DNA of 64,000 nucleotides from Calocera cornea HHB12733. Its lineage: Eukaryota > Basidiomycota > Dacrymycetes > Dacrymycetales > Dacrymycetaceae. The position numbers were made by a program, and so were the translations under genes. Location: positions 62,001-126,000 of the forward strand of contig KV423945.1 of assembly GCA_001632435.1 (NCBI GenBank). The letters are read 5' to 3'. Shown piece by piece: positions 1-64,000 of the stretch. The notes under the pieces are model-generated. The model was not told where the DNA came from, did no database searches, and saw only the letters and a program-made list of their open reading frames with translations. Numbering within the stretch: position 1 is the first letter of the stretch; every line of letters starts with the position of its first letter.

Positions 1-393
1 AGCCATTGTCGTTTGTCATGATCATCCCCCTGCCAGTGGTTTGCGAGATGCTCGCGTGCAGCGGGCAGCGGGGGGAGCATCACGAGACGCGCCGCCGGAG
101 CGCGTCGGGCCTGGGCCAGCTTCGGCAAGTGCGGCAGCGCGCGCGAGGAAGCGGGCGCGGTGGGGCTTCTGAATACAGCGGCATCAGCCGCGGGTGCAGA
201 GGCACGTGCGGCGCGGGGAGCGGAGGCGAACTGCACGCGAGCTGGGGTCGCTGGGCCAAGCTCCCGGTGCGCACGACTGCGAAGAAGCATGAGCACTGGC
301 ACCATCCCATCGGTGAGCCTGGGAAGAAGCACCCGCGGCGATGCAAGCGCGCAAGGTTCGATCGCCGAGGGAGGGGAGGGGGGGCGCTCGGAC

Positions 394-431
394 GGGGACT
401 GGGACTGGGACTGGGACTGGGACTCGGACTC
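394..431. repeat. GGGACT hexanucleotide array
   Basis: About five tandem copies of GGGACT (or GGACTG), followed by the variant GGACTC. In one frame it encodes a meaningless Asp-Trp alternation, which is a reason not to call the overlapping open frame a gene. Confidence 0.85.
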
Positions 432-516
432 GGAGTCTCTGCTCTGGTCTGGCTTGTTCCATCGACCAGCGACCATCGACCATCGACCCTGGGACGGGAC
501 ACCTCTGCTCACCCGT

Positions 517-545
517 CCTCGCCCTCGCCCTCGCCCTCGCCCTCT
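517..545. repeat. GCCCTC hexanucleotide array
   Basis: Four to five tandem copies of GCCCTC in a C-rich stretch. Confidence 0.85.
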
Positions 546-1266
546 GCCCCCATCGGGCATAGCGCACCCCGACCCCCGCGCACACAGCGGACAAGCAGCA
601 TATCATCCCACCCCATCGACAGGCACCCGCCTGGACTCAACAGATGTGCCCCGCCCAGCGCGCTGGTCGTCCATAGCCCTCTGGTCACCCCCAACCCACC
701 ACACACCACACACCCGTAATCAACGCCCCCCGAGCCTGCACACCGAGCGACACGACTACGGGCTGCGAGCGGGTGCGCACCCACACACCCGCTCAATCCC
801 TGGGGCAGCACAACCAACATCTACGCCCACTCGCTCGTCCTGCCTTGCGCTCCCACGCCCTATCTACCCGCACCACAGCCGTCCCCCATCCTGCTCTCCT
901 TCTCTCTCCCCATCCACCAAGTGGGTCGAGAAAAAGAAGCAGAGTGCACCATCCCCGGGGTTCTTGACTCACCCTTCGCCGCTGCTCCTGTCTCACCCCG
1001 CGCCGCCCGCTACCCTTGCGAGCCATCTTGCCAGCCTCCCCTCCCCTCTCCTACTATCGCACGTTGCCTTGTCTCTCCCTGCATCTTCCCCATTCATCAC
1101 CCCCGCTGGTGCCTCCCCGCCCGTGCTCAGACACCGCCGCCCCCGCCGGCCCCAACAAGAGACACGCCCAGCGGACCAATCGCGCCTGCATCGGCTCGGT
1201 TCACGCGCACAAGCACGCATATATCCAACCACGCCCCGAGACCGCACACACCGCCAATAGCATCAT

Positions 1267-1300
1267 CCTGTCCTGTCCTGTCCTGTCCTGTCCTGTCCTG
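1267..1300. repeat. CCTGT pentanucleotide array
   Basis: Nearly seven perfect tandem copies of CCTGT upstream of the transcription-factor gene. Likely a length-polymorphic microsatellite. Confidence 0.9.
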
Positions 1301-1900
1301 CCCCACTCGCCCCAAACCCACAGTGACGACACGCGAGCGAGCGACGAGGAAGACCTGACCCCATTAGACCCGGTCTCATCGCCCGTGGTCTCCCTCTGGT
1401 GCGTGTCTAGTCCCCGACGCCTCTCCCCTCTCAGCCCGTGCTAACCAATCCAACACAGAACCTCTCCCTCCCCACGGGTCCGCCCGGTCAAGCTCGACTC
1501 CCGCGCTGCGAATCCCTATCGCGGCCAGGGCCCCTCCCGCAGAACCATCGCTCGATCCGGCCAGGACTAATTGATCTGCGCCTGCGGCCCGTGCTATCTC
1601 TCCCCCGTGCCCCGTGCACCCTCCCCCCGGGCTCGCTTCCGACGCCCCCGTCGCCCCAGGAGCGTGGACTCGCTCGCGTGTGGTGTGGTGTCTAGAGCGG
1701 GTTGTTCCAGGCGAGTGACAGCTCCCACCCGCGGTGTGCTCCGTGTCGGCCCCTCGTCCCCCCGCGCGTCATATCCGTTTCTCCCCTCTCTGCCCGAGCA
1801 CCCCCACCGCCGTAATAATCCCTCCGTCTCCGTCTCCGCGGCACCTTCCCACCCTTCACCGTCCCCCTTTAAACCCTATCCTCCGCCCATCCCGCGCCCG

Positions 1901-2577
1901 ATGCAGACCCAAACACAACCGCAACCGCAACCGCAACCGCAGCCGCAGCCGCTCCCCGCCCACGCCCACGCCCACGCCCACAGCAGCCGCTCCTCCACGC
2001 CCGCAGGCGTGCAGCGCATCCGCTCCGTCACCCCCTCCGCGGCCGCCCTCCGCCCCTCCCCGCCCGCGTTCGGCATCTCCCACGTCAACGCCTCCGCCAT
2101 GCCCGCACAAGGGCTCCCGAGGGACGACACGCTCCGCGCCAACCTCATGGAGCTGTCCCGCCAGGCGGGCAACCTCCTCAGCCAGCTCTCCCCGACAAAG
2201 CACTCGGCCAGCGAGAAGGCGGCAATGGTCAACGGGCTCGGCCAGCAGCAGCACCAGCAGCAGCATCACAATCAACAGCAACAGCAGCACCAGCAGATGG
2301 CACAATACCCCTCCATGCCCACCGTCGTCGTCAACGCAGACGGCTCCCCGCACAAGCAGATGATGGCCTACCGCGGCGCAGTCGACCCGGAGCTCATGGG
2401 GGACTACTCCGAGCTCGGACTCGCCATCCCGGCCAACATCATGGGCCCCGGCTCGCGCGAGGGGTCGGGCTCGCCCCTCGGCAGGGAGAAGCGCGTGCCC
2501 CCGCCGCTCGACCTCGCCCGCGCGAACAAGTACGACACCTTCCGCAATCTGCGGTATGTCGCTGGGCCGCCGCCGCC

Positions 2578-2614
<37 letters not shown>

Positions 2615-4174
2615 GCGGCGCATATGCAACACACGCATCATCATCATGCGAACGACTCCCGCACGGACTTGAAGTACTACTCCTCCTCCTCGTCCCTGCC
2701 CAGCCCGGCAGATAGCGCATTCACGACCTCCCCGCCTATCACGCCCGCGTCCGCCCAGCTCGGCCAGATCTTCACAGGCTACCCGGGCTCCTCCCCGCTC
2801 GTCACCGCCCCGCCCATCACGGTCCCGCACCACCCAGGCCAGGACGTGAACCACGACCTGGCCTCGGCGCTCGCAGCCGCGCACATGTCCCACTCGCCCA
2901 TACACACGCACCACCCGAACCCGCACGCATTCTCCCTCGCCCAGTTCGACGACCAGGACTCGTCCGGCGCCTCCGCCCCGCCCTCCGCGCCCGTCCCGCC
3001 CCTCCACATCTTCCCCTCCCAGCCGCAGCAGCAGCACGACGGCGGCATCCCCTTCCCGACCTCGGCGACGAGCGGCAGGCACAGCCCGGCGAGCTACGAC
3101 TCGGGCTCCCCGTACATGCACCAGCCTGCACCGGGAAGCGAGAGCGAGGTGGACTACCTGGCGCTCATGTATCCCTCGCCGCCGCCCACAGCGGGCCAGT
3201 TCGGCCAGCCGATGCACCAGTTCGTCGAGCCGCACTGGACCGTCGGCATGGGCGACCCGTCTTCGGACGACGCGCCTGGGTTCCCGCCACCCCAGCCCGG
3301 GCTGGAACATTTCCTCGCCCAGCACGACCCGACCGGGTTCTACCAGAACAACGCGTTCGGGATCTCCCTCCCCGGTGGGCCGCCAAACTACCCGCCGCCG
3401 ATCCCGCAGGGCCATATGCCTGTCCCGCCCTCGCCGGGAAAGAGGAAGCTGCGGCGGCCGACGAGCGCCGTGAGCCTCGGAGCTGGAGACAGGAAGGCGT
3501 CTACGCGCGGGCTGAAGAAGATGCGCAGCCGCAAGTTCTCCAAGACTGGCGGCCTGGAGGGCGACGTGAAAGGCGGTGATCTCCCGCCTGTTCCGCCTCT
3601 GCCGCATGGCTTGCGCCCGCGCACCCGCGGGGTCAGCTATTCGCAGCCTGGGAGCGACATGGACGACATGGACATGGACATGTCCGACGAGGACGGGTCG
3701 AGCGAGAACGGCGACGATGCGTACGACGAGGACGACGCGGAGCGCGAGGCGCAGCAGGCGCTGCTCAACATTGATCTGAGCGACAAGTACACCGAGCTGG
3801 GCGGGGCGGGCGCAACGGGCCAGAGACGGTTCAAGTGTCTCATGTGCGGCAAGACGTTCCCGCGCAAGAGCGCCATCCTCTCCCACGTGCAGATGCACCT
3901 CGACATCCGTCCGTTCGCGTGCACCTGGCCCGGCTGCAAGATGAAGTTTGTCCGGAATCATGATCTCGGCCGGCACGTGCGGAGCCGGCACACGCGGCAG
4001 AAACCGTTCGTCTGCGAATGGTGCGTTGTCTCGCCGTTTCCGTTTGTGCCCACCCCGTGTCTCAGAGAGTCTAATTGTTTGTTCCGCAGTGGTCAGGGCT
4101 TCTCACGCGGCGACGCGCTCTCACGGCATCAGCAACGAAACATCTGCGTCGGAGGCATGAGCAATCGGTTATAG
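1901..4174 (+). CDS. Swi5/Ace2-like C2H2 zinc-finger transcription factor
   Basis: Predicted nuclear DNA-binding regulator of 734 aa (exons 1901-4020 and 4090-4174). Three C-terminal zinc fingers lie at about residues 644-668, 672-698 and 703-726. Finger 2 has the CTWPGC spacing and VRNHDLGRH helix. Finger 3, created by splicing, has the unusual C-x-C pair (FVCECGQGF) and ends in an H-x5-C pair followed by GG. That combination is known from the yeast Swi5/Ace2 family, which controls daughter-cell and septation genes. The rest is low complexity: Gln-Pro start, His-Ala repeat, two poly-Gln tracts, and an acidic DMDMD stretch before the fingers that could be an activation region. The ATG at 1901 was chosen because the upstream in-frame extension looks like UTR. 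The 69-nt intron is in frame and stop-free. Family assignment is good; orthology to Ace2 is inferred. Confidence 0.82.
2579..2614 (+). repeat. CAG/CAA microsatellite encoding poly-Gln
   Basis: An almost pure CAG run inside the transcription-factor coding sequence, encoding about 12 glutamines. A second, interrupted Gln/His tract lies at about 2245-2310. Copy number is likely to vary between strains. Confidence 0.9.
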
Positions 4175-4742
4175 GCTTGTGCGTACAGGACACAGACAGG
4201 ACACTTTGAGTGCGCTCGTTCGTTCCCCTCACACCCATCGTACCCCGATCTCTACCCACCGTCCCCTGTGCTTCTATCACTTCATACCTACCCAATGATT
4301 CCTTCTATTAGCCTTACTTTCACGCCTTATAGTTCCCCCTCCCCCCGTTACCTCTTATGCCTAATGCCCCGCGGACCGTCTGCTTGCTCGCTAGGGAGCA
4401 GAGCGCGGCCGCGGCTTATTAACCCACCCACCTATCTTATCCACTTCTACGTCCCCCGTTTGTTGTTTCTGTGGTGTTTGACTAGCCCGGCTACATTACG
4501 ATTCTCATGATCTATTCTTACTGTACTCCTGTTCGTACTATACGAATGCTCAATACACACATACATCGACCGTGGGCGCGGGGTCCCGTCCCTATTGCGC
4601 AACTACCTCCAGACACAACTAGGCATGGTATTTTTAAATGTATGTAACAGTACACTCTAATGCATATTCCTATCCATACATCTAATCCGATCCTCCACAA
4701 GCCGTCTTCCGCCTCACTTCCCAAGCAGTGGGTGGCGGCAAA
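4175..4742. other. Convergent 3' intergenic region (transcription factor / ADE4)
   Basis: The two flanking genes end toward each other here. The stretch is more T-rich than its surroundings, as expected for two 3' UTRs and poly(A) regions. I see no gene, repeat or RNA in it. Confidence 0.6.
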
Positions 4743-6507
4743 CTACCGCCTTTCATAGAACGAGTTGTGCAACCCGATCGTGTCGTCCGCGCCGTTCATC
4801 GGCCCGCTGCAGCCGGTCGGGTCCTCGTGGCTCTCCCCGTTCACCGCGCCACTGACGGTGCCGCCCAGCTTGAGCTTGGCATTATCGTTCCTGAGCTTCT
4901 CGAGCCCAGCGAGGTACTTGTCGTCCACGCCGCCGGTGACATACTCGCCCGTGAAGACGGAGCAGTCGAACTGGCCGATGCGCGGGTTGAGCGTCCGGCA
5001 CGCGCGGACGAGGTCCGGCAGCGTCTGGTAGATCACCAGGTCCACCCCGATCTCCGCCGCGATCGCCTCGTTCGACCGGGAGTGCGCGACGAGCTCCGTC
5101 CGCGAGGGCATGTCGATCCCGTAGACGTTCGAGTACCGGATTGGCGGCGCGCAGGAGGCGAAGACGATCTTGGCCGCGCCGACGTCCTTGGCCATCTGCA
5201 CAATCTCCTTCGACGTCGTCCCGCGGACGATCGAGTCTGCGCCCAGAACCGTCAGCAAGCGCCCGCACAAGGGTGGGTGGAGCGGGACGCACCATCGACG
5301 AGCAGGACGTTCTTGCCCGCAAACTCGAGCGCCATGGCATTCAGCTTCCTGCGCACGTTCTTCTTGCGCATCTGCTGCCCGGGCATGATGAACGTCCGGC
5401 CCACATACCGGTTCTTGACGAACCCCTCGCGGTAGGGCAGCTTGAGCCGCTGCGCGAGCTCGAGCGCCGCCACGCGGCTCGTGTCCGGCACGGGGATGAC
5501 AACGTCGACCTGGATGCCCTTGGCCTTGAGCTGCCGCTCGACCTCGTAGCTCAGCAGCTCGCCCATCGCCATCCGGCTCCGGTACACGCTGATCCCGTCC
5601 AGCACGCTGTCCGGCCGCGCAAAGTACACGTATTCGAAGATGTCCGGGGCGAACGCGGACCCGGGGAGAAGAACGCGGCGCGAGATCCGCTGCCGTGTGA
5701 TGATCACCGCTTCGCCGGGGGCGATGTCGCTCCATTCGGCGAACCCGGACGCGTCCGCCACGACGCTCTCGGAGGACATCAGGTAGTCCGTCCCTCCGCC
5801 TGCGGCGGGGCGGCTGGCGAGCCCCACGGGGCGGATACCGTTCGGGTCCCTAAACCCGATAATGCCGAAGCCAGCGAGCATGGCGACGCAGGCATAGGCG
5901 CCCTTGCAGGTGGCCATGAGGGCGCGGATGGCGGCGAAGATGTCCTCCTCGTTTATGCGGAACTTGCCCGTCTTCTGCAGGTTGTTCGCAAATATGTTGA
6001 GCAAAAGCTCGCTGTCGCTGTCCGTGTTGATGTGCCGGTGCGCGTCGTGGTCCATGAAGAGGCGGAGTTCGGACGTGTTGATCAGGTTGCCGTTCTGGCG
6101 GCGGGGGTGAGCACACGTTAGATGGGATGGAAAGCGCGCTTACATGGCCCATGACGATGCCGTACGGCGAGTTGACGTAGAAGGGCTGTGCCTCTGCATG
6201 CGCGGACGACCCAGCAGTCGGGTACCTCACTGCTCGAGGGTCAAAACGCGTCGCCCAGCGCTCGCACGGGGAGAAGCTCACCATGGCCGACGCCCATGCT
6301 TCCGAAGAGCTGTGAGATTTTGAGGGCGTCAAAGACGTCGCGGACCATTCCGTTTGCCTTGCACTGGTAGAACCTGCCCTTTGGCCCGCATGTGACGATG
6401 CCTGCCGCGTCCTGGCCGCGGTGCTGGAGGAGGGAGAGGCCCTCGTATATCTCTGGCGCGGCGTGGGCGTCGGGGTTGTGGAGGAGGATGCCGAGGATGC
6501 CGCACAT
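4743..6507 (-). CDS. ADE4: Amidophosphoribosyltransferase (glutamine PRPP amidotransferase)
   Basis: Catalyses the first committed step of de novo purine synthesis: PRPP + glutamine to 5-phosphoribosylamine, in the cytosol. Model of 535 aa in four exons: 6507-6282, 6229-6144, 6094-5293, 5236-4743 (introns 52, 49 and 56 nt). The start Met is followed directly by the nucleophile in MCGILG (class II glutaminase Cys exposed after Met removal), then [20 protein letters not shown] and the [14 protein letters not shown] block. The phosphoribosyltransferase half has [12 protein letters not shown] and the PRPP loop [13 protein letters not shown], the latter assembled across the last intron. Length fits the family (about 510 aa). 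Splicing restores every conserved block, so this model is firm. It is head to head with TRM1. Confidence 0.95.
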
Positions 6508-6787
6508 CTCCTGGGGGAGGGTCAGCGAGGGTGTCCCAGACGTGTGCACAAGGTATATGCACTCACTGGGGAGGGGAGGGAGGTGAGAGGGGGCCACGGG
6601 GGAGCGTGGTGAGCGTGGTGAGCGAGGTGGGATGAGCGACGCTTACATTTTCTACGGGCGAGGGAGACCCTACCCTTTCCCGTGATGAGCCTTACTGTCA
6701 TTGGCTGGTCCCTCATCCTTCTGCACAGCCACGACGAAAATGGGACGGTAACCCTGGCTGCGTGGGACTGGACTGGGAGAGGTCTGG
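6508..6787. promoter_or_regulatory. Shared divergent promoter of ADE4 and TRM1
   Basis: About 280 bp separate the two start codons, so both promoters must lie here. No clear TATA box is visible. The ADE4 frame is open upstream of its ATG to 6597 and a CCCCCAG sits just before the start, which leaves room for a 5'-UTR intron. Confidence 0.5.
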
Positions 6788-8789
6788 ATGCTTGCACGAC
6801 TCACTCGACACTGCACGCTTGGGATACCGGCACGCTACAATACCACCCACTACCACCGCATTGCACGCAGCATGACCACCGCAGACCCAGCCCCAGCCCC
6901 AGCCCCAGCCCCAGCCTCAGCCCCAGCCCCAGACCCAGCGCAACCGCCCCCGATCCACATCCCCCCCAACCACACCCTGCACCGCGAGTCCACAACGTCC
7001 ATCCTCCTCGCCCACACAGACGCATTCCTCAACCCCGCACAGCAGTTCAACCGCGACCTGTCCGTCGCCGTCATCAGGGGATGGAGCGAGCGGTTTGCGG
7101 ACGAGAAGAGGGTGAGGTGGGCCGGGAAGAGGAAGAGGAGGGAGGACGGGCTGGCGGCGCCGGGGAGGAAGAGGAGGAAGGTCGGTGCGGCGGACGCCCC
7201 TGAGCATGCTGAGCCCGCGGAAGAGCAGCCGCCTGCTCAGCAGGACGAGCCGATGGACACCTCTGCTGCTCCCACTGATCCCTCGTCTGCCCCTGCCCCT
7301 GCCCCTGCCCCTGCCTCGAAAGACGCCCCAGACACCTACCGCCCCCACCGCTTCACGCTGCTCGAGGCCTTCTCCGCCACCGGCCTGCGCTCCATCCGGT
7401 ACGCAAAGGAGATCCCGCTCGTCAAGTATGTGGTCGCGAACGACCTGAGCGCCGCGGCTGTGCAGAGTATTCGCAGGAACTTGGAGATTAATGGGCTGGT
7501 GCCGGCGCCAGCGCTCGAACAGGTGCCTGCGCCGGGAGGCAAGGTTGCGGGAGACGAGGAGGGGACTAGAGCTGCTGACGGGGAGGCGAAGGCGCCGCCA
7601 CCGGCACCGACAAATGGCACCACCCCAACGCCGGCCCTTCAACCCCTCGTCCGCGTCTCGCAAGGCGATGCCCGGCTCGCGCTGTACACGCACACGTCGC
7701 TCACAAACCGGTACGACGCTGTCGACCTGGACCCGTACGGCACGGCCGCGCCCTTCCTGGACGCGGCGGTGCAGGCCGTGGCGGACGGGGGCCTGCTGTG
7801 CGTGACGTGCACGGACATGGCCGTGCTGGCGAGCACGAACTACGCCGAGAAGTGCTTTGCGAACTACGGCGGCGTGCCCGTCAAGGCCGAGTACTGCCAC
7901 GAGGCCGCCCTCCGCCTCGTCCTGCACGCCATCTCCAGCTCGGCAGCCCGCTATGGCAGGACGATCACGCCCCTCCTGAGCCTCAGCATCGACTTCTACG
8001 TGCGGCTGTTCGTGCGCGTGCGCACCAGCCCCCTGGAAGTGAAGCACGCCGCAAGCCGCACGGGCACGGTGTACGTGTGCAGCGGCTGCCAGGCGGCCCA
8101 CCTCCAGCCGCTCGGCCGCGTCGTGCCCGACGCGAAGCAGGGCAGGGAGTTCAAGCTCGCCCAGGGCCCGCCGGGCGGCACGGCGGGGGAGTACTGCGCA
8201 GAGTGCGGCGGGCGGTTCCACGTCGCCGGGCCGATGTGGATCGGCGCGCTGCACGAGCGCGCATTCGTCCAGCGCGTGCTGGCGCACGTCACCGCCTCTG
8301 ACGAGACCGCGTACGGCACGCACGCGCGCATGCGCGGGATGCTCACGGTCGCCGCCGAGGAGCTCGACACGCCCTTCTTCTTCTCCCCCGCTGCGCTCGC
8401 CGGGCTCTTCCACTGCGTGTGCCCGAGCCTCCAGGAGGTCGTCTCGGCCCTGCTGAATGCGGGGCATGCGTGTACACGCAGCCACGCGCTCGCCGGGAGC
8501 GTCAAGACGACTGCGAGCAGGGAGGAGGTGCACGATATCTTCCGGTGCTGGATCAAGAGCCATCCGGTCAACATGAGCAAGGTCAAGGAGGGGTCGCCGA
8601 CTAAGCGGCTGCTCGAGAAGGAGCCGAAGTGGGTCGAGTATGTGTTGTTGCTCGGATCGAGGCTGACTGCCCGATAGGAAAGAGGCCGACTTTACGCCCC
8701 ATCCCGACTTTCACGCAAAGTTCTCGGGCATCAAGCTCATCCGCTACACGGCCGAGAAGTGGGCGCCGGGCACGCGCTCCAAGATGTGA
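6788..8789 (+). CDS. TRM1: tRNA (guanine(26)-N2)-dimethyltransferase
   Basis: SAM-dependent enzyme making m2,2G at position 26 of tRNAs in nucleus/cytosol and mitochondria. 653 aa from exons 6788-8637 and 8678-8789; the 40-nt intron is needed to reach the conserved C-terminal block (EADFTPHPDF, SGIKLIRYTAEKW). Visible motifs: SAM-binding region (LEAFSATGLRSIRYAKE), catalytic DPYG-type motif (VDLDPYGTAAPFLDAAV), and two CxxC pairs (CSGC, CAEC) of a zinc-binding insert. The first 28 residues are Arg-rich and lack acids, like a mitochondrial presequence, and a second in-frame ATG at 6872 would give a form without it. Yeast Trm1 is known to use two starts this way. Ala-Pro repeats and a Lys/Arg-rich stretch (KRKRRE, about residue 115) are extra to the core. 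Convergent with STE11. Confidence 0.95.
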
Positions 8790-9069
8790 GCGCGCGCTGG
8801 GTTCGTTCGTGGCAAGACGTGACGATTGCATGATTACACTAAGGGGCACAAAGCGATACGTGAGGTGGCGTAGACAAAGCGAGGGATGGGTGGAATGAGA
8901 TGGGGTGGATATCCTGATAGGAACTGCGAATGTGGGAGAGGAGGAAGCCCCGGCCTGCCAGGGATGACGTGAAGTGTAACTCTACAAGATTAGGGACGTG
9001 ATCCGCCGGACAGAGCAAGGGGGAAACCAAGAAGGGAGAGAGTACCTATCCAATGACGATGCCTAGAGA

Positions 9070-12000
9070 TCATTTCGGGCCCAGGACGAACGGGTGCTGG
9101 AGCAGCTCTTCCGCGGACGGGCGATTGCTCGGGTCCGGGTCGAGCGTCTTGTTCAAAAAGTCAAGCGCGTTCGCAGAGATGTCAGACGGGAACGTCGGCT
9201 TGACCTTGGTGCCGATCTTCCACATCGCCTGCATCTGGTCCAGCTCAGCCCACGGACGCTGGCCCGTGAGCATCTCCAGGACCAGGCAGCCAATGCTCCA
9301 GATGTCCGCCTTCCGCGTGTATGCGCCAGCTTTCTGCATAGCAACCTCCGGTGCCATCCAGAAGACCGAGCCTTGCAAAGACGGTCGATGCGAGCGAGCT
9401 CCGCCAAAGTCTGGGGGCCATGGTCAGATTCAACACTCAATACATGTACATAGCAACACTCACTGTCTTGGACCTTCTTTGAGATACCAAAGTCAGAGAT
9501 CTTGACACCACCCTTGTTATCAACCAGGATATTTGCACCCTTGATGTCACGATGAATGATATCACGCTCGTGGAGATAGTTGAGACCAGTTAAGATCTGG
9601 CCGACAAAGTTGCCGACAAGCGGTTCCTCGAACGCGCCATAACTCCTGAGCAAGGCAGCCACGGAGCCACCGGGGACGTATTCCAAGAAAATGTTGAGAT
9701 ACTTCTCGTCCGAAGATGAATCTGTGATAGTGTGAGAGACTGCTCATCAACGCGCAAATAACGCCTTACCAATGTACTGTACAATATTCTCATGTTGGAA
9801 GGTCTTGAGTAATTCAATCTCCCGCTCCAGTGCGCTCAGCATGGCCTTCTTGCGCTCTTCGTTGCTCGTCGTGCCCGTGGGCAACTCGACTTGCTTGACA
9901 GCCATGAGAGTACCGGTGCTCGCATCCATGCCAAGGTAGACCGAGCCAAAAGATCCAGCACCAATGAGGGCACCCTTGATCCACCGGATGTTCTTCTTCC
10001 CACCCTGAGAAGTTTGCGGCTTGCCAGGTTCTGCTTCGTCCGCGTCGGCTTCTTGCTCGAGAGTGTCCTCGTCATCTTCTTCTTCAAAGTCTTCTTCCTC
10101 TTCCTCATGCAGCTCTTCGGGAATTTCTTCCGCCTCCTCCTCATACGCCGGGCTGAGCCCAACGACAGGCTTCACCGACGGGACAACGACATACTGCCCA
10201 TCCTCGTCCTGAGCAGGGGTCTCCTCCACTGCTCCAGGTGTGCCGAGTGTAGCAGCAAGGTTGAGAGTCGAATGCCGCCTGCTCTCCACACGCTTCGTAA
10301 TCTCATCAACAGTGATAATGCTCGCAGTGTCGCTCTTGTCCCTCTTGGCACGCATTTCTTCAATTTGGTTGAAAATGCTGCTCATGCGGCGCTGAGACGC
10401 GGTGCGTTGCAGCTCTACACCATGCATGGGAGGAGAGTTCAGATTCAGCGTGCCACTGGGACTTGACGTCAAGTTCAGCATAGAAGCCAAGTCAGACACC
10501 ACGGGGACAGGAGGTAGCAGCTCATGCTCAGTGAGCTGAGTGCTCGCAGTATCGGGAGTCTCGGACGGAACATCGCTCTCCTCCGTGTCAGTGTCTTCGA
10601 TTGAGATGCGCGGAGACGATTCGAAGGATGGCCGCGGTGGCATAACCGACAGCCTCTGCGCACGAGGACCGGTGGGCGGAGGCAGAGGCGACGAATTGAG
10701 TGACGCTGCTGGACTGCCGCGAGGATACCTCATCCCAGAATCATTCGAACTGATGCTGAACCTGGAGCTTGAGAGACGTTGGTGGTTCTTCCGCATAATG
10801 CTATGCCTTGCGGCACGGCTCAGGTTCTTCTTCTCGATATCCGGGAAGTACTCCTTCAGGTTGTTCGTGATGAGCTCGCTAGGTGGACGGCGAGTGAAGA
10901 AGCTCGTGATCTTCGACTTTGGACTCGATAGGAACGAGGTATTCGATGGACTGCGAGGTACGGTATGCAAGTCCGGAACTCCTCCAAGTCCGGACATGAC
11001 GCTGACCGTGCTTGCCCGCTTGAGCTGCTTGCTGGTCTTGGGTGTACCAGCGAGGTAAGGTGGCACAAGGCTGAACTCGCCGTTCGCGTCGGCCATTCTT
11101 GGTCCAATGAGGTACGTTGGGCTCGTCGGACTTGTTTGCGCTCCCTGTACGGCATTCACAGATTCACCGAAGAAGTGTGCGAGCTTGGCAGCCTGAGCTG
11201 TGGCGTGGTGCGTGCTCGTAACCTGCTTCAGGTACAGACCGTGTTCGCGAGCGGGATGGTTCGGGCTATTACAAATAGCCAGCAGTTCAGATTCCGTCAA
11301 TGGTTTGTCCCCTGGTGCTATATTATGCATTAGTGTGGAGTCGAGCAAGTTTTGCGACAAATACTTACTGTCTGGCTTCGTCGGTGATTGCAGGTACAAG
11401 CCGTATCCGTCAACGCTGAGAGTTCCGTCCGCAGCGCCTTCCGCTTCCTTCTCGTCAATCCCACCCCTGCTAGCCTTATTGAACTTCTTGAGCACCTGTT
11501 CCAGCACCTCCACCCCACTGTCCCATTGCTCCACATTGAGCTTGCACGAATGCCCGTTCTCCGCATCCAGGAACTTGACAATGCGGCGACGCAGATCCTG
11601 CAACGAGGGCTGGTGCATAACATGGCCATGCGGTGCGGTTGAAGGAGTCTGCGGCCGTCCCGTGTTCGGAGACTTGGAATAGGTCGAATAGATAGAGCCG
11701 GGGGTCATGGCACTGGCTATCGAGGACGAGGGCGAGGACTCGGTGATTGGTGACAGGTCAGGCCGACTATTATTAGGGAAGTTCGGCAGCTGCAAGGTCG
11801 ACCCCACGGAAGAGCCGCTGACGGCGTATGGATGCCTTGTCGCCGGCGCGGCAGCCGAGCCAGAAGTCGCAGGTCGACTGGGAACAGTAGGACGTTGCAC
11901 GCCAGTTTGAATCGGATTGACCTTGAGCGAACCAGTCCTCTCATGCGCACGTCGTAGTGACGCCTGGCGCTGGGGCGGCTGTGGGGGCAAGGGCGAGTTG

Positions 12001-13265
12001 GAACGGGGATTTGCGGGCAGGCCAGGCCCGCTGAACGTGCGCTTCGTATCTGCAGGTCCCCGCGGCAGCCCGTACTCACCACGCGCAGTCACCAATGCAG
12101 CGGTTGAGGACGGCGCGCCGAGACTGTTGTACGGCAGCTCAGACGGAGTCGGCGTGTGCGAACGCTGAGGGCGCAAGGATCCGTCTCGCGGCGGGACGTT
12201 GTGCATAACCGGGGCAGATGGAATATTCCTCAGCGTGTGCGGTGCCGGCGGCGGTGGCAAGGCCTGGGACTTCGGGGGAGGCGGCATCGGCGGAATGTTG
12301 GTGCGCCCGCTCCCGCTCGCATCCTTCTCGTGCCGGATGAACCCGCCAGTGCTTCCTCCGCTTGAGCTGCGTCCACTGCTGTTGAGCGAGTTGGTAACCG
12401 GCACAGGAACGGAAGGAGGGTGAAGGGGTGGCGCAGCACGAGGAGTGATGATAGTTGGCATCGGGGATGACGATAGAGAGACGGCGGAGCTAGGAGGCAC
12501 ATCGATGACTTGAGGCAGACTCAGGCTCGTCGTGCTTTGGCTGAGATCCAGAGGCGGCGGTCGACCGCCACTGCGAACACCAGTGCGTCGGGCCGCTCCC
12601 TCAGCAGGCGTATACGGCAGTGGACGTATCGCTGCAGATGGCGACGACGCAGGCGACGTCGAGGGTCGTCGGGGTAGGGAGCCATTGGTGGTCGGTGGTG
12701 GTCGTAGCAAGAGTTGGGACTGCGGTGGAGAGGCACCCATCCTCGTTTCTGTAGAAGTAGCAGACGACGATGACATGCCGCCTGTCGAGGGCACGCGGGG
12801 TGTATGACTGCTGAACGACGAGCCGCTCGTAGACGAGCACGCCTTCCTCAATTGCTTGACCGCCGCCATGATCTTCACACGCTCTCCGACGCTATTGATC
12901 CCCATCTCCTTCAATGCAAACATGTCCAAATCCAATATAACGCTGCCCCGAATATCGTTGTCTCGAAATGTCGGGGCGAGGCTTGCCAGCCGATTCTCGG
13001 CCAACCAACGGCTTATATGCGTGTCGGACCATGTCGAAACGAATTCCAGGTAGGATACGTGAGATGCAGCAGAGTCCAGGTGGCTGGCTGTGGTTGCTCC
13101 TGGGGAGGGAGTCGTGGGCGGGGAGGTGTAGTTAGTGCTCGCTGATGTGCTGGGCCGGCCGATTGACGACGCTGACGAGTTGGTTGACAACGCGTGGGTC
13201 GGATGAAAAGATGGCGCTGACGGGCTTGACGAGAGCGTGTAGGGTGCGGAGTAGACAGAGGTCAT
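9070..13265 (-). CDS. STE11: MAP kinase kinase kinase of the Ste11/Byr2 type
   Basis: Predicted MAPKKK of the pheromone/filamentation cascade, 1,347 aa. Exons: 13265-11369, 11317-9770, 9721-9464, 9410-9070. Order of domains: low-complexity start; SAM domain at about 74-142 ([25 protein letters not shown]); long Ser/Pro-rich linker; Ras-association-like region at about 550-660 ([13 protein letters not shown]); a region ending [10 protein letters not shown]; acidic Glu-rich stretch; kinase domain from about 1075 ([44 protein letters not shown]). SAM plus RA plus C-terminal kinase identifies Ste11/Byr2/Kpp4 rather than Bck1; the large size resembles basidiomycete members. The 51-nt intron inside the RA region is in frame and stop-free. 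Start at 13265 chosen as the first good Met after a likely UTR extension. Confidence 0.92.
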
Positions 13266-16200
13266 CGTTGCCTGACCCTGTGCGGCAATGAGCAGCGGTC
13301 GATAAGGCGTGGGGAGGACAATGGAGGAGGAGGAGACGAAGTTAAGGCGGGGGGGGGGGAGGAGGGTGCTTAGGGACAATGGGTTGCAATGTCGAGCGTG
13401 GCTGTAGCCCTGCCGCCGGCCATCAGCGTGAAACACGCGACACCCCCGACAGCCCCTCGCTTCCGCCCATCTCTTACCCAGCCATCGCCTACCGACAAAT
13501 ACATTTTGATGGCACTCGGGCGCTCAAGCGGCCCTCCCCCGCGGCAGTGGTGACGCTGCTGGCCTCAAGCTCAATCATGCACCTTGGCACCTCCTGAGAG
13601 CTAATCCCAGGTGTACCTGGAGTGCGCCCTGAAACGCGAGGCCGGTACTGTACCGTACCTCATCGGCGACCACGGTGCTCCACGTCCATTCCAGGCAGCC
13701 AACTTGTTACAAGAAAACTCTTGCCGCTTCCAAAGTCTCTAATATTTGAATGTCGAACTGTGACTCCATAATGAATATGTATTGTATGAGCTTGCTGCAG
13801 TATATTCTTCCATTGGAGGCTACAGAACGTTTGAGCGCCTGGTTACTGCCCTGATGATAATCCCTCTGCCGACCATCGAGCAGTTATCGTGATAGATAGC
13901 CTTACTTGGCATCATCATCTGTTCTGTCCTGTCCGTTCTGTGCCGTATCCTGGATGCCTTTCGCCGCTTCACCGCCGTCCCAGGAGTACCATCCCGCCAG
14001 TCCACGTAACATTCTGCTCGACGCCGTCAAACGGGGCCCGTGGAGTTTGCATACCGCACCGCTCTCCTCTGTAGAGGTCCGTCATCAAACAAAAACTGAA
14101 TGGAGTTGCAAGGCAACGGCCACGCTTTGGTTAGTCTATACATTAGAGCGCCGCCTTAGTCAGCCCAGCGGCGGGTATGCCTTCCTTTCCCTTGGTCCGT
14201 TTCACAATGGCCTGTGACAGTAGAGGGTCAAACCTATATTGCGGGCAGTGATTGAAGCCTATTTGGCGCCCTTGTTCAATCTACGACATTGCCTTTGGAG
14301 GGAACGTACCGAAGTCCAGGAGGAACTGTTGAACATCTCTCGCCGTATTGACGTCGGCTTGGCATCGATATTCGACAAAACATCAACAATGGGGTATGAT
14401 CGAGAACACTCTCACATTATCTACTGCACACCCTGTCGCCGCTGCTCAATCTTGTTTCAGGCTGCTGCGGCGACCCACAGAGGCGGTCAAGGTATCTCGA
14501 GTGCCGCTTTTGTTCTCATCCGCCCTCCACTTCACACGGTATCTGAAACACGTCAATCAGCGCGCACGTGACACGCCGATAGAGCACAGGAGGATCAACC
14601 AAACCATGGAACGCAGAGCGCAGGAGCGGTGGGGAATCCGGGGCAGGGATCCGGTTCAGAACTAGGCGTCCCCGCTGCCGGTTCGCTCTGGGATCGCTCG
14701 AGGTGTTGCATCAACGGGATGTTCAGACCGCGGACTGGATGGCTCTCCGTGATGAGCGCAGTACACAACATTCTCCCTTGAGATAGGAATCACAACAGTA
14801 TCGCCCAAGTCCATAATCCTTGTCGGCGGCACTTAATGATAAACAAATGATTATTGTTGCTGCATCCGAAAGTGACGCATCGAATGCTCTAGCAGTGCGA
14901 TGTTAGACCACCCTTCCTCACCTATTTCGAGCTGCCCATCCCACAGGGACTGAACCGCGACGGGCCGAAGCCATCTGTAGAGGACGAGCTGAGGCGAACT
15001 CGGCAGGGGGTTGATACCTGATCGATTTACGGATCACAGTTTGGTCCGGCAGTAGTGATCTATTTCTGGCGATGACCAGCTGCCGTCAGTGTCAGGGATA
15101 CCTGCCGAACACATGGATGCTGTGGTCAAAACATCTTCCAGCCAGTGACCCTGCCTTCCGCTCTGCTTTCCGCTCGAAAAGGGGTTACTAATACCGCACT
15201 ACGTCCCGTGCCAGCACAGCAGCCTGCTCTGGGCACAAAAATCCTTCGACGAGGCTAACGATAACGAAGAAGACAAAGGCGCCGGAGAAGGTCGGAATTC
15301 CACTTTGGACAAAAGGCGGTGCGTAGTGGGCAGCGAGCGCATGACGCGCCTTGGCACGTCATGCAATATTGTCGGATTTGCAGCTCGGAAAATATGAGAC
15401 GCTGAGGATGAACTTGACATCGCAGCATGGAAGCGTGCCATCGGCCAGCGAACGGCAGAGAGAGACACAGCCAGAGGAGGCGTAAGCAGGTATGAGCGTC
15501 TGATCGCTGATCTGGTGCGATCAGGATCCAGAACCTTGGAGACCCGCCTGAATGGAATTCTGGGTGCACGCCGAACAGCTCAGAAACCGGTGCCTGTGCC
15601 GAGGGGTTCCGAGAGTCCTCCCGTGCTTCGAGCGACTGCGCTGTGGGCTCCGAGTGGTGCAGTCCTTTCCAATGGACGTTCTGGAAAACAATGCGCTGGC
15701 CCCGTTTTCAATTGCGCATGCGCCCATCGTGTCATCGTATTGACGACGCGGCGGGCGCGCGTCGGTTTCATTGCGCGAATGGGGCCATTCTAGGGTAGGG
15801 GTCAAGACATGTACAGACACGGAGCGGGTCTCGATCCTCAGTCGTCCGCACCGCCCACCCAGTCCCGCGTGGGTCTGCGCCGCCGCGCCCGTCGAGTGAA
15901 CCCAAACGAGCGACTGGCTTGCCTCCGATGCGCTACCTCTGATTGGAACATGACATGCTTCTTAGCTGCCACTCGACTCCGATAAGGTTGCTTCAAGTAT
16001 TTTCGTGGCGTGCTGGCTTGTTAATAAGCAAAAAAAGCAATTAGCCGCGTGAAATGCGCGTAAGATAGTCCGGCAGACGCAGTCTTTGCCGCAGAAGGAT
16101 GGGTCTGCATTAAAATGCCGAGCCGAGCGGGGATGTCAAAATGAATGCCTGGTCGCGGCAAGCTGAGCCACACCCACCCTTGGCATACCCCCGAGCCTGA

Positions 16201-16548
16201 CCCCGGTCGCTCCCTTGACTTTAGCCCCGTTTCTCTTTCGTCCCTCTGCCCTGCCCCTCGTACTACCGACGCCTCTCGTCTCCTCCCTCCCCTCACCTTC
16301 TTCCTCCCCCCCCTTCTCCCTCCACCGCGACGACTGTCTCCCTCACTCCAGCCCATCCTTAGATTATCACCTCTCATTTCCCCGTCCTGTCGCTGGCAAA
16401 GCTAGACGTGTCCTGCCAAGCAACAGCCATCGGCACACCCGACTCGCCAAACTCGCCCCCGTGCGTCTAATCACCCCTCTCGACGCGCGAGACAGTGCTC
16501 GCCTCCCTATATCCAACGACCGTCCAACGTAACCGGACAACACCCAGC
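13266..16548. promoter_or_regulatory. 3.3-kb divergent intergenic region between STE11 and AGS1
   Basis: No gene I can support lies here. Open frames are all short, overlap on both strands, and show no domain or coding-like composition. It must contain the promoters of STE11 (minus) and AGS1 (plus). About 16,240-16,340 is a strong pyrimidine-rich stretch just upstream of AGS1, the pattern seen at transcription starts of highly expressed fungal genes, and CCTATAT lies about 45 bp before the ATG. The region is unusually long for this compact stretch of genome. It could hold an undetected noncoding RNA or an eroded gene. Confidence 0.5.
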
Positions 16549-19500
16549 ATGCTCTCCAGCGCGCCTCGAGTGGGCAGCCGGGCCCTCCTCTCCTCCTTCT
16601 TTGCCCTCTTGCTCTTCGCTCCCCTATCTCTCGCCATCCAGTACTACCCGAACCTCACAGAGTGGAACCTCAACACCGCGCAAGGAGCTACGAGCGTAAC
16701 AGACTACGACACGAACGTACGCACCAACACGACCTACACGCCGTCACCAAAGAACTGGCGGCAGCTACCCGTCTACTCTGTCCTTCTCGACAAGTTCGCA
16801 GACGGTGCCCCCGAGAACAATGACTACTTCAAGACAATGTACGAGAATGACTGGAGAGAGACCGGCCTGCGCTATGGTGGTGATCTGCGTGGTCTGCGGA
16901 ACAAGCTGGACTATCTGTATGGCATGGGAGTCAGGGTCATCTACATTGCTGGTACAATCTTCTTGAATATGCCTTGGCAAGCAGACAGTGCGTATCGCGT
17001 CTATTTGATTTTCGCTGTGTGCTGACGGTTCACGTCGATCAGGCTACTCTCCTATCGACTTTACGCTCGTTGACCCGCATTGGGGAAACATCACTGACTG
17101 GCAAGAAACGATCGATGCCATCCACGCGAAGGGCATGTACATCATGAGTGACTTCACCATCGGTACCCTCGGTGACATGGTCGGCTTTGTCGGGTAAGCA
17201 CATAATCGTCTGACCTCTGATAGCGTGCTGACTCGAAATAGCTATGAGAACGTCTCTGCGCCTTTCGATATTGACGAGTACCAAGGCGAGTGGAAGAACC
17301 CGCAATACGTGCCTTGGGGTCTCGAGAAGTATCCCGACTTCGACATTGTCAACACGTACAACTCGTCCTGCCAGCTTCCTGTACTTTGGCAGGACGACGG
17401 CACCATCGTCAATGTGGCCCACTCTGGTTGTTACGAGTCCGACTTCGATCAGTACGGTGACATGGAGGCTTTCGGTGTCCATCCCGATTGGCAACGTCAG
17501 CTGTCCAAATTCGCGTCCGTACAGGATCGTCTGCGCGAGTGGAGACCAAGTGTCATGGCGAAGCTTCAGACCTTCCCTTGCTTGGTCATCAAGGCTCTAG
17601 ATATCGACGCGATCCGTATCGACAAGTCGACGCAAGTCACAGTCGATGCATTGGCTCAGTGGACAAGCCGTGTTCGCCAGTGCGCCGCAGAGCTGGGCAA
17701 GGACAACTTCTACATTGGTGGTGAGGTCACTGGCGGTGACACTTTCGGCTCCCTCTATATTGGCCGTGGTCGTACTCCCAACCAGAGGAACCTCGGTTTC
17801 TTCCAAGCAGGCAACCTCACGTCCAACGACTCCGTGTACTTCCTCCGCGACATGCCATACAATGGGCTGGACGGCAACGTCTTCCATTATTCCGTGTACC
17901 GTGCTCTTACCCGAATGCTCGGAATGGATGGTAACCTCGAGGTCGCCTACGACGTGTCCAACAACTTCGTCACGATGTGGAACGAGTTCTTCGTGAACAA
18001 CGATTTCATCAACTCGAACACGGGCCTCGTGGACCCTAGGCACATGTACGGTGTTTCCAACTTCGATGTGTTCCGTTGGCCCGGTCTTGTCAACGGTACG
18101 GCGCGTCTGATGCTGGGAACCTTCATCACCACCATGGTCATGCCGGGTATTCCGCTCTTATACTATGGCGAGGAGCAGGACTTTTATGTGTTCGACAACG
18201 GCGCAGCGAATTACCTCTACGGTCGTCAGCCCATGTCTGCTTCGGTCGCATGGCAGAGGCATGGTTGCTACAAGCTCGGCTCCCAGCAGTACTACTACTG
18301 GCCGTTGGAAAAGGCGATGCTTTCCTGCGAGGACGACTGGGTGTCGCGTGATCATTTCGATCCTACCGCGCCGAATCGTCGCCTCATCTCGCGCATGTAC
18401 CAGCTCCGCGACAACTACCCTCTCCTCGTAGACGGTTTCAACCTTGTGCAGCTTGGTAACTGGACATACTTCATTCAGCGCCCAGGTTCCAACGTCACCG
18501 AGACGGAGATGGGTCTGTGGTCCACCTCGCGTGACTTCATTCCGAACGTGCCGAGCCAGTCGTTCACTGGCAATGATGCTATTCCCATCTGGAACTTCTA
18601 CAGCAATAACAACGTCACAACCGACTACGCGTACGACTGCGCTGACCAGGACTGGATTTCATCCCCGTACATGGGCAACACAACCGTCCGTAACCTGTTT
18701 GCACCTTACGAGACATACGCGCTGGACAACTCCAATTCACCATACTACCTCGATGGCAACCCTCCTTACCGTGGCTGTTTGCCCAAGATCACCCTCGAGC
18801 CGTATGGCTTCAAGTCGCTGGTGCCGGTTGACATTTGGCTGCCTCCCAAGCCTATGATGACCAAGTTCATCCCCGGCCACGATCAGAACGTCATCGTCTG
18901 GGACCCGACCGCGGACAATGCCACGACCGCTCCGATCCGCTTCGAGTTCAACGTCGCCATGAACCCGCAGACCATCACGCAGTATCTCGGCTTCGATGTC
19001 TCTGGCATCAACAGCGGGACTGTTCCTTCAGTCGATCCCAACTCCGTCAACTCTGGAGTAGTCACCAATCCCGATCCGGCGCCCATCCAAGGTCTGGACA
19101 CCTCTCAATGGTACTGGTCGGCCAATCTCATCAACGTTCCTGACGGTGTTATCACCCTCACACTGAACAACATGCTGTCGGAGGACGGTACGGCTGGGAC
19201 TGGCGTTATCGATCACGTCGTGTTCCGCAAGGGGCAGCCGAACAACCCTATCATTGACCCCAGTCAGGACTATGATAACGATGCGTTCGGCTGGGATGGA
19301 TCGCAGTTCACCTTCACCCACAAGGCGATTGGTGCTGACAAGCTCCGCTACTCGTGGAACTACGGCCAGAACTGGTCGGACTGGCAGGCATTCCAGAATG
19401 TCACCAATATTCCTGCTGACACCTTTGACGGTCAATGGTGGTCCGGCTCGCACATCATCGTGCAGTACTGGGTGGACGCGATCGCCTCCTCCGTCTACGT

Positions 19501-22500
19501 TGTGCATGCCGATCGCGACTACACGGGTGGAACACGTCGTGTGCCTCAGTTCCTGGCTCGTGGCCCGTACAACAACTGGGGTTACGATCAAGGTCTTCCG
19601 GCCGAGATGACGCATAACGCTGATGGTACCTGGGAGCTCGAGATCATGGCCCAATGGCCGACGTATGTACAGCTCAACGTCTTCGGGTACGACAACTTCT
19701 TCTATGGTGATATCGACGGCGACGGTATCATGGATCGTGGTCCTCCCAACTCCGCCGCTCCCACCTACCTGAACTTCTCCGCCCCACCCAAGCCCCATCT
19801 GGCCTGGGCACTGATTGTCAACGATCAGGACATGAGCTACCGCTTAGAGCCTCGTGGGTACTCGATCATTGGTGCCATCATGTTCGCTCTCCTGCTGTCC
19901 ATTCCTCTCATCACCGCCATTTTGGCCGTGCTCATCTTCAAGTGGTCGTTCTATGGTATCAGGCACAATCAGTGGGGTGTCAAGCCTACCAGCGAAGGCC
20001 ACAGCAACTACTTCCCCATTGTCGGTGGTTCGTTCAACAAAAAGGACAATGAGGTTGCGACCCCGATGGCTGAGAAGTCCTTCGGCAGGCCCGGCCATTC
20101 TTCCGTGGTACCTTCTCGCATTATCGGCTGGCCCGAGGATCCGAACAAGCGCCGCAAGGTGTTGATTGCCACCCTTGAGTACGAGATCTTCGATTGGAAG
20201 CTCAAGGTGAAGATTGGTGGTCTTGGTGTCATGTCCGGTCTCATGGGCAAGGCAATGTCTGATGTCGACCTGATTTGGGTTATTCCCAAGGTCAAGGATC
20301 TGGAGTACCCCACCGGCGAGTATATGGAGCCCATCGAGGTCGTCATCTTCGGCCAGCCATATCTGATTGAGGTAGAGACTCATCAGCTGGACAACATCAC
20401 CTACGTGATTCTGGATAGTCCTGTCTTCCGTGCTCAGACAAGGGCAGATCCGTACCCGGCTCGCATGGACGATCTTGGGTCCGCCATTTTCTATTCCACC
20501 TGGAACCAGGCCATCGCCGACACCATCCGCCGCTTCCCAGGCATTGATATCTACCACGTCAATGACTACCATGGTGCACTGGCTCCCCTTTATCTGCTGC
20601 CCAAGGTCATGCCTATCTGCCTATCTCTCCACAACGCCGAATTCCAGGGTCTTTGGCCTCTAAGGACCAAGGAAGAGATGAAAGAAGTGTGCTCCGCATT
20701 CAACCTGAGCAAGGAAGTTTGCACGAAATACGTCCAGTTCGGCAACACGTTCAACTTACTCCACGCTGCGGCGTCGTATATCAGTACCCACCAAAAGAGT
20801 ACCGGCGTTGCCGGTGTGTCCGACTCCTACGGCAAGCGTTCTTGGGCTCGTTATCCCGCTCTCTGGACCTTGAAGCATGTCGATTCTCTGCCTAACCCCG
20901 ATCCTACCGATATCGAGGCGCTGGACACGCAGCCGATCGATATGCATGCCGTCACCGTCGATTTGGATGCCGAGCAGAAGCGTCCCGAGGATAAGCGTCA
21001 AGCACAGGAGTGGGCTGGTATCAAACAGGATCCTGATGCGGACTTGTTCGTGTTCGTCGGTCGTTGGTCCAAGCAGAAAGGTGTCGACCTTATCGCGGAT
21101 GTAATGCCCTCCCTCCTTTCCAAGCGGAAGTCGGTGCAACTCATCGCCGTTGGTCCCGTCATTGACTTGTACGGACGATTTGCCGCCGAGAAGTTGGCTC
21201 GTCTCATGGAGATGTATCCGGACCGTGTCTATTCGAAGCCCGAGTTCACGGCTCTGCCTCCCTTCATCTTCAGCGGAGCTGATTTCGCTCTCATTCCGTC
21301 CCGGGATGAGCCTTTCGGTCTCGTCGCTGTCGAATTCGGTCGCAAGGGGGCCCTCGGTGTCGGCTCTCGTCTTGGTGGTTTGGGTCTCATGCCTGGTTGG
21401 TGGTTCCCCGTCGAGTCGAACTCGACCGGACACATGTTGTCTCAGCTGTCAAAAACGATCAAACTGGCGTTGAAGTCTACCGAAGAAGAGCGTGCCATCC
21501 TCCGTGCTCGCTCTGCTGTCCAGCGATTCCCTGTCGTTGAATGGCGTCAGCGCATGGAAGATTTCCATCGTCGCAGCATCGGCATCAGCCGCTCGCTGGC
21601 TGGTGCCGAAGCCTGGTCACCCACTGACTGCGTGGGTGGCGAGCTTAACCTGCCTCAGCTGAACTTGGAAGACAACCGTCGCGACTCTCTGGCAAGCAAC
21701 TACGATGGGTGGGACGCGGCAAGTCCCGTACCACCCTCCCCCGGGTCTTTGACGCCAGGAGGGCAGGGCCAGTACCTGTCCACGCCTTTCACTCGTCCCC
21801 AGTCGCTCCACCGCCAATCCTCCTTCAACACCGATGCATCTGCAGAGGAGCAGCAGCTTCATCCCGATGTGCCCCACTCACCTGGTGTTGACAGTCAAGA
21901 TGGTGCTGGAAGCGTTGCTCAGTCTTATGACGACTTCCTGAATCGTGCGAATAAGCAGATCGCGAAGCAACAGGGTCACGTCGCGGATCCCTTCCTTCAG
22001 CCGGACGGTGCTGCACCGAACAGACCGTTCGGAGCGCACTCTCGCGTTTCGTCCGTGGAATCCATCGCCTCGATCGTTGACGAGAAGGCGAACTCTCCAT
22101 TGAACAAGGCCATCGACAGCTTCACGGATGCTGATGGAGAAGTGGCTCAAGCCTTCGTTCAGAAGCTTCAGCTCTTGACGCCAGAGAATTCGAAGAACGA
22201 GCTTTCCATTGAGCGATACCTTCAAAAGAGTGAAGAGGCCTTCTTCGACAAGGTCAGGAAAGACAAGATCAACTATGCATCGAGTGTTCGGTCTGGCCGT
22301 GATTCCACGTTCGGTGCCCCGACTTTGGGCTACGAGTCTCATTATTCTCATTATGATTCTCGCCCCACCTCTCCGAACCCGTATGGCTCAACAGCTTCAT
22401 TCCAGCACCACCTGGATTACGAGGCGCCTCCCGCTCCGGATCCGGATGCGGCTCCCATGACCCGCCTGCAGATCGCTTTGGCCAGAGAGATCGGCGGCTG

Positions 22501-23825
22501 GCCGTTGTACACCATCATCATCGCATGTGGACAGATGCTTGGTGCTACCAGTTTCCAGATCACTCTGCTCTCTGGTCAGAACTGGCAGACCAACCTTCAG
22601 CTCTATGTCCTGGGCGGAGTCTTCCTCGCTGCATCGATCGTATGGTACACGCTCTTCCGCCTGAAGCCTTCGTTCTGGGTCCTCTCCGCGCCTTGGCTCT
22701 TCTATGGTTTCGCCTTCTTCCTGATCGGGTTGCCGTCGATATCGGATATCTTCACGCCGTCTCGCGCCATTCTCGGCAGTGTCGCCACATGGTGTTACGC
22801 CGTGTCGTCCGCAGCTGCGTTCCTGTTCTTCGGCCTCAACTTCGGTGAAGAAGCTGGCGCAGCCACCGAGGTTTGGATGTGGCGTGCTTGCGTCGTGCAA
22901 GGATCGCAGCAGATTTGGATTGCGGCGTTGTGGTACTGGGGCAATTCTCTGAACGGCGTTCTCCCCACTTCGCGGCCTGCATGGTGGATCGTCTTGATCC
23001 TGTGGCCGTTGGCCGTCATGAGCTGGTTCTTCGCCTATTGCATGCTTTTCGGTCTGCCCGACTACTACCGGCAAACCCCGCCCAAGGTACCGAACTTCCT
23101 CAGGACCCTCTTCCGCCGGAAGATTGTGCTGTGGTTCCTGGCCTCCGAGGTTCTCCGCGACTACTGGTTGAGTGGGCCCTATGGCCGCAACTGGGCCTTC
23201 CTCTGGAGCTCTACGATCCCGAAGTGGGCAATTCTCGTCCTCGTCGTCTTCTTTTTTATCGGTGTCTGGGCTCTCATGCTGTTCATCATCACTTACTTCA
23301 GCAAGACCCACACGTGGCTGCTGCCCGTGTTCGCTGTTGGTCTCGGAGCGCCAAGGTGGTGTCAGATGATGTGGGGCACCTCGTCGCTCGCCCTATACAT
23401 CCCTTGGGCTGGTTCCGCTGGACCATATCTCGGCACGTCGTTGTGGTTGTGGCTCGGAGTACTTGATGCCATCCAGGGTGTCGGCTTGGGTATGATCCTT
23501 CTGCAGGTGAGCAATGGTTCTTTTCATTTATTACCGACCTCGACTGAACTGATCATGTTAGACCCTATCCCGTCTCCATGTCTGCGCAACGCTGGCGTTC
23601 GCACAGGTCATCGGGTGTGTCTGTGTGATGGTCGCTCGCGCCACGGCACCAGACCAGATTGGTCCTGGAAGCGTCTTCCCCGACGCTTCCACCTGGGACT
23701 TCTCCGACGGTATCCAAGGCTCACCCATGGCGTCTGCGCCATTCTGGGTTGCCTTGATTTGCCAGTTGGTGATTGTTTGTGGGTATTTCCTCTTCTACCG
23801 GAAGGAGCAGCTCTCGCGGCCATAA
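16549..23825 (+). CDS. AGS1: Cell-wall alpha-1,3-glucan synthase
   Basis: Plasma-membrane enzyme making alpha-1,3-glucan of the cell wall; 2,372 aa, normal for the family. Exons 16549-16987, 17043-17193, 17242-23506, 23562-23825. Order: signal peptide (about 1-29); extracellular GH13 alpha-amylase-like domain (about 60-560; LDIDAIRIDKSTQ, MVMPGIPLLYYGEEQ), thought to act in transglycosylation; first membrane span at about 1070; cytoplasmic GT5 starch/glycogen-synthase-like domain from about 1166 (KIGGLGVMSGLMGKA, VFVGRWSKQKGVDL, RDEPFGLVAVEFG); then a multispan C-terminal region from about 1940, probably the exporter. The central exon of 6.3 kb is intact. The last intron separates the final membrane spans. 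Assignment is unambiguous. Confidence 0.97.
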
Positions 23826-24155
23826 GATTTTGGTATTCCCCCTTGTTTCGTTCCATCATCGAGCATCTGTCGCATCGGACTCATTCCATACATTTGTCAT
23901 GTTCAATACGCTCTTCTGTAATTGCACGAACTCTCGTCTCGCCCTCATGGCTGTCCTTCCTTAGAGTCAATCGCAATTAAAGTAATTCCATAGTGAAAAT
24001 ATAGATCGACAACAGCGGCATCCATGTAGTCAGTGCATGCCACATGGGCCCCTTACGAGGATGGGGATCTCGGCGTGACGTAAAGTAGCAGTCAGCGTCG
24101 GACCCTGACCGTCAAAATTTGGACCGCCATCTCTGCGCTGCTTGTATGACTGGCT
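23826..24155. other. AGS1 3' end and MAK5 promoter
   Basis: 330 bp between two genes on the same strand. The first half is T-rich 3'-UTR-like sequence with AATTAAAGTAA, a possible poly(A) signal, at about 23,974. No gene or RNA seen. Confidence 0.5.
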
Positions 24156-26736
24156 ATGGCTCCCTCTGCTGAAATAGTAGTCGTGAGGGCTGCGGGCCCT
24201 CGCTTCGCCGCACGGAGAGCGAAGCTTCTAGCTCGCTCAGCTTCCAGAGGTACCAAGCGATCTGCAGATGTATCGGACGATGCTGCACCGAGTACGAAGA
24301 GGCGCAAGTCTTCGGGCCTCGCACCTGGGACGGTAACCGACGATGCGGACAAACTACCGTGGCACGAGGTAGACAGGTCAGAGGGAGCTGGAATCGGAGG
24401 CTTCGATGAGAAGGGAGGACTGTTAATGCTGGAAGAGGTGGATGATGTTGACGTGTTTTACGATGAGGAAGCTGGAGGCTCTAAGGTCGCCAAGTTCAGG
24501 GTACGTCCAACTGTACTGTGTGCTGAAGCGTTGATTGACGACTGTCCAGATAGGAAAGAATGCAGTAGATGTTGTAGCTGTGACTTCGAAGGTTGACCAG
24601 AAGTCAAAGAAGACGAAGGGAAAAACTGCTGCGCTAGCGGTTGCTGCTCCCAGCTCCCAGCCAGCTGAACAGCCGTTTGATGGTTCGCAGGCCAGTATAG
24701 CGCAAGGTTGATCCTCTAACTTCCATCCAGAGTACCTCCTGCCCGAATGGCAGCCTTTTGCTCTCAAGAACCAGATTAAGCGATCGCTACACAAGCTCGG
24801 CTTCGCGAAGCCGACCGAAATCCAGAAGCGCGCTCTTCCCTTCGCCTTACAAGGACGAGACATCATCGGCGTCGCTGAGACAGGTTCTGGGAAGACCCTC
24901 GCATATGGTCTGCCTATCATCAACTACCTTCTGGCGAAATATTCCGGCATACCACCACCTGAAAAGCGAACACTTTCAGCGCTTATTCTGGCCCCTACTC
25001 GAGAACTAGCTTTGCAAGTGGGAGAACATCTGCGAGCAGTTGTGCAAGGGTTCGACCCTGCCCTAGCGAAGAACGAGGATGAGGACGACGAGAAGACACC
25101 ACTAGGGGTACCTATTATTAGCATTGGCGCTATCGTGGGTGGAATGAGCAATCTCAAGCAGAAGCGAGTTATCGACAGAGGGATGGATATAATGATTGCC
25201 ACACCTGGTCGGTTGTGGGACCTGCTTAGCGAGGTGAGAGCGCCTTCTCCATCTTCCAGGCTAAATTCACTGAAACGCCAATTCCCAGGACGCTAGTCTT
25301 GCCCACCAAGTGCGCTCCATCCACTTCTTGGTGCTCGATGAGGCGGACAGGATGATAGAGACCGGTCATTTCGAGGAGCTGCACAATATTCTGGGCTTAA
25401 CCCGGCGTACCTCTGACGCCGAAGCAATCGATGAAGCGTCGAGTGTCGCCTTCCAAAAAGCGGGCATTGCCGTTACTGAGGGACAGGGGAGTCTGAGTGA
25501 CGACATGCAGACCTTTGTCTTCTCTGCTACGCTCTCCAAGGATCTTCAACACAACCTGAAGAGGAGAAGGAGGGCGCCACCAAGGAAGAAGGGACAGAAG
25601 CCACCGTCCACGCTGGATGAGTTGCTTGAGCGGCTCGATTTCCGTGATGAAGAACCGGAGATCATCGACCTTACTCCGGAGCAAGGTGTTTCTCACACCT
25701 TGCAAGAGGCTAAACTTGAATGCGTATCGGAAGAGAAGGTGTGTTCGCTCGCAGGAATTCACATATTATTACTCAGATTGATGCAGGATCTCTTCCTGTA
25801 TTACTTCCTCTTGCGATACCCTGGTCGCAGCCTTGTATTTGTCAGCGCCATAGACGGCATCCGGCGCATTGTACCAATGCTTGAACTTCTCGGCTTGAAG
25901 GTGTATCCTCTGCACTCTCAGCTTCAACAGAAACAGCGGCTGAAAAACTTGGAGAGGTCGGTGGTCAACGTCGGTCATTGGACTGGTACTCACACTGGAT
26001 TTAGGTTTAAGGCTGTCCCCGATGGAATCCTCATTGCCACCGATGTCGCGGCTCGTGGTCTCGATATACCTGCTGTTGAACATGTTATCCATTATCAAAT
26101 ACCCCGAACAGCTGACACGTACATCCACCGAAGCGGACGAACTGCGCGAGCAGAGAAACCAGGATTCAGCCTTTTACTGTGTAGTCCGAACGAGAAGCGG
26201 GTGCAGCAAGCCCTGCTGCAAAAACTTGGCAGAGGTAAATCTTATGACTTGCCTGCCTGCTTATGTCGATTTGACTGGTCTTTTTAGCTGTCGATCCTCC
26301 TGAGCTCCCTATCGACCATGGTGTAATCGAAAAACTCAAAGAACGCCTAGCTCTGGCGAAGAAAATCGACGATGCTATGCACAAGATTAAGAAGGCTAAT
26401 CATGAAAAGAACTGGTTACAGGATACCGCCGATGCTTTGGAGATCGAGCTTGATTCTGACCTTGAGTAGGCTCATTTGTATTTGCATGCCACTGCTAGCC
26501 ACTGACCAGAATGATGTAGAGAGGATCAACCTGACAGACAGTATCAAAAGACGGCAGCTCAAATTGCGTCTTACAAGGCTGAGCTGCGAGCACTGCTCTC
26601 AGAAAGAGTTGTGGCTCGCGGCATCGTTGCCAGATACATCACCTCTGGTCCTCAGCCAGTTGCGGATGATCTGATGGCATCTTCCTGCAAGTTCCTCTCC
26701 TCCAGCCCTTGTACTCCAAGCTCACCATATCTCTAG
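24156..26736 (+). CDS. MAK5: ATP-dependent RNA helicase, MAK5/DDX24 family
   Basis: DEAD-box helicase of 60S ribosome biogenesis in the nucleolus; 745 aa in eight exons: 24156-24500, 24550-24694, 24731-25233, 25289-25738, 25787-25956, 26005-26234, 26288-26465, 26520-26736. Motifs in order: Q-motif region ([10 protein letters not shown]), [49 protein letters not shown]. The acidic insert between PTREL and GG (NEDEDDEKT) and the insert after SAT are typical of Mak5. A coiled, charged C-terminal tail follows. The second intron is only 36 nt, and the last one (acceptor at 26519) was placed by the frame giving [14 protein letters not shown]. Family certain; exact splice of introns 2 and 7 less so. 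Confidence 0.92.
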
Positions 26737-27920
26737 TCAACGACAAGTTTGTTGGGATAACCAGGTCGACAGCTACGGCCGATGTGGCAAACCAGCCTTC
26801 CAAGGCTCGGAAAGAACGGAAATAGGACCTATTAGTTCCACAGGGCACCATATACACTTTTTCCGAGTCGGAATCAACTTAGGTAGACACATCCGAGCTA
26901 TAGTCGGTACATTCGTCAATATGAACGAGTCAACCATTATCGACTTGATGGTGGTGATCGAGAATCATACGCCGCGTTCGACTCCCGCCAACAGGAGTGC
27001 GGCCAACTAGCCCGTCACATCTCCCCTCACCACGCCGCCGTCGAAGCCCGGCTCGTCCGCGACAAAGCGCACGACCTACCTCAACTGAGGAGTGTCTATC
27101 TCACTGCTACAATCTATCTGCTGCTATAAAGGTCTGGAAATGGGCCACGCCATCCATCATCCACATATTGCTGCTGGCCACAGCACACCCAACACCACTG
27201 GCCGGATCGCTCGAAAATCCCATCTCTCCACCGTCTCTCACCACTACGGGTTAGAGTTGGCCACTGCCGCCACCCATCACGCAAGCTTCAAGTTCCGGAA
27301 TATGTATCAACATTTGGCGATCAGCAGGAAGGGGCATCAATACCAACCTAGCATTCATGGATCTCCAATTGGCGGCACATTCTGCGCGATTTGTGGCACC
27401 GCTCATCATCATCAGTGATCAAATTCCTTCTTCTTCCATCTGATCACAATCCCGATATATGCAATTCATGCCATCCCACTCAACTGGGGCCCCTTGATCA
27501 AGAAACTCTTCAAATTAAAAACGGCAACATTATCATCACCACCTCCCTTCATCTTCTTTGTTGCAATTCACCAACATTCCCATTCCCAACACCACTGCAA
27601 CACAGGCCCCAAGATCCAAGCATAAGCCCACCATTCCCCCACTCGCCTGTCCACATTTTCTCCTTTTTGTCCATTTTCGGCAAAAGCTGCCAACGTCAAC
27701 ATTTTCCCGCTGATTTCCGTCACTTCCAAGAAGATCCCACTTGCTGACCAGGTCACCAACTGGTGAATGGAATGTGCAAGCCGTCAGGCGCGTCGATTGT
27801 TTCCCCCGTGCCCCCAACTATGTCCGCGTTTGATGTGCATGCGATTGTTGCGACAGGCCGGTGGACCCTTTGTAATGAAACCGGGCATCTCCTTGTCCAG
27901 CACACAGTCCACAAGGTCGC
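26737..27920. other. Intergenic region MAK5-NIT2
   Basis: About 1.2 kb with no gene I can support. Reading frames are short and unrelated to known domains; nothing resembling a tRNA could be folded. It contains the MAK5 terminator and the promoter of the amidase gene. The segment 27,040-27,750 is A/C-rich with a high density of CAT/ACC words. Confidence 0.5.
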
Positions 27921-29294
27921 ATGAGCGCGCTGCTCGCCTCCTTCACCCGGCACCTCCCCCTCCCAATCCGTACCTTCACCAGCCCACTCCGCAGCATGTC
28001 CCAGCCCGCATGGAAGACGTTCGCCCCGGCCCCGGCGCCGAAGCCGTTCCGGCTCGCGCTCGTGCAGATGCTGGGGAGCACGGACAAGGACTATAACCTG
28101 AAACACGCGAGGGAGCTCATCTTGAAGGCTGCTAAGGGAGAGGATAAGAAGTCGGACGTGGTTGTACTCCCCGTGCGTGCCTACTTTACCCATGTTTGAA
28201 GAACGAAACTAATGATATGTCAGGAATGCTTCAACTCGCCGTACGGCGTGAAGTACTTCCCCGAGTACGCAGAGCGCATCGACTTCGTCCCCGGGAAGCC
28301 GTACGATGTGAGCAAGAGCCCAAGCAAGACCGTGCAGGCGCTCTCGGCCGTGGCGAAAGAGGCGGGCGTATGGTTGATCGGCGGTAAGCCGGCCCCGCGG
28401 TGGTCCGGGAGTGTGATGTTGATTGTGGCCAGGTTCGATGCCCGAGAAGGACGACGAGGGGTTATATAACACGGCGATGGTGTATAACCCTTCTGGTGCG
28501 TACTGCCTTACTATGCTAAAAATTCACGCTCATAAATTCTCAGGCGATCTGGTGACGATACACCGAAAGGTCCATCTGTTCGACATCGACATTCCAGGCA
28601 AGATGACGTTCAAGGTAGGGCAGCTTACGCGCTCTATGCTGGACTTGGCTGACCAAGCCTCAGGAGAGCGAGGTCCTCGTCGGCGGCAAGAAGCTGACAT
28701 ACTTCGACACCGGTGCGCGTCTACTCGTGCCAGAAAGTGCGAGTATATACCGCTAACACGAGGCACAGAGTTCGGCCGAATAGGCCTGGGAATCTGCTAC
28801 GATATCCGCTTCCCCGAGCAGGCGATCATCGCCGCGCACCAGGGATGTGTGATCATGATCTACCCGAGCGCGTTCAACATGACGACGGGGCCGATGCACT
28901 GGGAGCTGCTACAGCGCGGGAGGGCCGTAGATAACCAGATGTATGTCTCCATGTGCAGCCCCGCGAGGAACTTGGACGCGGACTATCATGCTTGGGGTCA
29001 CTCGATGATTGTGGATCCTTAGTGAGTACAGTCTCAGGATGATGCATTGCCCATCTCATGTTGGTACAGTGGCAACATCGTCGGGAGCACTGACGAGAAG
29101 GAGTCTATCGTATACGGCGACATAGGTATGAAGAACACTGGTCATCAAACATGCTTTTGTACTGACTGTGTCCTTCAGATCCGCAGAAGATTGTCGACAT
29201 GCGTGCGGGTATCCCAGTCCGCAGCCAGAAGCGCTACGACATCTATCCCAACCTTACGGAGAGTGCTGTGGTCGGACAGTGGGCTGTTTGCTGA
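27921..29294 (+). CDS. NIT2: Omega-amidase / nitrilase-family hydrolase (Nit2-like)
   Basis: Carbon-nitrogen hydrolase predicted to deamidate alpha-ketoglutaramate/ketosuccinamate (metabolite repair of the glutamine transaminase pathway). 339 aa in eight exons: 27921-28172, 28224-28383, 28433-28495, 28544-28614, 28664-28712, 28769-29021, 29070-29125, 29179-29294. The nitrilase triad is visible as Glu85 (VVLPECFN), Lys167 (IHRKVHLFD) and Cys208 ([12 protein letters not shown]). The first 25 residues are basic and hydroxylated, like a mitochondrial presequence, and a second Met at 26 (MSQPAW) would give a cytosolic form; Nit2 is known in both compartments. Splicing restores the whole family profile, so the model is firm. 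Nit2 versus related amidases is inferred from sequence blocks. Confidence 0.93.
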
Positions 29295-29753
29295 GGAACT
29301 CGTCTCGCGGTGATGATTCGGGAACATGTGAAGTACTTGTATAGAAATATAAGAAGAGCCTTGTCCAGAGCCTTGTCCAGAGAGCAGCTCGCCAAGCGCC
29401 CGTGGCTGTTGCCGGAAATGCCGCTGTCGGGAGGTGGTTGTTGCCGGGAATGCATGAGTAAGGGCCCAAAGGGAAGGGTGTGTGACAGGGGAGTGGGAAG
29501 GGACTCGAAGGAATAGGCTCCGCTAGATGCGGGCGTGCACCCATTTTTCTTTCGAGAGGGTTCCAGCGGCTGTGGTGCCGTGGCCCGACCGCTCCCCAGT
29601 CCTAAAGCCCGTGCCGCGCTGCTCTCTCGACCCGTCCACATCGCTCCGTGCTCAGTCCGCCTTATATACAGCGCATAGTGCACGCCAAGGACCGACTCTC
29701 CTTTCGCACCTTTTACCCCGCACTTTCGCCCTACTTCAACTACCGGCAACAAC
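29295..29753 (+). promoter_or_regulatory. Promoter of the Ydj1-like J-protein, with TATA box and candidate heat-shock element
   Basis: TATATA at about 29,664 lies roughly 90 bp upstream of the ATG, inside CCTTATATACAGCG. At 29,550-29,564 three contiguous 5-bp modules read nTTCn, nGAGn, nTTCn: a heat-shock element with one degenerate unit. Both fit a heat-inducible chaperone gene. Around 29,354-29,382 the word GAGCCTTGTCCA is duplicated in tandem. The first part of the stretch is the 3' end of the amidase gene. Confidence 0.5.
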
Positions 29754-31138
29754 ATGCCTAAGGAGACGTGAGTAGCTTGTAGTCTGCTGCGCGCTAAGAG
29801 CTGGCCCTGATAGACCGCTGTAGTAAGCTTTACGAGCTGTTGGGCGTAGCGCCCGAGGCGTCCGAACCAGAACTGAAGAAGGCCTACCGCCAAAAGTATG
29901 TCGCATCATACCACATTCCATAATGTATGTATCTAACGTCCGCCGGCAGAGCGTTGCGTGCCCATCCCGATAAGGGCGGTGACCCAGAGACGTTCAAAGA
30001 GCTGACGCACGCATACGAAGTCCTGTCCGACTCCCAGAAGCGAAGCATCTACGACCGGTATGGCGAGGCTGGGCTGTCAGAGGCCGGCGGCGCGGGCGGT
30101 GTCGACCCACAAGATCTGTTCTCGCAGCTGTTCGGAGGCGGGGGCGGACCGTTCGGCGGTGGATTCTTCGGCGGTGGAGGGCGCCCGAGCGGACCGCGGA
30201 AGGGCAAGGACCTTATCCACCGCATACATGTCTCGCTCGAGGAGCTCTACAAGGGGAAGACGTCCAAGCTGTCGCTGAACAAGCACGTCATCTGCTCCAA
30301 GTGTAACGGCAAGGGCGGCAAGGAGGGCGCGGTCAAGACCTGCCCGACGTGCCGTGGTCAGGGTGTCAAGATCGTCATCCGACAGCTGGGCCCGATGATG
30401 CAGCAGATCCAGCAGCAGTGCACAGACTGCGACGGCACGGGCGAGATCATCAACCCCAAGGACCGCTGCAAGCAGTGTAACGGCAAGAAGACGATCAGCG
30501 AGAAGAAGGTGCTCGAGGTGCACATCGACAAGGGCATGAAGGGAGGCGAGACCATCACCTTTGCGGGCGAGTCCGACCAGGCGCCCGATATGATACCCGG
30601 GGACGTCGTCATTGTGATCGAGGAGAAGAAACATGATCGCTTCACTCGGAAGGGCAACGACCTGATCGCTGAGGTCGAGATCGACCTGCTCACTGCACTT
30701 GGAGGTGGTCAGTTCGCGATTCAACATCTTGACGAGCGTGCACTGCTTGTTACGATTGTACCCGGAGAGGTTATTAAGGATGGTCAGTTTCGAAAACATA
30801 GCTGGCTATATGCATACATGCTGACAAATCGTTCTATAGGCGCTGTCAAGGTCATCCACGGACAGGGCATGCCTTCACGCCGCCACCACGACTTCGGTGA
30901 TCTGTACGTGCGCCTGAAAGTCAACTTCCCCGAGTCTATCGACCCGGCCGTCATTCCCCTGCTTGAGCAGGCGCTTCCCCCACGCATGCCGACGGAGAAG
31001 TTCCCCAAGAACATTCACCTGGAGGAGACTGTCCTTGCTGAACCTGATGCACGGCAGCAGCGGGCTACTGCTGAGGACATGGATGTGGATGAGGAAGAAG
31101 ACGGCGCTGGGCCCCGGGTACAGTGCCAGAACCAATAG
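29754..31138 (+). CDS. YDJ1: Type I (class A) J-domain co-chaperone, Ydj1/DNAJA family
   Basis: Hsp70 co-chaperone, cytosolic and membrane-tethered. 405 aa; exons 29754-29767, 29824-29895, 29950-30782, 30840-31138; the first exon is 14 nt. J domain with the HPD tripeptide at 34-36 (RAHPDKGG), Gly/Phe linker ([14 protein letters not shown]), four CxxCxGx(G/K) zinc repeats ([32 protein letters not shown]), two beta-barrel substrate domains. The protein ends in CQNQ, a CaaX-type farnesylation box as in Ydj1 (CASQ), so lipid anchoring to the ER/perinuclear membrane is likely. Acidic DVDEEEDG before the box. Length and all domains match the family. Confidence 0.96.
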
Positions 31139-31560
31139 TCGGTACACCACGGGTGTGCCAGACCCTGCTGCTGTATCATACGTTGCTGTGTGTGGAGCCG
31201 CCGGGAAGGTTGATGTGTCGTTCAGTCCGCTCTCGGATCCTGTTCTTGTGTGTTGTTTTCCCCTTTCTCGTATCGCGCAAATCGTGTATCCACTGCAGCA
31301 TTTAATTCATAGAGATATTCATGTCTTCTTGTGTGCAAGCCGGCTAGGAATGGCTGGAAAACCCTGCTGTGATTACAACAACATTGCATTGATTTCATTA
31401 CAGTGTGACATTGAGACTAGGGGATTGTGAATTGAGGCAGAAGACGGGAACTTGGTGGAATTGGAAGTTCAGACTCGAGTCAGGGATAAGCGGTCCGTGC
31501 TATATAGCACGCCAACGACCCAGCAGGGGTCATTCATAGGCAACTTAGGAGGACATTTGG
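31139..31560. other. Convergent 3' intergenic region
   Basis: About 420 bp between the ends of the J-protein and UPF0538 genes. T-rich with AATTCATAG and ATTGTGAATTG words; two 3' UTRs expected. Nothing else seen. Confidence 0.5.
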
Positions 31561-32268
31561 TCACCACTTAGTCTGCGATTGAACATCAGCACCGCACATC
31601 ACAGAACAACAAAGAGACCCGTACCTCAGGATGGGCCTTGAACTGCTCATAAAGCTCGCGATTAAAGAACGACACCTCGCTCTCGTTCTCTACAGCACGA
31701 CGTCAGCTGGGTCCAAATCGATGTCATAACTAAACGAGCACTCGGACCTCTCACAGCATGTGTAGGGCAGACATTGCGAGAAGTAACGTGCTCGAGGGGA
31801 GGAGGAGGTGTGCTCACCGAGTCCGCACGAGGCGAGCGTGGCCTCGTCGTCTGATAGGATCCATTCGTCGTGGTCGAGGTTGATGATTAGGTTGGTGGTC
31901 TGCAGATGTTACGATCGCTGACGATGGGCATTGTATGCGGTGCGCACCTTGGACCCATGGGCTCTGGTATAGAGTTTGATGGTATCGAATTGTGTAGTAC
32001 GGTACGGTTTCCAGCCAGGCAGAGTCTGTAAGTCTGCGAGAGTGTGAGCCCCTGGTCAATCGAACAGCACATATTGCGCACCCTTCTTCACTCTCTCCTT
32101 GAGTGATCCCACAGTTTCAGTCTCCAAGTTGTAGTCGCGCAAGACGAGCGACTTCTCCGTGCGGAACTCGAAGGACTTGATGACCCGCACGGTGAGCGTC
32201 GCGCTGGTCTTGGGCACAGCGAGGTTGGTCAGGACATCGGAGATGCCGTCCGTGGTCGTATCTGTCAT
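31561..32268 (-). CDS. UPF0538 (C2orf76-like) small protein
   Basis: Conserved eukaryotic protein of unknown function, 143 aa. Exons 32268-32082, 32033-31948, 31899-31818, 31689-31625, 31572-31561, with introns of 48, 48, 128 and 52 nt. The family blocks appear in order: LTVRVIKSFEFRT, NLETETVGSLKERV, PYRTTQFDTIKLYTRAHGSKT, LIINLDHDEWIL, LASCGLENESEVSFFN, YEQFKAHPE. The short last exon (TKW, stop) is the weakest part; read-through of the last intron would end 13 residues later. The N-terminal 25 residues exceed the human protein. Recognised from the pattern of conserved blocks, not from a search. Confidence 0.8.
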
Positions 32269-32667
32269 ATGTTATCCAGACTGGCGGTTTGGATAAGAGT
32301 GCAAAAGCAAGCGCTCGATGGTCGATGTAGGAAAGTACAGTATGAGGTGGTTAAAGTATGAAAGGCCGGGCGAGTTAGGAGAAGTGCCGTGTAGCCGTCG
32401 CAATAATCACACGTTGCGTCAGTGCATCGAGGCAAGGGTCCCCGATGATTGCTGCCGGAGAATTCCCTTCGGGCAAGTCGGCCCACATGCCGAGAGGTTT
32501 CTCCGTGGTGTCCCACCCGGTTCTCCAGCGTGTCACGGCGGTCGATGCTGGGCGAACTACACGCCGGGATGTGGAGGGTTGCTCTGCTCCATCTATAAAC
32601 GTATATATTCCCAGCTGGGCCCAGAGCACTGGCCACTCCTTGCTTTCCCCCGCCTTGAAGTCCCACG
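32269..32667 (+). promoter_or_regulatory. Divergent promoter of UPF0538 gene and beta-glucosidase
   Basis: About 400 bp between two divergent starts. CTATAAACGTATATA at 32,593-32,608 puts a TATA box about 70 bp before the beta-glucosidase ATG, a clear core promoter. No TATA is evident on the minus side. Confidence 0.6.
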
Positions 32668-35425
32668 ATGTCCAAAGGAATGAACCAGTCGTTCCTCAAG
32701 GCTGATATCCCCCAGCTCGTCAGCAAGCTCTTCGTCGACGAGAAGATCTCTCTCATCTCGGCGCCGACATGGTGGGATACCAACAAGATTGAGCGCCTGG
32801 AGATCCCCAGTCTGCGCATGAGCGATGGGCCGAACGGTGTGCGCGGGTCGTCGCATTTCAAGTCCAATCCGGCGCAGTGCATCCCCGTGAGTGGAACCTT
32901 CTCGGTTATTTAGTATGCTCGGCTTATATGCACCAGTGTGCCACGGCAATGGCGTCCACATGGGATCCCGAGCTGATCCAGGAGACAGGCAAGTTCCTTG
33001 CCATCGAGGCGAAGACCAAGGCGGCTGTCATCCTGCTGGCCCCGACTTGCAACATCCAGCGTAGCCCGCTGGGCGGCCGCGCTTTCGAATCTTTCTCGGA
33101 GGATTCGTTCCTGTCTGGGACCATGGCAGCGGCATACGTGAATGGCCTGCAGTCGAATGGTGTCAGCGCTTGCATCAAGCACTTTGTCGCGAACGAGTGA
33201 GCAATAAACATGTGCGCGCACTCAAGCTGTTGACTTACGCTGTCTATAGCCAGGAACATGAGCGTACTGCTGTCTCCTCCGAAGTGTCCGAGCGAGCTCT
33301 GCGTGAAGTGTACCTCATGCCGTTCATGATCGCCCAGCGGGACGCCAAGCCCTGGGCGTACATGACGAGCTATGGCCGGTTGAACGGAGTTCATTGCGCT
33401 GAGAACCCGAGGTTGCTGAGAGGGATCCTTCGTTCAGAGTGGGGCTTCGACGGACTGGTCATGAGCGATTGGTGCGTATATAAGTTATATTTCAAAGACA
33501 CATGGGACTAACTTGACTGTGCAGGTTCGGTACCTACAGCACGGACGCAGCGATCAAGGCGTCACTGGACCTGGAGATGCCCGGCCCTCCCCGCTGGCGG
33601 ACAGCCCTTCTGATCAAGCATCTGCTCAGCTGTCAGAAGTTGTTCGAATCTGACCTTGACGAGCGCTGTGAGGTGCTCCTCAAGTACGTGCAAAAGGTCG
33701 CCGCCGTCTCTCCCGAGATTGTGTACGGCGACGGTGTCGAGCGGAGCAGGGACGATCCCAAGGACCGCGCGTTCAACCGCAAGCTGGCTGGCTCCGGCAT
33801 TGTCCTGCTCAAAAACAAGGACAATGTTCTTCCGTTGAAGACCGTCAAGAACATCGCGATCATTGGTCCCAATGCGAAGGGCAAGGTGATCTCTGGTGGT
33901 GGATCTGCGGCGCTCCGTCCGACGTACGTTGTCACACCTTATGACGGCATTGTCAGTGCCGCGAAGGACAGCCGCATATTTGCCGACTATACCGTTGGTT
34001 GCTATGGTACGCTCTAAGACTAACTCGGTGGCACACATGTTCATTGTATGCGCAGCTCATCGTTTCCTGCCCACTGTCGAGGACAAGCTCACGGATCCCA
34101 ATGGCGAGCCCGGCTGGCGCTGCACCTTCTTCAACTATGACGAGTCTGGGAAGCCGACCCTCGAGCTCACCAACTACACGATTCAAGATACCCGTGTCAG
34201 ACTGAACGACTTCCTGCCCAAGGAGCTCAAGGAGACCTACTTCATTAAGCTCGAGGGTACGTTCAAGGCTGACAAAACGGCCCCCTTCGAGTTCGGTATG
34301 GCCGTTGCCGGTTCTGGCAAGCTCTATATTGATGGCAAGCTCACCATCGACAACTGGACCAAGCAGACTCCCGGCGAGTTCTTCTACGGTCAAGGAAGCG
34401 CCGAGGAGAAGGCCGTTGTCGATCTCGTGGCTGGGAAGGACTACAAGATCCTGATCGAGTACACCAACGAAATGCCCGCTGACCAGCAGAGGAGCAATTC
34501 GCAGCCCGCACTGATGCGTGGCCTTCGTCTTGGTGGTGCTGAGAAGATCGACCCTGAGACTGCTATCAAGGAGGCGGCCGCCTTGGCTGCCAAGTCGGAT
34601 GTCGCCGTCGTCGTTGTCGGTCTCAGCCCTGAGTGGGAGTCTGAGGGCTTCGATCGCCCGACAATGGACATGCCAGGACGGCAGGACGAGCTTGTAGCCC
34701 GCGTGGCTGCCGCAAATCCCAATACGATTGTTGTCGTCCAGGCCGGTTCTGCCGTTTCCATGCCATGGGTGGACAAGGTCGCTGGTGTGGTCCAGGCGTG
34801 GTACCTCGGAAACGAGGTCGGCAACGCCATCGCCGACGTGCTTTTCGGCAAGATCAACCCGTCAGGACGCCTGCCGCTCACCCTGCCTAAGCGCATGGAG
34901 GACATCCCGGCTCACAACAACTTCCGCAGCGAGAACGGCAAGGTGCACTATGCCGAGGACCTGTTCGTCGGTTACAAGAACTACGTTGCACGTGGCATTG
35001 AGCCTCTCTTCCCCTTCGGTTTCGGTCTCTCGTACACCAGCTTCCAGATCTCTGACCTCAAGGTCGGCAAGCCTTCATCGTCCGATGCGTCTGTCAGTGT
35101 CGAGGTGTCCGTCAAGGTCACCAACACCGGCAAGGTTGCCGGCTCCGAGGTCGTTCAGCTGTATGTCACGCCCACAGCTACGCACCTCACGCAGCCCCAA
35201 CAGCAATTGCGCGCATTCGGGAAGGCAAAGGACCTGGCTCCGGGTGCGAGCACCACTCTTAAGCTGAAGCTCAACAAGTACGCCGTATCATACTACGATG
35301 ATGGCGTCGCGGCATGGAGAGTAGACAAGGGAGAGTACGGTGTCCTCGTTGGCCAGTCGTCGACCGACCTGCCTCTGAAGGGCAGTTTCAAGCTTGACAA
35401 GTCCTTCACTTGGACGGGACTGTAG
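32668..35425 (+). CDS. GH3 beta-glucosidase with PA14 domain, intracellular type
   Basis: Hydrolyses terminal beta-glucosides such as cellobiose. 850 aa; exons 32668-32886, 32937-33196, 33250-33471, 33525-34006, 34056-35425. N-terminal GH3 barrel with RMSDGPNGVRG, RSPLGGRAFESFSEDSFLSG, IKHFVAND and the nucleophile Asp233 in VMSDWFGTY; GH3 C-terminal domain split by a PA14 carbohydrate-binding insert (about 400-560: GKLYIDGKLTIDNW); then GFGLSYTSF and a fibronectin-III-like end. There is no signal peptide: the start is MSKGMNQSFLKAD. So it is probably cytosolic and acts on imported cellodextrins. The mobile element begins 107 bp after the stop codon. Confidence 0.95.
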
Positions 35426-35531
35426 TTACATTCCTGTAGTGAGACAACAGCTGTATTATGCAATGAAAAGTGAATTCTCCCCAGTGAACTGGCTGCGGCT
35501 GACGAGAACGGCACAACTAACGCAGCGTAAA

Positions 35532-35544
35532 TCGGACAAAACCT
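35532..35544 (+). repeat. Left terminal inverted repeat
   Basis: TCGGACAAAACCT, the exact reverse complement of 56993-57005. Similarity resumes about 15-30 bp inside with CGGA..CTATAC and then CCGTACCGAC. Confidence 0.7.
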
Positions 35545-35567
35545 ACCCTACGGAAGCTATACTGGCC

Positions 35568-35720
35568 CATACCCACCTATACCGATCCGTACCGACAGTA
35601 TTGGTCGGTATAGGCTCCATACCGACGGTATCCATCGGTATCACTCCACTCGCTTCCGTACTTCCCTGCTTCCGTTCCGGTACCGTCCCATACCGACCCG
35701 TACCGACGCGGACCGACCCT
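35568..35720. repeat. Left subterminal TACCGACC-type repeats
   Basis: At least eight degenerate copies of (A/G)TACCGA(C/T)C or its complement GGTCGGTAT in direct and inverted orientation within 150 bp. The same words recur at 56,860-56,975 near the right end. Such clusters are typical transposase-binding sites; that role is inferred. Confidence 0.7.
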
Positions 35721-36111
35721 AGACCCCTACTTGCTCCCGCTGGATTCAGATTGCGCCATCCTGGACCCCGTACTATCCCATACTCACGGTATCACCTTTT
35801 TATTCGTTTCTACGCTCCGGCGATTTTTTTCCGCAATCCCACTCGCACTCTCAGGGTACACGGAATGCACTTGGGGTCTACCACTTCTTTCATCATTGAT
35901 TTATTTACCATGACGCCGTACTACTAGCTTTGCCCTTATCTATCTCTGGCGGTTACCCATACGATTTGGTGCTACTTGGACGCCCCTTCTGCTTCCCGTC
36001 TTCCCCTACCGCACCAGTCCATCTTCACTCATCCTCTTTGCCTGCCTCCCACCGTCCTTCATCCCCAGCTTCTCGCCATACTAGCCTTACCGCTCTTTCA
36101 ATCCCCTCCCT

Positions 36112-39100
36112 ATGGCCCATCCCACCCCGTCCTCAACTGTTCGACACTTCGTGCATCGCTGCCTTCCCACGCCGTCCCAAACCTTCCCCCATTCTTCGCC
36201 CTGCACCTGTACCTGCTATGTCCTTCCGGCTCAACAACCCCGCTTTGCTCTGTCAAATGGCAATTATCCACCTCTCGACTCGATCACGCTTCACCTCCCC
36301 TGTCACTCCTGTGGCCATCCCCTTCTTCGTCATCTTCCTCCCGAACCGCTACCCCCCAATCCTCCCATCGCCGAGCCAATCTTACCCGCTTCGCCTCTCC
36401 TATCCTCTGGGATTCCGTACTCCACTGGCAACTTCCCCACTCAACTCCTACCGCACGATCCTGCTCTGGCTCAAAATCTCCTGAGCATTCTTGCTCCCAC
36501 TGGACCTGGAGTCCATACTGCCCAGGATGCAGTTCGGCGCATCCTCGCCTCACACCAAGAACTCTCTGCCTTCCAACACCCTCCCGCGGTACCTGCCGAA
36601 TCCGTCTCGCCATCCGCCCCTCCCACACTTACCCATTCTTCCGCCCGTCAATACGCTCTAGCCTCCCGTAGTCGAAGCATGCAACGCCATACTGCACCTA
36701 CTGCGGAGGAGACCCACCTACGAGATCATCCTATCCGATCTCGCCGCGTGCAACCTCCCGGCCCGCCTTCTACTGTCGAGATTCTGGTTTTGTTGCGTGT
36801 CTTTCGTACGTACTTGCCGGCCGCTCCTGTCAGTACCTACTACCTCCTACCCGCCTGCTACCCGTCCAAGTTTAACATCCCTTTCTTCAGCCCCAACCAC
36901 TCATCCATAAACGTTACACCACGGCGTACCTGCCGTTCCTTGAAGCGTACCCTCTCGTCCCCCTTTCAGTTGTATTGTTCTAACTCACCTTCAGCAGCAA
37001 CTCGGCTGGACTGTTGGCGTCCCTCACCGTACCAGAACATACCAAAGTATCTCAGGTTGTCCCGGACCTGCTATACATCTTCGCCCATCTTTCTATACCT
37101 CCCCCCCCTGCCTCGCCTAATACTGCCTACCCTTCGTCAACTTTGTCCTTGCCTCTGGTTCCCCTGGTTCCTCTTCTACCTGATCGTGCCCAAATGGTGC
37201 CTGCCACTGGCTTGGATGTTCTTACGGTTGGTCAGCTTATGAAGACTCTTTCAAGATACGTCCGTGGGCACCGCAAAGCTCATGGTCTCCCCTTGGTCAT
37301 TGAATTCGGTCTGTCCCCATCCTTCTGTCTATCCTTCTACCCCGTATTCTCATATGTCGTGGCTCCAGCGTCTCCATACGGTTCCATCACTCACCGGCAA
37401 CAATCGTCGGTCTCGGACGACCATTGGTTGTTTATGGACTATTTCAAGAGTGATACCATGCCATCCAGTCTGCCAGCCCCTAAGGTCAGCTCAATTTCTG
37501 CTCCACTCTACGCTACTTATCTATGATTCCAGAAACCCATCGATCTCCCGGAGCTCCGCGCTTTTAGTGCATCTGCCCTTCAAACCCGAGCATGTCCCGT
37601 CCTCACTACCTCCCCATGGATCCCTCCCCCCCTTCCCAATCCTCATCTCGTGCCCTCCTCTTCCCGCGGGTTGGCCCAGTCCATGCCATCTTACGTCTCT
37701 TCAACGCACCCCGTGTACCCCCCACCTCCTCTACAAGACTCGGTCCGACCGCCCTCTCAGGATCTTGGCTTACCATCGACCTACCAAGGCTTACCGATGC
37801 CTCCCTCCTTGCCTACACACTATCTTCCGCCCTCCGCATCATCCCCTCCGCCCCACCTTCCCGTCCCTTATCCAAGCCTCATTCCATCCCGACCACCAGG
37901 CTTGTCCCTCACCGATGTTCCGCTCGTCGCTCCCCCCCCCCCCCCTACCTGGCCTTCCTCCGCTCGACAAATGCGATCCCCCTCGCCCTTGAAGGCTGAC
38001 CTTCCAGTCGCCGTGCCCCAGCCCTCTCCCCTCCCTTCCAATTTCAGCGCTGGGCCTCCAGACCACTACCCGCTCGATCCTCAACATGCTCATCCACTCA
38101 CGGCTGCCCGCCCCAGTCCCACCCTGCTCGACCGTCGTCCGGAGTTGTCATCCCATTCCCAACCTGCCCATCTGCCGTCTTCCTACCCAGTCGCGCCATT
38201 CCATCCTGATCCCGTTCGCCCGGCCGCTTCCCTATCGCTGACTATACGTACCGTCTCCCCACCCGCCCAACCTCTGGCCCGTGCCACCCGTCCCCAATGG
38301 CTTGTCCCCGTCCCATCCTCTACTCCTCCCACCGCCATGACTGACAGCCAAATCTTGACTTCTTGGAAGCTTGGCGTCGCCAACGCGGTACCTCCCCCAT
38401 CTCCCCTCGAACTCGACTATTATCCGCCTTACGGTAACCTTCGGGATGCGGCCGAAGGCTTGCTCTATTATTTACGTGACGCAGTCAAGCCTCACCTCGG
38501 CCTCATTCCCGACGTACCGCGCTCCATTCCCGCACTGATGTCAGAGCTCCATTTCCCAATCATGGCATCCGTTCGTGTATTCGTCCATCAAGCCCTTCTT
38601 TCTGATTCTTCCCCCCAGCGGCCGTGGTATCGGTACCGGCGCCTCTCTTGAAATCTGCCAAGCCGCATTCGAACGCTTCGAGTCCCACCTGCTTCCTGTA
38701 TCCTTTGGCCACTATCAAACCCTGCGCATCCGGTCCTTTGGGGCCAGTGCACCTCCGGAAGCGCACTCCTTGGATGACGACGCCAGGGTTGAGTTCGCGG
38801 CTCTAGGCTTACTCGTCGTCGTCTTCATGAAACTGTTTCAGTTTGGACCAGCTCCTTTATCGCCCCTGACTGTCCTAGCCGCCATTGCCGGAAAAGATGC
38901 TATCACCATGCGTTCCCTTCGTTGCTTCGCCCCAGACATTGCCCATTTCGTTGGCCTATTTCAGGCAATGGGTCCCACCGGTCTTTTGAAATGTATGTCT
39001 CAAAGTATGGTACGTTATGTGACCTTACCAGCGCGTACCCACAATGTCGCTGACTAGACCAACCTCCAGGAACCCAACCATCCTGAATACACGCTGGCAT

Positions 39101-40013
39101 CTGTGATCTACGGCTCTGGTAGTGTTGAGGTTAGTGTTCCATGACCCTTCCTCCTCCCTTTCTTTTCATCTTGCATCCTGACATCCTGCGGTAGGATGGT
39201 GACTTGGCCACCCGTAGAACCCCGGCATTGCATCGTGCATGGCTGGCTTCTATATTGCACCGAGTATTATTTCTATCTGATCGCGACGACACCCATGCTT
39301 TGCAAGCCTTTTCAGTCGGGTTGGACGCGCCCTTTGCCCCGGGTTCATTGAGAAACAATGTCAGTACCCTCCATCCGCTTCCACTCCCCCATCTCAGCCA
39401 TTTCGTCAGATTTTGGGAGCAGCCGGTATCCCTCCTCTATCCTTTATTTGTTCCATGTGGCCTGAACGTCGCATACGATCACCTGAAGATGTCATACGAA
39501 TCATCCGTTGGGATGACGTACCCACCGACGATCTGCCTCTCCCCAAGCAGCTCGCCCTCCATCGCGCTTTTAATCAATTCCTTCAAGGCACTGGTGTTCC
39601 CCCTGGAGCGTCCCTCATGCAGTCTCTCGGCGATTGGGTTCCTCCGTCGTCCTACTCAGAGACCGCTACTGAGGACCCTCTGTACCGACCAGTAACCTTC
39701 TATCGTGTGGCCACAGGCGTGCCTTACCTCCTTCCCTCATCATCGTCTATATATGTGAGTACTCTCTCTTCCCCCTTCCTCGAAATCGCCGGCTCTCTTC
39801 TCATCTCCTTTTCAGATTCAGCTTGCCATGAACCTCACCCACTGCAAGTTCCACGCGTGTACCAAACAAGTATCTATTCCTTTGGAGCACGGTACTTCAT
39901 CATGGTGCCGCCAAGATAGCCCTAACTGGGAACAGCACTTCGAAGCCATGCTCTTCATTCAGATCATTGGTGATGCTCGCATTGGCGAGACCTTCTCCAT
40001 GAACATGGTATAA
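36112..40013 (+). CDS. Element-encoded protein with divergent HECT-type (E3 ubiquitin ligase-like) domain
   Basis: Frame-consistent model of 1,087 aa: 36112-36588, 36662-36796, 36891-36946, 36995-37308, 37369-37484, 37533-38539, 38619-39009, 39070-39129, 39195-39359, 39410-39754, 39816-40013. The first half is Pro/Ser-rich. From about residue 700 the order of blocks resembles a HECT domain: GIGTGASLE (compare VGTG..PTLEF), then VEFAALGLLVVVF and PAPLSPLTVLAAIAG (N-lobe core), CFAPDIAHFVGLFQ, then RVATGVPYLLP (compare RFVTG..LP), then Cys1037 in HACTKQVSIP, matching the active-site C-x6-P spacing, and a final MLFIQIIGD..IGETFS. Sequence identity is low, so ligase activity is a hypothesis. Exons 3 and 6-7 boundaries are the least certain. 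Confidence 0.6.
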
Positions 40014-40822
40014 GCACGCAGAATCGCAGCATCTCTCGCATGAACAGTTCCATAGCCATTAGAATGCAAAGCCTTGGGTTGTTGTGCACTTTTATACTAT
40101 GGAGTCTAACGTACCTATTCCCTGCATGCTCCGCTCTTCCTTTAGACCGTAATATCCTTATTCGATACTATTCATTTCCTGTTCATTTATAACTGGGTCC
40201 GTCCATACTTCCTGGTAGGCTCGTGGCGCCTACCACTCCTCTGCGCGTCCCCGCGGCGGCGTATTCGTACAGTTCGCGTGTTGTTTCCTTGTTCGATCGC
40301 CTACCAGTACGTGAATGCTGTATTTCAATGCGCCCCCATAGGCTACCAAGTCAACACCTGGTACCCAGCTGTAGCTGTATCCTGAGTGTATTCAACGCTC
40401 TTAAACCTCTGAGCTTTTCGTTGGCCTTTCACTGGGACAGAGTGAAGGGTTCTCCTGCAACCGAGTTCAGAACTCAACTGACCTTTGGCCACCGGCTGGA
40501 CATATATGCACATTCCAGCCCGAAGATGGAGAGCGATTCTCGTCCTCTTTTTAGTTACCAATCGCACTCTGCTTTATCTTATACTTGTGACTAGCACCAG
40601 AGGCACGTTGCTACCAAAGCGTACCAGAGTGTATGGAGAGGCGCAGACATCCGACTCTGGCCAAATTAAAGGATGGCGCCCTCGTTTGTGATGTACCATA
40701 TTGACCTGAATTCCCCTGTACGCATCTGTACAGCTGACAGCTTACACATAGCGTTGATATCTCGGATGGTTATCTAGCCTCTGTTCCCATTAGTAGTTTG
40801 GGCTGAGGGTATTTCTTCCCCC
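40014..40822. other. Convergent gap inside the element
   Basis: About 800 bp between the ends of the HECT-like gene and the 204-aa gene. Only short frames without coding character; more AT-rich than the genes. No repeat or RNA recognised. Confidence 0.5.
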
Positions 40823-41608
40823 CTAAACTCTGTGCATGGCTGCTAGCTCCCGGGCGCGTCTCCGTACTCTCGCCTCGTACTTCTTGAACAGTGATCTCCA
40901 TTGCTGCATCGGTTTGATTGGTTGATACTAATTATAGAGTCATACCATGCCACCCCAATTAGAAGGCAAGGTGCTTACCGAGCTCGAGACCGCCTCCCAC
41001 AGACCTTTAGAGACCTGTCCATGTCGCGTACCGCGGGACTTCCGCTTGAGGAAGTTGGCACTAGTGTGGAAGCAACGGGCCATCGCCTCTATCTGTCCTT
41101 CCAGCGAATTGTGTTTGACCTGCTCCACGGCGCCATCACGAGTCGGCTCCTCCTCCCTCTCTGCCCTCTGAACGCCATTGTATAGCTCATACAACTCCAG
41201 CTCGGTACCGGAACCATCGTGCGAGTCTACTTCACCGTACCATGTCTCTCTTTTGGTACAGTTATCATCACAAGAGATTGAGGCTTACCAGCCACCACTG
41301 GTGGAGTTGATACCACAGCGGGAGCAGCCGTGTCCCTCCTAAAGCCCCCCTGATCTGCCTCGTCATCCCTGCCTTCTGGGCTTCCCATTGCCACGGTCTG
41401 ATTATCCATCAGCTCGATTAACCATGAGCCATCTCATATAAACACTGGCCTGCACACCGCTAAGTCCCAATGTTTTGGCAAGGGGGGCCTTGGAACGCCG
41501 GGGCACTCGTCCTCCTGTACTCATTCGTGATACTGGTACCACGTCTCTGTCAGCATTGAGCGCCGCCTTGACTGTGGTTGGCTCACCTCGGCATTTTTCC
41601 TTGGGCAT
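40823..41608 (-). CDS. Element-encoded basic protein of unknown function (204 aa)
   Basis: Four exons restore one frame: 41608-41456, 41397-41289, 41226-40979, 40927-40823. The start is MPKEKCRGEPTTVK. The N-terminal half is Arg/Ser/Pro-rich (RVPRRSKAPLAK), the middle has acidic and charged helical-looking sequence (QRAEREEEPTRDG), and the end is Lys/Arg-rich (LFKKYEARVRRRARELAA). No domain recognised. The mix of a basic tail and charged helix would suit a nucleic-acid-binding accessory protein, but that is a guess. It diverges from the DUF6532 gene across a 355-bp promoter region. Confidence 0.5.
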
Positions 41609-41963
41609 AATGGCTTGATCTCCCTGTGTGTACCTGTACGTATACAGGGTGGCCAATACACGTCGCTATACAGCGAGCGACAGGAAAAGGTCGAGATGGA
41701 CGCTCCCCACTCTTGTGGTGTGGCTTGCTATATCAGCGTACCGGGGGTTACCACGCTACCATTCACACCTCTTCTTAATACCTTTGATCAGGCCGGGGCC
41801 ATCATCACCTCTCTAGCACTATCAGAAGATCTATTGAGCAAATCCGGGTTCTGGCTCGGCGGCGCATCGGAGCAATAGAGGCCGACGCGGCTCGGGGCGC
41901 CCATTATAAGCTTCCAAGTAGTTCACCCTTCTTCCAACCCACAACCAAGCTTAGTGGCTGTCA
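41609..41963. promoter_or_regulatory. Divergent promoter between two element genes
   Basis: 355 bp between divergent start codons. TATAAG at 41,905-41,910 lies about 55 bp before the DUF6532 gene start. No other gene seen. Confidence 0.5.
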
Positions 41964-44567
41964 ATGGTCCCATCGAACTCCTCAGCAAGGTCTACCACGG
42001 TTGAATTGGCGAACAAATACTTTCGTTAACTGATTGCCTTTCTGTCCTACCTTCCATCTCCAGCAGGTCGAACACCCGGAACATCTCGGCATTGTGTGCC
42101 GGCCTCGGGCACCTCGGCGGCATCGTGAAATGCACCCCCGGACACCCCATCCCCTTGGCCCACATGGCACGTTACCGCGTCTGCCTCCGTCCAGGACCCC
42201 GCAGCACTTCCGCCCACGGAAGCATTGACCTGCCGAGGCGTGGCCTTCTATGCCGTACCACCCCATACCCTCAGTACCAGTCGGTACCCACCGCTAGCTC
42301 CCCACCTACCATCCCTTCCCCGACCTCATCCCCTCCTCCCAACGTCGTCCAAGCTCCCCTGCCCGTCGTAGTGCCCTCTGTTATCAGCTGGTTAGGTCGC
42401 TGTCCATCGACCCTACCCCTCCGCCGACAGCAGGGGCTCAGGCGTCCATCTGCTCGGCCCTCGCGCCTTCACACTCGGTCGCACCTGAACTGTACGGAGG
42501 TCTGACGCTCCTGACGCCCGTATCCTCTGCCCACCAACAAGTCGATGGACCGCACTACAGCAACGTCGGGGAAGCCCAGTCCCCTTACATCCTTCGTGCG
42601 GTTTTATCCGCTCTTGCCTGCAGTACGTCACTAGTCATACCTCAGTCGCGTCTCGTACTGACTCCATCATCGTTGGCCTTCAGGTTGGGGAAGGAGGGCC
42701 GTTACAGTTTGGTCCACCCCAAGAGAACATATTGTTCCTCACTGCCAACATTATTACCGGTCCAGTGGTTAGCGGACCAGTCGCCGTCACCCTCCCCCCC
42801 GTGAACAAACCTCGTTCTTCGGCTCCGCCTGCCCAATCCTCCAGCTCCGTTCCTGCCGCTGCCCACCAACAACCGCCGCGCAGTATGTTCCCCTCCCATT
42901 CCGTACACGCATATACTGATCGGTATGTAACAGCGTTGTCAGGTCCTATGGGCTATTTCAAACGCCAGGTTGCTAATGCACGTCCCGAAACCGCCGTCCT
43001 TCCCGTGACCACCCGCACGCGTCGTCCGGTCACTGCCCCGAAACCAGCTGCGTACCACCCCCGTAGTGATGACTCCTACCATCAGGAGGACCAAGACGAC
43101 ATGGGAGAGGAGGATGACAGCGAGATCGAGTTTACCGTACGTCACGGTCCTTCATGACCAACGCCCGCACATATACTTACCACCATCGATGGTAGGGCTA
43201 CAACTCTCGGCCGTCCCGTGCTGTGGCTAAGCCCTCGAAGAAAGGTGCGGGTGCCACCACCAAACGTAACCCATGGGAACCTATCGAGACTGACATAGAG
43301 GCAAGTGCTTGCATCGCACTATATCGTATGCGATTGCTGACCATGGCCGGTGCAGAGCGGGAAGACAAAGGGTCGACAGACGCGCAACTCCGCCGGACTA
43401 CGCACCTACACGCCTTTGGCATCCGCACGCGCTCGGGGCGCCCCATCTAGCTCATCCCTTCCGGCCAGCATACACGATCCGCCACAACCAGTGCTTCCCG
43501 CCTCTGGCACCAACGTCACGCTCTCTTGCTTCTGTATCGAACAGCAAAAGACCATCCAGGATGCCAAAGTCCTCTTCCGCCTTCAATACTACATGATATA
43601 CCTGTACGCCGCTAAGGGGCAGAAGGATGACTTTCTGGACACAGCGATTCTACTCGCCAACCGTGATGCCGAACGACGCTGGGCTGAGCGCATTGCTAAA
43701 GGCGACGAGCGTGCCATCCTCGGCACACTGCAAGGCACCGCCCGTACCCTGGCTGAACCCTTGGTAAGTCTCTGTAGACCTCCGTAACCTCGCCGATACT
43801 GACCCGTGCGACGCAGATCGCGCATTACGGCCAGTGGGGACGCACTGTACTCAAAAGTGTCGCCCAGAGCGTCGTTAAACAATGCTATCCCGTGGTGACC
43901 AACTTCGACATCACGGATCGTCAACGCAAAGCTTCAATCACTGTATTACTCAACGACAATACGTTCTTGTACAGGGACGTTAACGTAACTCCTGGCGAAG
44001 TTAAACGGGCCTGGCCTTTCCGCCATCCCGCAGTCAAGGCCATGATCATCCAGACTTGGTTTGGGAGAGGTAAACAAGGGGATGGCCATCTGTATCCCGA
44101 TCTATTCCTTCCCGAACGCGAACCGGACGGCATCATTGCGGCGGCGGGCGCGGCGGTATGTCCTTTCTCCTCGCATCCGTACTGGTTAGTGCACTTGGTC
44201 TGATTCGTGTACTTGTCCATCAGCTTTTGTTTGCCCTACGACAATACTCGACCGGGAGATATGTTGAAGCCACATTTGACAACCGTGTCTTCCAGCCGGA
44301 GTACAATGGTATACGCAAAGCGGTAGAATGGTACAAAAGGGTCCACCGCGATTTGTATTCAGATCTGCTACCGGATCTCCTGGACATTGCCATGTACATC
44401 GCCGCATTAATGAAGCTCATACCGGCATCTGACTTGCGTGACACAGTCAGACCAAGGCTGCCCAGCAAGTGGAGACTGTCACGGCGCCCAAGGAGGAAGC
44501 TGAAGACAATGAGGAAGACAACTTCCTCGCGCACGACGACATAGATGATGATACCGACGAACTATGA
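41964..44567 (+). CDS. Element-encoded DUF6532 protein
   Basis: Ten exons give 690 aa: 41964-41989, 42064-42395, 42431-42600, 42684-42882, 42934-43136, 43196-43300, 43356-43763, 43817-44155, 44224-44393, 44447-44567. The N-terminal half is Pro/Ser-rich and disordered, with an acidic EEDDSEIEF segment and a basic PSKKGAGATTKR segment. The C-terminal half fits DUF6532, a basidiomycete-expanded family of unknown function: TVLKSVAQSVVKQCYPV, DNTFLYRD, FRHPAVKAMIIQTWF, LYPDLFLPE, ALRQYSTGRYVEATFD, YNGIRKAVEWYKRVH. It ends in an acidic tail (DDIDDDTDEL). The intron at 43301-43355 starts with GC (GCAAGT) instead of GT. DUF6532 assignment is by motif memory; the first three introns are less secure. 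Confidence 0.68.
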
Positions 44568-44881
44568 ACCGGAAGCTCCCATATCCTTCAGCTCACGTTC
44601 CTCACCACCGAATGCAACCCCACCCTTCTTATGGAACAATCATTTCTGTCACATCTTCCACTACCAGGTCATCCATGGCAGGACTATCTCGACTCGGAAG
44701 AGCATGGAGAATATACAAACCGAACAAGGACCATTCGGTACCTCATATCTGGCTTCTCTTCGTTATATCGAGGCCTACAGTGCCCGCCCTCTTCATATAG
44801 TTTCAATCTCTGCTGGCGGCTGTCTACACCGAGTAAACGCATCATCCTTCCATCTCTTCTCACTCTCTGCCTCGCGAGATT

Positions 44882-44923
44882 TCGTACTCGATCGTACTCG
44901 ATCGTACTCGATCCTACTCGATC
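44882..44923. repeat. 10-bp tandem array TCGTACTCGA
   Basis: Four copies, the last with one change. It has the same 10-bp period and GTAC core as the other element arrays. Confidence 0.85.
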
Positions 44924-44982
44924 AAATCATACACCCCTTCCTTCACGTCAAGTTTTCCTCGTTCTCGTCGAATCCCTCATTT

Positions 44983-45018
44983 CATCCGCTTTCCATCCGC
45001 TTTCCATCCGCTTTCCAT
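44983..45018. repeat. 11-bp tandem array TCCGCTTTCCA
   Basis: Three tandem copies, perfect over their length. Confidence 0.85.
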
Positions 45019-45380
45019 TGCTTCCCCGCTCTGTCACCCTCCATGGGCAACATAGTCTCATAAATTCCATGTACCACTGACTCCAACGGCGGTACACTCT
45101 TAATACATCCTGTTACTGACTGCCGCCACCCCTCACCCTTGTCATTGTAGACGTACTACATACAGCCCTCGTACGTCTGTGTGTCCAGTGTCCTTCGTCA
45201 GACACCAGGCAGGCTATCAATCGGGAGACAATCTTAAAATTCGAACGGATATCATGGGTCGGTACACTACACCGTACAACAGTACAGGCCGTAAGCAGGC
45301 AAATGGGGCTCCTCCCTCACAGATTCAGAGGAGATGATACATGTAAAATGACTTCAAGTTCACACCAGTCGCCCTGAAGC

Positions 45381-47684
45381 TCAACCTCGTTGATTCTTGA
45401 TATTCCGGCCCCGACTGGCCAGGAAAGGGAGGACGTTCTTGGCACGAGCGTGAAGGTCTTTCTCGTTGATGGTGGCCGCCGTTCGTTCGCCAATGGTAGT
45501 GCTGGTACCCTTTGGTAGGGGCCACGGACGATTGGGGTCGACGAAATACCTCAAGATTCCAGGCAAATCGGGGTCACATTCGCAACCAATGTCCTCTGTC
45601 TCCGTGAGGATATCATCAAAGAGCTTCACGAGAGTTCGCTTGTTCTTGAAAGTATTGTAGGGGTATCCCAGCCAATCCAATACCTGGTTGGCGATGACGG
45701 GCACTCCATTGACATACAGGCACCCTTCAGCATGTCCGGTGTCGTCTATCACATTGAGGTGCCGCAATACAGCTTTAACCGCGTGCCAACGGCGAAACTT
45801 GACGATGGCGGGAGAGCATTCGGCTGTCTGCTTCTGAGCCAACTGTAAACAGTCGGTCGCGCTCGGCATGTCCTGCAGCCAATTCCGCAGCTGTGCTTCC
45901 AGGCCCAGAGTCATGCTTCTGCCCCCTACGACCGGGCTTGGAACAAAGGAGGTACTTCGGCTCCAACCCACGGCTGGAGGAGGGGTTGCAGTCGAGTGAA
46001 GGACCATTGCGTGGTTGGCCTCATCCTCGATGCCGTGCAGGCCTGTACTACGACCGGTCGGAGATGGTATATCCTGTGGTTCTGGCGTCTCGGCAAGATG
46101 CTGGCTGAGATGACGAGTGCGTACCTCCCGATCCAGAGCATGACCATTGAAAGTTGGCAGACTTTCCAAATCTGGAAGGGTGATCGGCACTTCGGCTCCA
46201 CTCGTCCCCACACGGTCCGGCAAATCGACGACTTGAGAACATATGTCCGTGGCTGACGGGGATCGCTTGGTATCATCTCCGTTGTATGGTGAAGTCATAC
46301 TGAGCAAGGATGCATCTTCGTCAAAGGGGGCAGTAGCGAGGGTAGAATGTTGCTGAGAATCAGTGGCCTGATCTACTGGCACAGGGTCGCCCGCTGGCCA
46401 AGCACTTTCCTATGGATCAGATCATCAGCATACCGTCATCCTACAGGTGCATCCCCACTGGGGTAGCGAAGCAGACGGGGCCGCACCTTGAGTAGCTCGA
46501 AGCACAAGACGAAGAGGGGCTCATCCATCTGCGCCATGTGCATATGGGTGGCCACAAAATCGCGCGTGAAACGCGACGTCAACAGCACAGAGCTAATGCC
46601 CCGCGCGGTCACCACCTCACCACGGATGGCATCTCGGGCGCTCGATAGCCACCATCCTCCATGCTCAATGGGGTCAACGCCATGAATCGGTGCAGGAACT
46701 CGCGACAGCCACAGCTCGTGACATATTTCATATGTCGTCCATCCGTCCTGAGGAGTAACATTGGCCATGACGATCTCCATAGCCACGTCGACTGTGGTAC
46801 GCATGATACCTCCCTCCATCCGCACCAAAGCGGGGTTGACATGGGCATGGCGTATGAGGTGTCTTTCCGCGAGGCCCCCACGCTCGCTAGCAAGCAGCAC
46901 CAAAATGCTGCAGCGCCTGGTGTCATCAAGAGACGCCCAAGACACAGCATCCTTGATGACAATAGCAGAGGACGACGAGGTTGAATGCGCGGAAGTCGGG
47001 ATGATGTCCGTCGACTGGGCAGTACGGCTGTGGGCACCGTCCCAACTGGACGGTACGGTGGGGCTGGCCCCCCATCCGCCATTGGGGAGATCTGATTCTG
47101 TGTTGCTGGGATCACCTGGTAGAGGTAGGGTATCTTGTGGACCTTCCCGTACGGTGTTGATAGTATCCCCGAGATTCGCGTCCCTCTCCTAAACTGGGCA
47201 TGGGCACTCGTCGCCGTCCATGTGCGCAGATCACTCACCGCATTCAGCGAAGCTAGTAACCCCTCCACTTCAGGCGCCAACCAACGCGAACTCTCCGCCG
47301 CTCCAGGCTCCGTCAGTGCAACATTTGATAGGCGTTCCGATCGCGGGCTGGGTGATGGAGTTGGGGTGTTCCTCTGGCGCGGCTCCAACGAACCAGTATC
47401 GAACTCATCGAGGGGGGATTGTGAGTCGGCATGTACACCTTCCCTCACCGGTTCCGGCGGTTGCACCGAAACGGCCAGCCCCTGTACGGTTGGTGCTGTC
47501 GTAGTATCTATACTGCTGGGCTATCTATGCATCAGCACGCGGTGACGCTGGGCCGGAATCGCGGACATACCCCAGGAGAGTCTGCTGTACTTGTATCTTG
47601 AGGCGGCGCGTTGCGTTGTCGTTTTCTCCGCTTCACAGGCGCAGCCGGAGGCAGTCGGGTAGATGGCCGTTTACGCAACTCCAT
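45381..47684 (-). CDS. Element-encoded protein of unknown function, 708 aa, NLS-like start
   Basis: Four exons with phase-0 introns: 47684-47571, 47520-47239, 47188-46487, 46409-45381. The N-terminus MELRKRPSTRLPP is followed by a nuclear-localisation-like PVKRRKRQR. The first 300 residues are Pro/Ser/Thr-rich. After that come folded-looking segments: DDTRRCSILVLLASERGG, VDVAMEIVMANVTPQDGW, REVVTARG-like and FTRDFVATHMHMAQMDEP, then, near the end, RWHAVKAVLRHLNVIDD, VIANQVLDWLGYPYNTF and CECDPDLPGILRYFVD. I recognise no family. It is divergent from the integrase across a very short gap, which suggests co-regulation and perhaps a partner role in transposition. The model is frame-perfect; function unknown. 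Confidence 0.62.
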
Positions 47685-47890
47685 GCTATGCTCCAGGAAA
47701 CGGTGAGGAAGGCGGATCGAGGATATAACCAACAGCTGTACAACTGTAGAGTCGATGGATGCTGGCGGGTGACTGTAAGAGTCTGTCCGAGTGGCGCAAC
47801 CCACCGGGACCCTGGGGTATGGGACCAATACCGTCAGTACCGGGGCGTACCTGTTGGTATGGTCGCTTCAACATTGGCGTTATCTTGGAT
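47685..47890. promoter_or_regulatory. Short bidirectional promoter of the 708-aa gene and the integrase
   Basis: About 206 bp between the start codons I chose. An alternative in-frame integrase ATG at 47,759 would shrink the gap to 74 bp. One TACCG-type element motif lies within (about 47,828-47,850: AATACCG, AGTACCGGGG). Confidence 0.45.
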
Positions 47891-49705
47891 ATGTCCATGT
47901 CTTTGCCTGAGGGCGTATCGGAGCAGACATTACTGCATTGGCAAGCTGCCCTCCTCCAAATAACAGAACACTTGGAGCGTGGCATTCGTGGACATCAGGG
48001 GGACAGGCCATACTGGCAGCGAGTACAAGCTGAGGGTGATCGTCTCTTGGATGTGCTAGCCGAAGTGGGTCCCTCTATTGCCCTGCCCTGTGCTCTGACC
48101 TAGACGGATTCACTTGACAAATAGATATGGCATCTGCTCCCAGAGGAAGATGCATACGCGGCTGAAGAACAATTGGCATATATACTCAATCGCGCGGAAT
48201 CCGTATCGCAACTCACCGACCCGACCGTGGACGGGCAAGGCCAGCCGGCCGCCTGGATGTCCGCTGGCTCTGGGGGTGGCCGTCCAAAATTCATCATCAG
48301 CAAGGAGTTTCTTGTCACGGGATTACATGTGGTACCACGGCATACGGATCTGGCGAAATTCCTGGGCGTATCTGCCCGTACACTACAAAGAAGGATAGTC
48401 GAATATGGGCTCCGACCACCGGGTCCTCCGGTATATGTGGAACGGCGCAACGAGCAAGGGGAATTGGTCATAGAGCATACGCCCAAGCGTTCGCGCTGCA
48501 TCTGGAGCGACGAGACTTTGGATCTGGCCGTCAAGTGGGCACTGGATCGCTTTCCACGTTTGGGTCGTAAGATGTTGCAAGGGTACTTTGACGCGCAGGA
48601 GCCTATGTGCCAGAATGGCGACTTGAACGGGCCCTCCGTAGGCTGGCTCCACATCGACAGTTTGGCGAACGCATCCCGCTGGAGCGGAGGGAGTATCATG
48701 TTGCGGGCCCCAATGCACTTTGGCACGTAGATGCGCAACTGGGTAAGCTGCATAGTTCACGGTATAGGCCTTGAGACTCACCTAGCAACCTTGGCTACAG
48801 GGAACGTACGGTACGGGTTAGTATTCCACGGCTTGATAGACGGAGATTCCCGTCTATGTGTAGCCCTGCAAGTGTCCACGAACAACACAAAAGAAATGGT
48901 CTTCCGAGCATTCCGTGAGGCGTGCGAGCGCTATGGGACGCCTTCTCGTGTACGGGGTGACCATGGGGTGGAGAACCTCGACCTCGCGACTTGGATGATT
49001 CTCAAGAGAGGAATCAATTGTGGATCATTTATCTGGGGGCGGTGAGAAACAGATGCCTGCGTAGTGGAGGGAGATGGCACTGATCGGAACTGCTTTAGGT
49101 CTGTCCATAACGTACGTATCGAACGGATGTGGGTCGATGTGACGAAGGATTTCGGCGGCAAGTGGAAGAAGATATTTATCCATCTGGAGACGTGGTATGG
49201 ACTGGATATACAGCACAACGCCCACATCTGGCTTCTCCATCACCTGTTTCTTCACGACGTCAGAGCCGATGCCGAAATGTGGAGGGGTACATGGAATGCT
49301 CACCGTATGCGCACGCCAGACGGACCGATGCGATCCCCCAATCAGATGTGGTTTCTGGGCATGCTGCTCCAAGGCTATCATGGAATCCACGACGAAGGTC
49401 TGTGGAGAAGATCGCCCGAGCATGGCGGGGGGGAGATGTACGGCGTGGATTGGTGTGAACTGCAAGACGATGCGCTCATGCGGCACCATAGTGGATCGCA
49501 TCCGACGGGATTCACAGAGTTCCGCGTGGACGACCCAAGGTGCCCTCTCAGCGCGGAGGAGATACTGCAGCTGGACAGGGAGATCGAACCGTACATGCGC
49601 GGATGGAGTGCCATAGATTATTATCACCGGTGGGGAATGGGATTGAGGGCGATGCTTGGAGTCGAATCCAAAAGAGACGGACGGTACGAGACGTGGATTG
49701 GGTAG
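47891..49705 (+). CDS. DDE integrase/transposase, eukaryotic IS3-like integrase-core family (frameshifted)
   Basis: Likely the enzyme that moves the element. Exons 47891-48064, 48125-48742, 48801-49041, 49099-49705. The N-terminal half has a helix-turn-helix region (LAKFLGVSARTLQRRIVEYG) and FPRLGRKMLQGYF. The integrase core follows, with all three acidic residues: Asp in LWHVDAQL, Asp in RGDHGVENLDL, Glu in NVRIERMWVDV, plus DGDSRLCVALQVSTNN and WNAHRMRTPDGPMRSP, blocks shared with integrase-core proteins found in fish and fungi. At about 48,598-48,601 the frame changes by one base: the family pattern continues as AYVPEWRLERALRRL in another frame. Either a real frameshift, a sequencing error, or a 32-nt intron (48567-48598) explains it. 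Start could also be 47759. Confidence 0.72.
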
Positions 49706-50788
49706 CTGGTGAGGTCGATGCTCTAGGACCCGCTCCCGTCTTAGTTTAATACCTACCCTTGTGTTGTACCGAGATGCCACCAGCGTGTGGTGCCTGCCCC
49801 GTCTTGTTCATCGTCCGTCCCAGAGAGGGTACCTACCGGTACTGACCGGTACTGACCGGTACTGACCGGTACTGACCGGTACTGACCGGTACTGACCGGT
49901 ACTGACCGTTACTGACCGGTACTGACCGGTACTGACCGGTACTGACCGGTACTGACCGGTACCAACCGAAACTGATAGCACTAGACCACGGCAGCGGCAT
50001 TCACGGAGTCCAGAAAGAGGAGGTACACGAGAGCGAGAGGGTCCCACTCCACCACTCACGCCAAAGACGTCTGAACCCGTAGCAGCCACCGTTGATGATA
50101 TCGCCATGCAGCGAGTCAAGAGAGAGGCTGGGTCGAAGAGGCTTGAAATGGGGACGCAGTAGCCCGTGTGCCACGCCACCAAGGAGAGCAAGAGCAGATC
50201 AACATATATAAGCGTGAGCCACGGTTCGGCTCGACCGATTGGGCCTATGACGACAGTACCAGGTCAGCGACCGTCAATGTAAGGTACCACAGCCGAGCCG
50301 GCCAGGCAGACTGGTCGCGTCCCAGATGAGAGCGATGGGCGGGCGAGTTGTCCATGCGCCGCCGAGGAAAGCAAGAAGAGACGAGCAGTGCCGTGCGAAG
50401 CATACGCCTGTGGTAGTACCGTAGGAACCCAACAAATTGTTGGTTGGGGGGCGACAAGGCGCCGGCCCCCCCTGCCGAGCATGGGGGCCAAGGACGCACG
50501 ACTGCGTAACTACATCCATACAACAGCGGTGCGTAATGATACAGACATGTTGAGTGTAGGCTAGTGGAATACAGAGACATGTAAGACCCGAGGCAGAGTG
50601 ATAGACCTGACAATAACGTGTAAGTAGCTATTCAGAACAGCAAGGAGCACTACGCGCACCGTTACTGTACTAGAGAAAGAGAAGGTATACGAACGGCTAC
50701 CAAACGATCGGTCAGGACGGGGAGTGAGTCGACTGGACGGACACACGCACCAGGAAACCCACGGCAGCCGCGCTCTTTCACGCCCATC
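49706..50788. other. Element intergenic region with minisatellite
   Basis: About 1.1 kb between the integrase end and the next gene end (convergent). Holds the ACTGACCGGT array. The rest shows no coding potential; frames across the array encode a repeated artefact peptide. Confidence 0.55.
49835..49966. repeat. 10-bp minisatellite ACTGACCGGT, 12 copies
   Basis: Twelve consecutive units at 49841-49960, one with a single change (ACTGACCGTT), flanked by partial units. Each unit contains the half-palindrome ACCGGT and the ACCGGTAC core that resembles the TACCGACC words at both element ends. It lies about 130 bp downstream of the integrase stop codon. Confidence 0.95.
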
Positions 50789-51684
50789 TCAACACCCTCC
50801 TCCCGCCACAAGCTGAACGACCGCCGTAAGGCATTCGACGAATGCCGTGCAGAGGGAGCCACAGCCGCTGTTGGTCGGGCTCGTAGCATCGAACGTCGGG
50901 GGCGGGGCGTTCCACCCGTTGGGAGGGTACGCAGGCACGACGGTCATAGGCGGGGCCGGACCGTACTGATAGGAATACGGGTTGGCGGGGAGCCCAGGAC
51001 CGGCGGGGAGGACCGAGCTGTACTGCCAAACGGGGACGAGGGCAACAGTGGCGTAGGCGACGGGCGGGGGGAGAAGCTGAGGGATTGCATAAGGCAGGGA
51101 AGGGCCGTAATAAGCCATTGCGGGTATAGTGGCGAGGATGAGCAATCGAAGGTAGGTCGTGGTATGAGCTGGTATAGAGTGGTCACGATCTCGAGGGCGG
51201 GTGGGTGGGAGGACGTAATGTCGAGGAAGGCAGGGAGGGCGCGAGCGGGAGCTGAGTGGCGGTGAGGGTAGACCCTACTCCGCGTCCAGCTAGGGGGGCG
51301 TGACGATGCCGACGATGTTGTCACGCCCAGAGACCGGTCCCGCGAGTGCATGTCGGTACACGTGGTCTTCGACTGGCTCGTACTCGTATCGCTCGATGCA
51401 GATAGATGGTGCGACGGACTAGAGGCGCTTGGGTGACTGCGATCCCAATCCATAGTAGTACCAAGGAGCGGAGGGTGGATGGCGTTGGGCCATGCGTCAC
51501 AGTGACGGGGATTCGAACGTGAGCAAGTGAGTGGTAGGTTGGGAAGACATCGTTCATAGGATATCGAAGAGACGAACGTAAGCAGCCAGCGAGCCATTTC
51601 ATGGTACATCGAGCGAGAGGAGTCCACAAGTGATATAGGCATGGAGATAGCGGATGTTGACGGTGGGTTATGGGTGGGCGACAT
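50789..51684 (-). CDS. Element-encoded Ser/Pro/Tyr-rich protein with Cys-rich tail (281 aa)
   Basis: Two exons, 51684-51325 and 51274-50789, joined by a 50-nt phase-0 intron (donor GTGACA, acceptor GAGTAG). TATAAG on the minus strand at 51,757-51,762 is 72 bp before the ATG, in a good context (ACCATGTCG). The N-terminal part is Ser/Thr-rich. The C-terminal part is Pro/Tyr-rich (MAYYGPSLPYAIPQLL, NPYSYQYGPAPP) and ends with four spaced cysteines in GCGSLCTAFVECL and GGGC, somewhat like a CYSTM-type tail. No family identified. A shorter protein from the Met at 51118 (109 aa) is possible. Confidence 0.45.
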
Positions 51685-52192
51685 GGTAAAGAGTGTGGAG
51701 GGAGAATACGAAGAGGGGAGAAAGAGGTAAAGGGCCCAGTGGAACCCAAGGCAGCTTATAAGACCGGAAGGGCTAACACGTGTTTGAGCGGAAGTTATTG
51801 GACTGGGGGGTTGACGGCAGTATTCTGATTGGTGGACCAAGCCACACAGCCACGAGTGGCTGAAATCGCCTGTGGGACCAACGTCATATCCCAGGGCTTT
51901 ATTTTCGCATTATTCGGCCCAGCCAAAAGAGAAGGGGGATGATCGGCCTCGACCGGTGGGGATATCGCTCTAGGTAGGCAAGCATATCATCGAGCCATAC
52001 CAGCCGGTACTGATGTGTACGGGGGTAGGGAGGGAAGTCGCCGGAACCAGCTAGGAGAGCGAAATCAGAAGACGCGAGATTGAGGGTACCGGCCGCAGCT
52101 CATGGTCCAGCCAAGGATAAATAGACGGGGACGCGACGCGACTGACTCGCTCTTTCCCCCTTCCATAAACCATCTCCATAGCACGCGTGGAA
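51685..52192. promoter_or_regulatory. Divergent promoter between element genes
   Basis: About 500 bp between divergent starts. TATAAG (minus) serves the upstream gene. On the plus side, GGATAAATAG at about 52,115-52,124 is a possible TATA variant about 70 bp before the DUF6532-like gene. AGCCGGTACTGATG at about 52,000 is a single element-type motif. Confidence 0.45.
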
Positions 52193-54357
52193 ATGACTGT
52201 CCCCGCCGATCCAAACGCCCCTCAACCTGCACCAGCCGCTACCCGCACGAGGTCGACGGAGATGACCGCGGACAAGAGCAAGGAGCCTGTTGGGTCGCAC
52301 ACGCATACGTCGTCGTCGGGTGAAAAAGGTAACCAGGTTTGACCCCTCACTGTACTTGACTTTAACTAGGGTTGGAAGGTGAAACAGATAAGGATCGCAT
52401 GACGAGGAGGTTCGCAACGATCAAGATGCCCATTTTGGGCAGTGCGGTACGTGAAGGAAGATGGCTATATGCGCTTGTATGCGAGTCTAACGCCGCTCAA
52501 CAGAGGGAAGCTGTCGATAACAGATTGGATGAAGAGGGTATGGGTGGGAAGCACCTAGAAGGAACGTCGGTACGTGTTGGGACGCGTTTATATGGTCGTC
52601 TCTCATGCTGACGCCCTAATACAGACGGCTGCGCACGACGGCGAATCAGAACTAGAAGGAAGGGCTGGACAGACGAAAAGAGGATTGCCGGTACGCACCC
52701 CGTACCCACTTGTATGCGCCTGTCTAAGCCTCTAACGATGTGATACAGAGAGGAGGGCAGGAGCCTGAAGCTGATATTACTGGGATGAGTGTATGGAAAG
52801 GGAAGGAGCCCGCTGTACGTGCTGGTATCGATCTGTATGCAGGTGTCAACTATGCTGACGCAGGCATACAGAAACGACGCTATGAGGACGATACCAATGA
52901 GGAGGGGACGGCTTGGGCGAAGAAGGCCCGTGTAGAGATGGGGACTGGATCCGCTCGTATGGATATGGGAACGGGATTGGCTTCAAAGGTGTGTGACTTC
53001 ATGACGCTGGATATCAGAGATGGACAATTTATATAGCTGAGACAGGGCCAGGGATTCACACTGGCGGGAATGGCTTTAATGGACAACGGAGAATATGCTA
53101 TGGTATACGAGAAAGTGCAGCCGACGCTTTCGACGCAGCCCGCCCCGCCGCAATGGAACAGCGACCAGGTGGATCTAGACTTGACGGTGGAGGACGACTC
53201 GGACGAGGATGAGGCACAGGGCGCACAGAAGGCTGTGCGTACCCAAACGAAGGAGCAGCACGGCGGCCCGCGCCCGCGCCCTGCCGCTACGGCTAAGAAA
53301 ACCACCAGCACCAGCAACGCGAAGCAGGTACAAACTGTCATGCTGCCTACAATCAGACCAGTCGCCTCCAAAGCTCTTGCGGGCAAGGGAGAGGTCAAGA
53401 AGCCTTCGAATACCATCTCCCCCTTAGCCTTAGAGAGTCGCCTAGTGCGCGAAGCTATTGGCGTTTGGCAACTGCAGCAAGCTTGTATCGACCTGTACCC
53501 TTCGGACAAGGAATCCGAAGAATGGGCGACGACTGCATTGGCCGCTGCGGCAACGACCCTTACTAGCGAAGGAGGCGAAGAAATGAAGGCCAACCTCCAA
53601 AAGCTGCTCGAGAGACGGGAGACGCGTATCCTGCGCGAGGTGCGTCCTGTATCGAGGATATAGAGGATAGAACCGAACTGAACTATGATGACCAGATCCG
53701 CAACCATGAGGCGGACCTCTTTTCCACGGTCGTACAGACTGCGGCTACTGAAGTCCCCATATGTCTGCATGGTGTTTTCGACGGAGGGCGCGAGGCGATC
53801 GCGTGGCGCATCCGGACCTTGTTGAAGGATTTCAACTTCATCTACGACGGCTACGACTGGAAGACGGACGAGAGGACGATGAAACGTGCGGCCTTCTTGA
53901 GTCCCTGCGTAGTGGCCGTGATGAGCTCCGTCTGGAAGGAGGCGATCGAAAACACGGGTGCGGAGATGTTCGAACATATGCCTCTTTGTATGATGGCTGT
54001 GGGGACGCTGGGGGTGAGTACTCGGATTACCATGGGGTACCGAGACGTACTGACGGGAGCCCAACAGATCTGGGCATACCTCAAATACTGGTGGACTGGG
54101 GAGATGAAGCCCGTGGAACAAGTTTTCAAGATGGGCGAAATCCCCTTGACTTATGACCACCTCATATTGAATCTGGAAGGCTTTGAGAAGAAAAAGCCGG
54201 AAGTGTTCGCGGAGATACAGCGCAAGCTGCTGCAGCGCGTCAAGTGAGTGTTTCGATGGCTCCAGATGCTTCGGCGCTGACAAGAACTTGTAGGGTGTAT
54301 GGGGCCATTCAGGATACCCAGGGTGACATGTTCCTTGAGCCCGAAGAGGATGAGTAA
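52193..54357 (+). CDS. Second element-encoded DUF6532-like protein
   Basis: Ten exons, 568 aa: 52193-52328, 52370-52446, 52504-52569, 52625-52690, 52749-52814, 52872-52988, 53037-53625, 53664-54013, 54068-54243, 54294-54357. Exons 3, 4 and 5 are each exactly 66 nt, phase 0, separated by 55-58-nt introns with GTACG donors: an exon-intron tandem duplication. The N-terminal half is charged and disordered with a possible NLS (KRRYEDD..AWAKKARVE). The C-terminal half resembles DUF6532: LVREAIGVWQLQQACIDLY, AWRIRTLLKDFNFIYDGYDW, AAFLSPCVVAVMSSVWK, MPLCMMAVGTLG, IWAYLKYWWTGEM, YDHLILNLEGFEKK, with an acidic end (EPEEDE). The match is looser than for the 41,964 gene. The 38-nt intron at 53626-53663 is tentative. 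Confidence 0.6.
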
Positions 54358-54871
54358 TCGTGAGTGCAAATGGGGAGGGCTACGTGATGCGAGGAAGGAG
54401 AACCGGAGAGCAGGGCTATGGACGGAGAAGAATAACCGATCAAGAACATCGTGAATCATCATTAGTACGGACGTGAATCAAACAATGTATGGTATGAATC
54501 ATATACTCGCCATTTGCTTTAGGGAACATGGCAGGAATGTCAACCAAAATGGCGTAGAAGAGGAGGGGGAACGGGCGAAAGGTGCAATGCGCGTGTGACA
54601 TAATCGGACATACCGGATAATTTCCAATGGTACCTGTGCCATACCCAATGGAGATGTGCTGTATGGCGCAATGATTCTCAGGCTGCAATGCTGTAACGAC
54701 CAAGGAAGAGGGGACACAAGATGAACTGAACGAGGCGTATTTTACGTTGGTATAGAAGGTTTGAGGATGGGAGTAGACTGTGGCTCAGATGTATACATGA
54801 GACACAAGGGAAGGAGTGGGGAGCGTAATGGCAGAGTCATCCCGTGGAGTACGGGCGAGGGGTAGACTAAT
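54358..54871. other. Convergent gap inside the element
   Basis: About 510 bp, AT-richer than the flanking genes, containing two 3' ends. No gene, repeat or RNA seen. Confidence 0.5.
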
Positions 54872-56366
54872 CTAGTTGGTTAGGGGCAGTCGACTAGCCC
54901 AATACTGCTTGACACCCTTCACGGATTGATCGTCCCAGTTGTCAAGAAACCAAGACACGAGGGTGTAATAGAAGTCTTGGTAGTCAAAGACAGCTACTCC
55001 GGAGGCGATGGGAGTATTGTGGGAGGCGGTGGAAGAACGGTTGGTGGTATTTGAGGGGAGGGATGGCTCGGGGGTAGTGCTGTCTTCAAAGTCTGGAGGA
55101 TTGGCGAGAGCATAACGGACCTGCAAAATGTTAGGAAGTCTTGGGGTGGGGTGGTAGACGAGAGTACTAACGCGTACGGCCAGGTAACAGAGAGAAGTCA
55201 CAAAATAATCAGAATGAGTGGTTCCCAGCTGGGAGAGGGTAGGCATGTTGTAATGAATGTGAAGCCGGTTGTGGTACAAAATGTGAATGTACAGCTGAAT
55301 ACCATAACAGTGCGTCAGTTGAAGAAGAAGGTGAGGTACGCTAGTAACAAGCACACCTGTAGTAGTGCCGGGGCACAGAACCTGCCATCGGCAGGAAGGT
55401 GGGAAGCGCGCTTGGCATTGGGAAACAAGAAGGCGGGGAGCCCGAAGGGATCACACGGATGGGTAAGAGAATCGATGTCGTAAAGAAGAACGGGTACGGG
55501 GGGGTTGAACTCCAGGGAGGGGATGCCGTATTGGTTGATGACGGTAGGAAAGTAGTACCGGATCAGGGTGTCATCTCGATTGAGGACCCATGCATGACCA
55601 ATCTCCAGCTGTTGTAGGGAGAGGGTAAGGGCTGGTACTGCACTGGACAATATGGAAGAAGAAGTGCCCACCTCCTTGGATAGGCTCAGAAGATGGCGGT
55701 CTTGGGTAAGAATGGTTCGAATGGCGGGCACGACTTCAAGCAAAATTTTGATGTGCTCACGGGTGACCGAGAGCAGACTGATTGAAGGTGAGTACAAGTC
55801 TAAGGAAGAAATAGGACATACGAACCTGAGCTCAGTAAAGGAGCTAGGGTTAGACACACCCAGTTCCAGTGTAATGTCGCGGACAAGAGTGGAAGCCCTG
55901 GTAGCGATGTGAGTGGGAGAGGGTTGATGTAGGTAGAGGAGGGGAAGACCTCTCAGCGGTGAGGAGCTGGCTCGCCAAGTTGAAATGGACGGCTGCCAAG
56001 CGTAACAGCGGGTAGAAGGGGAATGTGATGGCTGCAAATTGGGTATACAGTGCTCCAGCGAGAACAATGGGCGATCTGGAGGTCATATCAGACTGGCGAG
56101 GATATACTGTAGGGCAGATGTATGACGGACATCACACGGGGATTCGCGGCAAGTAGGACGGGGAGGGTGCAGTGCAGCCTGTGAAACAGCCACGTCTGCA
56201 CATATGATGAATATTGGAGGAAAGGTCAAAGAGAAAGATCGCGCACGGCATGTTGATGCTCAACAGAGCAATAATAAGCATTCCGACATCCACTACAACA
56301 GCGTAGGCCACTGGTAGAATGGCAGAGCGCACATCGACGAGAGGCACTGGCTGGTGGAGCCGACAT
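54872..56366 (-). CDS. Element-encoded MYND-type zinc-finger protein
   Basis: Best frame-consistent model is 371 aa: 56366-56247, 56195-56160, 56106-56094, 56031-55950, 55897-55826, 55777-55357, 55294-55172, 55120-54872. The N-terminal MYND finger is complete after splicing: RCALC, CSGCRNAYYC, VEHQHATW, HRLHC, giving the usual C2-C2-C-C-H-C ligand order. MYND fingers bind proline-rich partners and are common in Agaricomycetes. The rest has hydrophobic and helical segments (TLVRDITLELGVS, REHIKILLEVVPAIRTIL, LQQLEIGHAWVL, FYYTLVSWFLDNWDD) of no recognised family. The 13-nt third exon is doubtful; a frameshift near 56,110-56,150 is the alternative. Confidence 0.6.
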
Positions 56367-56854
56367 TGAGAAGTAGGATGGGGAAGGCAGAACAGGGATG
56401 AGAGCGAGAGGGAAAGGAAGGGGGTAAGGTCTGAGTGAAGGAAAAATGGAAAAGATATACCTGAAAACACGGAGGGACGGCCAATGGGGGAGGCGTGATA
56501 TAGGAGGAGCCATGGGAGGAGGCATGGGGGCCAATGAGAGAGATGCGATAAACGGACCTTTGAAACAGAATATGGTCGTCAGGCGGGGGGGGGATGAGAC
56601 CCCAGAGTCACCGCGATCCGCAGAAAAGATGGGAAGCAGAAAGTACGAATAAAGGGAGAGGGGAGGGGATGAATATTGTCAGCTTGCACGGGCTGGGCAG
56701 AGGAATAAGGGGAGATGGGATGTTGCGGGGTCCGTACGGTGGGTACAGGATGGTACAGGTAAGTATGGGTCAGTACGGGTCGGTATACCTCTGCTAGGAC
56801 AGCGATGCTGGGTGGTACGGTGGCTCCCAGTAGGGATACCACCGGGTACCATCC

Positions 56855-56975
56855 GATACTGACCTATACCGACCTATACCGACAGGTACCGACAGGTACC
56901 GACAGGTACCGACAGGTACCGGACCAGACTAACAGTACGGGTAGGTATGGGTCGGTACGGGTCGGTATAGTTCCG
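56855..56975. repeat. Right subterminal repeats, GACAGGTACC and TACCGACC type
   Basis: Two GACCTATACC units (56861-56880), then four perfect tandem GACAGGTACC units (56881-56920), then inverted GGGTCGGTACGGGTCGGTA copies. Same 10-bp period and core as the left end and the central minisatellite. Confidence 0.85.
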
Positions 56976-56992
56976 CCCTTGCTCGGAAGCAA

Positions 56993-57005
56993 AGGTTTTG
57001 TCCGA
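56993..57005 (-). repeat. Right terminal inverted repeat
   Basis: AGGTTTTGTCCGA, the exact reverse complement of 35532-35544. The nearby internal TATAGTTCCG matches the left CGGAAGCTATA with one base inserted there. Confidence 0.7.
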
Positions 57006-57239
57006 AGTACACCACGATACACAACAACGCGTGTCCAGGACATCAGTGGCTATGCCTAATAACAGTCACGAGACGCGTCGTGCCCACGCGTAGGCATGCG
57101 AAATCACTCGCGTTCCGTCTCCCGTCTCAGTACGCCACTGCCCCTCTCAAGCACCTCCATATCACATAGACACGATACCCTGCCTCCTGCTTACTGGCCA
57201 CCGTCAATATAGGCCGTCAAGACCCTCCATCTACCTGAG

Positions 57240-61407
<4,168 letters not shown>

Positions 61408-61668
61408 CTCGTTCGTTTTCCGTGTCGTGGACCTGTACCCATAGGAGTTGTTAGTGGTGTGACTTTGATTTCTAATTTCTTGACACGACAGTCACAGCCT
61501 TCGATCATGACGCGGGGACGTCGCGCGTTTGCGTAAAAGGCGCGGTGCGGAAGCAGAATTGGCTTCTTACCCAAGTCAACAAAAGGGCAAACACGACTCG
61601 CCACCCTGAGCCACGACCGCAGACGCGCTTCCCCAGACTCACTGTGCACATCGCGCTCACCGTCCACC

Positions 61669-63168
61669 ATGGCATCCCCGTCAACGGTCAAGACGTTGTC
61701 CCCCTCCGATCCCCATGCTATTACAGAGGCACTCAACCCCAAGACGACAAAGTACGAGTTTGCAGGCCCGCTCGGCGCACTCGCTGTATCCGTCCTGACG
61801 CCAGGGCTGCTCTACGTCTTCCACCTCACCTGCTCTGAGCTCGCAGGGGGTTGCCCACCGCCCCTCCTTTCTCTGCCCTCGACTCTCCAAAGTACACGGT
61901 GGTTGAACGCATTATGGGACACGAATGCATTCTTCGTGTACCTTGGGTGGTACGCATACTGCGTATTGTGCTGGAAGCTGATCCCTGGCGACTGGGTTCA
62001 GGGCACTACGCTGAGAACCGGCGAGAAGAAATTGTACAAGATCAATGGTCCGTACGCGTTTTGGCACTAGCGCATCCCATTGCTTATATCATTGCAGGGT
62101 TCTCCACTGGTCTACTCACTCTCGGCCTCGTTGCTGGCACCATCTACCGTAACGGCCCTCTCGCATTCTTGTACATCTATGACCACTGGCTCGCGCTGGT
62201 ATCCGCCTCAGTCGTCTTCGCCATCTTCCAAGCATGCGCCGTTTACGCGCTCTCCTTCCGCAAGGGTGCACTCCTTGCACTGGGCGGCAACACCGGAAAC
62301 GTACTTTATGACTGGTTTATCGGCCGCGAATTGAATCCTTCGTTCTCCTGGCTCGACAACATCAACTTCGACCTCAAGACGTTCAACGAAGTCCGTCCAG
62401 GACTCATCCTCTGGATGCTCAACGACATCTCGTGCATGTGCGAGCAGATGGTCCGCCGTGGCCGCCACGCGTGGCCCACCGACAGCATGATCCTCATCAA
62501 CCTTTTCCACGGACTCTACGTCCTCGAGTCGCTCTGGTACGAGAAGAACATCCTCACGCAAATGGATATCACCACCGATGGATTTGGCTTCATGCTGGCC
62601 ATCGGTGACCTCGCGTGGGTGCCCTTCTCCTATGCCCTTCAGGCTAGGTACCTCGCCTTCACCCCTCGCGAGCTGGGATGGACCCTGAGCACCATTGTCT
62701 GCATACTAAACTTCGTCGGATACTACGTGTTCCGCACGGCCAACTCCGACAAGGATGCCTTCCGCAATGGAAAGAACCCCAAGAGTGAGTGTGGCTCCCA
62801 CGGACCACGAACGGTCGTCTCATATCTGTCCTAGACTTCAAGACCCTGAAGACGAAGCGTGGCACTGAGCTGATGATTTCCGGTCTGTGGGGCATGTCTA
62901 GGCACCCGAACTATTGGGGAGACTTGATGATGGGCCTCGCGTGGTGCATGACGACCGGTTTTAACACACCTATCACGTACTTTTACATCGCCTACTTCAC
63001 TGTCCTGCTTGTGCACCGTGCGATGCGGGATGACGAGATGTGCAGGAAGAAGTGAGTGCCATCTAAACGGCATGCTCCCGCAGATACTGATCTTCTTGTA
63101 GGTATGGCGACGATTGGACCGAGTACAAGAAGATCGTCAAGTGGAGGATCATTCCTTACATCTACTGA
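61669..63168 (+). CDS. ERG24: Delta(14)-sterol reductase
   Basis: NADPH-dependent C-14 reductase of ergosterol synthesis, an ER multispan protein. 449 aa; exons 61669-62047, 62098-62784, 62835-63051, 63102-63168. Family blocks: NGPLAFLYIYDHW, GNVLYDWFIGRELNP, FDLKTFNEVRPGLILW, TDGFGFMLAIGDLAWVPF, LQARYLAFTP, KTKRGTELMISGLWG, SRHPNYWGDLMMGLAW, and the hallmark end YKKIVKWRIIPYIY. The GDLAWVPF and FNEVRPGL blocks favour Erg24 over the related Erg4. At least eight hydrophobic spans are visible. Length fits the family. Confidence 0.95.
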
Positions 63169-63299
63169 GTGTATGGAACGGTTCTGCTCGTGTTGTGGAC
63201 ACGTTCGAATAGCTGAATCATTAATGATACCCTACGCTTACAGATGCTTGGAAGATAGTGTGGTCAGCCATAATGCCAAGAATATGATGCCTCTTGAGA

Positions 63300-64000
63300 C
63301 TATCCATCTTCCTCTAACACCCGCAGCACGTTCTGCAAAACGCTCTTGTTCACGTTCACCCACAACACCTCCTGCGCCCCTGAACCGGCACCACCGACCA
63401 AGCCGTGATCTCGGAACTCAGCCAGCTGCGCTCTGAACTGCACCTCGTTCGTCGCGATGAACGCTTCCCGTGCTTGGGTGAGCAAATGGGACAGCGCCGC
63501 CGCGTGCTTCGGTGCTCCTGGTGGCAGGCCTGCGCCTTCGTCTCCAGGCGGTGAAGACAACGACTCGAGCTGCATCTTTCCGAGCAGCGTGAACAACGTC
63601 TTCGACTTGTCCGGGACGGAGTTGAGGATGTGAATTGTCGCAGTGAGGTCCAGGTGTGCGCCGTTGGGACCTCCCGTACCCGCCGCACCTCCAGAGAGGG
63701 CGGATGCACGCGGAGCCAGTTCAGCAGTGTAGTGCTCGAAGGTGGTTACCTCCTGCCAAGTGAAGCCGAAACCCCGGTGGGGCGGGATCGGTGGGAGCTC
63801 AGCCTCGTCATCCATCCTACTGGAGTAGTCCAGTGGCTCGTGTTTCCTCGTAAAGAGATCGCGCTGCGTGAACAGCAGAGGAGCGTTGATCTTGTCCACC
63901 GTCGCTACGAGGTGGCACTTGGGATGCAGCGCGAGAAGGGAGAGCAGGGCTCGCATAGGTGTGGTGAGGAAGCCCGTCGTGTCCATGGAGTGAACAAGGA
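63300..64000 (-). CDS. ORC2: Origin recognition complex subunit 2 (C-terminal part, cut by window edge)
   Basis: The C-terminal 230 or so residues of ORC2, part of the complex that marks replication origins. The frame is open to the right edge of the window, so the N-terminal part lies outside. Recognised from LVHSMD, ALLSLLALHPKCHLVATVDKINAP, FTWQEVTTFEHYTAEL and the winged-helix-like end (IHILNSVPDKSKTLFTLLGKMQLE, AREAFIATNEVQFRAQLAEFRDHGLV, LQNVLRVLEEDG). No intron in the visible part. Convergent with ERG24, with only 131 bp between stop codons. Confidence 0.9.
   Translation of the reverse strand, partial: LVHSMDTTGFLTTPMRALLSLLALHPKCHLVATVDKINAPLLFTQRDLFTRKHEPLDYSSRMDDEAELPPIPPHRGFGFTWQEVTTFEHYTAELAPRASALSGGAAGTGGPNGAHLDLTATIHILNSVPDKSKTLFTLLGKMQLESLSSPPGDEGAGLPPGAPKHAAALSHLLTQAREAFIATNEVQFRAQLAEFRDHGLVGGAGSGAQEVLWVNVNKSVLQNVLRVLEEDG

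Follow-up and report, generated by a model that had tools for sequence, protein, structure and literature searches.

A probable giant IS3EU transposon with about eight conserved genes in Calocera cornea

The usual picture of a DDE transposon is that of one or two genes flanked by inverted ends. Polinton/Maverick elements are large, and have an integrase and 6-bp duplications. The IS3EU superfamily is characterized, in the sections of its description used here, by termini of the form TA..TA, by duplications of 6 bp and by an integrase of the DDE type (PMC10045372). The TET+ IS3EU elements known from rust fungi and from Tuber indicum contain extra genes for TET/JBP dioxygenase and, in those families that are discussed, for alpha-kinase, and their ends have the form TAYGG..CCRTA with inverted repeats of more than 30 bp (PMC12730594). 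With these published rust elements, the impression left by an earlier note on the present DNA, that a cargo-rich IS3EU element would lack precedent, is not borne out. Among other large fungal elements, Starships are reported from the basidiomycete Tremella fuciformis, as stated in the portion of the source consulted (PMC13066641).

The DNA analysed here (the window) is a stretch of 64,000 nucleotides from C. cornea HHB12733 (contig KV423945.1, positions 62,001 to 126,000). The complete element occupies positions 35518-57019 of the window (21,502 bp), with the ends set by comparison with other copies. The sequence CACAAC at 35512..35517 is repeated as a perfect 6-bp match at 57020..57025, forming the left and right target-site duplications. 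As the earlier note had proposed, a transposon with an integrase is located between two host genes. The left neighbor is a GH3/Fn3-like/PA14 gene, with a reading frame ending at 35425, and the right neighbor is a RecQ helicase gene, with a model start at 57243. The inverted ends placed by that note at 35532 and 57005 are also present, but these coordinates correspond to an inner box, TCGGACAAAACC, and the true ends are located 14 bp further out on each side. An allele without the element would be expected to read GAACGGCACAAC|AACGCGTG, with a single CACAAC. We read this stretch as a giant, self-mobilising multigene IS3EU transposon, with accessory genes that probably serve the element (probability of about 0.9, with gene functions judged from sequence). 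The element has defined ends and a target duplication, its divergent copies contain the same gene set, and every gene is under selection.

The left terminal inverted repeat, TAACGCAGCGTAAATCGGACAAAACC (35518..35543, + strand), is kept in the left ends of copies C153, C92, C179, C27 and C196. The right terminal inverted repeat reads TATCGTGGTGTACTTCGGACAAAACC in the inward direction (56994..57019, - strand), as established by comparison with other copies. The two 26-bp ends are identical at 20 of 26 positions and start with TAACG... and TATCG... when read inwards. TA is found at both ends in all six large copies. Next to the left end are 10-bp repeats of the TACCGACCCG type (35667..35719, + strand), which include a tandem array at 35680-35719 and form an inverted repeat (I1) with 56939-56991. 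The right subterminal region (56867..56991, - strand) contains 10-bp repeats as well, in TACCGACAGG and GTACGGGTCG arrays, as inverted and tandem repeats. A tandem array of ACCGGTACTG in the interior (49835..49962, 12.8 copies) is related to these subterminal repeats. Counting both strands, the motif [GA]TACCGAC is present 5 and 8 times in the outer 400 bp of the window element versus 0.12 times per 400 bp inside. The shared subterminal motifs described in the earlier note are therefore dense at the ends of the window element, but their distribution in the other copies is uneven (0-7 per end). Matches of 49 bp on C17, C3 and C19 were rejected as right ends, as they are located in TACCGACAGG repeats; paired ends recognized by the pattern are present for C17 and C19 and absent for C3.

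Other copies with the same ends, which the earlier note had proposed to look for, are found in the same genome. Besides the window copy, there are four complete copies that were read throughout and a fifth that was read at its two ends, with sizes of 20.9-23.8 kb. A perfect 6-bp duplication is present in each of the six large copies for which the two ends were read (the window copy, C27, C153, C179, C92 and C104), and a genome search with the end pattern finds 27 sites, versus 0 for a backwards-read control pattern. A short copy of 558 bp has the same ends and a perfect 6-bp duplication as well. Short non-autonomous derivatives exist, as do further copies truncated at contig ends. In C94, the genes are present and the ends are not recognised. 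The left ends at three sites with different flanks are 99.7-99.9% identical, and the near-identical young copies belong to a sister subfamily. The two intact host genes close by on either side would be consistent with a host gene cluster that is static and has inverted repeats at its edges by chance. This is extremely improbable, however, given the 27 versus 0 end sites and the recurrence of these ends and this gene set elsewhere in the genome, where the perfect duplications (6/6) are different.

A DDE integrase gene and seven further spliced genes, among them two for DUF6532 proteins and one for a MYND protein, are present between the inverted ends, in agreement with the earlier note. The gene models are predictions made without transcripts, and some exons were read by eye. 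Gene A (36112..40013, + strand; predicted model with nine exons, 1146 aa) is conserved in other copies and has a Cys/His-rich stretch at the N terminus, a Pro-rich middle and a conserved C-terminal region of 460 aa. Gene B (40823..41524, - strand; predicted model with four exons, 166 aa) has a basic, conserved C-terminus, with relatives predicted in C196, C153, C27 and C179 and none predicted in C92. Gene C (42545..44544, + strand; eight exons, 530 aa) encodes a DUF6532 protein (PF20149, 2e-26). Gene D (45381..47743, - strand; predicted model), divergent from the integrase gene, has an uncertain 5' end, the model running to 47874. The conserved part of gene F (50789..51597, - strand) covers about 105 aa, from MAYYGP... 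to a GGGC end, with an uncertain upstream exon; its relatives are in C27, C153, C179 and C92. Gene G (52193..54357, + strand) encodes the second DUF6532 protein (PF20149, 3.1e-16), with conserved exons at 52959-54357 and those upstream of 52959 read by eye. Gene H (54872..56525, - strand) encodes a MYND-finger protein (zf-MYND, 8.5e-8); it was split in two by the predictor in the window copy and is a single gene in four other copies. Genes A, B, D and F have no Pfam match over the cut-off, and gene D has no PDB match either. The predicted structures of a gene D reading frame and of the Calocera homologue of A have a mean pLDDT of 37.

The integrase gene (gene E, 47897..49705, + strand; five exons) is taken to start at the conserved MSLPEG, the model itself starting at 47759. 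Its product matches PF24764 (rva_4, 2.9e-57) and PF00665 (rve, 7e-8), and no match to an HHCC zinc domain is found by Pfam. Across 125 aligned rows, conservation of the D, D and E columns is 86, 99 and 100%, respectively. The seven integrase loci of the clade cluster together, with a support of 100, in a tree of 88, constructed only from proteins found by search and the loci of the genome itself. With its TA..TA termini, 6-bp duplications and rva_4 integrase of the DDE type, the element fits the published IS3EU description.

The only protein match for gene A is from Calocera viscosa (62% identity), in keeping with a Dacrymycete host rather than the Agaricomycete implied by the earlier note. 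That note had described gene A as HECT-like, a label that Pfam, PDB-sequence searches and profile-profile comparisons all fail to support, the resemblance to HECT being limited to a short motif. This motif, TG..LP and then C-x3-[VILM]-x-[LI]-P, is found in 6/6 A proteins, where it lies 43 residues before the end (a pattern made after looking), and in the 3/3 true HECT proteins of the genome. A scan of 231,039 aa of open frames yields one further occurrence, which is again a gene A, that of C92, although this background is only rough since the open frames are unspliced. On the other hand, the single A proteins have no Pfam match to HECT, the five aligned A proteins, one per copy, have no Pfam match at E values up to 10, and HECT is absent among the PDB profile matches of gene A. 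With hhalign, five- and nine-member alignments of gene A give probabilities of 0.7% and 0.8% against a HECT set of little depth (three proteins of the same genome, without the C25 and C85 loci). Moreover, a genome search with PF00632 lists C6, C18, C25 and C85, and not the gene A loci. It is doubtful, then, that gene A encodes a working HECT ubiquitin ligase.

The gene set is conserved among the copies. All eight genes are present in four of the five fully read copies, and seven in the remaining one, while the integrases of the clade differ by up to 42%. At all seven integrase loci of the clade, genes A, D and H share the contig and lie within about 26 kb, and D and E are adjacent and divergent at 7/7. 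The gene order shifts in blocks, with two divergent gene pairs and the two end genes holding their places. The matches of gene D in the genome, the counts being lower bounds, are all (9/9) in this element family or in copies truncated where a contig stops, and 9/10 gene H matches are within the family. All eight genes are under purifying selection where measurable (dN/dS of 0.04-0.39 in 57/95 gene pairs, with dS saturated in 38/95). The gene trees are concordant: among genes present in both copies, C27 groups with C153 in 7/7, and C92 with C179 in 7/7. For gene B, however, C196 groups with C179 rather than with the window copy (low support), and the pairing of the window copy with C196 in the gene A tree is weak (low support). 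A conserved module, as the earlier note had suggested, is thus supported: A, D and H occur together at 7/7 loci, the D matches found are all in such elements or their truncated copies, and selection acts on every gene.

A small IS3EU transposon (the integrase, perhaps with D) might instead have caught neighboring host genes by chance, most of the genes being passive cargo. Of 61 merged DUF6532 loci, 43 have no rva_4 locus within 16 kb, and at 17 of the 26 rva_4 loci DUF6532 is absent over that same distance. In addition, one lineage has gained an HNH nuclease gene, which indicates that gene gain does happen. Passive cargo is nonetheless unlikely, in view of the set common to copies with such different integrases, the purifying selection, the matching gene trees, and the distribution of D and H described above. 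The same gene set in scattered, strongly diverged relatives makes these genes look like a working kit rather than stray cargo. A restriction of DUF6532 to such elements was rejected: 18/61 merged loci are within 16 kb of rva_4, at 9/26 rva_4 loci, and one of the 18 (C104:113556) falls outside its element.

For the multigene transposon, the integrase would recognise the ends through two boxes, the outer TAWCGCAGCG and the inner TCGGACAAAACC, perhaps with the assistance of the subterminal 10-bp repeats, and would then cut and insert the element into a target, the stagger being 6 bp. The most likely role of gene D, which is always transcribed away from the integrase gene, is that of a second protein for transposition or regulation. 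The expression and persistence of the element in the host are most likely aided by genes A, B, C, F, G and H, and the genes appear to travel and evolve as one unit. More tentatively, and with odds that we place well below even, the eight genes might be obligate co-inherited machinery, with D an essential partner of the integrase, the DUF6532 pair and the MYND protein controlling expression or chromatin of the element, and A a strongly diverged HECT-type ligase acting on host proteins; part of the unexplained basidiomycete DUF6532 proteins would then be transposon genes.

About eight genes have been kept together through deep divergence and internal rearrangement. With such a fixed set, it can be asked which proteins beyond the transposase a large eukaryotic transposon needs. 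The element also provides a natural context for proteins without known function (DUF6532 and genes A, B, D and F), and genes that annotation would count as those of the host belong to mobile DNA.

The element resembles Polintons/Mavericks in its size, integrase and 6-bp duplication, and Starships, known from a basidiomycete, in being fungal, large and rich in genes. That it is a giant element similar to Polintons/Mavericks or to Starships is nevertheless a very remote alternative. By Pfam, the predicted proteins of the element contain no polymerase B, protease, ATPase or capsid, and no tyrosine-recombinase captain. Starships are mobilized by such a captain, whereas the window element has a DDE integrase, inverted ends and a 6-bp duplication, and combines an rva_4 integrase domain with TA..TA termini, like IS3EU. 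The TET+ IS3EU elements, as portrayed in the relevant parts of their report, are similar to the window family in having IS3EU termini, 6-bp duplications and extra genes next to the transposase, in a fixed order in TET+; they differ from it in their terminal sequences and longer inverted repeats, and the predicted element proteins scanned have no Pfam match to TET/JBP dioxygenase or alpha-kinase. A comparable eight-gene set does not appear in the examined sections of the published IS3EU descriptions (PMC10045372). The window family and published IS3EU have in common the TA..TA termini, the 6-bp duplications, an rve-related DDE integrase and the lack of an HHCC zinc domain by Pfam. The window family, 21-24 kb in size, differs from them in its set of about eight conserved genes.

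The window is part of contig C32, and the element in it spans positions 35518-57019 (21,502 bp), as determined by comparison with other copies. The earlier note had placed its inverted ends at 35532 and 57005. The inverted boxes at these positions (TCGGACAAAACC) are real, but they are inner boxes only. The sequence outside them is also conserved in other copies (it reads TAACGCAGCGTAAA on the left side and TATCG... on the right side). Its outer edge is bordered on either side by CACAAC, a perfect 6-bp duplication, and this puts the true termini at 35518 and 57019. On the left the element is flanked by a GH3-family gene (end of the reading frame at 35425) and on the right by a RecQ helicase gene (model start at 57243).

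Eight genes (A+ B- C+ D- E+ F- G+ H-) are predicted in the element by a splice-aware program that uses conservation between copies. Gene E encodes the integrase (Pfam rva_4, 2.9e-57; rve, 7e-8), and the columns of its catalytic triad (289, 346 and 381 in model numbering) contain Asp, Asp and Glu in 86%, 99% and 100% of 125 aligned rows, respectively. Genes C and G encode DUF6532 proteins (2e-26 and 3.1e-16), and gene H a MYND finger (8.5e-8). Pfam gives no match over the cut-off for A, B, D and F of the window. In the copy on contig C179, the C-terminus of the gene H product (residues 422-455) has a sub-cut-off match to DUF6698 (E 0.0039).

Gene A had been described as HECT-like from the sequence alone, a name that is not borne out by the profile searches. 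With E values up to 10, Pfam finds no match for five copies of the protein, and a PDB profile search finds four matches, none of them HECT. Comparison by hhalign with three HECT proteins of the same genome gives probabilities of 0.7% and 0.8%, and a genome search with the HECT profile PF00632 lists contigs C6, C18, C25 and C85, with the element loci absent. These results argue against gene A being a HECT protein. A motif, TG..LP followed by C-x3-V-x-[IL]-P, is located 43 residues before the end in all six A proteins and all three HECT proteins, and its sole occurrence among 231,039 residues of unspliced open frames is in the C92 copy of gene A. This short resemblance is a lead only, as the motif was chosen after looking. 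A single protein relative of gene A was found, in Calocera viscosa, a Dacrymycete; identity is 62% across roughly half of the region used in the search. The host is likely to be a Dacrymycete as well, and not an Agaricomycete as assumed in the earlier note.

The possibility of other loci with the same ends, also raised in the earlier note, was pursued through the genome (32.1 Mb, 302 contigs). The queries were both ends of the element as well as exons of A, C, D, E and H, and the resulting counts are lower bounds. Five further large copies were found. Four of them were read through, on C27 (63327-84188, 20,862 bp, duplication GACTGG), C153 (7022-28240, 21,219 bp, CGTCAC), C179 (30877-54660, 23,784 bp, CCCGAG) and C92 (90291-113344, 23,054 bp, CCCCAG), while the copy on C104 (85253-106267, 21,015 bp, GGCATG) was read at both ends and not in the middle. 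The duplication is perfect in all six large copies, including that in the window. The 26-bp left and right ends of a copy match each other at 16 to 20 positions. Other copies run off their contigs, leaving left ends in C196, C239, C278 and the start of C27, and a right end in C29. C26 has a right end together with gene H, C94 has A, D, E and H without a recognised end, and C7, C194 and C219 match the end pattern only. This pattern, derived from ends already known, has 27 matches in the whole genome, compared to 0 for the backwards-read control.

Short elements are also present. One at C29:226972-227529 (558 bp) shares the ends of the large copies and is flanked by a perfect CACTGG duplication, and paired ends lie 568 and 559 bp apart in C17 and C19 (pattern match only). 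Alignments of 603 to 1,833 bases between three left ends of a different subfamily (those at C278, C239 and C27:2968) show 99.7-99.9% identity, and the sequence beyond these ends differs, which points to recent movement of this subfamily.

The full set of eight genes is present in the copies on C27, C153 and C179, whereas that on C92 has seven, with no B predicted and the A model in two pieces. The order is A B- C G- F E- D H- in C27 and C153, where the block from D to G is inverted relative to the window, A B- X- F- G C D- E H- in C179, and A X- G- F C D- E H- in C92. The additional gene X has an HNH_2 nuclease domain (Pfam 2.2e-9 and 7.2e-11 in C179 and C92, respectively); it is limited to this lineage and sits between A/B and the F-G pair. 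In the window and these four copies, the outermost genes are A on the left and H on the right, both pointing inwards, and D-E and F-G are kept as divergent pairs. The D-E pair is adjacent and divergent at all seven integrase loci of the clade (including C94 and C104), and D is thus the likeliest partner of the integrase.

Judged by sequence comparison, the gene set is a module rather than random cargo, in agreement with the earlier suggestion. The seven loci have 58-100% identity to the integrase exon of the window, and A, D and H are on the same contig at every one of them; C is over threshold at six, the exception being C94. Gene D has at least nine genomic matches, all nine in such elements or in copies cut by a contig end. 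Nine of at least ten matches to H are within the element family, and a distant integrase lies about 2 kb from the tenth (C127). For A, nine of at least 14 matches are within the family; distant ones in C16, C292 and C28 are less than 3 kb from a distant integrase, and C136 and C245 have no integrase among the matches listed. Between the distant integrase and the A relative of C28, a tandem repeat (~156600-157200, including 100 N) encodes DVELAVLQV- or ELHVDLQDG-like units.

The dN/dS ratios, which are rough as dS is mostly above 1, are 0.04-0.39 in 57 of 95 comparable gene pairs, with dS saturated in the other 38: 0.07-0.25 for A (12 of 20 pairs), 0.20-0.30 for B (4 of 10), 0.18-0.24 for C (2 of 15), 0.12-0.22 for D (7 of 10), 0.04-0.07 for E (4 of 10), 0.12-0.32 for F (9 of 10), 0.16-0.39 for G (9 of 10) and 0.13-0.25 for H (10 of 10). 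Gene D of C153, split by the model, and the first half of the C179 integrase are excluded. Codon third positions are the most divergent in all 95 pairs. In the gene trees, C27 groups with C153 in all seven genes having both (weakly in B), as does C92 with C179 (weakly in E). The window copy groups with C196 in A (weakly), C and D; in B, C196 groups instead with C179, with low support. The eight trees contain no well-supported conflict; the genes have thus been passed on as a unit. No near-identical partner of the window copy is among the places found in the genome, and its closest read relative is C196, from the trees of C and D.

DUF6532 genes are found elsewhere in the genome as well. Five matches score 68.0-68.5 bits (C47:2955, C104:113556, C189:47909, C226:34600 and C29:3044) and five others 56.9-57.4 bits (C100:95957, C280:14091, C158:65146, C229:32341 and C154:70937); these sets of equal or nearly equal score, on different contigs, probably mark further multicopy mobile DNA that carries DUF6532 genes. 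Near two distant rva_4 loci, DUF6532 loci occur at distances of up to about 8 kb, two by C12:291408-299115 and three by C24:207954-216317, and DUF6532 may accompany integrases of the IS3EU superfamily outside the present clade. A second rva_4 group, with single long open frames of 481-531 residues (C34:215290, C94:124645, C2:387164, C21:58590, C52:137984, C48:106276 and C14:34903), perhaps represents ordinary small IS3EU elements. The available text of PMC8955403 describes DUF6532 as a domain in two Ganoderma species.

In a quick integrase tree of 88 sequences (80 of 120 database matches and eight loci of our own), the seven loci cluster together with an SH-aLRT support of 100, and C28 adjoins them (99), amid mostly fungal proteins. 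The closest matches, among the best dozen or so listed, are Agaricomycete proteins with 33-42% identity. IS3EU elements are described, in the available part of PMC10045372, as having TA..TA termini and usually 6-bp duplications, without the HHCC motif, and the window element matches this description. It is filed here as a putative variant of IS3EU, placed by the published description. Accessory genes are already known in fungal IS3EU, since the rust elements, with ends TAYGG..CCRTA and 6-bp duplications, carry TET/JBP and alpha-kinase genes (PMC12730594, available part); the present set of eight genes is not among the accessory genes described there.
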